From the NCBI GenBank assembly GCA_006503475.1, contig RSEH01000019.1, forward strand, positions 1 to 64,000: a stretch of DNA of 64,000 nt, given 5' to 3'. This document shows positions 1 to 64,000 of the stretch, one piece after another; positions within the stretch are counted from its first letter, which is position 1, and every line of letters starts with the position of its first letter. Under the pieces are notes generated by a model, which did not search any database, was not told the DNA's origin, and was given only the letters and a program-made list of their open reading frames with translations. The stretch comes from Stentor roeselii. Its lineage: Eukaryota; Ciliophora; Heterotrichea; Heterotrichida; Stentoridae. A program made the translations under genes and the position numbers.

Positions 1-1
1 T

Positions 2-365
2 AGGGGCATTACTTGGTTCAAGTATCACAGCATACCTGAGCAACAATCTGGGAAGACTCAAAACAGTCCTTATTTTTATGCTGTAACCTTGGTAGGGTCA
101 GTTATGTCAGTATTTCCAATAACTGCTGTATTTTTAGTAGGTAGATTTTTATGTGGAGTCTCCTGCGGAATATGCTTGACCATTTCTCCGATTAATATCT
201 CAGAAATGACTCCAGGTGCACTTATGGGAATGATTGAAAAATCAAGAAAAACAAATCATCAGCGGTTACTGTCAAGTATTCCTACCCTCGGTATATATTT
301 ATTTGACTAGCCTTTTCTTTTTCAATTATGGTGCAATATCTATTGATTGTGCGATTAATCTAAAC
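2..365 (+). pseudogene. Sugar transporter (SLC2/MFS) fragment, broken
   Basis: Reads as the middle of a glucose-transporter-like MFS protein entering from the left edge. The first part carries the loop motif (LSNNLGRLK) that follows TM2. The frame from about 89 carries GRFLCGVSCGICLTISPIN and SEMTPGALMG, matching the conserved GRF...G...PxYxSE...LRG segment. The two parts lie in different frames and are separated by a 13-nt GTAACCTTGGTAG stretch that looks like an intron but leaves the frame one base out. After about 305 the hydrophobic sequence continues in yet another frame and then stops. The rest of the 12-TM protein is absent downstream, so this is a relic or a badly damaged gene. The family call is fairly secure. 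Confidence 0.6.
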
Positions 366-870
366 ATCTAAATTTAAAAGGTCTTGATGGGCTTCCTAGT
401 ACTTTCCATGTTTCAAAGTTCTTGAAGCAGAAGATGTATTCATCTGTGATGCCTATAGTGAGGTTGAGGTAGCTTATGACTGCAATTGGATTATGTTATT
501 CGGATTCATTGAAGATTGAATAGTAAATGCACACTCGGATGAATGGTGATTTGTACTTCATTGTGAATTTGATTAATGGCCTGTAGAGGTGATGTGGTAT
601 TTGAAATTGGCGAAGTGGTTCTTGGTATTTTCAAAGGCCATATTGGAATAAACTAGAAAATCGATATTTCAAAAGATGTAGTGGTTATATAGGTGTTGAT
701 GCATTTACTGATTCCGCTTTCATCACATTCAAAGTAAGTATGCTGGTAGATGTAGAAGCTGAATAGTATACGACTGCGAATAATGAATACCTTTTCATCA
801 TTGAAGAGGTAGACTTTTTCATCTAAGTTTTCTCATCATATAATTAAATTCATGGATTTTGATCTTTTTT
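365..870 (-). pseudogene. Unassigned protein-coding relic
   Basis: On the minus strand three adjoining stretches read as ordinary protein: about 830-690 (contains IIRSRILFSFYIYQ and a CDESGISKC motif), 595-490 (contains KYKSPFIRVCIYYS) and 488-365 (contains FCFKNFETWKVLGSP). They are joined only across a frame change and an in-frame stop, and no start codon is evident. I do not recognise the family. Composition is richer in G and C than the flanking spacer, which supports former coding. Confidence 0.3.
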
Positions 871-1499
871 TTCAGTATATTATATTTATGATTATATAAA
901 TGGTTCAACTGCCGAGTAAGATAGTATTGATCATCTAAGTTTTTATCATATAGTTTTAAATTGATATTTTAAGCAGTTACTATACCCAAAATTAATTCAG
1001 AAACAATATTTCCTTGTTACTTCAGAGATTATAGGTTTAAATCTGTCATAGAAAGGATAATATGATACTCATAAAAATATTTTTTTCACAGATCCATATG
1101 CCTGATTTCTGTTTTAATTTCCTTAGATCGAATTCAAATGGTTTAGATTTTCTTCAATGGTTTTATTTAGGTTTAAGTAACTAAAAACTCGAAATTTATA
1201 GAGAAAATTATGATATTTTAAGTAAATTAAATTTTTAATTAGGTTTCAATGAATATTAAAGTTAAAATAATATATTTTAAACAAGTTAAGACTAGAACTT
1301 TTTTTGAATTAGCATTTACTTGAGTTTGTTTAATTTCAGGGTTAGTAGGTTTACGATTCTTTCCTTAGAAAATAAATTTCTAATCTATAATTTATTTTGA
1401 ATTAAAGATTGTTTTCTGTTCAGTTTCATCAAAGAAAAATTTATAAATCTTTTTCCTGATTGGTGAATTTTATTTCTAGATCTTTCAAAAGAATCCTAA
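871..1499. other. AT-rich spacer
   Basis: No open frame, motif or RNA gene could be supported here. The sequence is AT-rich with many short T and A runs. Confidence 0.5.
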
Positions 1500-1685
1500 T
1501 TTTTCTTCCCTCATAGCAATAAATATACTCGCTAATGTCCTGCCGGCTCTAGTTAAAGTCTTCAATTTCTTAAGATCGAAATTATGCAAAAATTCACAAA
1601 AGATTAACCCTGCTGTTGAAACAGCTATGCAGTAGCATTGGGAAATGAGACTAAGAATTAGATTAATTATTTTTAGGACATTATT
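1500..1685 (+). pseudogene. Short unassigned coding relic
   Basis: One frame reads LIAINILANVLPALVKVF followed by a Lys/Cys-rich stretch and HWEMRLRIRLIIF, interrupted once by TAG. It looks like a membrane-protein fragment with one hydrophobic segment. There is a faint resemblance to the last part of anoctamin-like proteins, which I would not rely on. No start or flanking exons could be found. Confidence 0.25.
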
Positions 1686-2212
1686 TTATTAAGAATGTTA
1701 TTTTTTTTTGCCTTAGGTTGAATCGAATCACGAGAATTCTTGGCTGATAAAATAATTTGCTTTGGGTATAAATAATGTAGAACTAGCAATAATTTTATTA
1801 AATAATATATGGGATGATTAGGATTAATCTTTATGAAATTAAGAATGAAATCTTTAGGGTATAGATAGTTTGTTTTGTATTTTAGCTGAACTTTTTTATT
1901 TTATTTGCAAATATGAATAGAAAATTTATTATTAGAATACTTGGATGATTGCACTATCTCTAATAATTTTTCACCGCAATACTAAGTAAAATATCGCTTA
2001 ATTTGTAATTTGATTGAAGTAAATTATGGTATAAATTATAACAACTACTTAATGAAGAATTTATAATTAAGTTTTTTAATGATTAGAAAATTATTTAACT
2101 CCATTGAATACTTTTGGCTTCAAGAAAAGTGAAAATGAATCCTTTGCAATCTATTATGTACTTACATCTAACTTAAATTGATATTTGTTTTAAAGTCTAT
2201 AACCTTATCTAT
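1686..2212. other. AT-rich spacer
   Basis: No coding frame or RNA gene seen. It separates the relic at 1.5 kb from the 3' end of the minus-strand gene that ends at 2213. Confidence 0.5.
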
Positions 2213-4536
2213 CTAATAACCTAATCTTTTGCTAATGCATTCAGGATATCGATCTTTCATTTGCCTACATTTTGGAGCATCGTTGTCTTCCCAAATCTCC
2301 TCTTTTTTTGTTAACATATTCCAGATTTGAACTATTTGAATTAACTCTTCCCTATATAGAAATTACTTTCTTAATGTATAATACCATCTTATAAATAATA
2401 CATCCTTTTTTGTTCATACGATCTAATATAAGATACCTAAAAATCATATACATCTAAATAAAAATTGTCCATCATTAGATAAAAGAAACTCTTTATCATT
2501 CTTGTCAGGCTTTATAAAATTCCAATATTTTTTTAAGAATTCCTTTTGTTGAGAAGTGTTCATCCGCTGAAAGTCTGAATAAAATTACCATTAACTTTTT
2601 TTATTTCCTCATTTTTGATCTTTATTTTTTCTAACTCAATTCTTTTAATTAATTCATCTTCTTTTGATAAGATAATTATGTTGGTGTTTCTTTGATTTTC
2701 TTGAAAAGTCTTTAAATCTTTAGTTTCTTGATCCTCTTTCATCATTTTATTTCTACCTAATAATTTTTGTTTTTTGAATGATTCAATTTCAGAGCGAATA
2801 TTTAAAACTGACAAATTATCCTTATTTTCAACTGCCCTATTTAATAATTTTATATTGGCCAAGGTTTTACTTTCTGAATCTTTAACAGACTTATCAAAGT
2901 ACTCTTGACCACTGTCAATTTTCAAATTAAATTCAGATTTCATGTTATTGATCTGATCATTTACTCTATTTTTCATATCATTAATTTCTGCAAAAAAGAT
3001 ATTCTTAGTTTCTTCAGCTTTCAAAAAACAAGTTGAAGCAACATTTTTTTCTATTTCACAAATCTTTATTTTCAAGGTATCAACGTGGGATTGCAAACTT
3101 TCACTTATTTCAAGTATTCTTTCGTTTACTAAGTTTTTATTATCATAGAATTCTTTTCTCAATGTTTCCATAGAATAAATCCTCTTCTTTTCAATTATTT
3201 CAAAATTTGACATCATATTAAATTCTAGTAAATTTTTGCAATCTGCAATTTGATTGCTTAATTTTAAAATTTCTGAACTGTTTTGACAAATCATTTGATT
3301 ATGTTGCTTATCACTTTGCTCTTTAAAGTCATTCAAAGTTTTTTCGAAGTCTTCTTTATTTTTTTCAAATTTTCGGTTGAAAGATTCGTTTAAATTGGTT
3401 AAACGTGCTTGGAAGTCACAAAGATTTTCACTGAAGGATTTTTCAAAATTACCAATCTTAACTGAGTACTTTTTATCTAAATTTTTCATATTCGAATCAG
3501 ATTTTTCAAGAACATCCGATATTTTTGCATTGAAGTCTTGAGATAATCGAAGTTCTCTTTCATTGTACCTGTCTTGCAAATCAACAAACTTTGATTCGAA
3601 ATCCTGAGAAATTCTCGCTAATCTCTTATCAAAATCTTGAGATAATTTATTTACCTTCTCAAGAATCTGGTCTTCAACAAAACTTTTATACATCAAAGTC
3701 GATTGTTCATTTTGTTCATATAAATTATTCAGTTGGGCAAGGCCGTCTAAGTCAAGTTCGTGTTTTTTGTAAATTTCTTTGAAAAGATCATGCTGGATGA
3801 ATTTTATTTGATTTTCGAGATCTTTCTGATCATTCTGATTCCCGAAGGTGTTTTCATGTTCCTCTAGTTTTTGTTTTAAACTTTCGATTTGATTTTGCAT
3901 TGAAAGTTGGGTCATTTTATGGTCTTCTTCAACTTGGCTCATTCTTTTCATGATTTCTTCCTTTTCAGATAGGTTTTTATTTGATTGATTTTTGGCTAGT
4001 TCGATTAATTCGTTGCTCTGCTTTAAATGGGTGACAATTCTTTTAAAGTCTTCAGAAAATAAAGTGAAATCTATCGTTGCCCCTTCTTTTGAAAAATGCT
4101 GGTCAATTAACTTTGCGAACTCTGCTTTTCCTCTTAGTTGGATACCGATTTCTCCTAAGTTTTTTATTGATTCTACGGTAATCGGCTCATTTGGTGTTAA
4201 GTTCGAAACTATTGAAACTAATTTCTCTTGCCTTTCTGAGAGGTCTTCTGTTATTTCGCAGAGCTTTCGACAGATCTCTTGAAACATTTCCCGACCTGTC
4301 ATCATGACTTTGGACATAGTTTTTGAAACATTCTTGAGTTCACTCACCACTTCTTCTGAGAATTCACTTTTGGTTGGATTCAAAAATTCACTTTGAAAAT
4401 ACTGAGTGTGATGATTATGGCTTGAAATGTGATCATCACACCATTTGAAGTTTTTATTGCACTTGCAATAGTGTTTAGGACTTCCTTTGCAGTCCCCGTA
4501 TAAGCAAGGGTGTTCCATATTTATAGACACTCTCAT
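2213..4536 (-). CDS. Zinc-binding coiled-coil protein with hidden 3' exons
   Basis: The main exon (4536-2589) encodes a B-box-like Cys/His module at residues 10-41 (C-x4-C-x6-C-x-C, then WCDDH and SHNHH), followed by some 550 residues of almost continuous coiled coil with recurring LSQDF motifs near residues 300-340. Function is unknown; the build suggests a structural or scaffold protein. The frame hits TGA at 2560, but removing a 14-nt intron (2575-2588) continues it through MNTSQQKEFLKKYWNF. A 15-nt intron at 2352-2366 leads into the last exon, which ends in CISKRLGY and TAG at 2213. Between these exons a third 15-nt candidate (2437-2451) and one or two single-base shifts, one at an A6 run near 2411, must be assumed. 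Two starts are possible: 4536, or the ATG at 4518, which has the TATAAAT context common in this window. Confidence 0.75.
2352..2366 (-). other. 15-nt intron
   Basis: GTAATTTCTATATAG. Removing it joins YTLRK to EELIQIVQIWNML in frame and eliminates two in-frame stops. Confidence 0.65.
2575..2588 (-). other. 14-nt intron
   Basis: GTAATTTTATTCAG. Removing exactly 14 nt (2 mod 3) moves the frame past the TGA at 2560 into an open, well-composed stretch (DFQRMNTSQQKEFLKKYWNF). A 15-nt excision would not restore the frame. Confidence 0.7.
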
Positions 4537-4859
4537 TTCATATTAATTGAACTGCTAATATAGTAGTAAAGTATATTATAAACTTAAATTTTATCTATTT
4601 GAAGCCTTCGCACATTTAAAAGATCTATTTTCTTGATGGACTTTTAAACATAAGATAACCCTTTCAAAATCCTAAATTTGACTATTCACTATTTTTAATT
4701 GCTTTTGATAAATAGGAATCATTTGACTGATTTTGAAAACAGAAAACAATGAGTTGATAGTAGATTATTCCAGTGTATCCTAAAGAATCACCGTACATTG
4801 TGTAGAGTGCTTGAATTGGATTATTCGCAAACTTACAAATATCTCCTTTTTTAGTTTCA
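4537..4859. other. Upstream spacer
   Basis: No gene seen. It holds the presumed promoter of the minus-strand gene starting at 4536 and otherwise AT-rich sequence. Confidence 0.4.
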
Positions 4860-4867
4860 AATACATA

Positions 4868-5163
4868 ATTTCTCTATCGATCACGATCAAAAAGACCTTG
4901 AGCAGCTTTACAATAAAATCAATGACTTTCTCAACTTTTTCAGAAACTTCGGACATGGACTGAAAGCGCTTCTTCTTGTTTTGGTCTTGCTTTTCATTCG
5001 CTGGGTCAATTCTTGTGTCTTGTGTGTTGCGTGGATCGTCGCCATGTGGTCTTTTGTGCAGCCTGCTTTGATTAAATTCGCTGGGCTTGACCTGGCACTG
5101 TTTGCGACATGCTTATTAATGAGAACCCTCTTGAAGACATTGTTGGCGCGTATTGGTAGATGA
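4868..5163 (+). pseudogene. Membrane-protein fragment without a start
   Basis: One frame is open from a TAG just upstream to TGA at 5161. It begins HNFSIDHDQKDLEQLYNKIN and continues into two or three hydrophobic helices (ALLLVLVLLFIRW; VLCVAWIVAMWSFV; LALFATCLLM). There is no ATG before the conserved-looking part; the first in-frame start-like codon is inside the first helix. I do not recognise the family. It may be an exon of a broken gene together with the stretch at 5292. Confidence 0.35.
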
Positions 5164-5291
5164 TTCCTAGAGCTAGTAGTGTAAGGAAAAGTGAGTAATA
5201 ACTTTCTTATTATGAGATATTTGCAAACTAAATAGTTACTTAGAATGTCTTCTTGCTTTAATCAGGTCGATTCTCTTCTTCAGTTTGTAAA

Positions 5292-5960
5292 ATGGATTCG
5301 GCCGAAGTTGTTGGAATCGAAAAGTCCACTGAGGAAAACTCGTTGGTGAGTAGCTCTGAAGATCCGAAAGAGTGGGAACTGTTTGTAAGAAGAGTCCGTG
5401 AGTATGGGTATGACATTTATATAGAGAGAGCTTTAACTACTCTGTTGAAGATAATTTTAACACCCTGAAGTTTCTCATCCCCATCCGGAATATTCAATAA
5501 TCTTTATCTGAAAGCTCTAAACTATAAATTTAAAAAGACAGGGCACTTCACCGATTATCCGAAGATTCGATGCAGAAGAGCCGATCGCCAGTGAATGTTC
5601 TCCTCTGTTCGTTACGTGGAAGACCTCCGCGAGTGCATCGAGACTTTTGACAGGTCCAGTGCGATTGGCTCGCTGGTTCCGCGCTATGCCTTGATCTCTG
5701 CCTTGCAAGACACAAAGTTCTCCCCAATCACTCTTCCTTAAGTCAAATATTTGTCTGTTTCTGTCTTGCTCAGGAATTTCATTGATATCAACGACCCTCT
5801 TGCTTGGACTGTCGGCGTTCATGGAATTGAAAATTCAAAGTACAAGGAAGGAACTAGTCAGGAACCTTTTGCCTGAAGTCGCTCTGAACAAGGCTGGGAC
5901 CAGCCGACTACTTGGTTTAGCTCTTTCGCAAGGCTGGCTTCCGAACTAACAACCCGAATC
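5292..5960 (+). pseudogene. Unassigned damaged gene
   Basis: An ATG at 5292 opens a 58-codon frame (MDSAEVVGIEKSTEENS..., ending in TGA at 5466). It contains KEWELFVRRVREYGYDIY and then appears to shift by two bases at a TATATA run. The shifted frame gives RESFNYSVEDNFNTLKFLIP. Further protein-like stretches follow at 5510-5870 (for example YVEDLRECIETFDRSSAIG and FIDINDPLAWTVGVHGIE), each interrupted by a stop. GC content is visibly higher than in the flanking DNA. I cannot name the family; the pattern is a once-coding locus with several breaks. Confidence 0.4.
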
Positions 5961-7422
5961 GGCATCCTGTTGAATTGTCAATGAACTCAGACCGAATTTG
6001 AAAGTCACCACTTATGAAAGCTCCAAACTCTCAATGTCGGATTTTTAGAAAAGTTGAATTAATTTAGTTAAGTCTTGTTATTTTGGTTGATGGCAAAGAA
6101 AAATTTAGTAGAAGTAATTTTTTTTAGTTTTTGGACGTGGTAAGATAATTTTTTCAGGTTATTTTGAATTAAGAAAAATTGGAAAATATTGATTTAAGAA
6201 GTTTTTGTTATTAACTATTAATTATAAGTTGAAGAATTAGTATTTTTTGGTATTCATGATTTTTTCACAGTTGAATATTTATACTAGATAAATAAATTAA
6301 AATCATATCTAACCCTGCTAAATCTTAATTAGGAAAATATATTATTTGAGTGAAAAAATAAACCTCGATAATTGTTTCAATTATTTTAGAAGCTCTTTAA
6401 TACATGAATTCCTGTCAGAAACTTTCAAAGATAGTCTAAGAAATATTTACATAAATTTAATAAATTCTTTACTCTAACAGATTCTTGCAAATTAAGTTAA
6501 TTAAATATCTTTTTATTCTATATGATTTATTGATAATCTAAAATATACTTGAAAACTCTCTGAAGATTTTAAAGATTCAAAACTTTATAAAACATTATTT
6601 AAAATACATAATTTTGAAACTCCTACATATAACTTCAATTCAGCGCGTAAGGATGTGTTAAGATTTTGAAGTTTGAGTTTGATTTGAAACAGGTTATTTA
6701 AAGGATAGCTTTCAAATCAAAACTGAAGACTCTAATCAATTTTTGAGTATTGTAAACAGTACGTTACTTAATTTGAATGTAGTTTTAGCATAATTTTGAA
6801 AATATTAATATGCACGCCTCTAGTGATTCAATTCTTTAGTAATAAAAAGAGATCATTATAATGAAATTGATTTCATCTGGAAATCTTTTCCAACCATTAT
6901 CCAGAAACTCTTCACTTTTTTCACTTGCATGTGAAAGTACTTTAATATAAAAATTCTGATTAATTACTTATTGATCATAATAGAATCTTTCTGATTAATC
7001 TTAAATACCATTTTTTCTGTATCTGCTAATTATTTGATAAACAATTTCCTGTCCTGAGTCTGATCTTTAATTAATTGTGTTGATTTTTGCATTAGATGAT
7101 AAAATCCTTATCTAGACTTCAGAAACCCGTATTAAGAGTTAATCACAAAGAAAATTTTTTGAATTTTCACATAAAACTTTAATTATAACAAAAATATCAA
7201 TCTCTAGCCTTGCCTAGATAGATTAGAGATTCTTTCACAATTAAATAAACCATAAATCAATCATGCTGATGATAATCCTAAAAAATCTCACCTAATCACT
7301 GTTATTCTCTTAATCCAATAATAAAAATATAATTTTCGTTAGCACAAGTGAAGCACGCTCTAAAAACAAAGACCAACCCAAAAAAAATCCTTAAGCTCCA
7401 TCTTCAATCATCCACTAATAAA
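5961..7422. other. Long AT-rich spacer
   Basis: About 1.4 kb with no supported open frame or RNA gene on either strand. The last 100 bases before 7423 are the presumed promoter and leader of the aldo-keto reductase locus. Confidence 0.5.
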
Positions 7423-8160
7423 ATGTCTGAAATCAGTCTAATTTCAGGAAACAAGATGCCACGAGTCGCATTCGGAGTCTTTCAAGTATCCAAAGAAGAA
7501 ACAAAGCAATCAGTGCTAAAAGCCATCCGCTCAGGTTACAAGCACATCGACACAGCTTCAATTTACCAAAACGAAGAAGAAGTAGGAGAAGCGCTTTCAG
7601 AGTTATTCGCCTCAGGAGAAAAATCAAGAGAAGACATATACATAACAACGAAGTGTTTCATGACAAAGTACAGAAACATCCGAGGTGCCTTAAGCGCCAG
7701 TCTCGAAAGACTGAAGGTTTCCTACGTCGACCAGTACCTGCTGCACTGGCCGATGGCTCTGGAGCCAGACGATTCGGAGCCTCCGAAGTTCACAACGAAA
7801 CTCGACAGATACCCTCTGCATCTCGCCTGGGCTCAGATGGAAGAACTGCAGAGAGAAGGCCTTGTGAGGTCGATTGGGGTCTCTAACTGGACTATCGCTC
7901 TTTTGAATGACATGCTTGGCTTCGCTAGAATTTTGCCTGATACGAACCAGTTCGAAATCAACCCTTATAATAAAAAGGAAGAACTTGTTGAGTTTTGCCT
8001 ACAACATCATATTGTACCTGTCGCTTATCGAGTCATTTATCGACCTGATAGACTCTCGAGTTTATCAAAATCTATTTTAGATGATCCTGTTGTTGTTCAG
8101 GTTAGTCAAGTCCTGCCCAGGTCCTTCAGGCTTGGTGCTTAAGCAGAAAATGTGCTGTTA
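7423..8160 (+). pseudogene. Aldo-keto reductase, truncated and frame-shifted
   Basis: NADPH-dependent aldo-keto reductases form a (beta/alpha)8 barrel that reduces carbonyls. Counting from the ATG at 7423, the catalytic tetrad is present: Asp43 (KHIDTA), Tyr48 (SIYQNE), Lys77 (ITTK) and His108 (LLHWP). GVSNW and NQFEINPY follow as in the family. The GTG-led frame reaches 75 bases further upstream, but the ATG has the usual AATAAAATG context. Near 8100 the frame shifts and the loop is 5-6 residues short (VVVQVSQ, then PAQVLQAWCLS in another frame). Homology ends at about VIVKT (8160), before the C-terminal third, and relic sequence of another gene begins at once. It is therefore a truncated or rearranged copy, probably not functional. 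Confidence 0.75.
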
Positions 8161-8164
8161 TAGT

Positions 8165-10293
8165 GAAAACTTTGCAGAGGAATCAGGAGGTGAAGTTTAC
8201 TATTCCACTAAAAAATGTGAAACATGTGGGGTTTACTTTTCAGGAAAAACAAAATCATTGAAAACTCTTGCAGTCAAGAAGGAGGAGGAGTTAGATGGAA
8301 TGAATTTAAACTTTTTTATAATACCTCTGAAGTACTTATAAAAACAATAGAGCTACATATGGCAACAACATAGCTTCTGAAGCAGTTTCTTTATCTTTTT
8401 CAAGTTCTCGTAACTTAAAAGAAGCCATTTTGATGATCAGCGATTTCGCTCTGGTTAAGAATTCTTCGAAAAAATTTTAGTTTACCTAAAAGACACATAC
8501 GGCCAAATAGTATCAACTGACAGTAACTCTTCACTAACAATTTCAATAAATTTATAAGACAGCAGATACTCAGTTTCTGGGCAAACCAGTTTCACTGCAG
8601 AAAAATGAATAATCACAGTAACTAATTTACCCTCTACAGTCTTCCAGAATCTTGGGTGATCGTAAAGCTCGAATCAAACTCACTATAAAAAAGATAGAAA
8701 CGATGAATCAAATGATGAAGAAACCATTTACCTTAATGCAACTTTTAGAAGTTGCTCTAATGGCGAGCAGATTCAAAGCACTTCTTGTGAGAAATGCCCT
8801 GAAGGAAAATACTTATCGGAACCAAAGAGAAACTGCAAGTCTTGTCCTTTTGGAGCATTTTGTGGTGGAGGGTCTTCAGTGGCTGTGAATAAAGGGTATT
8901 GGAGGTCTAGTTTGAATTCAGAGATCATTTATTCCTGTGAATTTCCTGAAGCCTGCCGAGCTGGAAACTCTCAAGATTAACTTGGAAATTATTGTGCGGG
9001 ATACGAAGGTGTTTTGTGCCAATCATGTTAAATCGGGTACATCATGAACTCTTTTTACAAATGCTCTAAATGTCCTGAAAGAACTGCAAATCTTGTCATT
9101 CTTGTCGTGGTTTTTATATCCTGCTTTTATTGCTGTGATAATCGTTAAGGCTACACTCAAGTCGGCATTTGTTTCTAAAGAAATGTATTTGGTATATATA
9201 AAAATATTCACAATTATCTTCAATTGGTGTTTATTGTGAAACAGTTTAACCTCGAATGGCCTGAATATGTGCTGGAGCTTTTTAGGTATCAACAAGGAGC
9301 TGCCACGCTGACAGAGCAGATCTTTTCATTGGACTGTTATCTTGAAGAGAAGAAATTAGAGAGTAAAACTCAAGGATATTACTTAAAAGTTTTATTGATG
9401 GCGATAGCTCCTTTTATCATCATTTTTACTTGTTATTTGTACTGGATTCTTCACAGTTTTACGAAGGAAAATTAGAAGTATTTAAAAAGAGAAGTTTTTT
9501 ATCAATTATTGTTGTTTTCATTTGATATGCCTGACTATCTCGAAGTCTTTGCTATCGAATTTTAATTGTATTAAAATAGACCAAATGAAAATTTACCTTA
9601 AATCGAATACAAGCATACAGTGCTGGAATAATCTTCATCAAAGATACTCACTCATCATTGCACTTCCTGGATTTATTTTATGGACTATAAGTTTTTTTAG
9701 TTTCCTGGTGATTATTATGTCGAAAAATAAAAAGCCTCTGCATTTAGATCACAATCGTGTTATTTTGGGTATTTGTTTAATGGGTACAAAGCTACGAAGA
9801 TTTATTGGGAATTCTTGATTATGTTAAGGAAAACTCTTCTTATTGTAATTTCTGTGTTTTTATCTCCACAAGAAATTATTGTTCAAGCTTTGACTGTTTT
9901 CCTGATTTTTCACTTTATCTTCACTATTCAAAAACACCTTTCAATTCAAAAAAACTTAATAACATAGAAACAGAGACTTTATTAACTGCTTCAGTCACTA
10001 TTTATAGTGGCCTTTATTATGGATCTGAAGGAAACAATGCCAGGTTAGAAATATTTTTATTTATTTTCATTGTTTTCGGAAATCCCTACTTTTTTAAGTA
10101 TTGGATTTATTACTTGTTTCAAGAAATCTTAGATATTTTCATCAAATTCTGCCCTCAATTCAAAGGCAGGCTCAAAAAAGGAGACTCTTTTCAACAAAAT
10201 TTTAATGAACAGCCAACTTTTCAAGATGAAGTTCATCAGAATAAGCTAGAAGGTAAAAAATCTTATACTTTTATGCACCCTAACCAGGTTTAA
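8165..10293 (+). pseudogene. Relic of a Cys-rich, multi-TM secreted-repeat protein
   Basis: Scattered over all three frames is the C-terminal part of a large ciliate surface protein. It starts with repeat-type sequence (NNRATYGNNIASEAVSLSF, about 8341-8480; LKDTYGQIVSTDSNSS, 8490-8560). A Cys-rich ephrin-receptor-like block follows (SCEKCPEGKYL, NCKSCPFGAFCGGG, about 8780-8980). The end is a multi-TM module: TLFTNALNVLKELQ and helices to 9220; VKQFNLEWPEYVLELF to DCYLEEKK, 9230-9360; YKATKIYWEFLIMLRKTLL, 9780-9850; ETETLLTASVTIYSGLYYG, 9965-10030. Several stops and shifts separate the pieces, one of them at an A7 run near 9951-9957. The family assignment rests on the remembered ciliate pattern of these motifs. 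Confidence 0.6.
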
Positions 10294-10620
10294 AACAAAG
10301 AAAACTCAAATATAAAAATATGGACCAAGTATTTTGGGACTTTGCAAGAATTGATATGATAAGAACAAAGAAAAAAAATATATTCTAGCAGAGTTTAGTA
10401 AGTTGAGATTATTGATGAATACTTAAATTTAAGATTAATTAGATAAAAAAGCTGATGATTTATTTTTTTGTACTTTTAAAGAAAATTCAAAAATATTTGT
10501 TGTGATTTAAATACTTCCTGAATCCAAATTCCTACAATTAAACTTTCCTCTCCAACAACTAAATTTTTATCTTCACAATTAACCCTGCAATCAAGTTCTT
10601 TCAATAAAATTGTTGCATAA
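10294..10620. other. Spacer upstream of the ABC transporter
   Basis: No gene seen. It contains the presumed promoter; the start at 10621 has the context GCATAAATG. Confidence 0.4.
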
Positions 10621-13600
10621 ATGTCAGGAACTGAAAATGTTAAAGCTCCATTCCCATACGACAGTTCAAACATCATCAAAGATCTGTTTTTTATCTGGAT
10701 ATTCCCTTTAACGAATTTTTACCGAAAGTTCAGTCCAACAGAAGAAAACATTTTCGATCTTCCAGACCGACTTGACTTTGAAGCCGACTTAAAACAAGCT
10801 AAAAAGGAGTGGAAAAATGAGAAAAAGTCTGAAAACCCGAACATTTTCTTCCCAATTTGGAGAGTTCTGAGGAAGCAGTTCCTCATCGGAATATTTCCAG
10901 CAATGATCAGTTGTAACTCAGGACTGATAACATCGCTGATGCTTTGGTACATAATCGACTACATAAATGGCAAGATTGAAAACGTGGTCCCTTACGTCGT
11001 GATCTACTCAGTGGTCGTTCAATGCAATTCCCTTTGCACGAATTTTTCCATTGTCAGATGTTTAGTGATAGTTGCCAAGTTAAAAGCGATTTTATCTCAA
11101 ATGATTTACGAAAAATCACTTAAAACTTACTTCAGCGAAATCAATCAAGGTGCTCAAAGTGGAAAAATCACGAGTTTGATTTCTTCAGATCTTGAGTTTT
11201 TTGAAGGAATCATCATGATGCCGCTTTTCATTGGAATGCCTTTATTTTTAATCGGAGCTGCTATTTTACTCTGGTTCAGCATCGGAGTTGCAGGCCTTAT
11301 CGGCTTGGCAGTCGCGATTTTTCATCTTCCGATCATTGTTTACTTCGGGAAGTTCATTGGTAAGATCCGGTTCATAACAGCAGCGATTGGGGACTCTCGA
11401 ATGAAGATGATCACAAATTTCATTGAAGGAATTCGAATTGTGAAGTTATATGGCTGGGAAAATCCTTATCTCAGCAGGTTATTCGAGAAAAGAGCAGAAG
11501 AAATCAGACAACATAAGAGAAAATCTTTAGTTTCAAGTGCAAACAAGTCAATCAACTACGGGTCAATGGGACTTATTCTCTTCGTGACATTCACTGTTTA
11601 CGTGGCACTGGGGAATACCTTAGACCCTTCCACAGCCTTTTCCTCGATGACAGTCCTCATCATGAGCACCTCTTCAGTCAGCGTGATTGGCTCATTAGGA
11701 ATGACTCAGATCTTCCTGCTCAAAACTGCCTGTCAGCGAATCACTCAAGGTCTACTGCTGAAGGAAAAGTTCAAGTCAGTCTACGAAAAGCCAAGTAAAA
11801 AATACTCTCTCGAACTGAAAAAATGCAATTTTATGTGGAAAGAGCCGAAAAAATCTAAAGATAATAACGATGTCGAACTTACTAAACGAGAAACTGAGGT
11901 AGGATTTTCACTTAGAGATATCAACTTTCAAGCAAAAAAAGGAGAATTGATCATTGTCGTTGGCGCTGTTGGTTCAGGAAAAAGTGCTTTACTTCTTGGA
12001 ATTTTAAATGAAATCTTTCTTAGTTCTGGGAAAATAAAAGTCGATGGGAATATTTCTCTTGTCAGTGAAGAGCCTTGGATTGTCTCAGGGACTATTAAAG
12101 ATAATATTTTGATGGGAAATGATGAAAATGATGAGTTTTACAATGAAGTCATTGAAAAGTGCTGTCTTGCTAAGGACCTTCAAAACTTCAAAGAATATGG
12201 AGACCAAACAGTTGTTGGAGATCGTGGAATCACTTTAAGTGGAGGGCAAAAAGCAAGAGTTTCTCTTGCTCGAGCGGTTTTTTCTAATTCTGAGATTGTT
12301 TTACTTGATGATCCACTCAGTGCAGTGGACCCTGAAGTTTGCTTTGGACTTTTTAATAATTGTATTAAAGGTATCTTGAGAGAAAAGACAGTTATCCTGG
12401 TAACTCATCAGACACATTTCGCATCACAAGCTGATAAGTTGATTATAATTGATGAAGGAAGACAGATCTTTTTCGGTACATACGAAGAGGTAATCCAAAC
12501 TAGTCTAACCAATTTCCTGGGTAATCTTCAACAAACCAAAGAACAAAAACCGAAAGAAACCCAAAATCCAGAAGAAAAGAAATTCGAAATCCAGTCCACA
12601 ACCAAAGACAAAAAATCCCTAATCTCGGAAGAATCAGCGAAAGGTACAGTCCCGTTCAAAATCTACTCCAAATTTCTAATGCTAGGTTTCAAAAACATCA
12701 TAATCTTCCTCTTAGTCATCCTCCTTCAAATCCTATCACAAGCATCTTACCTCTCAATAATCTACTGGATAGTCTTCTGGTCTAATTCAAGCAACCAAGA
12801 AGATTCAAGTAACATCTACGGAATGGCAATTCTCGTAGGAATCCTTTATTTCACAACATATCTTCGGGTGGTTTCCGTGACTTTTCCTCTTCTGACCTCC
12901 ACTGAAAAGTTACACAATCTTGCAATAAAAGCTCTAGGTTTCACAAACAGCTTATATTTTGACCAGAACCCGACAGGGCGTATGTTGAATCGATTCGCGA
13001 AGGACAGCTCAAATCGACGAGGTCCTCATCATGTTTATACTTGAGTCGATTTTTTCAATTTCACTGGTTTTAGGAAATTTTGTTACAGTCATTATTATTA
13101 TTCCTTTTATGGTGATTCCCTTTGTGGCTATTTTGATTTACTTCTTTTTGGTCATGGCTTACTTCAGCCCGGCTTCGAAACAGTTGAAGAGAATGGAACT
13201 GGTAACGAAAAGTCCGATCATTTCTTTGATGAATAGCTCGATCAACGGCTTGACCACCATTCGATGTCTATCGATTCAACGAAAGCTGAAAAAAGACATG
13301 ATGAGTACGATTGAGGTTAACTTCAAGGCTTATATTTCTTTTCAATTCATGTTCCGTTCAATGCAGATGTACCTGGAGTACGGTCCGAGTGTTTTAGGAC
13401 TGATTAACATAATTGTGATTGTTAATATCAAAGACCAAATCGAACCTGGACTAGCCGCCATGAGTATTTCAGTCACTTTGACTATCATGGGATATGTCGG
13501 GTACCTGTTCAAGACGCTGATTGACTGACAATTACATGACTTCAACTCAGAGACTCTTCGAATACGCTGATCTGTCTTCAGAAGGCGTACATGACTTGAA

Positions 13601-14385
13601 TCCTCAATTCAAAATCACTCAAGGAAAAATAGAAGTCCAGCACTTGTACATGAAATATCGAGAAAACTATGGCTCTGAAAGACCTCAACTTCACCATTCA
13701 ACCTGGAACAAAAACTGGCATCATCGGCAGGACTGGAGCGGGAAAGTCGTCGATCATGCAAGTTCTCTTTCGACTCACTAACCCTGAACAAGGAACCATC
13801 TTTATTGACGGCCAAGACTATTTAACTGCAGGACTTCACGATTTAAGAAGGCAAATGTCTGTCATTCCTCAGTCTGCTACTCTTTTCATCGCTAGTTTAA
13901 GAGACAACCTTGACCCTTTTCATGAACATTCTGATGAAAGTATTGAAAAAGTACTCAAAAAAGTAAGACTCAGCTCTTTGATGAAGATCCTGCCTAAAGG
14001 ACTTGATTCAGAAATTAACTCTGAGGGACTTTCATTGTCTGCTGGTCAAAAACAACTTGTGTGTCTTGCTAGAGCTATTTTGAGGAAGAATAAAATAATT
14101 ATGATTGATGAAGCCACTGCTAATGTTGATAGTGAAACTGATGAATTTATTCAGAAACAACTTAATCGGAGGTTTAAAGGATCTACTTTGCTTATTATTG
14201 CTCATCGGCTTAGAACTATCATAGATAGCGACTGGATTATTGTTATTGATTCTGGTGCTACTTTGGAAGAAGGAGTTCCGAGGAAACTGGTTAAGAAGAA
14301 GGCCTCGGCTTTGATGACTATGATTAATCATACTGGACCGGAGGAAAGTGCTTATTTGATGTCTAAATTGCAATCAAATAATTAG
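10621..14385 (+). CDS. ABCC/MRP-type ABC transporter, split over three frames
   Basis: A full-length ABC exporter of the MRP (ABCC) layout, TMD1-NBD1-TMD2-NBD2, about 1,250 residues. These use ATP to move conjugates or drugs across membranes. NBD1 has Walker A GAVGSGKSALL at about residue 448, signature LSGGQKARVSLARAVF and Walker B IVLLDDPLSAVD. NBD2 has GRTGAGKSSIMQ, LSAGQKQLVCLARAIL and IIMIDEATANVD, then the switch His in IAHRLRT. The reading frame changes near 13011 (NRFAKDSS to IDEVLIMFI), near 13524 (LFKTLID to DNYMTSTQRLFEYA) and near 13670 (KYRENY to ALKDLNFTIQPG). Each change is equivalent to +1, or to two bases missing, and alignment to family spacing favours two missing bases. No 14-16-nt intron fits any of the three. 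Either it is a pseudogene with an otherwise well-kept sequence, or the consensus carries errors. Confidence 0.85.
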
Positions 14386-15069
14386 ATTTAAGTTTATGGA
14401 CTCATCAAGATGATTATTCTGAAAGAAGTTTTTTATTAGAGGATTGATATAATCAGAAAGTTGATTGATAAATCAGAAAGTTGAAGGCTAATTATTCAAA
14501 AGACTATTTTAAATAACAATGAAATAATAAAATGGTACTTTTAATTGTTATTAAGAGATAAGATAATTAAATAAGCTAGGCCTTGTTCAAATAATAGTTT
14601 AAGTTCATGTGATTAATCTAGTTGATAACTATTTTTAATAGATTTGAATAACTTGTATTCCAAATATATAAGGATTCATCGATTCTTAGGATAACTATCA
14701 AAAAATCATTTTGAGAAAGCAATAAATCTTTCATAAATAGTACATTTAAATTCCTTAGAATTCCATATCAAAAATCATTTTTGAAAATCCATAAAGCTTT
14801 AATAATTAGCAAATTCTTTTATGTATTATCTAATGAAAAAGCCAAATTTTCAAATATCATAGTGCTTAATACACTCAAGAAGTATAAATATTAATCCTAT
14901 CGAAATTAAGTTCATATTCAATATTTATACTTAATTGATACTCTAATCATAAACGTAAGATATTTGATGAACAGACTTGCTTTATTAAGTATATAACACA
15001 AGCACTAGGCCTTAAAGTTGAATAAATATTATTAATTCAAACCCTTTATTTATAAAATTTAATTTAGTC
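14386..15069. other. AT-rich spacer
   Basis: No gene or RNA recognised. A short imperfect direct repeat (ATCAGAAAGTTGA twice) lies at about 14450-14485. Confidence 0.45.
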
Positions 15070-15265
15070 AGCAACGAGCATTGTCAAAACTTTGAAATCA
15101 TAGGGCTTCAAAGAGATTGAATATAGAAATTATTACAGATTTCTAGCCTAAATAACCCTATAAATTTATCTCGATTCCATATTGGTTGACCTAATATAAC
15201 AATCGGATATGCCTTTTCGTTATATCCCAATTTTTCATATTTTGATGGAAAATAGTCACATTCTT
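15070..15265 (-). pseudogene. Short unassigned coding relic
   Basis: One minus-strand frame reads CDYFPSKYEKLGYNEKAYP followed by IVILGQPIWNRDKFIGLFRLE without a stop for about 55 codons, then TGA. Upstream the frame is closed and no start is visible. The ILGQPxW...F segment faintly recalls the C-terminal part of pepsin-like proteases, but too little remains to assign it. Confidence 0.25.
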
Positions 15266-15557
15266 AAGTTTATCACAGAAATAATTCATATTTCACCTCT
15301 TTAATTTTAGAATTTTTCAAAACTTTCCTGATATTTAAGATCTCTGAACATAAAGCAAATCTTCAGCTTTTTAATAAAAATTATGACTTAACTTAATCAG
15401 GTTATAAAAAATGGAAACATATAGGTTAAGAACAGGCAAAGTTGTCCAGAAAAAGAGTCTGAAAACAAAGGGCTGAACCAAACAGCTCTAAAAGAATCTT
15501 CAAAAATCGAGAAATGTACTCAAGTCAAAATAAATTCCACGATAAGCTAATTCTTGA

Positions 15558-15749
15558 AAATCTTGTTTAGGTCCAACAGCCCAAGACTGGCTAGAATGCC
15601 AAAACAATTCATTGAAAAATACAGAAAACTTATGTATCTGTGAAAAATTTTTTTATTGGAATGGAAATTCGTGCATTCATTACGACATTAACCTAAACCT
15701 TGAGCCTGACACGAAAAATGCAAGTGCATTGAAAGATTACTTTTTTTAG
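15558..15749 (+). pseudogene. Cys-rich secreted-protein fragment
   Basis: A 63-codon open frame (no start; TAG at 15747) reads KSCLGPTAQDWLECQNNS, then ENLCICEKFFYWNGNSCIHY. The paired cysteines and CxC...W-x-G-x-x-C spacing are those of EGF/furin-like repeats in ciliate surface proteins. Nothing related continues on either side, so this is an isolated fragment. Confidence 0.35.
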
Positions 15750-16445
15750 ATTTAATTGAAATAATTCAAAGCTTAGATTCAGCTATTTGTTAAGTAAATT
15801 TGATAAAATGCTGATTTCAAGATTTCTAATCAATCTCTAAGGAAATCTACTGAAATTTTTTTATGCTGCCTTTGAATTTAAGACAGTTCATCTATCAATT
15901 TTGTTAAATTAAAAATAAATTCTGCAGTGAAAATACATTAAGGCCAAAACACTTTAACTTTCTGTTTTTTATAGGTTTGGCTTAAGAGTAACCTTTAAAA
16001 TAACATTACCTTTTAAAGCTTTGATTTATTAATTTATCAAATAATGAGATTTTAAGCCATATTTATTTTTTTTTCTTCTGCTGTCTTTGTGGTTTCTAAT
16101 TAAATTTGAGTTTTCTCTGTTTCAGCAAGCTCTCACTATATGTTTTTAATACATATTATCAATTAATCCTGAATTTATCTAGAGATGAATCTTTAAACAT
16201 ACTAATATCTAAATAATTAAATGAACTTTCCTATAATTCACAGAGATTATTGACTAAATCTTTTCAAACGATTAAACTAAATCCTAAAAATAAGGAAGAA
16301 ATAATCTTCTAAATAATAGTTTTAAATATAATTGAGTAATTTCTTGAATAATTTATCAATAATATTCACCCTGCATCTTGAAATTCAACTAAATTTGATT
16401 ATTCAAATTATAAATAATTATGCTAGAGTCGATATGTAATAAAAA
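15750..16445. other. AT-rich spacer
   Basis: No supported gene, RNA or repeat. Confidence 0.45.
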
Positions 16446-16691
16446 ATGCAGTTTCCACATTGGGTCGTTTGCTTAGATAAAATTTCTCAGAGTAATCTAA
16501 AGTCCTTATATGCGTGCATACATTACATTCTGATTGCATCAAGGTCGCTAACAGTATTTCAAAATTCTCTGATTCGTAAGAAACCAATTATAATCAATTC
16601 TGACAAATTTCCAAAAAACTATTTTTATGATGATATTATTGAATTTATCCCTTTATACCTTTTCACATGGCAAGGGCCTAATATGGGATAG
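16446..16691 (+). CDS. Small ORF of unknown status
   Basis: An 81-codon frame from ATG to TAG, with residues such as WVVCLDKISQSNLKSLYACI and FIPLYLFTWQGPNMG. Codon composition is protein-like, but there is no recognisable domain, no TATAAATG-type context (AATAAAAAATG is the nearest), and it stands alone in AT-rich DNA. It could be a relic exon of a longer gene. Low confidence that it is expressed. Confidence 0.2.
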   Translation: MQFPHWVVCLDKISQSNLKSLYACIHYILIASRSLTVFQNSLIRKKPIIINSDKFPKNYFYDDIIEFIPLYLFTWQGPNMG

Positions 16692-16849
16692 GGAATAGGT
16701 AATGAATATGAAAAATATTGAAAATATCTTGACTATTTTGTTTGAGTAATTATTAGAATAGTTATAACATTGCAAAATATAATTAATTTTTCAGATGATG
16801 CTGAATTAAAGTATATCTAAGCACTTTTATTACTAAATTTACTTAATAT

Positions 16850-18507
16850 CTAATTAATTTTTGTTTGATCATTATTGGGATCGATAATACTTAATGCTTT
16901 AACAAAAGAAGCTCTTTCATTTTCATTAAACCTAAGCATAGTATCCAATAAATGTTTCATTTTGTCCGATTCTAGATCTTTTATTAAGTTAATTAATTTT
17001 TCTTTGCTATCTTGTTGATTCATGTTTAAGACTTTATCCTGATGATACATAAATAAAATAGTCAATCCTAGACTAAATACATCAGATTTTATTGAACTTT
17101 TCGTAATCTGCAGTTCTTTATTAGTTTCTAGAGCTTCTCTGAATTCTGGAGACATAAATTCGCTAGTTCCTTTTACTTGCATATTGATAGGATCATCTTT
17201 TAAATTAATGCTTACATTAAAATCGATAATAATTGGATAGTTTTTGCCATTATGATTCTTAATCATAATATTTTTAGGTTTAATATCATTATGCATTATA
17301 TTATTTTTTTCCAGAAGAATAAATCCTTCAAGTAAGTGTACTGCAATTGTTTCAGCTGTATGTTCATCTATTTTTTTGGTTTTTTTTTAATAAAAACTTC
17401 TAGATTATCATCGAATAGCTCCATATCATAAATAATTTTGTCATGTTTCATAATTACACTTTTATCATAAAATTTTGGAAAATGGTTTATCTGAGATTGG
17501 TTTCGATTATCTACATAATTCAAATTTGTTAAAATTTTTATTTCATAATGGTACGAATTTTTATGATTATCGTATATGCTTTCAGCAATTTTCCTTGCAA
17601 CAATACCATTTTTGTTCTTAACTCTATGAATGGCTAACTTGGGGTATTTGTTGGAATCATTTAAATTTTTTTGATATATCGGAATTGTCTCCATCTCTTC
17701 TTTTAATAAATTATCATTCCCTTCTTCAAAATAGATATCTAGGTTATTATTTTCAAAGTGCTGATTGAATAGTTCACGAAAGTTACGATAATTTATTTCT
17801 TTAAAACTCTTAGAAATATATTCAAATAATTCATAGATCATATCGTCAAAATAAACTTTAGGATCTAGAACCGAATATTCAGCACTAGAATATTGATTTT
17901 GAATGATAAAATCGAAATATTTTTTGCAGGCATTAGCCACATCTCCAACACAAGTTTTAAAAACATAAGAATTATTTATCTTGTTAAAGATTATTGTTGT
18001 TATCAAATTTTGAACAGGCTCTAAAAAATCTGTTTTAATTTTTATATTTTGTTTATTTATGAAATATATTAGGCCATATTCATTGACAGCTATTTCAATT
18101 TGATCTTTAGCTATAGGCGGTTGTTTATTCAAAGAATCATAGGCTCTAGAAATGCAACTTAACACTATATTTTCAATTATTGTGTTTTTAAGATGATAAT
18201 CTATTCCTTTCAAACAAGTTTGGATTTGAAAATGAATTGATAAGTTTACAATATCAGCGAATATTACTTTTTTTAAGTATAAAATTTTTATGTACTCTGC
18301 AAGCTGTTTAAATTCTTCAACTTTTCTATTTGATAAAATTTTAAAGAGATTATGAAATTCCTCTTCATAGAGATTATCTAAATCCTCTTCAGAGATAATA
18401 TTTATTATTTTGAATCCAAAACCCAGTTCTTTTAAAATATTATAAGCTCTTAGATCTTTTATAAGAAATTGCTTCAGGCTTGTCAATTTATCTTCGATTT
18501 CACCCAT
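16850..18507 (-). CDS. Divergent protein-kinase-like gene, split at a homopolymer
   Basis: The ATG at 18507 starts about 270 residues of unrecognised helical sequence. A kinase-like domain follows: VARKIAESIY with the candidate ATP-lysine, an alpha-C Glu in YEIKIL, then the catalytic loop HNDIKPKNIMI (Asp and Asn present, Arg replaced by Asn). The DFG site reads DFN, the APE site reads SPE, and SDVFSLGLTIL matches the F helix. The frame breaks at an A9 run (17380-17388 on the plus strand). Ten As would join FIKKKTKK to IDEHTAETIAVHLLEGF and restore one protein of about 550 residues. The same kinase module ends the WD40 gene at 22275-25232. With DFN instead of DFG it may be weakly active or a pseudokinase. 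Confidence 0.65.
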
Positions 18508-19630
18508 TTCAATATATTATTATAATCCAAAATAAATGTCTATATTTCATATAGATATGTAGAAAATTCAATAATATGAGAAATCTTTTTATATTTATAT
18601 ATATTTATTTCTGGCAAGAGTAAAATGTTTTAGAGATTATTGACATAACTAATTGTATTCCTCAAAGTATTTAAATCTTTTAACAATCAAGCGTATAACT
18701 ATCTTAGTATATGGTCAGCTTTCAATAGTTTTCGCTAAATTTTAAGTAAACTCTCTAAAAATTGTACTTTCTCATGAATACCCGAATATCAAATGAATGT
18801 TTGAGATCAAGTCGTTCCAATTTGATAATTCGAATAATGTGAACTTCAGTGAGAAGCTGCCCTACTCTCTTAAACACTTCGTTTAACTCTATTTCTGATA
18901 TAGAATCAGAAACACAGTTTCTTTCTATATGATATTCTAGACAGCATTTAAGAAATCAGAAGGAGGATTAGGGAGTTGGATTAAATTTAACACCACCACT
19001 ATCACAGTTGCGATAGCAATTTTTCTGAAGTGATTCAGCTCAATATATGAAAAGACAGCATCCAATCTATCATTTTGGAAAGAAGTAAAATTACTAAGAT
19101 CTTTCAGATTGTCTAGGAAAAGCTTATTTAGATAATAGACTTTATTTGTCAAATTTACAGTTTCCAAAAAATTAATTGAAATATTTTAAGATAGAATTAC
19201 ACTCATTCGATAAATTATACTAAAGTTTATTTATGAAACCTTTAGTACCTCAAATACTCGGAGTGTTTAGCATGTACAGTTATTGATGGCATCTTTCACC
19301 AGCTATAGGGCTTTATTGATTTCTGGAAAGAATAAAGTAGTTGGATTATCATAAACAAATTCTGTATTATCTTTCTGAAATTTATAAATACCTTAACAAT
19401 CAATCCAAAACTATAATTAATCAATCTACCTAGATTTCGATTACTATTAACAACAAATTGATGAATTACTTCCTCTAAAAATCAGAATATATTCTTTTAA
19501 TTTCTATAATGAATAAAATACCTAGAACAATATCTAATTAGTCTATGATTCAAACCACTTTGATTATTCTCTTGTCAATGTGACTCAAATTTACTTACGG
19601 AGACTTAAACTTAATAATATCTCCCATAAA
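18508..19630. other. AT-rich spacer
   Basis: No convincing gene. A 76-codon minus frame at 18937-19167 has one hydrophobic segment but starts at a TTG and has no supporting context. Confidence 0.4.
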
Positions 19631-19905
19631 TGGACTCTAAAAAGGCATACTTCTCATCAAAAATCAGTTTGAAAAGCAAAGCCCTATCATCAACCCGAAG
19701 TTTAAATGATGCTAAAACACCCCATATACAAATTCAAAGCAAAATCCCAGAAAACCCTCAGAAGATCCATTTGAATGAATGCTAAGCAATATTAAATCCC
19801 ACAAGTTTTACTTCCTATTTTAAACAAGCACCGAAAATACCCCCCGATCCCTTCTTTTCGTTCAAAAGACCTTTCAATGACTGATCGAAACATGCAAAGT
19901 TAGTT
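19631..19905 (+). pseudogene. Low-complexity N-terminal gene relic
   Basis: An ATG at 19631 opens 51 codons (MDSKKAYFSSKISLKSKALS...) ending in TAA. Related, C-rich coding-like sequence continues in another frame (APKIPPDPFFSFKRPFND). Ser/Lys/Pro-rich sequence of this kind is common at the N-termini of ciliate cytoskeletal or kinase proteins. Base composition is distinctly richer in C than the surroundings. No domain could be named. Confidence 0.25.
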
Positions 19906-20229
19906 AAACTTAAAGAACTCAGAGTTTTCTCTTCCTAAAATCCAAAACACGAACTACTTAATCCATACGAAGCCTAAACTAAAACTGATTCCTTTCCTAA
20001 ATTCCGAAAAGAACTAAGAAATTACAACTCCTAGTTTTGCAAATCAACCTTTTCAAGTTTGAAACCTCTGCCCATAAAAAGTCTAAAAAAAACTTGAAGC
20101 TTCCAGAAGTTATAAGAATTTTAATGAAATTTCATTTGGAGGAAAGGATTAAACTTGATAATTAATAATTTGAAAAATTATGATTTTCAAAGTTTTGGTT
20201 AAAGTTAGGGTGAATTAAAAACTGAATCA

Positions 20230-20560
20230 TTTTAATCGATTTATCGAGATTTCGGGAACTTTATAATCGTCATCATTCAACTTAGGAGGTTAGACTCTTT
20301 TCTCAGGATTTGCCTGAACTTGAACTTTTTCTTCTAATTTTTTCTGTTTTTCTTGAAGTTCTTAAATTCTTATATCAGCATCTTCAGTGATACCATCGAA
20401 AAAGTTAAAAAAAAGTCATTCGCTAAAGAATAGTCTTTGAGTCTCAGTTCAAGTGATCCACAAACTTGGTTCAAATCATCAGTTTTTCTTCCAGTTCTAT
20501 CTAAAGTATCGAAAATTCTGTTCAAACGTGTCAAAAGAAAGATTTTGACACTTTTTTGTC
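20230..20560 (-). pseudogene. Coiled-coil gene relic
   Basis: Minus-strand frames give LNRIFDTLDRTGRKTDDL and CGSLELRLKDYSLANDFF, then, after a frame change at a T-run, FDGITEDADIRI and ELQEKQKKLEEKVQVQ. The heptad-like pattern suggests the end of a coiled-coil protein. It is interrupted at least twice and has no start. Confidence 0.3.
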
Positions 20561-22274
20561 TCGATTTCAGAATTTATCAATGAAAGTGAACTATGAATCT
20601 GAGAAAATGACTCTGCAAAAGAAGAAAGATTGTAAAAATTGTTTTGAAAAATTCTTGTTTCTATGATTTGCTTTAATTATATTCTAATAAATTATTTGAA
20701 CACATTATTTAATCAAAGATATTTCAAATATTTATGTTACGAAAGAAAGAGATTTTAAGAGACTACTTGTGTAAGTTTTTTCGGAAAACAATACTTTTCT
20801 TAGAATCAGCATGCTTTTAATTACAATAGATCATGCCAAAACTGGTGAAAGTATTCTTTGAAAATCCCTTAAAAAGGCTCAAAAATTTCATATTATAATC
20901 CAAGAATTATATGGGCTTAGAATAAATCTTTATAAAGTGGAATTTTTATAATGAAGCTGCTTCGAGAAATGAAAAAAGTCTTATGAAATACTAAGTGAAT
21001 AATTATTTAAAATAAATTAATTAAAGTGTCTTCCGACTTTTGGTTGCGGTGATCAAATTATTATATAAGTATCTAATAAAATCATAAATTAGATCTAAAC
21101 ATAATATCAATTTTTGAATGATATATATTGAAATCTTATTGATTCCAGTCACATTAATCTTCATTACCTGCTGTTGAGAGGCATTAAGTTTTGCTGATTA
21201 TATAATATATTATCTTTTGTCTTTCAAATAAATAGACTATATTATTATCTTTTATACTTGTATCTCATCCTAAATATGTGAAATCTTTTTGTTTTTTATT
21301 ATATTAATATCATGTTCTAATAAAGTTTATCAAATAATATTGTTATTCTATCTATATCTTCTAGATATCTATACGAAACTTAAATTTTATCGTTTTGGAT
21401 TCATATTAAATTTTTCGTTAATTAATTATTATAATATATTTGATGAGCTGCTTCTCTTATTGTATTGATTAATTTCCTAAATTATTTGTTCATTTGGTTA
21501 ATTTCACTATTCCTTCTGATTCTATCACTGAATGCAGGTCCAAAAGTATTCTTCATGCAAATAATCCTCATCAGAGATTCCAATTTATGAAAATAGGAGC
21601 TAACTAAACAATAATCTGCATCCAGTTATTCTAAGTCTTCAAAGAATTTTTTAATTTATGTTAATTCTCAAAAACACTAAAGCTTAAAAAAGTTGAGATC
21701 CTTTTTTCGCTCTTTCATTAACATAAAGTTTGCTGTATCTGAAATAAAAACTTAACTCATATTTTCAAACCTGAGGAAAATAATTATTTTAGCTAATATT
21801 TGAGATTCTTGATTAATTTTATATATGATTTGAGAATTTTCCTATATATACATACCAAATGCAAATCTTCAAGATACTCTTAGTTTAAACCTATTTTCAT
21901 ATTGTGATATTGTAGTCTACATAGGTTTTACTTATCTTTTTTTTTTATAATTTATGATGCTTAAAGTTTATAACTCAGGAAGTACCTATGAAGATATTTC
22001 AGCTATCTTACCACATTAAAACAAGAAAAGCTCTAAAATATGTTTATTAAGTTTTATTTTGTGCAAAATAGAGAATGAATAATAACTTTATATATAGTGA
22101 AAATTTAAAGGTGCTAAATTATGTAAAGGCAAAGAGTCTTATAATTTAAAAAAGTTTAAGTTAATTCAATTAATTCTAAAACCATTTGTTTTTAACTAAT
22201 TTTTTTCACTTTCATTGTCAAATATATATTTACAATAATTTTCAATAATTCAGAAGATTTCCAATATTTATTAC
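20561..22274. other. Long AT-rich spacer
   Basis: About 1.7 kb without a supported gene on either strand; mostly T- and A-runs. Confidence 0.45.
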
Positions 22275-25232
22275 TTAAGCTATAACTGAGTTTGAAATCG
22301 TTTCAGTAGCATCACCATCTAATAATTTTCTTAACTGATTAAAATGGAAACGCTCTTCAGGTTTGCATAACATTTTTCGAAGTAAATTTTGCAGCCATTT
22401 CAAGTCCATTTGTTCCAGTTTTTGAATAAATGAATCTAAATTTTGCTTTAATTCTGAAATATTTTCTAAGTGAGCTAACTGAAGAACGACTAAACCCAGT
22501 GAGAAAACATCGCATTTCTCAAGATCGATTATTGAAATTTCCATTTCTTCTTCAGGAGATTTATAGTCTTTCAATGTATTGATTGTAGATTCGTACCAAA
22601 CATCCTCAACTTTAATTGCCGCAAAAACAAAATCGATTATCGCAAAATTAAAATTTTCGTCAACTAGTAATGATTTCGAACTAATAGAACGATGGAGAAT
22701 GTTATGACTTGCTAAAAAAGCAAATGATTCAAGTAAAGATTTAACAATTATTCCTAGTTGGGCTACTGGAAGAGTATATTCACCCGTTGACTTAAGATTT
22801 TTTAATTCAATTATTAAATCAGAGAGATTCATAGAATAGCTTTTGATAACAATTGAAAAACTATTTTCTGACTTTATTGAGCCAAAGTATTCACAAAAAG
22901 AGGTTTCATTATTTCTATAATTATCTAAAAGCTCATAGCACTTTGCTTCTTTTTCAAACTCTAACTCAATTGTCTTTGCTAGCTCTTTACTTATATTTTC
23001 ATTGAATATATATTTCTTGACAAAGACCTTTCTAGTACAATAAATTGAGCACAATAACTTGATACTAAAATATTTATGATTTATTGTGTGATATAAGTAA
23101 TTTTCTGAGAGTTCTTCAATATTAATAAATTTTTTCGTTTCAAACAACTTCCAAACGTTATTGTTCTCAGTGCTAATTTTTTCAAATTCTTGAGTTTTTA
23201 TAATCTGGTCCAATAAATTCCTTATCTTTTGCTTTGCATCAATATCACTTATGGAATCATACAAAAACATCAAAATCTGGTTATAATATTTTCCTTCAAT
23301 ACTAGCTAATTCATTTCTTGTTTTATAAAAATATTCTGTAAGGATTATGCTTGCATCATGATTGAGATACCGCAACTTATAATTCAATTTTGCAAATTTA
23401 GCAAGGTATTTTGATAAATTTACTGCTTTTTTAGTCCTTTTATTGGTATTGAATTTTTTAAGGTATTTACTGACAATGATAGGTAGTTGCTCCTCAATTT
23501 TTATTTTACTTTGATTATATTCATTATAGTAATCATAGATAAAGGCAGCTACTTTTGCATCATTCAATAGTAATTTAAGATATTTTCTTTTAATTATGCA
23601 CCTTGATAGATTTTCATTTAAAATATATAGCAATTTGTTCCAAAAGCTTATCTTAAAAATACTGTTCTCGTATACAACTAATAGATACTTTTCATGATTC
23701 ATAAAAAGAATGTCTTTAAGTTCAGAGCAATCATATCTCAAACTAAAATCTTCTTTACCATTCGTAATACTACAACTGATAAAGTTGTTATTATCTTTAG
23801 TTTTAATTGTGAATAATCCGTCTTTGGAGCATATTGGCATAGCTTGGTTAGTTGATAATATATTATTTTTTAAATAACTTATCCAACATGTAAGATCTTT
23901 ATCAAATCTTTCTTTAGAATAGTTTTTCAAATTTAAAACTTCTTTTTGCTCTTTTAAATTCCAGATTTTTACAGTATTGTCTCCTGATCCAGTTGCCAGA
24001 TAATTTCCATCAGGAGAGTAAGAACACCAAGATACCCAATCTGAATGTCCATTTAGACAGAACTCTTCTCTTCGCTCTTTGATATTCCAGATTTTAACTG
24101 TTTGGTTGTAAGATCCAGTAGCCAGGTAATTTCCATCAGAAGAGTAAGAACAACAAGATATCCAAGCTGAATGTCCATCAAGAGAGAACTCTTCTCTTTG
24201 TTCTTTCATATTCCAGATTTTAAATGTTTTGTCGCATGATCCAGTTGCCAGATAATTTCCATCAGGGGAGTAAGAACAGCAAGATACCGAAGCTGGATGT
24301 CCCTTCAGAGAGAACTCTTCTCTTCGCTCTTTAATATTCCAGATTTTAACTGTTTTGTCGTATGATCCAGTTGCCAGGTAATTTCCATCAGGAGAGTAAG
24401 AACAACAAGATATCCAATCTGAATGTTGATTCAGAGAGAACTCTTCTCTTCGCTCTTTGATATTCCAGATTATAACTGTTTTGTCGTATGATCCAGTTGT
24501 CAGATAATTTCCATTTGGAGAGTAAGAACAACAATATACAAAATCTGAATGTCCATTCAGAGAAAACTCTTCTCTTCGCTCTTTAAGATTCCAGATTTTA
24601 AATGTTTTGTCGTATGATCCAGTTGCCAGGTAATTTCCATTCGGAGAGTAAGAACAACAAGATATCCAACCTGAGTATCGATTAAGAGAGAACTCTTCTC
24701 TTTGCTCTTTGATATTCCAGATTTTAACTGTGCTGTCTCCTGATCCAGTTGCCAGGTAATTTCCATTCGGAGAGTAAGAACAACAAGATATCCAACCTGA
24801 ATGTCCAAATAGAGAGAACTCTTCTATTTGCTGTTTGATATTCCAGATTTTAACTATTTTGTCGTATGATCCAGTTGCCAGATAATTTCCATCAGGAGAG
24901 TAAGAACAGCAAGATACTCGATCTGAATGTTGATTCAAAGAGAACTCTTCTCTTTGTTCTTTGATATTCCAGATTTTAACTGTTTTGTCGTATGATCCAG
25001 TTGCCAGATATTTTCCATTTGGAGAGTAACAACAACAAGATACCCAATCTGAATGTGCTTCTTTTTCAAAGACATTCATCGGCCATGAATATGCTTTTTC
25101 TTTATATTTTGAATACCTTTTATAGTACTTATATATCTTGTGTTGAAGCTCAGCTTCTTTGCTGTCATCATTATCTTCAGGAAGTTTGAGTATTTCTTTT
25201 TTCGCTACTCCGCGTAAACTAGATTCAACCAT
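22275..25232 (-). CDS. WD40-repeat protein fused to a pseudokinase domain
   Basis: A 985-residue protein. Residues about 60-438 are nine consecutive 42-residue WD40 repeats of the type CCSYSPDGNYLATGSYDKT...KIWNIKE, alike even at the DNA level (126-bp period), so the array expanded recently or is being homogenised. A helical middle follows, then a C-terminal kinase-like domain (about 700-970): KVFVKKYIF, HNILHRSISSKSLLVDENF, IIDFVF and CDVFSLGLVVL. HRD is HRS and DFG is DFV, so catalytic residues are missing and it is probably a pseudokinase. A propeller plus pseudokinase suggests a signalling scaffold. The start context is GTATAAATG. The same C-terminal module is in the gene at 16850-18507. 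Confidence 0.85.
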   Translation of the reverse strand: MVESSLRGVAKKEILKLPEDNDDSKEAELQHKIYKYYKRYSKYKEKAYSWPMNVFEKEAHSDWVSCCCYSPNGKYLATGSYDKTVKIWNIKEQREEFSLNQHSDRVSCCSYSPDGNYLATGSYDKIVKIWNIKQQIEEFSLFGHSGWISCCSYSPNGNYLATGSGDSTVKIWNIKEQREEFSLNRYSGWISCCSYSPNGNYLATGSYDKTFKIWNLKERREEFSLNGHSDFVYCCSYSPNGNYLTTGSYDKTVIIWNIKERREEFSLNQHSDWISCCSYSPDGNYLATGSYDKTVKIWNIKERREEFSLKGHPASVSCCSYSPDGNYLATGSCDKTFKIWNMKEQREEFSLDGHSAWISCCSYSSDGNYLATGSYNQTVKIWNIKERREEFCLNGHSDWVSWCSYSPDGNYLATGSGDNTVKIWNLKEQKEVLNLKNYSKERFDKDLTCWISYLKNNILSTNQAMPICSKDGLFTIKTKDNNNFISCSITNGKEDFSLRYDCSELKDILFMNHEKYLLVVYENSIFKISFWNKLLYILNENLSRCIIKRKYLKLLLNDAKVAAFIYDYYNEYNQSKIKIEEQLPIIVSKYLKKFNTNKRTKKAVNLSKYLAKFAKLNYKLRYLNHDASIILTEYFYKTRNELASIEGKYYNQILMFLYDSISDIDAKQKIRNLLDQIIKTQEFEKISTENNNVWKLFETKKFINIEELSENYLYHTINHKYFSIKLLCSIYCTRKVFVKKYIFNENISKELAKTIELEFEKEAKCYELLDNYRNNETSFCEYFGSIKSENSFSIVIKSYSMNLSDLIIELKNLKSTGEYTLPVAQLGIIVKSLLESFAFLASHNILHRSISSKSLLVDENFNFAIIDFVFAAIKVEDVWYESTINTLKDYKSPEEEMEISIIDLEKCDVFSLGLVVLQLAHLENISELKQNLDSFIQKLEQMDLKWLQNLLRKMLCKPEERFHFNQLRKLLDGDATETISNSVIA
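23919..25055 (-). repeat. Nine tandem 126-bp WD40-coding repeats
   Basis: Nine in-frame units of 126 bp inside the WD40-pseudokinase gene. Units differ mostly at the first residues after the conserved His-Ser (DW, DR, GW, DF, AS, AW) and at single positions such as YDKT versus GDST or GDNT. The first and last units are the most divergent, the usual sign of internal unequal crossing-over. Confidence 0.85.
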
Positions 25233-25759
25233 TTATACACCTAGATTTTCGAGCCAAAATATATACCTTTAATCATTCATACTAAAATCTGATCAAAAGT
25301 ATAATTATTCAATCTTCTGTTGTAATAGTACTTATATACTCTGCTAAACTCAATAAATAATAGTTCAAGATTGTTCCAAGAGTAGAAATGATTCAAGAGT
25401 TTACTAATTAACTCAGTTTATATCTTAAATAATCTATTGATATACGAAGCGACTTTAGATAAATTTTCATTCAAATTCTCACAGCAAATTTCAATGCCCA
25501 AATCTTCAGTAATATATTATTCTTCTAATTTAATCTATTGAGGAATTGATATAGTAGGATCTTTCTTCTGTTTAATCATCAATTATCATCTAAGTATACA
25601 CTAGTTTACTCTGATTAACACCAGCATTTGAAAATTTGATAAAAAATTTGAAGGATAATGTTTTATGGTTGTATTTTTTTGTCTGATTCTAATAACTCTA
25701 ATTTTTTAGTTGATTATCAACACGGTGTGCAAGTTTACCTTTTAATTAATTCACATAAG
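25233..25759. other. AT-rich spacer
   Basis: Upstream region of the WD40-pseudokinase gene; no other gene seen. Confidence 0.4.
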
Positions 25760-25875
25760 TTTTTAAGATTTTAATTAGAGAATTTGTGTATTTCTTTAAA
25801 GTTTAAGATGAATTCTTCTGGGACTTTAGCAGGAGTTCTATCGATATTCCTCAGTGCTAATTTGTTTTTTTTTCG
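25760..25875 (-). pseudogene. Small relic paralogous to sequence at 27.85 kb
   Basis: The minus strand reads LALRNIDRTPAKVPEEFILN and continues KEIHKFSN before a stop. The motif LRN-x-x-x-TP recurs at about 27,880-27,910 (SILRNTKITPSIISKATLDQ), so the two are remnants of related genes or of a duplicated exon. Family unknown. Confidence 0.3.
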
Positions 25876-26019
25876 AATTTAAACTTGTATTATTATATGG
25901 CGTGGTATTTTATATTTTTTACGTTAATGAATCCAGTTAAAAGACGAAGAAAAATTATAAGATATAGTTCAACAAATGAATTAAAATTACATCATCAACT
26001 AATTAAATAGAGATCATGA

Positions 26020-26709
26020 CAACAACAGTACAAGGATAAATTATAAACAATAAATATAAATCAAATATTACAGTTAAGATAAATGAATAATTAAAGATTC
26101 ATTAAAGCCAGTAGAGCTTAATAAACCCAAAGATAAGTAGATAAAGATTCTAACTCATAATATTTAAAAATATAATTTATCGATACTAATACTCTGATGA
26201 AAAATCCAAAGTATACTAAAGCAAAAAAATTATAACAAAAGAAGATATTATTTTTTTTTTAGTTATAAAATGATGAGAAGGAAATAGATGATTAATGGGT
26301 TACTATTGTTAGAGAAAAGATAGGAGTATTAACTGATGAATCTCCTAAAATAATTGATAGCACCTATTAATAAAATTTTATATATTTAGTTAAGAAATCA
26401 ATTTATAGATAAGTGATATAGAAGGAGGCTTATGAGGTTGAGATAATTATTTAATTTAGATTATAAATATAAATGAAGATAAAGAGCATTAATTACAATG
26501 AAGATTATAAGCATAAAGAAATCGAAATTTATTCTGTTGTATTAAATGTGGATCATCTTATCACAAAGATCCGAATATTCAATTATCCTTTAGATTTTGA
26601 TCATTAGTTCTAACTTTAACACGGACTTGACTGGAGATTTTTCTACTTGTTTCTTCTGTTGAAAATAAGCTTATATTTTAAGCTCATCGATTTTCCTTAA
26701 GTTCCTTAA
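26020..26709 (+). other. 230-codon frame open only if TAA/TAG are sense
   Basis: In one plus-strand frame there is no TGA for 230 codons, while TAA or TAG occurs 24 times. Read with TAA/TAG as Gln (the code of Paramecium, Tetrahymena and many spirotrichs), it looks like protein: for example NDEKEIDDQWVTIVREKIGV, then LTDESPKIIDSTYQ and INYNEDYKHKEIEIYS, with a strong purine bias at first codon positions. The neighbouring frame has a zinc-knuckle-like CCIKCGSSYH at about 26,540. No homologue is recognised. It may be DNA acquired from a ciliate with the other code, an element, or a chance effect of A-rich DNA. Confidence 0.35.
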
Positions 26710-26726
26710 TGACACACAAAGAGTGA

Positions 26727-27300
26727 ATTGATATAAAATGGTTGAACCCTGTTAATTTTATTAAATTTGCAACGCATCAATAAAAAATTCTTAAAATCTC
26801 TCCTGCCTAAACTTAAAAAGCGTAAATCATGAAATTGTCTTATGCTACATCATAACCATATCAGGCTATATACAGAGCGTTGAATCTTTGTGAAGCTATA
26901 TAATTTGCTTCATTCACAGTAGTAGGGCCTACTATAACTTTTTAAGATGACCTCAAAGATTCAGATTATGTCTCCTTTGTCAGTCCTCGATAACCAATTT
27001 TTTATGCAACTCAAACAAAAATTGAAGATATTAATCAAAATTACTTAGTTAATTATCAACTAATTTAACAGTAAAGCAATAAATATGAACTATTCTTGTC
27101 AGTACCATTATAAAATCAATAGGCCTTGAAGTTTTATTATCTTGTTAATGATTTATAAAGCTCTGATTAATGCTCACCATGAGAGGGCATCATCAGGTAG
27201 CTTCACATAATTAGAAAAGGAACATCTCTCTCATCGTGGAAAGAATTTGAGCGGTCGTAGATAATCCAATTCTTTGCTTGAATGATTTTGGAGTTGTAAT
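26727..27300. other. Relic region, coding-like on both strands
   Basis: On the plus strand a TGA-free frame (26727 to about 27170) reads well with TAA/TAG as Gln, for example DDLKDSDYVSFVSPR and QTKIEDINQNYLVNY. On the minus strand, short standard-code stretches also look like protein (VIVGPTTVNEANYIASQRFN; LIKLTGFNHFISIHSLCVIK; NWIIYDRSNSFHDERDVPF), separated by stops of all kinds. I cannot decide which strand once coded. GC content is higher than in the true spacers. Confidence 0.3.
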
Positions 27301-27539
27301 CTAATAGAATTTGGTTTTTAAACTCTAGACTTTAGATAATCAACTAATAATTTTTATTTTTGAGTTAAGGTTAGAAGAAAGGAAGTCTATTCAGTTCATC
27401 CTTGAAAAGATTTATTTTATATTCTAGATTATTCGGTGATTATTAATTTGTCTAGATTGAAGTCGAGGAGGAGTATTTTCAAGCAATCATACATTTTTAA
27501 ACAATCTTCGATTCAATGCTGCTTAAAATAGCAAAAAAG

Positions 27540-27930
27540 CAGAATCCAGAACATAAAAATAGTGGGGTACACAAAAAACACTATGGTCAGTATTATATAT
27601 AACTTTAAACCCTAAATAACTCTGAAATATTCAGAATCCCCAGAATGCTTAGGAACTTCAAAACAATCAAAAATATTTCCAGGAAATTTTTCCAATAAAA
27701 AATGCAATGAATCAAGTGCTATTTGTTAATCTATAATCAAATTTAGAGTATTTTTCAAATATTTCAGTTTAAAGGTTTCGATAGGTTTAAATTTTTCATA
27801 TTCATCATACTTATAATATTTAAATAGCATTTGATCCAAAGTGGCCTTTGATATTATTGATGGAGTTATTTTGGTATTCCTCAGTATAGACTGTATATCA
27901 ATACCTTGGCATTAATCTTTGTTTACAACA
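27540..27930 (-). pseudogene. Unassigned minus-strand gene relic
   Basis: A nearly continuous minus-strand frame of about 115 codons: SILRNTKITPSIISKATLDQ, then FKYYKYDEYEKFKPIETFKL and DSLHFLLEKFPGNIFDCFEV, then EVPKHSGDSEYFRVI, interrupted twice by in-frame stops. The continuing frames suggest DHSVFCVPHYFYVLDSAFL. The family is not recognised. A shorter paralogue sits at 25.8 kb. Confidence 0.35.
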
Positions 27931-28170
27931 ATTATATTGGCCAAGTCCTTTTAAAGATCTAAATTATTTACTTGAATGATCGATTTTATTTTGGTAATAT
28001 CTTATTGACAAATATCCGAAAGTTTTACAGATATTTCCCTAAAAACAATGAATAAAAGAAAGTGAACTGGTGTTATATGCAAATTATCATTAAAAATCTA
28101 TTTTTATATCTTTCTATCAAATTATACCTCAAATATATATTAAAATGCTAATCTCGAGTCTTAAGTATAA
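27931..28170. promoter_or_regulatory. Upstream region of the receptor gene
   Basis: AT-rich leader ending in AAGTATAAATGG, the recurrent start context of this window. No other gene seen. Confidence 0.3.
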
Positions 28171-31100
28171 ATGGGAGTTCTACTTTGTCTTATCACCACA
28201 GCATTATCATATCGAATCTATTCAATAGATCTCGACTCTGAATACTTATCAACTGTGGAAACCTTAGTTAGTCAATTACCCGGACTCAACTTTCACTTTA
28301 ACCTTCATTCATTCGATGAATTAGTCCGGGTTCCTCCAGATTCAATAGACGTCCTAATCTCTTCAAGTGATGACAACATCCAAATAAGTCTTCTAAAATC
28401 CTTTTCCGAAACGCTTCATATTCCACAGCTTTTCCTGTCATCAGGTCAAAACAAGCAGCCTTCATTTTTTTCAGACTACCCAAGCGACTGCTTTTCAAAC
28501 ACCACAGTTTCGCTAATAAACTACTTCTCCTTGTCAAGACCTTCACTTCTCTGGAAGTATTCAACAGAAAATCTCGAAATCGTTGAAGAAACTCATTTGA
28601 ATTCAGGTCTTGACATTTTTCACATTTCCTTCCTTGACCAAATGACAAGCAATGAGATCTCAGCGACTATCAGTAAGATGTTAAAACAACAAGGCATTCA
28701 AAATTACTTCTTTTTACCAGATGAAAACTTTTGCGGGTCAATCGTTGAAGGTTTCCAAAAGTCTTTTCTGAATGTTAAGGGAAACATCGCAGTTTTATTT
28801 ACTAGCTGCATTTATCAAAGTACTTTAGAAGGGTCAGTTTTTTTAACTTACGACTCTTTTGAAAATATTAAGAATGAAAGTGAGTATAAAAAGTCAGAGA
28901 TTAATAAATTCTTAAAAGTTTTAAATGACCGAGACCTGACAACTGAAGAAATTTCAAAGAGACTTGATAAAGTTTATGACAATCAATGCAGGTTTTCGAT
29001 TGTTAACATTCAAAATGGATTTCGAAAAATCATGGGAAAGATAGAAAATGGAAAAGTTACTCTTAATGACACTATAAAGTTTTTAGGAAATATCAGTGAT
29101 CTATCAAACTACACATTTCCTCGAGTGACAATCTCTGCTAATACTGGAGCCTTCAACCCGAACGGAATCCAGCCGGCCTATTCAAATGTAGGCTACCAGG
29201 AAGGTACTTATTTCGCAGTGGAAAAGATAAACCGCGACCATCAGTACTTCACCAGTCACAAGCTAGTCCTTTACGACAAAATCGACTGTGGTGTAAGTGT
29301 TTTTGACTACAACTTCTCAAAGTCCTGTTTTTTGCATCATCATCCAGAAATGGGAATTTCTTACATCCCGACATTATTCCCAGTAACCATTCCCCTGCTA
29401 AAGCAATTAAATACTTTAAACATCAACATCCCATTCATCGGTGGCATTGGAAGTTCAGGTCTTTTGTCATTAAAATCCGAATATCCTTACTTCATCCGAA
29501 CAGTTTCTCCTTCCTCGAACATCGCATCAGCCTGGGCGAACCTTATCCGTCTTTACGGCTGGACAAAGATAGTGGCGCATTACACGAATGATAGTTTTGG
29601 AAGTACGGCTTATAAGATCCTCAACAATTCTCAGAAAGAGTTCGGCTTTGAGTTTATTAACGAGGAGAAGTACAGAGCGGTTGAGTATATTTTTAGTTAT
29701 CAGTCTGTTGAACCTTATTATGAGTTTATGAAGAATACTTTGAGTCTTGGATGCAATGTCATCTTCTTGATGATGGGAGACCCTACACCTTTCTTCTGGC
29801 TTGAAGGGTTTTATGACTTGGGTGTTAGGAGAGGAGATTTTACTTTTATTTTTTTTACTTTCACTGGGTTAACTAATTTTGATGCTGCTAATGCTAATTT
29901 GGAGAAGAGAAAGGAACTCATGCATGGAACTTTTGTTATTTATAATGGTGCTTGGGTTGGTCAGTATGGAGCTATGGTCAAGCAAGAGTACTTGAAAACA
30001 AGGAAGGATGCTTGGGGCAGGAGCTACTTCATCGATGCAGTTTACACCGCAGCAGAAACCGCAGATTTTTTAATGAATCAAGGCCGTCCTTTCGAAGACA
30101 AAGACATATTCATGCAAGCAGCAAGAAGCATTCGTTTTTTAGGAACAACAGGAATGATATCCTTTGACCCTGACTCAAACGACCGAAACATTTACTACTA
30201 CAACGTGTTCAACTTCTACGAAGACTCATCAGGTAACTGGAAAGACGACGCTGTGGCTTTGATATCTCCTTTAGGCACAGTATATTACACTGTTCTTCAA
30301 GAGCCTGTTTGGGTAAACGGAGAACTTCCGAAATCAATGAAAGAAAACTTCTCAAACTGCCCATTTCGAAAAGATCAGATTCAGGATTCCTCCTCTGCCG
30401 TTAACATCAAAGTTGGAGTTTCAGTTACTATGCTGGTCATCTCCACTGGTCTCACCATCTACGCACTTAACAGGATGAGATTCAATAAAATCATCATGAT
30501 GCAGAGCAAGTCTTTTATTGTCTTTGAAGACTACCTCACTCTTGGCTTTATCGTCGTTGAAGTCATTCAACTCATCTCGATAGGTCCTTCTTTCGCTTCT
30601 TTTAACAGGTTTTTGAGTAATGTTTCAGAGATTTTATCGCTGAATCTCTCAAAAGTCACTGAATTCAAAGATGATACTTTTTGGGTTATCTTTTTTTTTA
30701 TAGTTTTTCTTTCTTATGCTTGGGCTTTGTTACTTGCTTTTTGTTATTTTCGAGTCTTTAGGTTTTTTCCAGAGTTGAATAAAAGACTAGAAGCGTTGAA
30801 GTCTTACCTGGTTCCAATTATGACGAACTACCTTTTTTTACCGACTATCGTCAGTTTGATCAGCATCTTGATGTGTGACAAAGCCATCAGTGATGATTAT
30901 TCTGACTCATACTTGAATTACGATTGTAATACTTACTGTTGGAGAGACAATCACATCACCTACGCAGCTTTGGCTTGTTTCCAGATAGTGATTTACGTGC
31001 CAACATCAATTATTTACAGGACAGTTTGGCAAGAAGAAAACAAAGTAATCAATATTCGAACTAACTCAGTTTACCTCATCTTGAAGAACCTGTCGCTTGT

Positions 31101-31524
31101 TGTTCTAGTCGTCATTGGAAGGATCTTGAAAAATGACTATGAAATCATTCATGGATCGATTTTTCTTGGAATCTCTTTCTGCCTTTTTTTGCTTGTTTTG
31201 ATACTTAAGAACCCTTATAACTATGACAGAGCCAACTTATGGTCCAAGGCGATGCTTTTTTGTGTTGTTTGGAATACCTCTGTTTGCATGATCAGCTTGT
31301 TTGTTTTTGATCAGGCATTTGTTCTTGTTATTTTACAGATAATTGGATGGCTTGGCATTGCTACTGCTGCCATTTGTTTTCAGAGCAGACTGCCTGAAAA
31401 TTTATTGGTTTCTTTGAAAGGAAAAGGCATCGTTGATTTGTTCAAGTTTGCTTTTGGGATTCAATCATTTCATAAAAGCGTTTATGTTGTTAATGAGGAT
31501 GAAAGGCTTAATTTATCTCAGTAA
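28171..31524 (+). CDS. Receptor with ANF/Leu-binding-type domain and about nine TM segments
   Basis: A 1,117-residue membrane protein. A signal peptide (MGVLLCLITTALSY) is followed by an extracellular part. Within it, residues about 310-690 look like a receptor-family ligand-binding (ANF_receptor/periplasmic-binding-like) fold: YQEGTYFAVEKINRD, IPFIGGIGSSGLLSLKSEYP, FIRTVSPSSNIASAWANLIR, YGWTKIVAHYTNDSFGS and FLGTTGMISFDPDSNDRN. The C-terminal third holds about nine hydrophobic segments, near residues 750, 785, 835, 885, 930, 968, 992, 1028 and 1050. The arrangement is not that of a classical class C GPCR. Instead it matches the TM module of the relic at 9.0-10.2 kb. Likely a cell-surface sensor; ligand unknown. 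Confidence 0.75.
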   Translation: MGVLLCLITTALSYRIYSIDLDSEYLSTVETLVSQLPGLNFHFNLHSFDELVRVPPDSIDVLISSSDDNIQISLLKSFSETLHIPQLFLSSGQNKQPSFFSDYPSDCFSNTTVSLINYFSLSRPSLLWKYSTENLEIVEETHLNSGLDIFHISFLDQMTSNEISATISKMLKQQGIQNYFFLPDENFCGSIVEGFQKSFLNVKGNIAVLFTSCIYQSTLEGSVFLTYDSFENIKNESEYKKSEINKFLKVLNDRDLTTEEISKRLDKVYDNQCRFSIVNIQNGFRKIMGKIENGKVTLNDTIKFLGNISDLSNYTFPRVTISANTGAFNPNGIQPAYSNVGYQEGTYFAVEKINRDHQYFTSHKLVLYDKIDCGVSVFDYNFSKSCFLHHHPEMGISYIPTLFPVTIPLLKQLNTLNINIPFIGGIGSSGLLSLKSEYPYFIRTVSPSSNIASAWANLIRLYGWTKIVAHYTNDSFGSTAYKILNNSQKEFGFEFINEEKYRAVEYIFSYQSVEPYYEFMKNTLSLGCNVIFLMMGDPTPFFWLEGFYDLGVRRGDFTFIFFTFTGLTNFDAANANLEKRKELMHGTFVIYNGAWVGQYGAMVKQEYLKTRKDAWGRSYFIDAVYTAAETADFLMNQGRPFEDKDIFMQAARSIRFLGTTGMISFDPDSNDRNIYYYNVFNFYEDSSGNWKDDAVALISPLGTVYYTVLQEPVWVNGELPKSMKENFSNCPFRKDQIQDSSSAVNIKVGVSVTMLVISTGLTIYALNRMRFNKIIMMQSKSFIVFEDYLTLGFIVVEVIQLISIGPSFASFNRFLSNVSEILSLNLSKVTEFKDDTFWVIFFFIVFLSYAWALLLAFCYFRVFRFFPELNKRLEALKSYLVPIMTNYLFLPTIVSLISILMCDKAISDDYSDSYLNYDCNTYCWRDNHITYAALACFQIVIYVPTSIIYRTVWQEENKVINIRTNSVYLILKNLSLVVLVVIGRILKNDYEIIHGSIFLGISFCLFLLVLILKNPYNYDRANLWSKAMLFCVVWNTSVCMISLFVFDQAFVLVILQIIGWLGIATAAICFQSRLPENLLVSLKGKGIVDLFKFAFGIQSFHKSVYVVNEDERLNLSQ

Positions 31525-32575
31525 GCTAGTTAATGAATTAAATTAGGTTAATCATAGGATATAGCATTTATTTTATTATTATATTTGGCTTTTTTATTTT
31601 CAGGAAACGATTGTATAGATTATATTTAAATTTTGTTGATTTGATTTATAGAATTACAATTTTAGGTTAAACTTTAGAGAACTTAGAGATTATTGATGTG
31701 AAAATTTGCATCTTCTTATTCTTTAATTCACTTATCTCAAGATAATTTTCATTAAGTTTAAATCTTAGAGGAATAGATTGAAATCTTCAGTATTTTCATT
31801 ATTAGTCTTCTGTATTCTTCGATAGATTAATAAAAGGAGTTAAAAATAAAGATAAATTTTTTCCTTTCAAACCTTGTATCTCAATCACTAAACAATAGTA
31901 TTGAGGTATTCAAAAGAGCCGAATCTTTTATTTTATGCGACTCATGAGCCAAAATTATAAAATTTTATAGATTTTAAATTAAGATAGCTTATGATGTATT
32001 AAAATCTTTATTTTCAATGAATAACGATCTATTAATTCATAGTAATTGATTTTTCTGGATCAAGTAACTATAAAAAATTCTCAATTGTTTATTACTTGTT
32101 AAATTAATGATTCTCAGTGCTATTTATATAGAAATCTAGTATTTATAAGTAATTCCTCTAATTATTTATAATTCTTGCTCTCAAAAATATTTAAAAAATT
32201 TTCTTTCTGATTATATGAAAACGTATGAAGAGCTGAGTTTCTTAATTCATTAAACTTAATTCAAACTCTTCCAAATTTTTCCTTATTTCAAAGTGGCTCA
32301 ATTGTTTTTTATTAAATCAAGTATTATAAGTAATGATTAATTTTAGCAGGTCAAGAAAATGCTATTTACTTGATCGGTTCGTTCATCAAATGATTAAGTT
32401 ATCAATCAAAAGTATATTAAGTAAATAATTTTTAGAAATTATGCTCTTAATTTAAAATAAAGAAAATTCACAAATAAATCTTTTATGAACTCACATTTAT
32501 TCAACTAATAACTTACTTAAATTCCTAAAATACTACAAATCTTAATTTAATTTCCAATAATTCATCTAAACCTAA
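31525..32575. other. AT-rich spacer between convergent genes
   Basis: About 1 kb between the 3' ends of the receptor (plus) and the WD40 gene (minus). No gene or RNA recognised. Confidence 0.5.
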
Positions 32576-34645
32576 CTAAAATAAGTACTTCATCAACTCA
32601 AATTCCAAATCTCGATAATTCTGAAGCCATTCTTTCGACTCATCAAAATTCCTAAATTCCAGTTGCTTCTTCTTCTCCAGAACATTCCAGATAACGATTC
32701 CATTAAGACAATCACTAGAAACAATAAATTTATCATCATTTGTAACCATAACCCTCCAAATAACCTGTGCATGCCCTGTTAAAGTAGCAAAAATTGTCTT
32801 CTGCATCAAATTCCAAACAAAAATTTTCATATCTGACCCTCCAGAGCAAGCAAGTTTCTGATCATTTGTGAATTTGACTGAATAAACATGGCCCTTATGC
32901 CCTTTAAAAACAAATTCTTGATTACCCGAAACGAGATCCCAGAGTCTGACAGTGGCAAGACAGTCCCCTGAGATGATTTTTCTTTCATCATTGGAAACAT
33001 CAACACAGAAGACTGAGTCTTCATGTCCATTGAGCGTAGTGCTCATTAAGTTGCTGTTCAAGTCCCAGACAATCAAATTCCTTTTAACGTCCCTCGATGA
33101 ACTAACTAAAAATTTTTTCCCAGGAGAGATGCAGGTCATTTCAACTAGTTCATCGTGACCCTGGAGCACTGCTTCTGCTTGGTTGGAGTTCATGTTGCAA
33201 ACTATTACGTCGCTTTCACTTGCAAAGGCAATCAAGTCGTCTCTCATCATCAGTGATCCTTGTTTGAAGGGTCTCATTGATAAGTAACTTTCTAAGGATT
33301 TTGAAAGGATTGAGGAAATTCCTATTCTTGAGTCTCGAGACACTGAAATGATTTGATCGTTCAAAGTTGCCAGTCCTGTTATGTGGTCTTTGTGACATGA
33401 TAATCGAGTTATTATTGATTTTGATTGGATACTCCAAATTATTATCGTCAAATCGATTGAACCTGAAATGATGGAATTGTTGTCTGTTGTTACTTTCACG
33501 GAAGTCACTTCTTCAGTATGGCCGTCTAATGTACCATATAAAGACTTGGAATTTGAGTCCCAGATTTTTATCAGCTTATCTCTTGAGCAAGTTATGATTA
33601 ACTGCTCATTACTTGTAAAAGCTATTGATTTTACTGGTAGACTGTGAGCTTTAATAGAGTATATGATTTTAAAGGTTGTTAAATCCCAAACTTTCAGAAA
33701 GTTTCCAATCCCAGAGTAAAACAAATTCTTCACCGATAAAAACCCACAAAAAACAATATCATCAGAAAGAATTTTTACAGAGTAATGAATACAGTCAGTT
33801 TTCCATACAAATATTTCTTTAGCTGTGCTTCCAGATACAAAATACCTGCAATCCTCACAAAAAGCCACAACATAAACAGCTCCTGAATGTCCATAAAAGC
33901 TTCTTTTATAGCAGTTGTCTCTGACATCCCACAAAACAATATTTCTATCCAAAGATCCAGACAAAGCAAGTTTATTATCATTTGAAATCGCTAAACTCCA
34001 AACAATTGACTTATGCTGTATAAGACATGCAAGTTGCTTTTTACTTTCCAAGTCCCAAAACCGAACAGTGCAGTCTTCAGACCCAGTGATTAAAGTTCGT
34101 CCATCACTCGTTATCGCGAGACACTTGAAGCCACTGTTGTGAGTTTGAAGGAATTTGTTGAACTTGACTTGCTTCACTTGGATCGGATCAGTGATTAAAG
34201 TCAAAAATTTCTCTGGAAACATTTTCTCGACTTCTTGTTTCAATTCAGTCGTTGAAAAGTGACTGATTACCAGCTCTGAATTGAGAATGGACCTGATATC
34301 GTCCATTTTTTCTTTTGGAAATCGTGAATTTCTGATCAGTTCAGTGCAGGTTTTAATCAGGGTGTTGATTTGGATTATTTGGTGCATTGTATTTTTTTCT
34401 ATTGATTTTGTTATTTCGTTTGAGCATTTTCTTAAGTCCTTTTTCAGTTTTTTTAGAGAATCGATCCAGGTTATTAGCTTGGTCTTTAGATGAGACTTTT
34501 CGGGCGAGTTCAGCTCTTCTAAAAGGTTTTCAGGATTGTGGGCTCCTGATATCAACAGGTGCTCACCGATATGACGATCACAGAAGTAAGATTTCGTGCA
34601 GTGGCAGAGGAATGAGGCAGAGTTTAGGCAGTTTTCACAATTCAT
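32576..34645 (-). CDS. B-box-like zinc module plus WD40 repeats
   Basis: A 689-residue protein. Residues 3-40 form a Cys/His module (CENC...CHC...YFCDRHIGEH) like the one in the gene at 2213-4536. A helical linker follows (about 45-160). Then about twelve WD40 blades run to the end, for example GSEDCTVRFWDL, SGSLDRNIVLWDV, CSRDKLIKIWDS, SGSIDLTIIIWSI, SGDCLATVRLWDL and GSDMKIFVWNL. Twelve blades would make two propellers, or one plus a partial one. Unlike the WD40 gene at 22-25 kb, these repeats are well diverged, so the array is old. No catalytic domain. Likely a scaffold; specific partner unknown. Confidence 0.85.
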   Translation of the reverse strand: MNCENCLNSASFLCHCTKSYFCDRHIGEHLLISGAHNPENLLEELNSPEKSHLKTKLITWIDSLKKLKKDLRKCSNEITKSIEKNTMHQIIQINTLIKTCTELIRNSRFPKEKMDDIRSILNSELVISHFSTTELKQEVEKMFPEKFLTLITDPIQVKQVKFNKFLQTHNSGFKCLAITSDGRTLITGSEDCTVRFWDLESKKQLACLIQHKSIVWSLAISNDNKLALSGSLDRNIVLWDVRDNCYKRSFYGHSGAVYVVAFCEDCRYFVSGSTAKEIFVWKTDCIHYSVKILSDDIVFCGFLSVKNLFYSGIGNFLKVWDLTTFKIIYSIKAHSLPVKSIAFTSNEQLIITCSRDKLIKIWDSNSKSLYGTLDGHTEEVTSVKVTTDNNSIISGSIDLTIIIWSIQSKSIITRLSCHKDHITGLATLNDQIISVSRDSRIGISSILSKSLESYLSMRPFKQGSLMMRDDLIAFASESDVIVCNMNSNQAEAVLQGHDELVEMTCISPGKKFLVSSSRDVKRNLIVWDLNSNLMSTTLNGHEDSVFCVDVSNDERKIISGDCLATVRLWDLVSGNQEFVFKGHKGHVYSVKFTNDQKLACSGGSDMKIFVWNLMQKTIFATLTGHAQVIWRVMVTNDDKFIVSSDCLNGIVIWNVLEKKKQLEFRNFDESKEWLQNYRDLEFELMKYLF

Positions 34646-35331
34646 ATTATCTACAATAAAATTATAGACATTTAATCAAGAATTAGCTTTAATAATCTTC
34701 AAATATTGAGCTTTTGATTAGAAAAAGTATGAATCTACAGATAGAATAATAGGAAAAAATAAACAAACTAAATTTGAATGAATTATAACATTTATAGGGT
34801 GGTAAAATGATTAAAATCTATTTTTATCTCAATGTTTTAATAAACCTAAAATAATCAACTACTTCTTATTTTGCAACCCAAAGATACACAACTTATGTTT
34901 CCAATCAAGAGGTTTTCTACATACCTAAATAGAGATTAAATCACTTCTCAAGTTTTTTTTCACAGTATTTACTAAGAAATTCTTCTAGACTGCATTTATA
35001 TACTTGAAATAAATACTGACAAGTCTCAACGTTCAACAATCATTAAGGTGATCTAAATATCTGATATCCAAAAACACATGTGTATCCATCAACAAGAGAA
35101 TTTAATTATTTAACAGTTTTAAAGAAGTTTCGCTCTTAAAGACTCTTTCGATATGTTTTTTGATATTCTATAAAAGCTGCAAATTTCAAAAGAAATTCAT
35201 AAAAAATGCTTCCTTTTTCCAGATATTCTTTGGTGAAAATTTAAATATTTTCAAGTTCTAACTAGTAAAATCATCTACCCCACATTCAAAAATTCCAAAT
35301 CACTAAAAAACCCTTCAAATAAATTACAACC
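34646..35331. other. AT-rich spacer
   Basis: Upstream of the WD40 gene and downstream of the LRR gene; no gene seen. Confidence 0.5.
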
Positions 35332-36315
35332 TTAAAGAACTAAATTATTGCTATACTGTTTTTGCATCATTTCCAGTACATCACTGGGTATCTGATTAAA
35401 AGAAATAACAGCTTTAAAAGTACTAAGGGCATGATCCAATATGATTCTCAAGTTTTCACACCTAGTTAAAGGACAAAAGCTGAGATTCAAATGTTTAAAA
35501 GTTTTATTTTTCAACAAGAAAAACTGTTTACTCTCTTCATCCTGAATAAGTTCATCAGCCGGCGCTTCAGGTTCAACAACTTTTCCCCTATTTTTCTGAG
35601 CCTTGATCTTCGCAAGTTCCTTTTCCTTCTTCCGATACTCTTCAACCTTATCTTCCGGAAACTCAAGTTTTCCAAAAACTCCAACCAAAGGTGCTAAACT
35701 TTCATCAGTAATAAAATTTTTCCCGAGGTTAACATTAATCAAAAAGCGATTCACATCTAAAACTTCAGCCAAGGGTGTTAAACAACTGACGAAATTTCCA
35801 TAAACATCTAAAGTCCTCAAATACTTGTTATTTTTCAAGTTCTCACAAATAAGCCGAAAGCCTTCATCCGAGATATTCGAAGCTCTTAATGAAAGTAACT
35901 GTAATTTGCTTCCTTCTCTTACAAGTTCAGCGAATTTATGCTCAGCTAAAGGATTCCAGTCGATTTGAAGCCATGGAAAGTTCTCAGACAACAAACTGAC
36001 GGCTAACATGTCGATGTGCTCTGCTGTCAGTTCACAGTTATTGAACTTGACCATTCGTGTCGGGCACCCAGAAAGAGCGATTGCCAGGATTTTGAAGGAA
36101 AACAAGTCAAACTTGACACTAATAGCTGAGAAGTGAGGAACTTCAGCTTCTAAGTGACCTGCATCTCTGAAGGTCGGGTGAAGACTGCCATTGAAAAGTG
36201 CTGAAATCATCTGAAGGTCGTTGAAAAGCTTTCCTGTGACTTTCACTTGAGTTTCAATGACTTCTGCCGGGTTTCGAAGAGAGGCGGCTTTGTAAGACCA
36301 GATGGTTCTTTCCAT
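35332..36315 (-). CDS. Leucine-rich-repeat protein
   Basis: A 327-residue protein with ribonuclease-inhibitor-type LRRs: LLSLRASNISDEGFRLICENL, LRTLDVYGNFVSCLTPLAEV and LINVNLGKNFITDESLAPLV, then HLNLSFCPLTRCENLRIIL near the end. A charged insert (KKEKELAKIKAQKNRGKVVEP) separates the last repeat. No kinase or other domain; likely a protein-binding module. It starts only 39 bp from the start of the divergent sorting-nexin gene, so the two probably share a promoter. Confidence 0.8.
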   Translation of the reverse strand: MERTIWSYKAASLRNPAEVIETQVKVTGKLFNDLQMISALFNGSLHPTFRDAGHLEAEVPHFSAISVKFDLFSFKILAIALSGCPTRMVKFNNCELTAEHIDMLAVSLLSENFPWLQIDWNPLAEHKFAELVREGSKLQLLSLRASNISDEGFRLICENLKNNKYLRTLDVYGNFVSCLTPLAEVLDVNRFLINVNLGKNFITDESLAPLVGVFGKLEFPEDKVEEYRKKEKELAKIKAQKNRGKVVEPEAPADELIQDEESKQFFLLKNKTFKHLNLSFCPLTRCENLRIILDHALSTFKAVISFNQIPSDVLEMMQKQYSNNLVL

Positions 36316-36354
36316 GATTTATAATGCAAGTTGTTTTCATTAAACTTTCTTATA
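36316..36354. promoter_or_regulatory. 39-bp bidirectional start region
   Basis: Only 39 bp separate the ATG of the LRR gene (minus, 36315) from the ATG of the PX gene (plus, 36355). It reads GCATTATAAATC toward the left and CTTTCTTATAATG toward the right, a TATAA-type motif facing each way. Leaders and core promoters must be extremely short. Confidence 0.45.
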
Positions 36355-37437
36355 ATGCACGTGAATCATATTTTCATTGAAAGCTTTCAGAAGCAAGAAG
36401 GAATCATCAAGCACGCTCAATACGTCATTAAAGGTCATTTAGGGCAAAACACGATAAACATCTCGAGAAGGTTCAAAGAATTCGCTTATCTAAGAAAAAC
36501 TCTTATTTTCAATTGGCCTGCTTGTGTAGTTCCACAAATTCCTCCAAAGCAAATGATTGTAAAATCCACCTAGGGCAACCTGGATACTAACTTCTTGGAA
36601 AGGCGTAAAGCACTTCTTAATCGTTTTCTTCAACAACTAGTCGACAAAAAATACTTCGCCGAATCAGAAGAGTTCACAAGGTTCCTCTTTCAACATAGTG
36701 ACTACTTGAAAGTAGAATTTCGGTTTGAAACTTACATAGAAATCGCTGAAAAGTACCATAAAATCTTCAATAAAAGCATTACTTCAACACCTGATGCACA
36801 AACCACTGAAAATATTCAAAATTTTCTAAACTTTTGCTCGATTTTCATACCAGCTTTTGAGAAATTCGAGAAAATTTGCATTTCTGCAGGGAATTCTTTA
36901 CAGGTTTATCAAAACTCTTCAGATATTTTCATTGATTCTCTGAAGACTATATCAGCAGGTCTTCTAGAAATAATCGAGATTCAAGAAGTAAAAGTGCCTG
37001 ATCGTGCTGAAATCATCAATCCTTTCGAAGAACTACTTTTCTGGGCTCGAGGAGAAATTCTTGACACAAGAGCCATGATCGAAGCTATACAAAAACTGTT
37101 ATCATTACCTGATAGAAAAGCAGAGTATTCTAAACAACTTGAAAAGAAAAAAAAAAAATACGAGAATTTAAAACAAGGAAAGACTGACGTAAAAGATGCG
37201 ATTTTTCGCAATTCTAAAGGAAAACAAAAGCAAAACCTCGAGTTCTACGAACTCGAAGCAGAAGGTCTGAAGACCATCGAAAGTATCAGCCTTGCGAAGT
37301 TGATGAATCTTGACCTTCCAAGTTTCAAAGAATTGAAAACCACTTCTCTTTCCCATGCAGTGAAAGTTTTCTCAGGTCTAATGCAGAGTGAGTTAGGTAA
37401 GATAAAGCACCAGTCATCGTTTATAAGAATTAGATAA
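36355..37437 (+). CDS. PX-BAR sorting nexin
   Basis: Sorting nexins bind endosomal phosphoinositides through a PX domain and shape membranes with a BAR-like helical part. After the ATG at 36355 come SRRFKEFAYLRKTL (phosphoinositide-binding Arg region) and QIPPKQMI. A 15-nt intron (36559-36573) removes an in-frame TAG, so that GNLDTNFLERRKALLNRFLQ follows directly, the canonical end of a PX domain. The remaining 270 residues are helical with a Lys-rich coiled coil, as in SNX1/2/4-type BAR regions. Spliced length is 355 residues. A longer frame back to a TTG at 36331 is possible, but the ATG fits the family N-terminus. Confidence 0.88.
36559..36573 (+). other. 15-nt intron
   Basis: GTAAAATCCACCTAG. 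Removal joins PPKQMI to GNLDTNFLERR, the expected uninterrupted PX motif, and removes an in-frame TAG. Confidence 0.92.
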
Positions 37438-37451
37438 TTAAAAATACTCAG

Positions 37452-39299
37452 TTATCTCTTCCCTTGTAAATAAGAAGAGTTATAAGCTTCCAGCACATCC
37501 CACCTGTCTTCAACGTTATACTCCAGACACTTGCGTATGAAATCTTTGCATTCATTGCTAACGTTCGGCTTCGGCGGGAAATTAACAGTCGTGGCCTTGA
37601 CGATGACCTGGTCCTTTAAAACCTTTTTCTGCGGCATGTTATTGCCGAAGGGCTTCTGTGCGTAAAGCAATTCAAAGAAAATGACTCCTGCACTCCACAC
37701 GTCGACCTTGCTGTTGATCTTCGGTGGTGTAGGGCCTGTTTCAAAGCACTCAGGGGCCTGGTACCAGTAAGTCCCGACGCCTTGACTGGTAAGCAGGACG
37801 TCAGTGGTGCCTTCATCCATGATTTTCGAAAGTCCAAAATCAGTGATTTTCACTTCTCCATTATTCAAAAGAATGTTATGTGGCTTCAAGTCATAATGAA
37901 TAACAATCTCAGGCTGTTCATTCAAGTACTTCAACCCTGCGAATATCTGTTGCATGATACTTTTTGCTTCTTTTTCAGTGATCGTCTTGTGTTTTTTCAT
38001 GTACATGTGCAAGTCTTCACCTGGGCAGAACTCGAGGACTGTGCAGAAGCAGTTGTTGTCGACTTCTAAGGTGTCGTAATGTTTCACTATTCTTGCATTG
38101 TTCAGTTCGCGGTGGATCTTGTTTTCTCGAAGTGCGTGTTTTATGTAGTTCGCTTTTGTTACTTCTGACCAGCTCGGGTTTAACTCGTGGAATTTTATTG
38201 CAAGGTCAATGTGCTCGAATAGGTCGTAGGCTCGGTAGACTTCGCTGTAACCGCCTTTTCCCAGAAGACTTAAAAGGATGTATCGGCCGTGAAGAACTGG
38301 CCAGGCTTCGTAGTCTGAAGTGCTTTTGCTGTACTTAGCCGAATCTTCTTCTGCCATTCTTCGGCAGTCTTGGATGTGGATGTTTTTCTCGATTTCTAAC
38401 TTGTCGAGCTTTTCTTTTAACTCGATTTCTTCACGCATTAGTAAAGCGATTCTTAAGGGCATTGTTGTGGAAAATTCTTCGTCGTTGGATTTTTTCATTT
38501 TTTTTTTTTGCTTCTCGAGAGACTCTTTTTGCTTGATCACTGAATCTAACTGGGCTTTTGTTTGAGTTATTTCTTGACCGTCTTCCCAGTATTCTTGGAA
38601 ACGAGTACCGGACCGCACCATAGTAACCCTACCAAGCCTAAAAGAATCATTAAAAAGCCTTGCCTTAAGTTCCTGTCTTTTCTTTTCCTCCAATTGTCTA
38701 AGTATTTTAATCACCGCCTTTTTATTCCTTTTCGCAAGTTCCTGCAAGCTTTCAATTTCACTAGAGCTAACCTTCAACATTTCATTTTTAACTTCCAGGT
38801 CTTTTCCCAACTCAGCGATTTTACTCTCAAATCCCTGAATAATGATATTTTTTTCTTTCAAAAGATTTTCAAAAGCCGACAACTTTTCAAAGCACTCTCG
38901 AATCTGTTCCTTGAACACAGGACTAGAAATTTCAGACTTTATCTCTAAACAAGGTGTCTGTGAGTCTTCTAAAGACTGAGAAATATTTCTAGATAAAATA
39001 ATCGGGCTGCTGTTTTTTCTCTTTTTCGACGCACAAGAGTTAGACCCGAAGTCTTGTGACTTGGAAGAGTCTTCAGATCTAGGATTTTTTCTTGGAGTGG
39101 CTTCAGACAACTTGGCCTCTGGAGTTTGAGGATTTTTTTCTAGAGTGGGTTGAATGTACTTGTAAGCCTCTTGATTTGATTTCATTGCTGGGTTAAGAGG
39201 ACCAGTGAACCGTGCTTCAAGCTGGTTAACTTTTTTATACATGTCGCTGATTGAAGTGGATAAGTTGTCTTCTGTCTGCTTCATTTTTAAAGAAAACAT
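37452..39299 (-). CDS. TLK: Tousled-like serine/threonine kinase
   Basis: A 615-residue protein: a coiled-coil N-terminal half (about 120-330) and a C-terminal kinase domain (about 333-610) with strong Tousled-like signatures. These are LLGKGGYSEVYRAYDL, the ATP-lysine in LAIKFHEL, CTVLEFCPGEDLHMYMKKH, IHYDLKPHNILLNNGEVKIT, DFGLSKIMDEG, GTYWYQAPECFETG and SKVDVWSAGVIFFELLY. TLKs act in chromatin assembly by phosphorylating the histone chaperone Asf1. IHYDLKP, typical of TLK, replaces the usual HRDLKP. All catalytic residues are present. It is tail-to-tail with the sorting nexin (14 bp apart). The TLK assignment is strong. Confidence 0.9.
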   Translation of the reverse strand: MFSLKMKQTEDNLSTSISDMYKKVNQLEARFTGPLNPAMKSNQEAYKYIQPTLEKNPQTPEAKLSEATPRKNPRSEDSSKSQDFGSNSCASKKRKNSSPIILSRNISQSLEDSQTPCLEIKSEISSPVFKEQIRECFEKLSAFENLLKEKNIIIQGFESKIAELGKDLEVKNEMLKVSSSEIESLQELAKRNKKAVIKILRQLEEKKRQELKARLFNDSFRLGRVTMVRSGTRFQEYWEDGQEITQTKAQLDSVIKQKESLEKQKKKMKKSNDEEFSTTMPLRIALLMREEIELKEKLDKLEIEKNIHIQDCRRMAEEDSAKYSKSTSDYEAWPVLHGRYILLSLLGKGGYSEVYRAYDLFEHIDLAIKFHELNPSWSEVTKANYIKHALRENKIHRELNNARIVKHYDTLEVDNNCFCTVLEFCPGEDLHMYMKKHKTITEKEAKSIMQQIFAGLKYLNEQPEIVIHYDLKPHNILLNNGEVKITDFGLSKIMDEGTTDVLLTSQGVGTYWYQAPECFETGPTPPKINSKVDVWSAGVIFFELLYAQKPFGNNMPQKKVLKDQVIVKATTVNFPPKPNVSNECKDFIRKCLEYNVEDRWDVLEAYNSSYLQGKR

Positions 39300-39333
39300 T
39301 GGGGGTATTATTCTGACTCTGTTAAAGTGATAA

Positions 39334-41070
39334 TTACAAGCTTTTTAAAATATCTGTAATTCCTGAGAATTTATGATTGACGAACTGTTCTTTGTACTTC
39401 TGAATGTCAGAAAACCATTCTTTATGTGTCTCTTGACTAATGACCTGTTCAATATTCTCTAAAGTTTCGAATTTCTTGATCCTTCGAATGACCATCTTCA
39501 AAAACTTCTTTTTCACTGAATAACTTTCTGCATTCGGCACTTTTTTCTTCTTAGTCTCCGTGATTCGAGTCAGTTCTTCACTGGGGTCGAAGTGAGTTCT
39601 TGCATTAGGGTCTTTTGGGCACTCGTTGAAAGTATGACCTGAAGTCCTACAGCTCTACTTAAACCTTACACTGCAAAAAATAACTGAATCGTCTTTTGTC
39701 TGTTCTTCTTCTGCGACATCATCAGAAGACACATGCTTTGAAGTGATGCAGCCTTCTGAGTCTTTCTCAGTCTGTCCACAGCACCAGTACCTGTCATCAT
39801 TAAAAGCGCTTGCATGTCTTTTGCAGGACCAGTTGAAGTTTTTTGAGTCCTTATACGGCTTTTGGCAGTTTTTGCAGTATTTTTCTTCCCAGATGTCTTC
39901 AGAAAAGGCTTTTTTGAACTTTTTTATACGAGTTCTGAGTTTTTGATGTTCTTCTTGCAGGTCTGAGTACTTCTTGGAAAGGTCTTCCAGGTCGGACTTG
40001 AACTTGTCTCTTGAAAATGTGGCTTGTTTCAACTCGAAGTCCATTCGGAGGTTTTTGTCTTTTAGGATTTTTATGAACTTGTCTTTCCGGTCTTGGATGC
40101 CGAGGGTGATGTCGCTGAGTTCTTTGACTACTCCTTCGAGTTCGTCTTTTTCTTCTTTCACGACTTGGAAGATTTCAAAGTCTTTAAGGGTTGAATCCGC
40201 GAGTTCCTTTATAAGAGTCGTCATCATCAAGAACTCTTCTTGAAACTTGAAGTTTATGCTGAAGCTGCCGATGATGTTTTCTAAAGACATGATAAGACCC
40301 TTCAGTTTTTCTCCAAGTAAATCGTTTTCCATGACTAGTAAAGAATTGACATATTCCAGTTTAATTGCCATATTCTTTATCTTATCACCTTTTGCCTTTT
40401 CCTCTTCAAGTATCTTTGATAAAACTTCAGCGTTTTTTATTTGTTCCTCGTAAAGTGACTTGAACTTATTACATTGTTCTTTTACCATCCAAGACCCGAA
40501 AACTTCCTGATGAGACTTTTTAATGTTTTGAGTATTCACAAAGTTTAAAAGCGCGATGTTTGACTCAGTGTTTAAAAGTTGTTCATTTAAGACTTTGCAG
40601 TCATTTTCGTAAAGTTCTTTTTCTTGAAAGGCTTTTTTTAGTGATTCTTGTGTATCTTGCTGGAGTTTTTTCAAATTTTCTACTTTTATATGAAGGTCTT
40701 CAACTAATTTAAAGTCGCTGATCATTCCGAGATCTTTTAGTTCAGGTCTTGGTTTTACACTGTAAACTTCAGTCCTTCTTCTCAGATGTTTCGCGTCTTT
40801 TTCAAGTCGGAAGAGAGGCATGATGTAGTCTTTCACAATCACTGCAGCTTGTTCAGGAGAAATGCTGTTGTTTGAAGTCCGACTACGGATTTTGCGCATT
40901 TTTCTTATAGTTGGAGATACGTTTGCACTGATAACTTTTGATGTTCGTTTCACGGTCTCAGTGTTTGAATTCGCACAGGTCGAGTTTTTGTCTTTTTTGT
41001 TGTCTACCAGAAGTTTTGTTGTGAAGTTCGTGATTGAGGAGGTTGGAGTGATTATTCGATATTGACGCAT
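39334..41070 (-). CDS. Coiled-coil protein with zinc cluster and CCHC zinc knuckle
   Basis: Two exons joined by a 15-nt intron (39655-39669). Without splicing, the frame ends just after IFCSVRFK. Spliced, it reads IFCSSCRTSGHTFNECPKD, a perfect C-x2-C-x4-H-x4-C zinc knuckle. The protein (about 573 residues) has a basic, Ser-rich start, a coiled coil (about 110-400), and a Cys/His cluster (YCKNCQKPY, WSCKRH, YWCCGQTE, GCITSKH). The zinc knuckle follows, then a charged C-terminus ending in GITDILKSL. Similar coiled-coil/zinc proteins are common in ciliates and of unknown role; the knuckle suggests nucleic-acid or protein binding. Confidence 0.8.
39655..39669 (-). other. 15-nt intron
   Basis: GTAAGGTTTAAGTAG. 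Removal unites the two halves of a CCHC zinc knuckle across an in-frame TAG. Confidence 0.9.
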
Positions 41071-41289
41071 GATTTAATTTATTTAGGAAAATTTAGAACT
41101 TTTAAATTAGAGTGATAAGAAATGTGGAAGATAAATATTTTGGATTTGTGTTGATATCAGAGGTTTTGAATAGTTTTAATGAAAATTATGAGGATATAAT
41201 TTCTATCATTTTTTTTAGATTAAGCTTAAAAGATATCAGGTCTTGTTGAAGATGTAAAGTCATCTTTTTTCAATATCTGGTGAATATAA

Positions 41290-41637
41290 ATGAGCTTTAA
41301 AGAAACTGTGTCATTTGATCGAAGGAAGTTTGAATGTGAAAAAATTAAAGGGTACTGGCCAGATAAAGTGCCTATTATCGCTGAAAAGACCAAAGTGTCG
41401 AAACTTATGGACATACCTAAAAGCAAGTTGCTTTGTCCTGGCGATATCACCGTCAACCAGTTTCAAGCGATTCTTAGAAACAAGCTGAGTTTAAAGTCAA
41501 ATGAATCCTTGTTCATTTTTATTAACTCTCAGGAGTTTCTCAAGCAGGATGAAACTATGATGGCTGTTTATGAAAGGAATAAAGATTCTGATGGGTTTTT
41601 ATACATGAACTACGGAGAAATTGAAGTTTTAGGATAG
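41290..41637 (+). CDS. ATG8: ATG8/GABARAP-like protein, mature-type C-terminus
   Basis: A 115-residue ubiquitin-like autophagy protein: EKIKGYWPDKVPIIAEK, the N-terminal helices, IPKSKLLCPGDITVNQF, and SDGFLYMNYGEIEVLG. ATG8 is conjugated to phosphatidylethanolamine through a C-terminal glycine and builds autophagosome membranes. Here the protein ends exactly at that Gly, so it would not need Atg4 cleavage. The start context is GAATATAAATG. A paralogue follows 210 bp downstream. Confidence 0.93.
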   Translation: MSFKETVSFDRRKFECEKIKGYWPDKVPIIAEKTKVSKLMDIPKSKLLCPGDITVNQFQAILRNKLSLKSNESLFIFINSQEFLKQDETMMAVYERNKDSDGFLYMNYGEIEVLG

Positions 41638-41847
41638 CTAAATGATTGACTATAATCAATTATTTTAACAGAATGCCTTAGATTTTATTTCAATTGAAGT
41701 AAAACTAGAAAGGGTTCAAATAAATCATTTCAATTAATTTCAAAACCTTTAAAATTTGCATAAAAATTTAAAGAATGCGCCTTATTCAGAGATTCAGAAC
41801 AGAACCAATTTTTCTTACAATTTTTCCATTTCTGATCTGAATATAAA

Positions 41848-42219
41848 ATGACTTCATACGAGCAACAATTTAGTTTGGAAAGAAGGAAAAAAGAGTGTCA
41901 GAAGATTCTTGAGTACTGGTCGGATAAAATTCCTATAATCGCTGAAAGAGCCCCTTACTCCAACTTAGGAGTCATTCCGAAATCGAAGATTTTATGTCCG
42001 AATGACACGACTATCGGTCAATTGAAATCTAATTTACAGAAGAAGCTGATGATGGACAAAAGGGAAAATCTTTACCTTTTTATTTCTAACAACAAGAATA
42101 GTATTCCGAGCAATCAATCTTTGGTGCGGGATGTTTATGAAAAGAATAAAAGCGAAGATGGGTTTTTGTATATCAGCTACAAGGAGCATGAAACATTTGG
42201 CTTCAATGATACTATATAG
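41848..42219 (+). CDS. ATG8: ATG8 paralogue with five-residue tail
   Basis: A 123-residue tandem paralogue of the preceding gene: ECQKILEYWSDKIPIIAER, IPKSKILCPNDTTIGQL, and EDGFLYISYKEHETFG followed by FNDTI. The conserved Gly is therefore internal, and Atg4-type cleavage would be needed to expose it. The copies are clearly diverged, so the duplication is not recent. The pair, one pre-exposed and one needing processing, may be used for different conjugation pools. Confidence 0.93.
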   Translation: MTSYEQQFSLERRKKECQKILEYWSDKIPIIAERAPYSNLGVIPKSKILCPNDTTIGQLKSNLQKKLMMDKRENLYLFISNNKNSIPSNQSLVRDVYEKNKSEDGFLYISYKEHETFGFNDTI

Positions 42220-42391
42220 ATAGATAATATAATTACTTAGTTTGCTGATTAAGTAGAGATATCTTCATATCTCTTATATAAGAAGAGACTTATTATCTAG
42301 TTGACTTGATTATAAATTAACATTTTCAACCATATAACAAAAATGTAGAGCTTTATCTAGAATTTTCTAAAGATTTAACTATTACTTTACA

Positions 42392-45195
42392 TCATTTATT
42401 CAGTCTTGACCTCGCCAACTCTAAATTAAGAGCTCGTTTCGCTCTATTTAAATAATTCGATCCAATATTAATCGCTAAATTTTCAGCTTCCAAAAGTAAG
42501 TCCAAAGCCATCCTACCTAAACCCTACTGATAACTTTTTGTCATAAATGAAAGTTCCGCCTGCATATAAAAAACTTTAACCTGATACTCCTGAGAAACTC
42601 CTTTTCCCAAATAAAAATCATTCAACAAATTAAAAATTTGCTGAAAATTCGAGTCACTTGCAGTTTTTTGAAATTTAATCAAAGCAATAGAAAACTTTGC
42701 CTGATAATACAATCCAACTGAAGACTTTCCTGCTTTCCTCACCTTTTGAATAGCTTTTAAAACATTAGTCCTAAGCAAGGACTTAGCCTGCATGATCCTA
42801 AAAGTGACTTTCAAGTCCATTTCTCCAAGTCCTTTTCCAAAAATCGCCCAAAGTAAAGCAGGTGAAAGTCCAAAAGAATTTTGACTCATCCAAACGATTT
42901 CCTGCCAATTTTTCTTGATTTTCTATTTACCTTTACCTCAAGAATATACAAAGGGTGTTTATTATCACGTCTATCAACTTCTTCCTGCCCTTCTAAACAT
43001 TTGAATTGTTTTTCCTTATTTTTCGAGTTCCTGTAAAATACTGACCAAAGAGCGAAAAAACCTTCAAACTTGTGAATCGGGATTTTTTCCTTGTTGAGAA
43101 CGACTCGACTTACGATGGTCTTCACACAAGCTGCAAGAAAATCATCAAATTTTTCAAGACTCGCTGAAACTTTAAGAACACCTGACAAGTCTTTTCGAAG
43201 AGCAAGATTTGAAAGTGTCTGAAGCAAATTTTCTAAAGATTCAAAACTTTTCAATAACTCTTGAATCACAGATACTTTCACAGGGTCCTTTGAAGTGAAC
43301 ATTAAAGTTTTTTCTGCTTGTTTTTTAGCAAGTTTCTGAATTTTCAACTTGTGAAGAAGGAGAAATTTCCAGAAATTTACTGAAAATTTGCAGGTTTTTA
43401 GAGAAAAAGTTTCGCAATAAGCTGAAGTTTCGTTTAAGTTCTTTAAGATCTGGTTAAGAGAAGACCGAAGATTGTATTTCAAGGAAAGTCTAGAAAACTG
43501 GTATTTTAATAAAGGCACTTCTGAATCAAGTTTAAGTTCTGTGTTCATCTTCGCAAAGGTCTTCACCAGCAAAGAATCGACTAAACTTTTCAAGTCTTCT
43601 GGAAAATTCACTTTTTCCGCTGATTTTAAAAGTTCTAAAGCTCGTGAGGTCTGATTGTAAGACTTGAATAAATGAAAAAGGCGAAAAAATGATAAAAACT
43701 TCAGGAAAATATTTGAAGATCTTTCGAAAAGTGACTCGAAAAGTTTAGAACCTGCTTCTTCTGAGGACTTGTCTTGACTCTTTAAGTAAAGGTCTGCGAG
43801 GATGATGTTTTCCCACTCGCCTAAGGCGAGTGTTTTGGTGAAAGATGCCGTTCTTGATGTTTTTAGGAAAATGCAGGAATGGAAAAAGGTGTAAACTTGA
43901 GCTATTTTGTAAGGAAGAGAAAAATTTGCAGGAGGGGCAAGTTCTGATAACGAGTAAAATAACTTCGAAGTGCTTTTTCCTGTTAAAATCGCGAAGAAGG
44001 CCTTCCACATCACTCCTTTACTGGAAACTAAACATTTGGAACTGAGCCGTTCTAAGAAAGTCTCTGCTTCTTCAAGTCTATCTGTCGTTAAAAGAAGAGG
44101 AATCAGGTCTAAAAGTCTTGAATCAGCTGAAAAAGACTCTTTTTCTGCTTCCAGTTCAGAAAAGATCTGATCGATCTTCACAAAGACTGAAATTTTCGAG
44201 GGTGTTAAAGGTTTTAAACACTTTCCCCACAAGCTGATCATCAAGTCAACAAGAAACTCTTCAGATTGAAGATATTGAGACTTGTAAAAAATGTTTAAAC
44301 TTTTAATTTCTGCTGGTTTTTCAAGTAAATCTTGCAAAAAACTTTCAGGTTTTTCTAGATTCGTGTGAATTATTTCTTCGATTTTTAAAGAAACCGCAGC
44401 TAAGCTTCTAGTTCTTCTTGAAACCAGGTTTTTTACCCTTCTGGTTCTTTTTGCATGGATTTTCAGCTGGGAAATAAAAATCTTTTCCTGTCCACGGCGA
44501 AGTTTTGTTAACTGCTGTGCGAAAGACATCCAAAAGAAGATTTTATCATTTTCTATTTCTTCTTCAACGGCGATTTCAACTTGAATTTCAGTCATTAAAT
44601 CCCTTTTTTTATTTTTCCTTATTTTTTGACTTTTCACACGCTGACCAAACTCAATTTCTTTATAAGACGAGTAAATTTTTCCTGAAAGTGGATCAAAAGG
44701 TAAAGATTCACTTTTCTGACCTGAATTCAAAAGAGTGAAAATAACTGGATCTTGTTTTTTTCTTAGAACAGGCGAAGAATAATCTTTTTCTATGCGATCC
44801 GTGTCGATCTTCAGGTCAAAAGGAACACTCATCCGGTTAGGAAGACCTTGAAACTCCTCATCAAGTTCAGAGACTCTTTGTTTCAACTCACTTAAAATTT
44901 TCTCTTCTTCCTGGACTTGTTTCTCATTTTTCCTCAGGTCTGAAGCACTTCTGCTTTTCGTCAGTCTTTTCGGCTTTTCCACTGATTTTAAAAGGGATGA
45001 TTTCGTGGGTGTTAAGATGTGAGAACTGCTCTCGATTCGCTTTGGAAGACTTTTTCGGATTTTTATTGAAATTGGACTACGGCTTTTTTTTGATTTGATT
45101 CGAATTTCGGGTTTAGGTGATATGCGAGAGGTTTCATTGTCTTCTAGGTCGAAGGGACTGATAATTGCCCAGGGTTTTAAAAATTTAGTTTTCAT
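42392..45195 (-). CDS. Large helical-repeat protein, three exons
   Basis: A 924-residue protein once two tiny introns are removed: 14 nt (42923-42936; a 17-nt alternative at 42914-42930 keeps the same frame) and 15 nt (42513-42527). The first restores KNWQEIVWMSQNSFGLSPA across a TGA. The second restores SFMTKSYQMALDLLLEAENL across a TAG. The final TGA is at 42392. The N-terminus is basic and Ser-rich with a coiled segment. From about residue 280 the protein is a continuous series of helix pairs (TPR/solenoid-like, for example LRSSLNQILKNLNETSAYCE). No family could be named. A scaffold, possibly cytoskeletal or ciliary, is only a guess. Confidence 0.75.
42513..42527 (-). other. 15-nt intron
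   Basis: GTAGGGTTTAGGTAG. Removal rebuilds a CAG codon and extends the protein by 40 residues (MALDLLLEAENLAINIGS...) to a TGA at 42392. Confidence 0.85.
42923..42936 (-). other. 14-nt intron (or 17 nt at 42914-42930)
   Basis: GTAAAGGTAAATAG. An excision of 2 mod 3 is required to pass the TGA at 42886. Both the 14- and the 17-nt candidates have GTAA...AG ends. The 14-nt choice matches other introns in this window. Confidence 0.65.
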
Positions 45196-45478
45196 TAGGA
45201 TTAGGTTTATTTCATTGCAGAAGTTTGAAGATTATTGTTTTGTTATGTTGTCATATGGAAATATTATATTTAGTTTGGTAGGATTGTTTTAAGAAGAGAA
45301 AATTTAGATTTTACATTAATGAAGATATTGAAGATTAAATGGGTGTCTTTGGAAGTATTATTATTAGGAAGGTTTTTTTAGTTAAACAGAAAAAATTATA
45401 AGACTATTGTTTTTAGAATTAGATTATGTTTAACTAGTAAATAAAAATCTTCCTTTTTACTTAGAATAATAATTAGGC
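45196..45478. promoter_or_regulatory. Divergent intergenic region
   Basis: Separates the minus-strand helical-repeat gene and the plus-strand four-TM gene. No gene seen; presumably carries both promoters. Confidence 0.35.
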
Positions 45479-46075
45479 ATGAGTGATCAAAATGACGAAA
45501 GCCTAAGAAGAAATTCGACGTTGACTGAAAACAACTTGAAATCACGACTGACTCGTCTTTACTTTTCCAAACACATCCAATTTTTTTACCTATTCCTAAT
45601 AGGTTTATGCATTTTCGACTTGATCTGGACACTATCCTCCTGGAAAGACTACCCATCCAACAAATGGGCATTAATCCTGGACCTGATATTAAACATAATC
45701 GTTCTTCTAGATTCCTATCTCCGTCTATACACAATGGGTTCAGTTCGATTCTGTGACTGTCGAAGTAACTGCATTGAAATTTTAGTATTTATTTTAGCAA
45801 TTCCTGACGTATTAATTCTCATCATCCTTCTTTCAATTGACAGTCTAACAAGTGACGTTCTTCAATTATTATCCTTAAGTTACAGCACAACAGTTCTTGT
45901 TCTTCGACCCATCGTCTTTTGTCAGCGACAAACAAGGACGAAAGTTCCCAGCATTCATCTTCCGAATACCGTTGTTTACAGTGAAACCGAAGCCAACCTA
46001 ATCCGAGAGCAGTCTCGATTTGACTCAATCGTTGAAGGGTATTCCTATGAAGCTAAAAAATCCCTTGAAACTTAA
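45479..46075 (+). CDS. Four-TM protein, voltage-sensor-like layout
   Basis: A 198-residue protein with a charged N-terminus and four hydrophobic segments: FFYLFLIGLCIFDLIW, WALILDLILNIIVLLDSYLR, IEILVFILAIPDVLILIILL and LLSLSYSTTVLVLRPIVFC. The DSYLR end of helix 2 and the acidic residue in helix 3 recall the S1-S4 voltage-sensor fold. The fourth helix has only one Arg, so voltage sensing is doubtful. The C-terminal 60 residues are soluble. It lies 48 bp upstream of the PKG gene on the same strand. No firm family assignment. Confidence 0.6.
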   Translation: MSDQNDESLRRNSTLTENNLKSRLTRLYFSKHIQFFYLFLIGLCIFDLIWTLSSWKDYPSNKWALILDLILNIIVLLDSYLRLYTMGSVRFCDCRSNCIEILVFILAIPDVLILIILLSIDSLTSDVLQLLSLSYSTTVLVLRPIVFCQRQTRTKVPSIHLPNTVVYSETEANLIREQSRFDSIVEGYSYEAKKSLET

Positions 46076-46123
46076 ACTAGTAACTTTTCATCATTTCCTC
46101 AAATACTTTAAATAGATAAATAA

Positions 46124-48703
46124 ATGCTTGAAAGAATTGAATCAGAAGATGAGTCGTCTTCAGATAAAAGTGCAGAGTCTCCTTTGATTAGAGTTGAATT
46201 CTCCGCTGTTAACCGCCCTGAAATGAAAAAACTTCTTCCAAGAGGAGTCGACAGGTCTTTCTTGTCGCCCACATATGAATCTGAGTTCGCTTTTAAAGAA
46301 ATTTCAAAAGAAAAGTCCTTTCACGACGTCGAGTCAATTGCAAGAGCGCTAAACAAACACTTTATTTTCACAAACCTTCAAATGGAATCACGTATTCGAG
46401 TGATTTCAAAGATGGCATTAATTCGTTATGACCAGGATAAAACCGTTTTTCAACAAGGCAAGTTCGGAAATCACTTCTTTACTATAGCGAAAGGACAGGT
46501 GGAAGTCATTGTTGATAATAAAAGAGTCAATATTTTAAGTAAAGGTGAAAGTTTCGGAGAATTGGCACTTTTACATGATTTTCCAAGGTCGGCAACTATT
46601 AGGACTTTGACAAGTGTTTATCTTTGGAGACTTGATCGAGAAGTTTTCAAGAATGAAACAAAAAAAATCGCTGAGAAGAATTTTTTAGAAAATCAGAAGT
46701 TTATTGATGGACTTATCATTTTTTCTGGCCTTACCTCTCAGCAGAAGTCTTGTTTATTAGAGTCATTATCTGAGTTCAAATTTGACCAGAATCAATACAT
46801 TGTTAGGGAAGGGGATAAAGGAGGAGTCTGTTATTTTATTAAGAAAGGAAAAGTTAAATGTATGAAAAAAGGGCAAGTTATCGGAGAGATCAGTGAAGGG
46901 AAGTACTTCGGTGAAAACAGTCTTTTATCACGAACACCTCGCAGCGCTTCAATAATCGCTTCGACCGAGGTGAGGTGCATCGGTTTAAGCAAAGAAAACT
47001 TAGAACTAGCTCTGGGCAACCAGTTAGAAAAGATCATCACAGACAACATCAAACTTCGAGCAATTGAAAAAAGTGAAGCTCTTCGAGACCTAGACAAAGA
47101 CATTAAAATGAAAATAATTGAATTTTCCGAAACACTTTCATTCGACCCTGAACAAGTAGTCATCCCTGAAGGCGAAGTCCTTGGGGAGAAGATTTTCCTG
47201 GTCCTTGAAGGCGCTTTGAAGTCATCAGAAGGCCCTTGGAAGGGTCTTTATGACGTCATCGGCGACGTGGAAGCAGTGACCAATCAAGAGTCCATATGTG
47301 AGAGAGAAATAAGGGCAGAAGGACAGGTAAAACTCGCAGTTCTCTACAAAGCTCGCTTTAATGAAATAATCGGAACGAAAAGTCAACATTTCACAGTCGC
47401 TGACATTGCCAGGATTAAAGAAGTCAGCATCTTGAAAGGCATTCAACATAGTAAGTTACTTGAAGTAACTGAAAAGTTCAGCTTGAGTCTTTATGAAGAT
47501 GGTGAAGAAATCGTCACACAGAACTCACCTGGAGACCTTTTTTTTATGATTAAATCTGGAACGGTCAGTGTTGTGAAAAATGGCGTTGTTGTTAGGTCTA
47601 TTGCGAAATATGATTATTTTGGGGAAAGAAGCTTGATTTTCGATGAACTCAGGACTGCCTCTGTTGTCGCTAATGGAAAAGTCAGCTGTTGGACTCTTAA
47701 GAGAAATGATTTTTTTGGCTCGTTGAATGAAAATGCGCTTAAAAGAATCATGAAAAGGATCAGGATGCAGGATAATAGTATAAAGTTACAGGATCTGACT
47801 TTTGTCAGGGTGTTAGGAAAAGGGGCTTATGGGACTGTTTTTTTAGTTTGTGATAAATCCAACTTGAATTATTATGCACTTAAAGTCATTTCTAAGGAAA
47901 AAGTGCAAAAGTACGAATTGGAACAATATGTTTCATCAGAGATAAAAATACTTCTTTGTCTGGATAATGACTTTATTTTAAAGCTGGTACATAACTTTGA
48001 AGATTCGCAGTTTATTCACCTTTTGACTGAGTTTGTGAAAGGGGAGGATTTGTTTGCGATCTTAAGAGTTATTAAGAATCTTTCAGAGGACCAGTCGAGG
48101 TTTTACTTTTCTTGCTTGTTGGTTATTGTTGAGTATCTTCATGATCGGGATGTGATTTATAGAGATTTTAAACCGGAGAATGTGATTGTTGATGAAGAAG
48201 GATATCCTCGATTGATTGACTTTGGAATTGCGAAGATGTCGAAGGATAGAACCTTCACAGTACTAGGAACTCCTCACTACATGGCCCCTGAGATCATTCT
48301 AGGCAAAGGATATTCCCAACACGCTGACTACTGGAGCCTAGGAGTAATGCTCTACGAGTTCACCTTCAACCGTTTACCTTTCGGAGATGCTGAAAACAAC
48401 CCATTCAGCATTTACCAGGCCATTCTCGACCGACAGCTCAGTTTTGTCTCAATGAAAGTGATCTCAAAACCCCTAAAGGCCCTTATCTCACAACTTTTAC
48501 ACCCAAACCCATCAGCCAGGAACTCAGGAGCAGTTCACAAGCTTAAAGCACATCCTTGGCTTTCAACTATTCACTGGGAAAGTGTTTTAAGTAAAAGTCT
48601 CACGCCGCCTTATATTCCAAATGTTGAACCTGATGGACTTGGAGACTCTTCTGTTGATTTGTTGACTTTAATTTCCAATGAAATGGTTGAAGAAGAGTTT
48701 TAG
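46124..48703 (+). CDS. PKG: cGMP-dependent protein kinase with four cyclic-nucleotide domains
   Basis: An 859-residue AGC kinase with an N-terminal regulatory array. CNB motifs FGELALLHDFPRSATI (about residue 143), FGENSLLSRTPRSASIIA (about 259) and FGERSLIFDELRTASVVA (about 499) are canonical. The third domain, about 325-440, lacks the phosphate-binding motif and is degenerate. The kinase domain (565-815) has VLGKGAYGTVFLV, YALKVIS, VIYRDFKPENVIVDEEG, DFGIAK, the activation Thr in TFTVLGTPHYMAPE, and ADYWSLGVMLYE. Four CNB domains with an inactive third one is the layout known from apicomplexan and ciliate PKGs, where cGMP opens the enzyme. A kinase responding to cAMP cannot be excluded from sequence alone. 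Confidence 0.88.
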   Translation: MLERIESEDESSSDKSAESPLIRVEFSAVNRPEMKKLLPRGVDRSFLSPTYESEFAFKEISKEKSFHDVESIARALNKHFIFTNLQMESRIRVISKMALIRYDQDKTVFQQGKFGNHFFTIAKGQVEVIVDNKRVNILSKGESFGELALLHDFPRSATIRTLTSVYLWRLDREVFKNETKKIAEKNFLENQKFIDGLIIFSGLTSQQKSCLLESLSEFKFDQNQYIVREGDKGGVCYFIKKGKVKCMKKGQVIGEISEGKYFGENSLLSRTPRSASIIASTEVRCIGLSKENLELALGNQLEKIITDNIKLRAIEKSEALRDLDKDIKMKIIEFSETLSFDPEQVVIPEGEVLGEKIFLVLEGALKSSEGPWKGLYDVIGDVEAVTNQESICEREIRAEGQVKLAVLYKARFNEIIGTKSQHFTVADIARIKEVSILKGIQHSKLLEVTEKFSLSLYEDGEEIVTQNSPGDLFFMIKSGTVSVVKNGVVVRSIAKYDYFGERSLIFDELRTASVVANGKVSCWTLKRNDFFGSLNENALKRIMKRIRMQDNSIKLQDLTFVRVLGKGAYGTVFLVCDKSNLNYYALKVISKEKVQKYELEQYVSSEIKILLCLDNDFILKLVHNFEDSQFIHLLTEFVKGEDLFAILRVIKNLSEDQSRFYFSCLLVIVEYLHDRDVIYRDFKPENVIVDEEGYPRLIDFGIAKMSKDRTFTVLGTPHYMAPEIILGKGYSQHADYWSLGVMLYEFTFNRLPFGDAENNPFSIYQAILDRQLSFVSMKVISKPLKALISQLLHPNPSARNSGAVHKLKAHPWLSTIHWESVLSKSLTPPYIPNVEPDGLGDSSVDLLTLISNEMVEEEF

Positions 48704-48863
48704 ACTTAGGTAATTATGTAATGGTTAATAAAAGTTGATTTTTTTTAGTTTTTAGAGAAATTAATGTTTTTTTGGGGAGGGAATAAAAGTTTTAGGTATT
48801 TTTTAAGTTTTTCTTTGGAATTGGATTTAAGACTGTTCTGGAAAGGTTAGTTAGTTGATATAA

Positions 48864-49700
48864 ATGTCTGATTCTGGAATCTGGGCTAAGTTGTTTGACG
48901 ACACAGACAAGAAATTCGCTCGGAATCGAAATGTCTTGACGTATACTGTGATTTGTTCCTACATGTTGCTCTCGGTGTTCGTCTTAGCGAGATACCCGTG
49001 CGATTACATGAGGTTTACTTCTATACCTACAATGCTTATGATGATTCCTAGATATATTCATTATATCCGCAAAAGATGGTTTCTTTACTTGTTCGACTAT
49101 TGCTACTTGGTTAACTTTGCAATGGCTTACATATCGTTCACCAACGAAACAGATATTTCAAACGGCACTTTTATTACCACTTCTTTTTACCTAGCAATAA
49201 ACGCATATCGATATCAAAACTCACTCGTTCTTCATAGTCAAGAAACGTTTTTCACCTGTTACATGCACATCAATCCAACATTAGCAGGAGCAGCATTATA
49301 TCTAAGCGGATGTATAAACGTATCCTACGATCACGTTCAACTATCAATAGAAACTTCAAAGTGGTACTTATTTTACGCTCTTCTTTACTTTCCTTTTATG
49401 TTCTTAGTGATAAAGCCATTCTGGGTGAAGTACAAAATTCCGAACATGGTAGTCTACCACGGTGCTGACCCCTTTTTTCAAAATCTTTACAGAATTTTCA
49501 CACCTCCAGGCACGATGTTCCTTTACCAGTACTTCATGATTGCCTCTGCCTGTGCCATGACTTACTTCATGCTGAGGAGCAAAGATCTCTTTTTAATCAC
49601 CTGCATCTTGCTCGTCTCTTATACAGTCTATCGCGCTGGGACTTACTACATCGACTACATGCCCGCCATGGCCGTAAAACAAGCGAAGAAGACTTCTTAA
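48864..49700 (+). CDS. Gpc1-like glycerophosphocholine acyltransferase (DUF2838)
   Basis: A 278-residue protein with about eight membrane segments. ARYPCDYMRFTSIPTMLMMI, RWFLYLFDYCYLVNFAM, the SLVLHSQETFFTCYMHINP stretch (family pattern SLVFHS...SxFIH) and FYALLYFPFMFLVIKPFWVK resemble the Gpc1/DUF2838 family. That family acylates glycerophosphocholine to lysophosphatidylcholine in the ER. The His in LHS and that in MHINP are the candidate functional residues of this family. The start context is TGATATAAATG. The assignment is by remembered motif pattern, so moderate confidence. Confidence 0.6.
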   Translation: MSDSGIWAKLFDDTDKKFARNRNVLTYTVICSYMLLSVFVLARYPCDYMRFTSIPTMLMMIPRYIHYIRKRWFLYLFDYCYLVNFAMAYISFTNETDISNGTFITTSFYLAINAYRYQNSLVLHSQETFFTCYMHINPTLAGAALYLSGCINVSYDHVQLSIETSKWYLFYALLYFPFMFLVIKPFWVKYKIPNMVVYHGADPFFQNLYRIFTPPGTMFLYQYFMIASACAMTYFMLRSKDLFLITCILLVSYTVYRAGTYYIDYMPAMAVKQAKKTS

Positions 49701-49828
49701 TTAGTTAGACTAGTAAGGTTTTCTCTATTCATGAAAAAATCATGAACTTCATTCAAAGTTTTCAAGACTTTCTTTTAAAATCGTTTTAATAGTTCAACTC
49801 AACCTGTAGCATAAATAGTCTTTCATAA

Positions 49829-50509
49829 ATGGCTTCGATAATCTATGCAGTCATCGCTTCTGACTCTAACCCCACTCCACTTGCAGAGGTTTCGCTGGCA
49901 GAAGGGAACTTTGGAATGCTGGCCTTGAAACTCCTGACGAAGATCCGTAAAGACAATTCGGCTTCTTATGTCTATGAGAACAAGTACATCTTTCACTATA
50001 ACAACCAATTCGATGTCACTTTTCTTTGCATGACTGACGCCGCTTTTCATAACCGCACGGCTTATGCTTTCTTGTTTGATATTAAGGAAAAGTTCTTTGA
50101 AAAGTATGGCAACAATGTCAAACATTTGATTGGATATGGAGCAAATAAGGAGTTTGGCGAACAGATCAAGCAGAAGATGCACTTTTATAATAGTGACCAG
50201 GGAGGAAATGATAAGTTGAAGACTGTTCGGGAAAACATTGAGAAGACTAAAGATATTATGATTGAAAATATTGATAAAGTCTTGGCGAGAGGGGAAAAAA
50301 TTGAGTTACTTGTGAATAAAACTCAACAACTTAGTGATAGTTCAGTTAGCATGAGAAAGACAGTAAAAAATATTTAGGCAACGAAGGTTAAGAGGGTCAT
50401 GTGGTGGAAAAATGTTAAGTTCACGATTTTACTTATCGTTATAGTCATCGTCATTCTTTTTCTGATTATTATGTTTTCTTGTGGAGGACCTGCCTTTCCT
50501 AATTGCTAG
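49829..50509 (+). CDS. VAMP7-like longin R-SNARE
   Basis: A 221-residue protein after removal of a 15-nt intron (50363-50377). The longin domain occupies residues 1-120 (IIYAVIASD, FHYNNQFDVTFLCMTDAAF). The R-SNARE helix follows (KLKTVRENIEKTKDIMIENIDKVLARGEKIELLV, with the zero-layer Arg in LARGEKIE). Splicing joins MRKT to ATKVKRVMWWKNVKFTIL, the conserved WWKN membrane-proximal motif, then a TM anchor ending in CGGPAFPNC. Unspliced, the protein would stop before the anchor. Longin R-SNAREs mediate fusion with endo-lysosomal and plasma membranes, partners to the Rab and sorting-nexin genes nearby. Confidence 0.93.
50363..50377 (+). other. 15-nt intron
   Basis: GTAAAAAATATTTAG. Removal restores the SNARE-to-membrane-anchor junction across an in-frame TAG. 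Confidence 0.93.
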
Positions 50510-50681
50510 ATAGATTTAATATGGATAAGTGATTGGAGTTTGGGTAGTTTGATGATTTTAGATTTGTTGAATGGATTTAATTATTTTTTTAAGAAGGGTT
50601 TAGGATGGGTCGAATGTTTTTAGGTTTTTTGGTGCAGGACTTTGATTGTTCTATAAATTCAGAAATTTTTATCTTATATAA

Positions 50682-52562
50682 ATGGCTGACTACCTCAAGT
50701 GTCCCTTGTGTATGGAGTTTTACAATTTAAAGAACAAAATTCCAGTGAAAAATCAATGTGGAGGAGTTTGCTGCTCTTCTTGTACTCGAAATCCTTGCTC
50801 ACTTTGTGAAGAATTTCATAATCAGTTGTTTCAGAATTATGATTGGCTTATTGATTATATCAGAGAGGTCATGATTTTATGTAAATGTGGAGAAAATACT
50901 GCAGTTTTTATTGACGGTAAAACCTTCATTCCAAACTGTTCCTCATGCAAGAAGCCTTACCAACAAGGTGTAAAAATCGACGAAAACCTTTTCACGACCT
51001 GGATAAACTCAATATTTTCCCATTTCCTCGAGCAGCTAAACAAATCCGGTAACGAAGGTCTTCTAGGTTATTTCTTCGAAAACACAAGTAAAAGTCTAGA
51101 ACTAAAATTAAAGTGCATAAGAACAGCTCATCAGTTCTTTACAAGTCAAGCATACTGCGAAGACCACCTAGAAAAAAAGGCAAAGTTTCTAGGTAATGAC
51201 TTGAAACTTCTCTGTGATTGCGGCAGTGACTTTACCCCTTTATCCGACATTGAAAGATGCAGAGAAACAGTAAAAAACTTCGTCGGGGCCACTGGCCTTT
51301 TAAACCAATTTCTAATCGACCAGCTCTATGTCGAGAAGCAGTTCGCAACAGTAAAAGTCGTCTTCGAAGCGAGGTGCATGAAAAGAAAAGCGAAAATCAC
51401 TGATGTCTGCCCTTTTTGTAAAGTCAGGTTCAGTCAGATATTCCCTGTGATAGTTGAATGTAAAAATCATTATTCAAAGATGCTTCTTGTCATCTGTGAC
51501 TTGTGTTCTTGGAAGAAAAAACAGACTTTACAAGAAATGAATATTAATAAAAAGTTGTTTCCATGTCTTGAGAATGATCTTTGCTCTTTTCGGAAGATTG
51601 AATCAGTAAACCTTGAATATTCCAATTCCTGCTCGAATTGCAGTAAAATATTTAGAATTGATTATATTACTCCTTTGGAAAAACAGGTTTTAACTCCTTT
51701 TAAACTACAGTGTGAACATAATATCTGTAAGACTTGTGCTGATAAAAGTTGTAATAATCTCATTTTTTGCAATATTTGTAAACAATTTTATAAGTTTTAC
51801 TATCAAATCAACCATATTCTTCTTGAAGCTTTCAATGCACGGGTCATTGGTTGTCCTCATCATAGTGAATTCTTTATTGAAACTTATTACTACGAAAATG
51901 GGTACAACTTTTATTGTGAAAAATGTAAAAATGATAGAAAAAATGAAGATTTTCCTCAAACTTTTCATATTTCTTGGATTTGGATGACAGTCACTAATAA
52001 CTATCACAATATTCTAGAATATTTTAAAATGAATTGCTTTTTAAACGTTTTTGAATTAGGAAAACTTAGAAATGTGACTATTAAAAAAGAGATTTTTGAA
52101 CAGATTTCGAAAATTTGCATGAATTTGCAATGGGAGGCGGGTGGGAATGTTGAGGTTGTGAGTAATGAAGTTTTAAGTCTTACTAGTTGTCAATTTAGTT
52201 TAAAGTCGAGTAGGTCTATTGTCATTACTGGACTTTATATGACTGTAGCTTCTATTGAGGGAAAGCTTAAGGTTTATATGCTTAGAGATGGGATTTTTCA
52301 ATGTATTTTTTTTATGTTCTTAGAAGAGACATTGGAAACTAGTTTTTACGACTTGAAATGTCATGGTTCTCTTTTTATAAGCCAAGGAAATATTTACAAA
52401 TTTGAGATAATTGAATGTGATGGCTTTGATGGCTTAAAGTTAAAGACAAGTTGCACATCATCAGACAATTCAGTTCAATTCGATATTGAATTCAGAAATA
52501 TAGAAGAAGACCGTGCCTTTTCACTTATAAAATCTTTCGACTATGAAATCCCGAAATACTAA
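50682..52562 (+). CDS. RING-like Cys-rich protein
   Basis: A 626-residue protein beginning with a RING-type cluster: CPLCMEFYN, then QCGGVCCSSCTRNPCSLCEE. Further CxxC pairs follow: CKCGEN, CSSCKKPY, CDCGSDF, CPFCKVRF, CDLCSW, then a second RING-like stretch SCSNCSKIF, CEHNICKTCADKSC and FCNICKQFY, and finally CEKCKND. The spacing fits repeated zinc sites. The N-terminal one could be an E3 ubiquitin-ligase RING, though the second ligand half is irregular. The C-terminal 200 residues have no recognisable domain. The start context is TATATAAATG. Function is inferred only from the RING resemblance. Confidence 0.7.
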   Translation: MADYLKCPLCMEFYNLKNKIPVKNQCGGVCCSSCTRNPCSLCEEFHNQLFQNYDWLIDYIREVMILCKCGENTAVFIDGKTFIPNCSSCKKPYQQGVKIDENLFTTWINSIFSHFLEQLNKSGNEGLLGYFFENTSKSLELKLKCIRTAHQFFTSQAYCEDHLEKKAKFLGNDLKLLCDCGSDFTPLSDIERCRETVKNFVGATGLLNQFLIDQLYVEKQFATVKVVFEARCMKRKAKITDVCPFCKVRFSQIFPVIVECKNHYSKMLLVICDLCSWKKKQTLQEMNINKKLFPCLENDLCSFRKIESVNLEYSNSCSNCSKIFRIDYITPLEKQVLTPFKLQCEHNICKTCADKSCNNLIFCNICKQFYKFYYQINHILLEAFNARVIGCPHHSEFFIETYYYENGYNFYCEKCKNDRKNEDFPQTFHISWIWMTVTNNYHNILEYFKMNCFLNVFELGKLRNVTIKKEIFEQISKICMNLQWEAGGNVEVVSNEVLSLTSCQFSLKSSRSIVITGLYMTVASIEGKLKVYMLRDGIFQCIFFMFLEETLETSFYDLKCHGSLFISQGNIYKFEIIECDGFDGLKLKTSCTSSDNSVQFDIEFRNIEEDRAFSLIKSFDYEIPKY

Positions 52563-52595
52563 ATAAATAATCTAAACTAATCCACTCCTAATAAA

Positions 52596-53378
52596 ATGAC
52601 TGAAACCAAAACCCTAACATCCAAACTTCGTCATTTATTTCTCGAGACCTTTAAACTAAACTGCGAACTCGACGAAAACGAAGTAACTCCAGAAGAATTA
52701 TCAACAATAAACGAAATCTCATCTGATGAAATAATCGACAACTTAAAAGAATTACTAACTTCTTTACTTCTCTATAAAAAAGCAACTCTTCACTGTGAAC
52801 AAGTCGACCTGATAAAAAAATCCGAACAACTCGAAAAAATGCTTCAAAAAACCGAAGCAGAAGTAAGAAACCACATCAGAACCGAGCACGAACTCAAACT
52901 TCACATCGAATCCATTCAAAACCACTCAGAAGAACTCGAAACAAACATCTCTAAACTCTCATCAGAGCTAAAAGACCTACAAGACCAGCTGAAAACAATA
53001 AAAAAACCAAAAGAAACATCAGAAAAAGATGAAATTATAAAAAAACTGCAAAAAGAAATCAAAAGTTTTAAAGTTTTTGCAGGAAAAATCGCTGTTAAAG
53101 CTTTAGTCACTGAAAAAAGTAAAGATAAGTTCGAAGAAGTAAAACAGAAAATAGGTGAAAAAGGAGTAGAATTACATAAAGTGCAGAAAATCGTTGGAAA
53201 AGCGAAGATTTTTAGAGATCGAAACAGAGCCAGTCGGAAATCAGCGCATTACTCGGAAGGTAAAGGAAAGGGTTTTGATGTAAGTGTTTCTTTTACAGGA
53301 CTAGAGAACAATCACTGCAGAAGTACTTCAGATAATGTAAGGCCAAAGTCAGCGAATAAAAGAGCTCCTTCTCGATAG
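52596..53378 (+). CDS. Coiled-coil protein
   Basis: A 260-residue protein that is mostly coiled coil (about 60-165: LIKKSEQLEKMLQKTEAEVR, ELETNISKLSSELKDLQDQL), with a basic Ser-rich C-terminus ending in KSANKRAPSR. Only 33 bp from the RING-like gene upstream and 32 bp from the Cys-rich gene downstream, all on the same strand. No family assigned. Confidence 0.75.
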   Translation: MTETKTLTSKLRHLFLETFKLNCELDENEVTPEELSTINEISSDEIIDNLKELLTSLLLYKKATLHCEQVDLIKKSEQLEKMLQKTEAEVRNHIRTEHELKLHIESIQNHSEELETNISKLSSELKDLQDQLKTIKKPKETSEKDEIIKKLQKEIKSFKVFAGKIAVKALVTEKSKDKFEEVKQKIGEKGVELHKVQKIVGKAKIFRDRNRASRKSAHYSEGKGKGFDVSVSFTGLENNHCRSTSDNVRPKSANKRAPSR

Positions 53379-53410
53379 TTGTATTTAATTAGATTGATAT
53401 TAGAGAAATA

Positions 53411-53827
53411 ATGGCTTTTTTTTTGCTTTTTGTTCATGTCTTCGCAATAAACTGCAAGAAACCTTGCCTTGACTCTTGTGAAAATACCTTAACCATGAAC
53501 TGTCTAAAAAAATGCTGTCCAGGTATAAATTTTTCAATTAATTCATCTTGCAGTTTAAAATGCAGTGATTCTTCTGAAATTTCTATTTGTCACCAACAAT
53601 GTTTGAAACAACTGAGCACCTGTGAAAAGAACTGTCAGGAGTTTTGTGATAACAGGGCTGATGACTGTGAACATGCTTGTTTATATGAGTTTTGTGGTGA
53701 AGAGTTTCATTCAGTGAGTTGGACTTACGTGATTGGACTTGTTTTGTTGTTTTGTTCTTTCGTGGCTGGGTTATTTGCTTATGTTGACGAGGTGATTTCG
53801 AAGACTCATTCTTATGACTTGGCCTAG
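53411..53827 (+). CDS. Cys-rich type I membrane protein
   Basis: A 138-residue protein. A signal peptide (AFFLLFVHVFA) is followed by about 80 residues with some 18 cysteines in C-x3-C and C-x-x-C spacings (CKKPCLDSCENTL, CEKNCQEFCDNRADDCEHAC). One TM helix (VIGLVLLFCSFVAGLFAYV) and a short cytoplasmic tail complete it. It resembles small disulphide-rich surface proteins of ciliates. Function unknown. Its 3' end faces the Rab array. Confidence 0.75.
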   Translation: MAFFLLFVHVFAINCKKPCLDSCENTLTMNCLKKCCPGINFSINSSCSLKCSDSSEISICHQQCLKQLSTCEKNCQEFCDNRADDCEHACLYEFCGEEFHSVSWTYVIGLVLLFCSFVAGLFAYVDEVISKTHSYDLA

Positions 53828-53885
53828 AATCTCTAATCAGAGATCACTGAAGAATAATTAGTTATCATGTTAAAAAGTTTATTGT

Positions 53886-54517
53886 TTATTTACCTCTGCT
53901 TCTATTATCCACTCGAAATGATCCTTGGGGTAAACGACATGAATAGGATAATCTGAGAAGGTTCTCAGTGATTGCAGCTTCATTCATTCTTTCAAACATC
54001 AAAGAAAAACATAAGTTTATCCCTGGTGAGATTTTTGAAGATACCTCGGAATAATCAGCTGATAAAGACCTTGACAGTTCTTTACCATTCTCGAAGGTTA
54101 TAACTCTTTGATCGGTTAAGTCACATTTGTTCCCAATTATCATGATTTTAGGGACTTTTGAAGTATTTCTAAGAATTTCATTGTGCCAAGTCGTGACATT
54201 CAAAAAAGAGTCCTCGTTGGTGACGTCGAAAATAATGATGATTCCATCAGCCACTCGGTAGTAGTTTGATATGAAAGATTTAAATCGATCTTGACCTGAT
54301 GCATCCCAGATCTGAAGACTTATCGGGTCTTCATTTATACTCACATGTTTCAACCTCTTTTAGATTTTACAAAATCAATGCCGATTGTGGGAATGAAGGA
54401 GTCGATGAATTGGTTTTCAGTGTATTGGCTTAATAAAGTTGACTTTCCTACACTGGAATCTCCGAGAAGTAGAATTTTAAATAAGGAAAGGCTGAATGAA
54501 GAGTACGAGTTTGACAT
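53886..54517 (-). CDS. Rab-like small GTPase, copy 1 of 11 (most diverged)
   Basis: Exon 1 (54517-54371) encodes [20 protein letters not shown] with P-loop GDSSVGKS and ends TIGIDF. A 14-nt intron (54357-54370, GTAAAATCTAAAAG) is followed by RLKHVSI in exon 2. The switch-II motif is WDASGQD (catalytic Gln kept), the base-binding motif GNKCDL, and SSK replaces SAK. Total 205 residues; it ends in RSRGK with no prenylatable cysteine, which is odd for a Rab. The G-domain is intact and the start is clean. It is the most distant copy, 1.2 kb from copy 2, and probably the least altered member functionally. Confidence 0.85.
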
Positions 54518-55085
54518 TTATTTGGATGGATTTATGATGGAGGAGTTTTTAGGTTAGAGGGAAGTGTTTGTTGTTTTAGAGTTTTTTTATTTTGATTTGT
54601 TGGGTGGAGAAAAGGTAGATGAAATCAATGGAGTGATATTTTATAATAATGATTGAAAATTGGGTATTTTACTTGATTTATTTATTGATATTGGAATATT
54701 GAATTTCATATATATGTGATCTGGAAACATTTCATCAGATAAGATTGCTTTAATTAATTAGGCTAAAATATTGATTACTCTAAATTTTTGATTCATTTTT
54801 AACCAGGTTTAAGAATCATAACATAAACAATTCTTTTATAGATTAATTTATGACCGGCTTAATAATTAGTGAAGGTGGAATGTTTTCGAGATGGATAATC
54901 ATTGATTACTGTTACCTGTTTCAGTAACTGCACTGAATACTAGGTTATGCATACTTGATAAGTATTTATTTCTATTCTAAACTCTTCTATGAACTAATTC
55001 ATTCACAGACATCAACTTTAATCTAACAAAACATCTAAAATCTCTAAAAAACTCAAAAATCATCCTATTTCTCTATATCTAAACC
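54518..55085. other. Spacer between Rab copies 1 and 2
   Basis: AT-rich, no gene seen. It is longer than the other inter-copy spacers (about 0.2-0.25 kb). Confidence 0.4.
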
Positions 55086-55722
55086 TTAACCTACAATACC
55101 CTCATTCTTTTTTTCTCCTTCTTTCATCTCCAAACATTCCAAAGTTTCACTCCAAAGTCCTTCATGAATAACATGCTTCGCCTCCTTCAAAACCCCAGCA
55201 AAAACCATTAAACACTCATCAACTCCAATAAAATTCTTCGCAGAAGTCTCCATATAAACAACTCCTAAACACCTAGCAAGTTCTTGCGCTTGTTCAAAAG
55301 AAACAACTCTTTGTTCTTCCAAGTCAGATTTATTTCCCAGTAAATCGCTTTGGAGGAGAAAAATCTTTCAGTTTCTTTTATCCATCTTTCAACATTTTTC
55401 AAAGAATTCAAATCTGTTAAGTCGAAGACAACAATGACTCCATCTAAATCTTGAAGGTAACTTTTAATAAAGGGAAATAAGTTTTTTTCATTACACTCAA
55501 GGTCCCAGATTTGAAGGAATAAATCAGGGTGGAATCTTGGGAATGGTAGGAAAATCTTCATGAATTTCAAGAAATCGATGCGATAAGTTGAAATATAGGA
55601 TTCTTTGAATTCTTGTTTTGGAATCTTTGTAATAGGCTTGACTTTCCTACTTTGGTGTTTCCGTAGAGAAGAATCTTGGAAATGTAGCGGCTGAATAAGG
55701 AGTACTTTTTTTGGGTTGACAT
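55086..55722 (-). pseudogene. Rab-like GTPase, copy 2, two one-base shifts
   Basis: Starts MSTQKKYSLFSRYISKILLY with P-loop GNTKVGKS at 55722. One base appears to be missing in CAAAAC near 55622 (QRFQ to QEFKESYISTYRIDF), and another in an ATTTA run near 55340 (SSKAI to GNKSDLEEQRVVSFEQAQEL). No intron is present at the site where all other copies have one (IDF continues directly as LKFMKIF). At codon 6 it has AAG where copies 4-10 have TAG. The catalytic Gln region is altered (WDLECNE). Both lesions lie in short homopolymers, so sequencing error is as likely as decay. Confidence 0.7.
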
Positions 55723-56162
55723 TTTGAGGAATATTCATAGATTTAGATTGAAGATGGTTTTAGGTTGTAGATGTAAATTTTTTGTTTAGATATTTTATTA
55801 TCGAGGTTTATTTTGATTTTTTTATTATCAGAAAATTAATGGTCATGTCTTTATTGTAATTTAAGATTCATTTGTGATTAAATTATTGAAATTTAACATG
55901 GAATATTAGATTTTTAAGTTTTAATATTGCTTAGTTAAATTATGAATTGGTTCAAGTATTAGCTACTTGGCTTTATTCATGAAACACAAAGCTTATGACT
56001 TCAAATATAAAAAATTTTGGACTAACCCTTAAGATTTAGAAGTTTTATTTGTATATCACAGGTTAACCAGCTGATAAATGAATTAATACTTTTTTTCAAA
56101 GAATTTTGATGTTTTTCAATTGACTAGTCCTAGTTTATTTGTGAGTTAAACAGAGTCATATT

Positions 56163-56626
56163 AGAGCATTCAAAATAAATACCCAGATAATTCCCAGCAA
56201 ATCTTTATCTTCATCGAAAGTGATAAGGTCAATTTTATTTTCAATAATTTTTTTTTTCAAATTTTCTGAGTAAAAATTTGAAACTTCTTGCATCCAAGTC
56301 TGGCATTGACAAAAGTGTTCTCGTCAGTGATGTCCAAACAATCACAACGCCATAAACTCCTTGTTAGTAAGAAGAATTCATCATTTTAACCGTTCTTGAT
56401 CTGTATTGTCCCAGATCATAAGCTCGATTGTTCCTTCATTTATTATGAGCGTCTTTATACTCTTTTAAATTACAATTCAGTGACGACGATTCTTGATCTT
56501 AATAAATTTATAAACTAGTCATTTTTGGAAAATCGAATTAAAAGGATCAACTTTTCTACACTGCTATCACTGATAAGCATGATTTCAAAAATATTGTCAC
56601 TGAGTAAAGGGTACCTTGTTAGACAT
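56163..56626 (-). pseudogene. Rab-like GTPase, copy 3, decayed
   Basis: Clearly alignable to its neighbours (ATG at 56626, P-loop region, NTWMQ-like and NKIDL-like stretches) but with several frame changes, stops and a deletion before the DQAKEF segment. It is the only copy in the array that is plainly dead. Its spacing (884 bp from copy 4's start) keeps the array period. Confidence 0.8.
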
Positions 56627-56863
56627 TTTTATTATGGTAAAGCTTTATCGAATTCGATAGGTTAATTCATGGGATAGTTTCAGGGATAATAATTCAAAAC
56701 TTACCTTTGATTTATAATTTAAAGATTATTTTATTCTAACTTCGCTATCTAGGATCGTCAAATGATAAAATTATTTAAATGAAGAAAATAATCATATTTC
56801 GGTACAAAATACAAAATAAACCTTAAAAAATTTTAATATTCTTCTATGAATTAAAACTAAACC

Positions 56864-57510
56864 TTACTTTAAACAAAATCCTTTCATGTCTTTTTCAGTT
56901 CTTAGATTAATCTTCAAACTATTTGACGAAACATTTTTGAAGGATCTTCTCAATATTTCTTGTTCTCTTCTAATACTTTCCGTCAGTATTAAAAACGCTT
57001 CATCAACTCCAACAGCTTCTTTCGCAGAGCATTCAATATAACTTACCCCATAAGTCTCAGCGAATTCTTTAGCTTGATCAAAAGTAATAACTCTTAGCTC
57101 AACTAGGTCAATTTTATTTCCGATAACTAGTTTTTTCACATTTTCTGAGCAAAAATTTGAGACGTGTTGCATCCAAGTGTTAACATTGACACAAGAGTAC
57201 TCTTCAGTGATGTCAAAAACAATAACAACACCATGAAGTCCTCGGTAGTCATGACGATCCATCATTTCGAACAGTCCTCGCCCGGAAATGTCCCAAAGTT
57301 GAAGGTTGATTATTTCTTGATTGATTTTGAGGGTTTTTACTCTCTTTTAGATGTTACGAAATCAATACCATCTGTTGCTTTGGAGTAATTTAAGAACTTA
57401 TTTTCGATAAAACGAGTTAAAAGACTTGACTTTCCTACTGCGCTATTGCCGATAAGAGCAATATTAAACTTATAGTCACTGAGTAAAGAGTACTATTGAT
57501 TGTCAGACAT
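56864..57510 (-). CDS. Rab-like GTPase, copy 4, with TAG at codon 6
   Basis: Exon 1 (57510-57358) is 51 codons with TAG as the sixth (ATG TCT GAC AAT CAA TAG TAC), then SLLSDYKFNIALIGNSAVGKSS. The 14-nt intron is at 57344-57357 (GTAACATCTAAAAG). Exon 2 runs [10 protein letters not shown] to GFCLK and TAA. Switch II is WDISGRG (catalytic Gln replaced by Arg and the following Glu by Gly); GNKIDL and CSAKE are intact. No in-frame ATG follows the TAG within exon 1. Confidence 0.65.
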
Positions 57511-57760
57511 TTTATAAAGAGGTTATGAAATTCGATAGATAATGTATTGATAGTTTCAGAGATAAAAATCAAAAATTTAAAGATTAATAGTTCAAAGTTA
57601 TTTTTTATTTTATAAGTCAAAGATTAATTTATTCCAAATTACCTATCTAGTATCATCAAATAAGAAAATTTTTCAAATAAAGAAAATGATAACCTTACAG
57701 GACTCAATACCAAATACATTCTAACAAGCATAAAATTTTTCTATGAATGAATATTAAACC

Positions 57761-58410
57761 TTACTTTAAACAAAATCTTCTCATTTCTTTTTCAGGTCTT
57801 CGATTAATCTTCAAACTATCAGATAAAACATTTTCCGAAGATTCTCTCAATATTTCTTGTTCTCTTTTCATACTTTCAGTCAGTATCAAAAACGCTTCAT
57901 CAACCCCAAAAGCTTCTTTTGAAGAACATTCAATATAACTTGCCCCATAAGTATCAGCAAGATCTTTGGCTCTATCGAAAGTAACAACTCTTTGTTCAAC
58001 TAAGTCAATTTTATTTCCGATAACTAGTTTTTTCACATTTTCTGGACAAAAATTTGAGACTTCTTGAATCCAATTGTTTACATTTACAAAAGAGTTCTCG
58101 TCAGTGACGTCAAAAACAATTATAATGCCATGAACTCTTCGACACTGAGAAAAAATCGGAATTTTTAACCGTTCTTGTCCGGGAGTATCCCAAATTTGAA
58201 GGTTGATTATTTCTTGATTTATTTTGAGTGTTTTTAAAGTCTTTTAGATATTACGAAATCAATGCCGTTTGTTGATGAGAAGTAATTGAAGAAGAACTTA
58301 TTTACCATAAAACGTCTTAAGAGACTTGACTTTCCTACTGAATAATCACCCAGAAGAAAAATTCTGAACAGATAGTCACTAAGTAAAGAGTACTATTGAT
58401 TGTCAGACAT
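57761..58410 (-). CDS. Rab-like GTPase, copy 5, with TAG at codon 6
   Basis: Exon 1 (58410-58255) has 52 codons, TAG at the sixth, then SLLSDYLFRIFLLGDYSVGK. Intron 58241-58254 (GTAATATCTAAAAG, 14 nt). Exon 2 starts [10 protein letters not shown] and contains WDTPGQERL, so this copy retains the catalytic Gln, plus GNKIDL; CSSKE replaces CSAKE. It ends in RRFCLK. Apart from the TAG the frame is open throughout. Confidence 0.65.
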
Positions 58411-58615
58411 TAATGTATTGGATAGTTTCACTGATAAAAATGAACATTTCGGTTCAATATTAAAAATTTTTTTTTATTGTAATTTTTTACGGTTTCCCTA
58501 TCTAAGATAATCAAAAGAATAAACTATTTAATTGAATAAAATGATAACCTTGCAAGACGTGATAAAAAATACATTCTAACAATACTTAAAATACTTTGTC
58601 TATCAATATTAGACT

Positions 58616-59262
58616 TACTCTAAACAAAATCTTCTCATGTCTTTGTCAGCTCTTTTGATTGATCTTCATACTATCTGATGAAACATTTTCCGAAGATTCT
58701 CTCAATATTTCTTTTTCTCTTTTGATACTTTCCGTCAATATCAAAAACGCTTCATCAACTCCAACAGCTTCTTTCGCAGAGCATTCAATATAGCTTGCCC
58801 CAAAAGTCTCAGCGAACTCTTTGGCTTCATCAAAAGTGACAACTCTTTGCTCAGCTAGGTCAATTTTACTTCCGATAATCATTTTTTTCACATGTTCTGA
58901 GCAAAAATTTGAGACTTGTCGCATCCAAGTATTTAAATTCACAAAAGAGTTTTCGTTAGTGATGTCAAAAACAATCACAACACCATTAACTCCTCGGTAA
59001 TAAAAAGAATTCATCATTTTGAACCGTTCATACCCGGGAGTATCCCTAATTTGAAGCTTGATTATTTCTTGATTTAATTTAAGAGTTTTTATTCTCTTTT
59101 AGATGTTACAAAATCGATGCCGATTGTTGCCGTGAAGTAATTTAAGAACTCATTTTCGATAAAACGAATTAAAATACTTGACTTTCCTACTGAGCAATCG
59201 CCGATAAGGACAATTTTAAAATAATAATCACTGAGTAAAGAGTACTATTGATTGTCAGACAT
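58616..59262 (-). CDS. Rab-like GTPase, copy 6, with TAG at codon 6 and a 3' shift
   Basis: Exon 1 (59262-59110): TAG at codon 6, then [20 protein letters not shown] and [11 protein letters not shown]. Intron 59096-59109 (14 nt). Exon 2: switch II reads IRDTPGYERF (Trp to Arg, Gln to Tyr), and the base motif is GSKIDL (Asn to Ser). Near the end an extra A in CAAAAG shifts the frame, so it stops at TGA (58646) as INQKS. Without it the copy would end RRFCLE like its neighbours, at a TAA near 58616. Confidence 0.6.
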
Positions 59263-59509
59263 TTTGTAAAGAGCTTTATCAATTCGATAGATAATGTATT
59301 GATAGTTTCAGAGATTAAAATAAAAATTTAAAGTTTAATGATTCAAAAGTTATTTTTATCGTATAAGTCAAAGATTAATTCATTCCGAATTCCTATCTAA
59401 GATAATCAAAAGAATATATTATTTGATTGAAGAAAATGATAACCTTACAATCCGATAAAAAATTCACTCTAACAAGTCTTAAAATTCTTCTATGAATGAA
59501 TATTAAACC

Positions 59510-60156
59510 TTACTTTAAACAAAATCCTTTCGTGTCATTTTCAGGTCTTTGATTAATCTTCAAACTATCAGATGAAAAATCTTTGGAGGAAACTCTAAAT
59601 ATGTCTTGTTCACTTTTGATACTTTCCGTCAATATTAAAAACGCTTCATCAACCCCAACACCTTCCTTTGCAGAGCATTCAATATAAATCGCCCTATAAG
59701 TATCAGCTAATTCTTTAGCTTGATCAAAAGTGACAACTCTTTGCTCAGTTAGGTCAATTTTACTTCCGATAATCATTTTTTTAACATTTTCTGAACAAAA
59801 ATTTGAGACTTGTTGCATCAAATATTTAACATTCACAAAAGAGTTCTCGTTAGTGATGTCAAAAACAATTACAACACCATTAGCTCCTTCATAATAAGCA
59901 GAACCCATCATTTTGAACCGTTCTCGCCCGGCAGTATCCCTAATTTGAAGCTTGATTATTTCTTGATTTATTTTGAGGGTTTTTATTCTCTTTTAGAAAT
60001 TACGAATTCGAGGCCGATTGTTGCTGTAAAGTAATTTAAGAACTTATTTTCGGTAAAACGAATTAAAAGACTTGACTTTCCTACTGCGCAATCGCCGATA
60101 AGGACAATTTTAAAATAATAATCACTAAGTAAAGAGTACTATTGATTGACAGACAT
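59510..60156 (-). CDS. Rab-like GTPase, copy 7, with TAG at codon 6
   Basis: Exon 1 (60156-60004): [29 protein letters not shown], ending TIGLEF. Intron 59990-60003 (GTAATTTCTAAAAG, 14 nt). Exon 2: [10 protein letters not shown] (Trp to Arg, Gln to Arg), GSKIDL (Asn to Ser), [14 protein letters not shown], end KGFCLK. Open apart from the TAG. Confidence 0.65.
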
Positions 60157-60374
60157 TTTTATTTAGGTTAAACGTAATCTTTTTTGATAGGTAATGTATA
60201 CGATAATTTCAGTGATAAAAAAATCAAAATTTAAAGATTAATATATTCCGAATACCTATATAAGATAATCAAAAGAATATATGCTTTGATAGAAGGAAAT
60301 GATAACCTTAAAAGTCCTATAGAAAAATTCACTCTAACTAATCTTTAAATTTTTCTAGGAGTCAATATTAAACC

Positions 60375-61022
60375 TTACTTTAAACAAAATCCTTTCATGT
60401 CATTTTCAGGTCTTTGATTCATCTTCAAACTATCAGATGAAAAATTTTTGGAGTAAACTCTCAATATTCCTTGTTCTCTTTTAATACTTTCTGTCAATAT
60501 TAAAAACGCTTCATCAACCCCAACAGCTTCTTTTGCAGAGCATTCAATATAACATGCCCCATAAGTCTCAGCAAATTCTTTGGCTTGATCAAAAGTAACA
60601 ACTCTTTGCTCAACTAGGTCAATTTTATTTCCGATAACTAGTTTTTTCACATTTTCTGAGTAAAAATTTGATACTTCTTGCATCCAAGTGTTTAAATTTA
60701 CAAAAGAGTACTCTTCAGTGACGTCAAAAACAATTACAACACCATGAACTCCTCGGTAATCAAAAGGAATCATCATTTCGAATCGTTCTCGCCCGGCAGT
60801 GTTCCAAATTTGAAGCTTGATTATTTCTTGATTTATTTTGAGGGTTTTTGTTTTCTTTTTAGAGATTACGAAATCTATGCCGATTGTTGCTGTGAAGTAA
60901 TTTAAGAACTTATTTTCGGTAAAACGAATTAAAAGACTTGATTTTCCCACTGAGCAATCGCCTAAAATCGCGATTTTGAACATATAGTCACTGAGTAAAG
61001 AGTACTATTGATTGGCAGACAT
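60375..61022 (-). CDS. Rab-like GTPase, copy 8, with a second ATG after the TAG
   Basis: The upstream ATG (61022) is followed by TAG at codon 6, as in its neighbours. Codon 14 here is ATG (60983), which gives MFKIAILGDCSVGKSSLL and could rescue initiation; no other TAG copy has this. The intron is 15 nt (60855-60869, GTAATCTCTAAAAAG) and also open if retained, so spliced (DFKTKTLKI) and unspliced (DFVISKKKTKTLKI) forms are both in frame. Switch II is WNTAGRERF; GNKIDL and CSAKE are intact. The best candidate for an active gene among the TAG copies. Confidence 0.8.
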
Positions 61023-61255
61023 TTTTACTTAGGTAATGTATTGGATAATTTCAGTGATAAAAATTCAAAAATTTAAAGATTAATATTTAAATACATTTTT
61101 TATCGAATAAGTCAAAGATAATATATTCCGAATTACCTATCTAAGATAATCAAAAGAATATATTCTTTGATTGAAGAAAATGATAAACTTAAAAGTCCCA
61201 TAGAAAAATTCACTCTAACTAATCTTAAAATTCTTCTAGGAGTCAATATTAAACC

Positions 61256-61901
61256 TTACTTAAAACAAAATCCTTTCATGTCTTTTTCAGGTCTTTGATT
61301 AATCTTCAAAATATTTGACGAAACATATTTGAAAGAATCTCTCAATATTTTTTCCTCGCTTTTGATACTTTCCGTCAATATTAAAAACGCTTCATCAATC
61401 CCAACACCTTCCTTCGCAGAGCATTCAATATAACTTGCCCCATAAGCCGCAGCAAATGCTTTGGCTTCATCTAAAGTGATAACTCTTTGCTCAACTAAGT
61501 CTATTTTATTTCCGATAACTAGTTTTTTCACATTTTCTGAGCAAAAATTTGAAACTTCTTGCATCCAAGTGTTGAGATTGGCAAAAGAGTTCTCGTTAGT
61601 GACGTCAAAAACAATGACAACTCCATGAACTCCTCGGTAATCATAAGGAATCATTATTTTTAACCGTTCTCGCCCGGCAGTATCCCAAATTTGAAGCTTG
61701 ATTAATTCTTGATTAATTTTGAGTGTTTTATTCTCTTTTAGATATTACGAAATCACTCACACATGTTGATCTTAAATTATTTAAGAAGTCATTTTGGGAA
61801 AAACGAAATAATAGACTTGACTTTCCCACTTTGTAATAGCCGATAATAGCAATTTTAAATAAATAGTCACTGAGTAAAGGGTACTATTCATTGTCAGACA
61901 T
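61256..61901 (-). CDS. Rab-like GTPase, copy 9, with TAG at codon 6
   Basis: Exon 1 (61901-61749): MSDNE, TAG, YPLLSDYLFKIAIIGYYKVGK, ending VSDF. Unlike the other copies, exon 2 is in frame only if the intron is 16 nt (61733-61748, GTAATATCTAAAAGAG), giving [20 protein letters not shown]; with the usual 14 nt an A4 run is one base short. Switch II is WDTAGRERL; GNKIDL and CSAKE are intact; end KGFCFK. Confidence 0.6.
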
Positions 61902-62135
61902 TTTTATTAAGATAAAGCTTTATCGAATTTGATAGATTAATCCATGTGATAGTTTCAGTGTTAATAGTTCAAAAGTTATGATTTATCTTTTATTCAAAGA
62001 TTAATTTTATTGCAACCTCTCTATCTAGGATCATAAAGAATAAACTATATAATTATATAAATTACCGAATTACAAGACACAATACAAATAAATTCTAACT
62101 AATCTTAAAATTCTTCTATGAATCAATATTAAACC

Positions 62136-62779
62136 TTACTCTAAACAAAACCTTCTCATATCTTTTTCAGGTCTTTGATTAATCTTCAAACTATCTGATG
62201 AAACATTTTTCGAAGTATTTCTCAATATTTCTTCTCTTTTCATACTTTCCGTCAATATTAAAAACGCTTCATCAACCCCAACACCTTCCTTCGCAGAGCA
62301 TTCAATATAAATAGCTCCATAAGTCTCAGCAAATTCTTTAGCTTCATCAAAAGTAACAACTCTTTGCTCAGCTAGGTCAAGTTTACTTCCGATAATTATT
62401 GTTTTCACATTTTCTGAATAAAAATTTGAGACTTGTTGCATCCAAGTGTTCAAATTCACAAAAGAGTTCTCGTTAGTGATGTCAAAAACAATCACAAGAC
62501 CATCAACTCCTCGCCAATTAGAAGGAATCATCATTTTGAACCGTTCATACCCGCCTGTGTCCCAAATTTGAAGCCTGATTAATTCTTGATTTATTTTTAG
62601 GATTTTTACTCTCTTTTAGATATTACCAAATCACTCAAAAATCTTACTGTGAAGTGATTTAAGAACTTATTATCGATAAAACGAAATAATAAACTTGACT
62701 TTCCCACTCTGTAATCGCCGATAAGAGCAATCTTAAACAAATAGTTACTGTGTAGAGGGTACTATTCTTTGTTAGACAT
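62136..62779 (-). CDS. Rab-like GTPase, copy 10, with TAG at codon 6
   Basis: Exon 1 (62779-62627): MSNKE, TAG, YPLHSNYLFKIALIGDYRVGK. Intron 62613-62626 (14 nt). Exon 2: RVKILKINQELIRLQIWDTG, switch II GGYERF (Gln to Tyr), base motif GSKLDL (Asn to Ser), [13 protein letters not shown], end RRFCLE. Closest in 5' sequence to copy 9. Confidence 0.65.
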
Positions 62780-63012
62780 TTTATTAAGATAAAGCTTTAT
62801 CGAATTTGATAGGTTAATCAAGTGGATAGTCTCAAGGTGAATAGTTCAAAACTTATCTTTGATTTTATAATTTAAAGATTAATTTTATTCCAACTTCACT
62901 ATCTAGGATCATAAAACAATAAACTATATAATTGACTAAAACTATTGAATTGCAAGACCCAATACAAAAATTCTAAAAAGCTAAAAATTCTTCTATCAAT
63001 CAATATTAAACC

Positions 63013-63650
63013 TTACTTTAAACAAAACCTTCTCATGTCTTTATCAGGTCTTTGATTGATCTTCAAACTCCCAGATAAAACATTTTCTGAAGATTCTCTC
63101 AATATATCTTGTTCATTTTTGATACTTTCCGTCAATATCAAAAACCCTTCATAAACCCCAACACCTTCTTTCGCCGAGCATTCAATATAACTTGCCCCAT
63201 AATCCTCAGCAAATTCTTTAGCTTGATCAAAAGTAACAACTCTTTGCGCAACTAAGTCAATTTTATTTCCGATGATAATTTTTTTCACATCTTCTGAGTA
63301 ATGATTAGTGACTTGTTGCATCCAAGAGCTGAGATTAAAAAATGAGTTCTCGTTAGTGACATCAAATACAATCAAAACACCCTTTACTCCTCTATAGAAA
63401 GAAGAAGTCATCACTCCCCGCCCGACAATGTCCCAGATTTGAAGCATGACCATTCCTTGATATATTTGAAGGGTTTTTATTCTCTTTTAGATGTTACGAA
63501 ATCGATGTTGATTGTTTCTATTATGTTACTTCTGAATTCATTTTCGGTAAAACGTATTAAAAGACTTGACTTTCCCACTCCGCAATCACCGAGAAGCACT
63601 ATTTTGAATAAATAACCACTGAATATATGGTACAAATCTTTGTCAGACAT
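63013..63650 (-). CDS. Rab-like GTPase, copy 11, fully open
   Basis: Exon 1 (63650-63498) reads [20 protein letters not shown] with TTG (Leu) where seven other copies have TAG, then GDCGVGKSS and NIDF. Intron 63484-63497 (GTAACATCTAAAAG, 14 nt). Exon 2: [20 protein letters not shown], with a few residues deleted just after switch II ([12 protein letters not shown] instead of AGRERFEMM...). GNKIDL and CSAKE are intact; end RRFCLK. 207 residues with no internal stop. Confidence 0.8.
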
Positions 63651-64000
63651 TTTTTAGGTTAGAGTTTCTTTATTATAAGTTTGATATATAAGATAGTATC
63701 GAATTCTATTTATACTTTATAGAGAAATATTTTCATTAGATGAAAAGTAAATAGTTGTCGAAAATATGCTATATTAAATTTTGTAACTTTCATAAAAATT
63801 TTATACTTTTGTTTAATTTACTACAAAATACACACTTATCCTTCAATCATAATATTTTTTATTCTTATCTGAGAATCTTAGCCTTATATTCAAGAGTTAT
63901 AAGTCATATATTTACTTTAAGAGATAAACTTCTAATGAATATAGGGTAATAAGGTAGTTTTTTATTAAGATCAACGAATTAAATTAGAGTAAAAGTAATA
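63651..64000. other. Right-edge AT-rich sequence
   Basis: Upstream of Rab copy 11; no further Rab copy or other gene is visible before the window ends. Confidence 0.4.

Follow-up and report, generated by a model that had tools for sequence, protein, structure and literature searches.

Putative 14-nt introns as a minor class beside 15-nt introns in the heterotrich ciliate Stentor roeselii

The window analysed here, a 64,000-nt stretch of Stentor roeselii DNA (contig RSEH01000019.1, positions 1 to 64,000 of the forward strand), carries an array of nine Rab genes (R1 to R9) together with genes for a PX-domain protein, a longin/synaptobrevin protein, a 936-aa protein and a coiled-coil protein, in all of which very short introns or candidate introns are found. 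The surrounding genome of 44.4 Mb has the standard code and CCCTAACA telomeres, and looks, from its sequence, like that of a heterotrich ciliate macronucleus with standard code. Stentor coeruleus uses the standard code. The 24-base CCCTAACA telomere repeat has 547 matches in the genome and the reversed pattern none; among the listed matches, plus-strand runs start at most 8 bases from the start of contigs C26, C40, C48, C56 and C70, and the run of C13 reaches the contig's last base. A U2 snRNA match is present in the genome, and the window gave no match to Rfam at the gathering threshold.

Each Rab copy of the array carries an intron at a position where length varies among copies, as well as a 15-nt intron near its start that the earlier note on this DNA did not contain. 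Features of the array are as follows.

54357..54370, minus strand: R1 (gene 53886-54517), 14-nt intron GTAAAATCTAAAAG; 200-aa frame with 14 nt only; called in both model runs
55265-55759: decayed Rab-like copy
57344..57357, minus strand: R2 (gene 56864-57510), 14-nt intron GTAACATCTAAAAG; 205-aa frame with 14 nt only
58241..58254, minus strand: R3 (gene 57761-58410), 14-nt intron GTAATATCTAAAAG; 206-aa frame with 14 nt only
59096..59109, minus strand: R4 (gene 58646-59262), 14-nt intron GTAACATCTAAAAG; 195-aa frame with 14 nt only; called in second run
59990..60003, minus strand: R5 (gene 59510-60156), 14-nt intron GTAATTTCTAAAAG; 205-aa frame with 14 nt only; called in second run
60855..60869, minus strand: R6 (gene 60375-61022), 15-nt intron GTAATCTCTAAAAAG at the equivalent position; 205-aa frame; called in second run
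61733..61748, minus strand: R7 (gene 61256-61901), GTAATATCTAAAAGAG, 16 nt
62613..62626, minus strand: R8 (gene 62136-62779), 14-nt intron GTAATATCTAAAAG; 204-aa frame with 14 nt only
63484..63497, minus strand: R9 (gene 63013-63650), 14-nt intron GTAACATCTAAAAG; 202-aa frame with 14 nt only
58379..58393, minus strand: R3, 15-nt 5' intron GTACTCTTTACTTAG, removing an in-frame TAG
low ends 54492, 57479, 59231, 60125, 60991, 61870, 62748 and 63619: 15-nt 5' introns of the other eight copies

In R1 to R5, R8 and R9, 14 nt alone among the AG-ending lengths up to 24 nt leaves a full frame (195-206 aa). The earlier note had held that eight Rab copies need a 14-nt excision; such an excision does join the frames, but in seven copies, the intron at this position being 15 nt in R6 (whose unspliced frame is likewise open, at 210 aa) and R7 having either a 16-nt intron or a broken frame, as judged from its sequence. 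R7 does contain the same 14-nt string, yet its removal leads to a stop at 56 aa, whereas 16 nt, the only AG-ending length tried that gives a full frame there, yields 204 aa; 13 nt would open 205 aa but without an AG end. The 16 bases of R7 are the same as those of R8, yet R7 needs 16 nt, a difference in acceptor choice that counts against the 14-nt reading. In R3 the 14-nt intron has a support of 16.4 log units with no model alternative up to 40 nt and no AG at 16 nt, and the spliced product aligns to Rab1A (2rhd) without a gap at the 14-nt junction. The 5' intron junction of R3 is also gapless against 2rhd, in a match that starts two residues upstream of it. In seven of the nine copies, excision of the 5' intron takes out an in-frame TAG; in R1 and R9 it takes out no stop.

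Outside the array, introns of both lengths are found in the window, and 14-nt introns in two further genes elsewhere in the genome.

36559..36573, plus strand: 15-nt intron GTAAAATCCACCTAG of the PX-domain gene; support 51 log units
39655..39669, minus strand: 15-nt intron GTAAGGTTTAAGTAG; called in second run; its removal restores what we take to be a CCHC zinc knuckle
42513..42527, minus strand: 15-nt intron GTAGGGTTTAGGTAG in the gene of the 42923 site; called in second run, not in first
50363..50377, plus strand: 15-nt intron GTAAAAAATATTTAG of the longin/synaptobrevin gene
42923..42936, minus strand: 14-nt intron GTAAAGGTAAATAG of the gene for the 936-aa protein; called in both model runs
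2575..2588, minus strand: candidate 14-nt intron GTAATTTTATTCAG near the 3' end of the coiled-coil protein gene
L020, 4890-4903: 14-nt intron of an NSUN6-like methyltransferase gene; junction gapless against 5zvd
L052 (contig C220), 434-447: 14-nt intron of a kinesin gene; junction gapless against KIF13B

At all eight coordinate pairs that the earlier note quoted, the kind of sequence it described was found, and its four 15-nt sites are sound, two by domain match and two by the second model run. A PX domain runs across the 36559 junction with 76 residues on 76 profile positions, and a synaptobrevin domain across the 50363 junction with 88 residues on 88 profile positions, the latter at a site whose support in the first run was just 1.5 log units over no intron; at 39655 a 12-nt intron scored 0.3 log units higher in the first run. 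The 14-nt reading at 42923-42936 is upheld by both runs and by an intronless paralogue on contig C208. A 23-nt alternative lies within 0.3 log units of it but would delete the KI.KN residues, which the paralogue retains, though with one residue fewer immediately before the junction. The 14-nt element at 2575-2588 is plausible only: the 43-residue tail of the spliced frame scores -2.4, between the coding reference (13.8 +/- 6.9) and the best-frame non-coding reference (-32.5 +/- 19.6), and the site was called in neither run.

The two model runs surveyed intron length more widely. The first, over 311 kb, put an equal prior on every intron length from 10 to 40 nt and was not given a branch position, and its GTA..AG calls fell into two peaks, at 15 nt (n=25) and at 14 nt (n=7, one proven false), with 17 calls spread over the remaining 29 lengths. 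The false call (L025) is one where a kinase motif reads through, and the sole 16-nt call (L016) had a weak support of 1.2 log units. Elements of both peaks bear the GT..AG termini of heterotrich introns. Among 13 decoy motif pairs, the mean at 14 nt was 1.23 and the highest 5 (TGA..AG); only GTG..AG and TGA..AG come near the true motif, GTG..AG giving 8 at 15 nt, and GTG is probably a minor donor. Of the seven 14-nt Rab introns, the first run picked up two and missed five; at R2, where neither run called 14 nt, it gave 25 nt.

The second run used a scoring matrix trained on 15-nt introns alone, and because decoys were about as frequent as the true motif at a loose threshold (except at 15 nt), thresholds of 6 to 8 were tabulated. 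Three 14-nt calls scored at least 8 against a decoy mean of 0.25; at a score of at least 7 there were 4 calls at 14 nt and 35 at 15 nt, with decoy sets of at most 3 and at most 8, respectively; and at a score of at least 6 there were six at 14 nt (one without an AG end), where decoys averaged 2.0 and reached 5 at most. No 13-nt candidates scored at least 7, and the five 12-nt candidates at that threshold were rejected as on a par with their decoys (mean 4.25). An excess at 21 nt (four at a score of at least 8 versus a mean of 1.58) was dropped because one decoy also gave four.

The claim that a 14-nt class stands beside the 15-nt class is therefore borne out by the excess over decoys and over other lengths, and by three unrelated genes, Rab, NSUN6-like and kinesin, in which exact 14-nt excision restores the alignment to solved homologues. 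In the kinesin, 14 nt alone fits the frame change among six GT..AG candidates (10-23 nt). At the NSUN6-like site a 26-nt alternative lies within 1.3 log units, and the human NSUN6 alignment has insertions two residues past the junction. Genome-wide searches with Ras (150 matches scored), kinesin (122), chaperonin (17), SNF2 (15), dynein DHC_N2 (28), PP2C (111) and amino-acid transporter (18) families turned up few frame breaks. All 24 of the 122 kinesin matches that start at profile position 18 or later were inspected by eye, and yielded the one 14-nt intron (L052), a 16-nt candidate (L044) and 15-nt candidates (L047, L051); the partial matches L059-L061 (Rab) and L064 (PP2C) showed no frame-shifting intron by eye, L064 having 15-nt candidates only.

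Exact 14-nt GTA..AG elements thus coincide with breaks in coding frames, and excising them restores homology; that they are spliced is what we infer from this coincidence. A first rival explanation holds that the assembly lacks one base at each site and that the true introns are 15 nt. Several of the 14-nt introns do contain runs of A, eight in the NSUN6-like intron, where the run is a sequencing-error risk, and four in Rab copies, and a Rab gene outside the array (L058, contig C380) has a frame break with no visible intron. The longest A-run in the kinesin and 42923 introns is, however, at most three, and errors would need to have fallen repeatedly inside introns, and alike in seven array copies. 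Coding frames elsewhere are clean, in nine of ten full-length chaperonin matches (17 matches overall) and in 21 of 28 dynein matches (4,026-4,658 aa; 89,125 codons in total); three other dynein matches, which would fit the rival, have clean yet shorter frames (2,031, 2,540 and 3,856 aa). With 14 nt found alike in seven copies of the array and most dynein frames unbroken, a missing base is quite unlikely.

Still less likely is that the breaks mark pseudogenes or ribosomal frameshifting with no splicing there. The decayed copy in the array and the failure of 14 nt to join R7 would fit decay, as would the only moderate constraint among seven Rab copies (21 pairs), whose dN/dS has a median of 0.56 and a range of 0.35-1.08, one pair giving the upper value. 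Against it, those very genes carry a clear 15-nt intron, and some 200 codons stay open across both sides of the break in seven copies. The dN/dS values also speak for intact frames, as does the low probability (P = 0.004) that a frame evolving neutrally would remain open after 0.15 changes per site. The break also coincides with a 14-nt GTA..AG not in Rab alone but in the NSUN6-like and kinesin genes, and Rab genes elsewhere carry a 15-nt intron at this position: in four Rab genes outside the array, an Asp-Phe codon pair is followed by a 15-nt GTA..AG (three found with lengths of 12-18 nt allowed, the fourth from the second run). Least likely of all is that the fit of 14 nt to the frame is deceptive and that the real introns are longer or end at the next AG (16 nt in the Rab copies, 23 nt at 42923, 26 nt in the NSUN6-like gene). 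The two close model alternatives favour this reading, as does a second AG at 16 nt, which L032 and six 14-nt Rab copies (all but R3) possess. Yet those six copies keep frames of only 50-76 aa when they lose 16 nt, R3 has no other AG-ending length up to 24 nt and no model alternative, no other kinesin candidate fits the frame change, and the NSUN6-like junction is gapless against 5zvd.

The reading we hold to be very probable is of a heterotrich with standard code in which most introns are GTA..AG elements of 15 nt with a branch A at position 10, and a smaller number are true 14-nt introns. Every one of the 25 first-run calls at 15 nt has A at position 10, which the model was not asked for, and this conserved A10 would, on its position, be the branch A, leaving a five-base tail. 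Among the seven 14-nt first-run calls (one false), A9 occurs in four and A10 in seven; the 14-nt Rab introns have A10 without A9, and the 2575 site A9 without A10. A U2-type spliceosome common to both classes would remove the 14-nt introns by branching at A9 (9-nt lariat loop, 5-nt tail) or at A10 (10-nt loop, 4-nt tail). A 15-nt intron that lost an internal base, unfelt by the reading frame, would become a 14-nt intron, and the Rab array shows a one-base difference of this kind at one intron position. We would give roughly even chances to the broader proposal that introns of 14 nt form a regular minor class here, no rarer than those of 16 nt, with lariats of 9-10 nt and tails of 4-5 nt, and that single positions drift freely among 14, 15 and 16 nt, a drift to which the Rab array points and which would come partly from tandem AGAG acceptors.

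Heterotrich introns are described as 15-16 nt long (PMC9505925, PMC9942806, PMC11441545, PMC10245619), a range that takes in the main class here and leaves the 14-nt elements outside. Fourteen nt would accordingly undercut every length in the excerpted text of these papers and, if confirmed by RNA, lie below any spliceosomal length cited there; no spliceosomal 14-nt intron is reported in the titles and abstract openings of the papers listed by literature searches for 14-nt introns. If true, this would set a tighter physical limit on the spacing of 5' splice site, branch point and 3' splice site in a working spliceosome. Because close relatives within the Rab array differ naturally in the length of one intron (14, 15, possibly 16 nt), the measuring rule is directly testable, and a heterotrich gene finder limited to 15-16 nt would miscall such genes.

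In the excerpted reports, Stentor coeruleus resembles S. roeselii in its AT-rich GT..AG introns with 15 nt dominant and branch A at position 10, but its annotated introns all measure 15 nt (8173 of 8806) or 16 nt (633 of 8806), whereas the minor class standing out here is 14 nt (PMC9505925). Blepharisma stoltei shares tiny introns (mainly 15 and 16 bp, with 14 bp unmentioned in the excerpt), CCCTAACA telomeres and a compact genome (41-Mb), but reads UGA, a stop here, as tryptophan (PMC9942806). The introns of Mikrocytos mackini, an unrelated parasite, are likewise extremely short and uniform, though of 16 or 17 nt (PMC10245619), and Loxodes magnus, from the sister group of heterotrichs, for which RNA-seq was mapped down to an intron length of 10, also has short introns, with a mode of 17 bp and a negligible share below 16 bp (PMC11441545).

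The earlier note's proposal that 14-nt introns exist beside the 15-nt class is supported by a coding model whose training set was the long frames in 311 kb of sequence, made up of 26 stretches, namely the window plus 25 loci of the same genome. The model allowed any intron length from 10 to 40 nt at equal cost and required a GTA start and an AG end. This first run called 49 GTA..AG introns in the 311 kb, with length peaks at 15 nt (25 calls) and 14 nt (seven), a single call at 16 nt and three or fewer at every remaining length. Thirteen decoy motif pairs yielded 25-65 matches per pair over all lengths, of which 0, 5, 0, 0, 1, 1, 1, 3, 0, 1, 2, 0 and 2, respectively, fell at 14 nt, a mean of 1.23. 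With the two Rab calls merged as one, six against 1.23 gives a Poisson P of 0.0017, and five against 1.23 gives 0.0086 once the call in locus L025, a known false call, is also dropped; against the rate of GTA..AG itself at other lengths (17 in 29), the 14-nt count has P = 0.00036. Sensitivity was limited, with two of seven 14-nt Rab introns called.

A second run used a scoring matrix learned from 22 of the 15-nt introns only, lengths of 10-30 nt and 12 column-shuffled decoys. At a score of at least 8 it found 26 introns at 15 nt (decoy mean 2.75) and three at 14 nt (0.25), and none at 13 nt (0.17) or 16 nt (0.58); lowering the threshold to 6 left a smaller 14-nt excess, six versus a decoy mean of 2.0 and a decoy maximum of 5. 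A 12-nt class was rejected, its three matches at a score of at least 8 being at decoy level (mean 2.83).

The 14-nt sites outside the Rab genes include the following:
L020 4890-4903, predicted 14-nt intron GTAAAAAAAATTAG in an NSUN6-like RNA methyltransferase gene
L052 434-447, predicted 14-nt intron GTAAAGGTAAACAG in a kinesin gene
Window 42923-42936, minus strand, 14-nt candidate
Window 2575-2588, minus strand, 14-nt candidate, made plausible by a weak coding signal

Excision of 14 nt, said in the earlier note to join conserved frames, appears from alignment to do so without a gap at the junction in three genes. The spliced NSUN6-like protein matches human NSUN6 (E 9.9e-59), where the aligner sets insertions two residues past the junction, and the archaeal homologue 5zvd (E 3.1e-48), where the alignment is gap-free at and near it. 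In the kinesin, GTAAAGGTAAACAG alone among six GT..AG candidates (10-23 nt) of that stretch fits the frame change, and the spliced product aligns gap-free with KIF13B from GPPKAYNYNYCFTSKD to DSNL, the junction lying within, followed by eight extra KIF13B residues. Spliced Rab copy R3 (206 aa), whose intron site has no AG at 16 nt, is gap-free against Rab1A 2rhd at both its 15-nt 5' intron and its 14-nt intron, with one extra residue about ten residues upstream of the 14-nt junction.

The nine minus-strand Rab copies of the window, R1-R9 (about 53886-63650), share an intron site after the residues DF (DL in R8, EF in R5). When every AG-ending length up to 24 nt was tried, seven of the nine opened with 14 nt only, giving 195 to 206 aa; the requirement for 14 nt, previously ascribed to eight copies, holds for seven. 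R6 has a 15-nt intron, in which the A-run ahead of the last G is one base longer while the exon keeps its length, and R7 opens with 16 nt (204 aa) and stays closed with 14 nt. R7 and R8 carry identical 16 bases at the intron and require different acceptors, a discrepancy suggesting that tandem acceptors are used or that R7 is broken. Elsewhere in the genome, a 15-nt GTA..AG follows an Asp-Phe codon pair in Rab genes on contigs C131, C201 and C205, the sole three matches of a pattern allowing 12-18 nt, and in a Rab gene on C89 (L017). If these occupy the array intron site, as they are taken to, 15 nt is probably the ancestral length there, and R6, amid 14-nt copies, may have reached 15 nt by gain of one base. 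Judged from their sequences, the array frames are under selection, given a median dN/dS of 0.56 (0.35 to 1.08; 21 pairs of seven copies, excluding the divergent R1 and R7, whose frame is broken under 14 nt) and the low probability that a simulated neutral frame stays open (P 0.13, 0.018 and 0.004 at 0.05, 0.10 and 0.15 changes per site). All nine copies also have a 15-nt intron inside the first six codons (GTACTCTTTACTCAG and variants, window 54492-63633, minus strand), which takes out an in-frame TAG in all copies except R1 and R9, and a decayed Rab-like copy lies between R1 and R2 (window 55265-55759).

Loss of a base from the assembly at each site, with random indels mimicking a 14-nt class, is an unlikely explanation, since indels frequent enough to do so should appear more often in dynein and chaperonin frames. 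In 21 of 28 dynein matches the frame is clean and open over 4,026-4,658 aa (89,125 codons summed), and nine of ten full-length chaperonin matches (17 overall) are clean single frames. The other seven dynein matches comprise one of 4,289 aa with an internal stop in the match, three clean ones (2,031, 2,540 and 3,856 aa), one of 1,056 aa and two weak and stop-ridden. Intronless frame breaks do exist, because a Rab gene outside the window (L058, C380:6700-7100) shows one in which no fitting intron-like sequence was seen by eye.

Position 10 was A in 25 of 25 15-nt calls of the first run, whose model demanded no branch site, and position 9 was T in 17 of 25. This conserved A10 coincides with the branch position given for S. 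coeruleus, position 10 of 15-nt introns, in the available text of PMC9505925. Among 14-nt introns, the Rab copies have A10 without A9, the candidate at 2575-2588 has A9 without A10, and both are present in the kinesin, NSUN6-like, 42923-42936, L020-684 and L032 introns. GTG replaced GTA in seven 15-nt calls (L009, L010, L012, L013, L020 and L023), six of them with A10; as GTG..AG gave eight 15-nt matches among the decoys, GTG is probably a minor donor.

The genome (44.4 Mb, 522 contigs, the window being the first 64 kb of C119) uses all three stop codons, with long reading frames under the standard code. Three tandem units of the telomere repeat CCCTAACA gave 547 matches in a genome search in which the reversed control pattern gave 0, and plus-strand runs, among the matches listed, start at most 8 bases from contig starts. 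According to the available text of PMC9942806, Blepharisma stoltei has the same repeat, whereas UGA, a stop here, is sense in Blepharisma; the telomeres, standard code and tiny introns point to a heterotrich macronuclear genome other than Blepharisma. Heterotrich introns are stated to be 15 and 16 nt in the accessible parts of PMC9505925, PMC9942806, PMC11441545 and PMC10245619, and phrase searches of the literature gave no relevant report of 14-nt introns among the listed papers; PMC9942806 writes 'predominantly' of its lengths, so rare others are possible in its supplement. A 16-nt class may also be present in this genome, because the frames of a kinesin at L044 (C514:101300-101900) are joined by 16-nt GTAAAAAATAGTTCAG, at about 373-388 in gene orientation. 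Overlapping, mutually shifted plus-strand frames occur in runs at window 7333-14385, perhaps a decayed mobile element.
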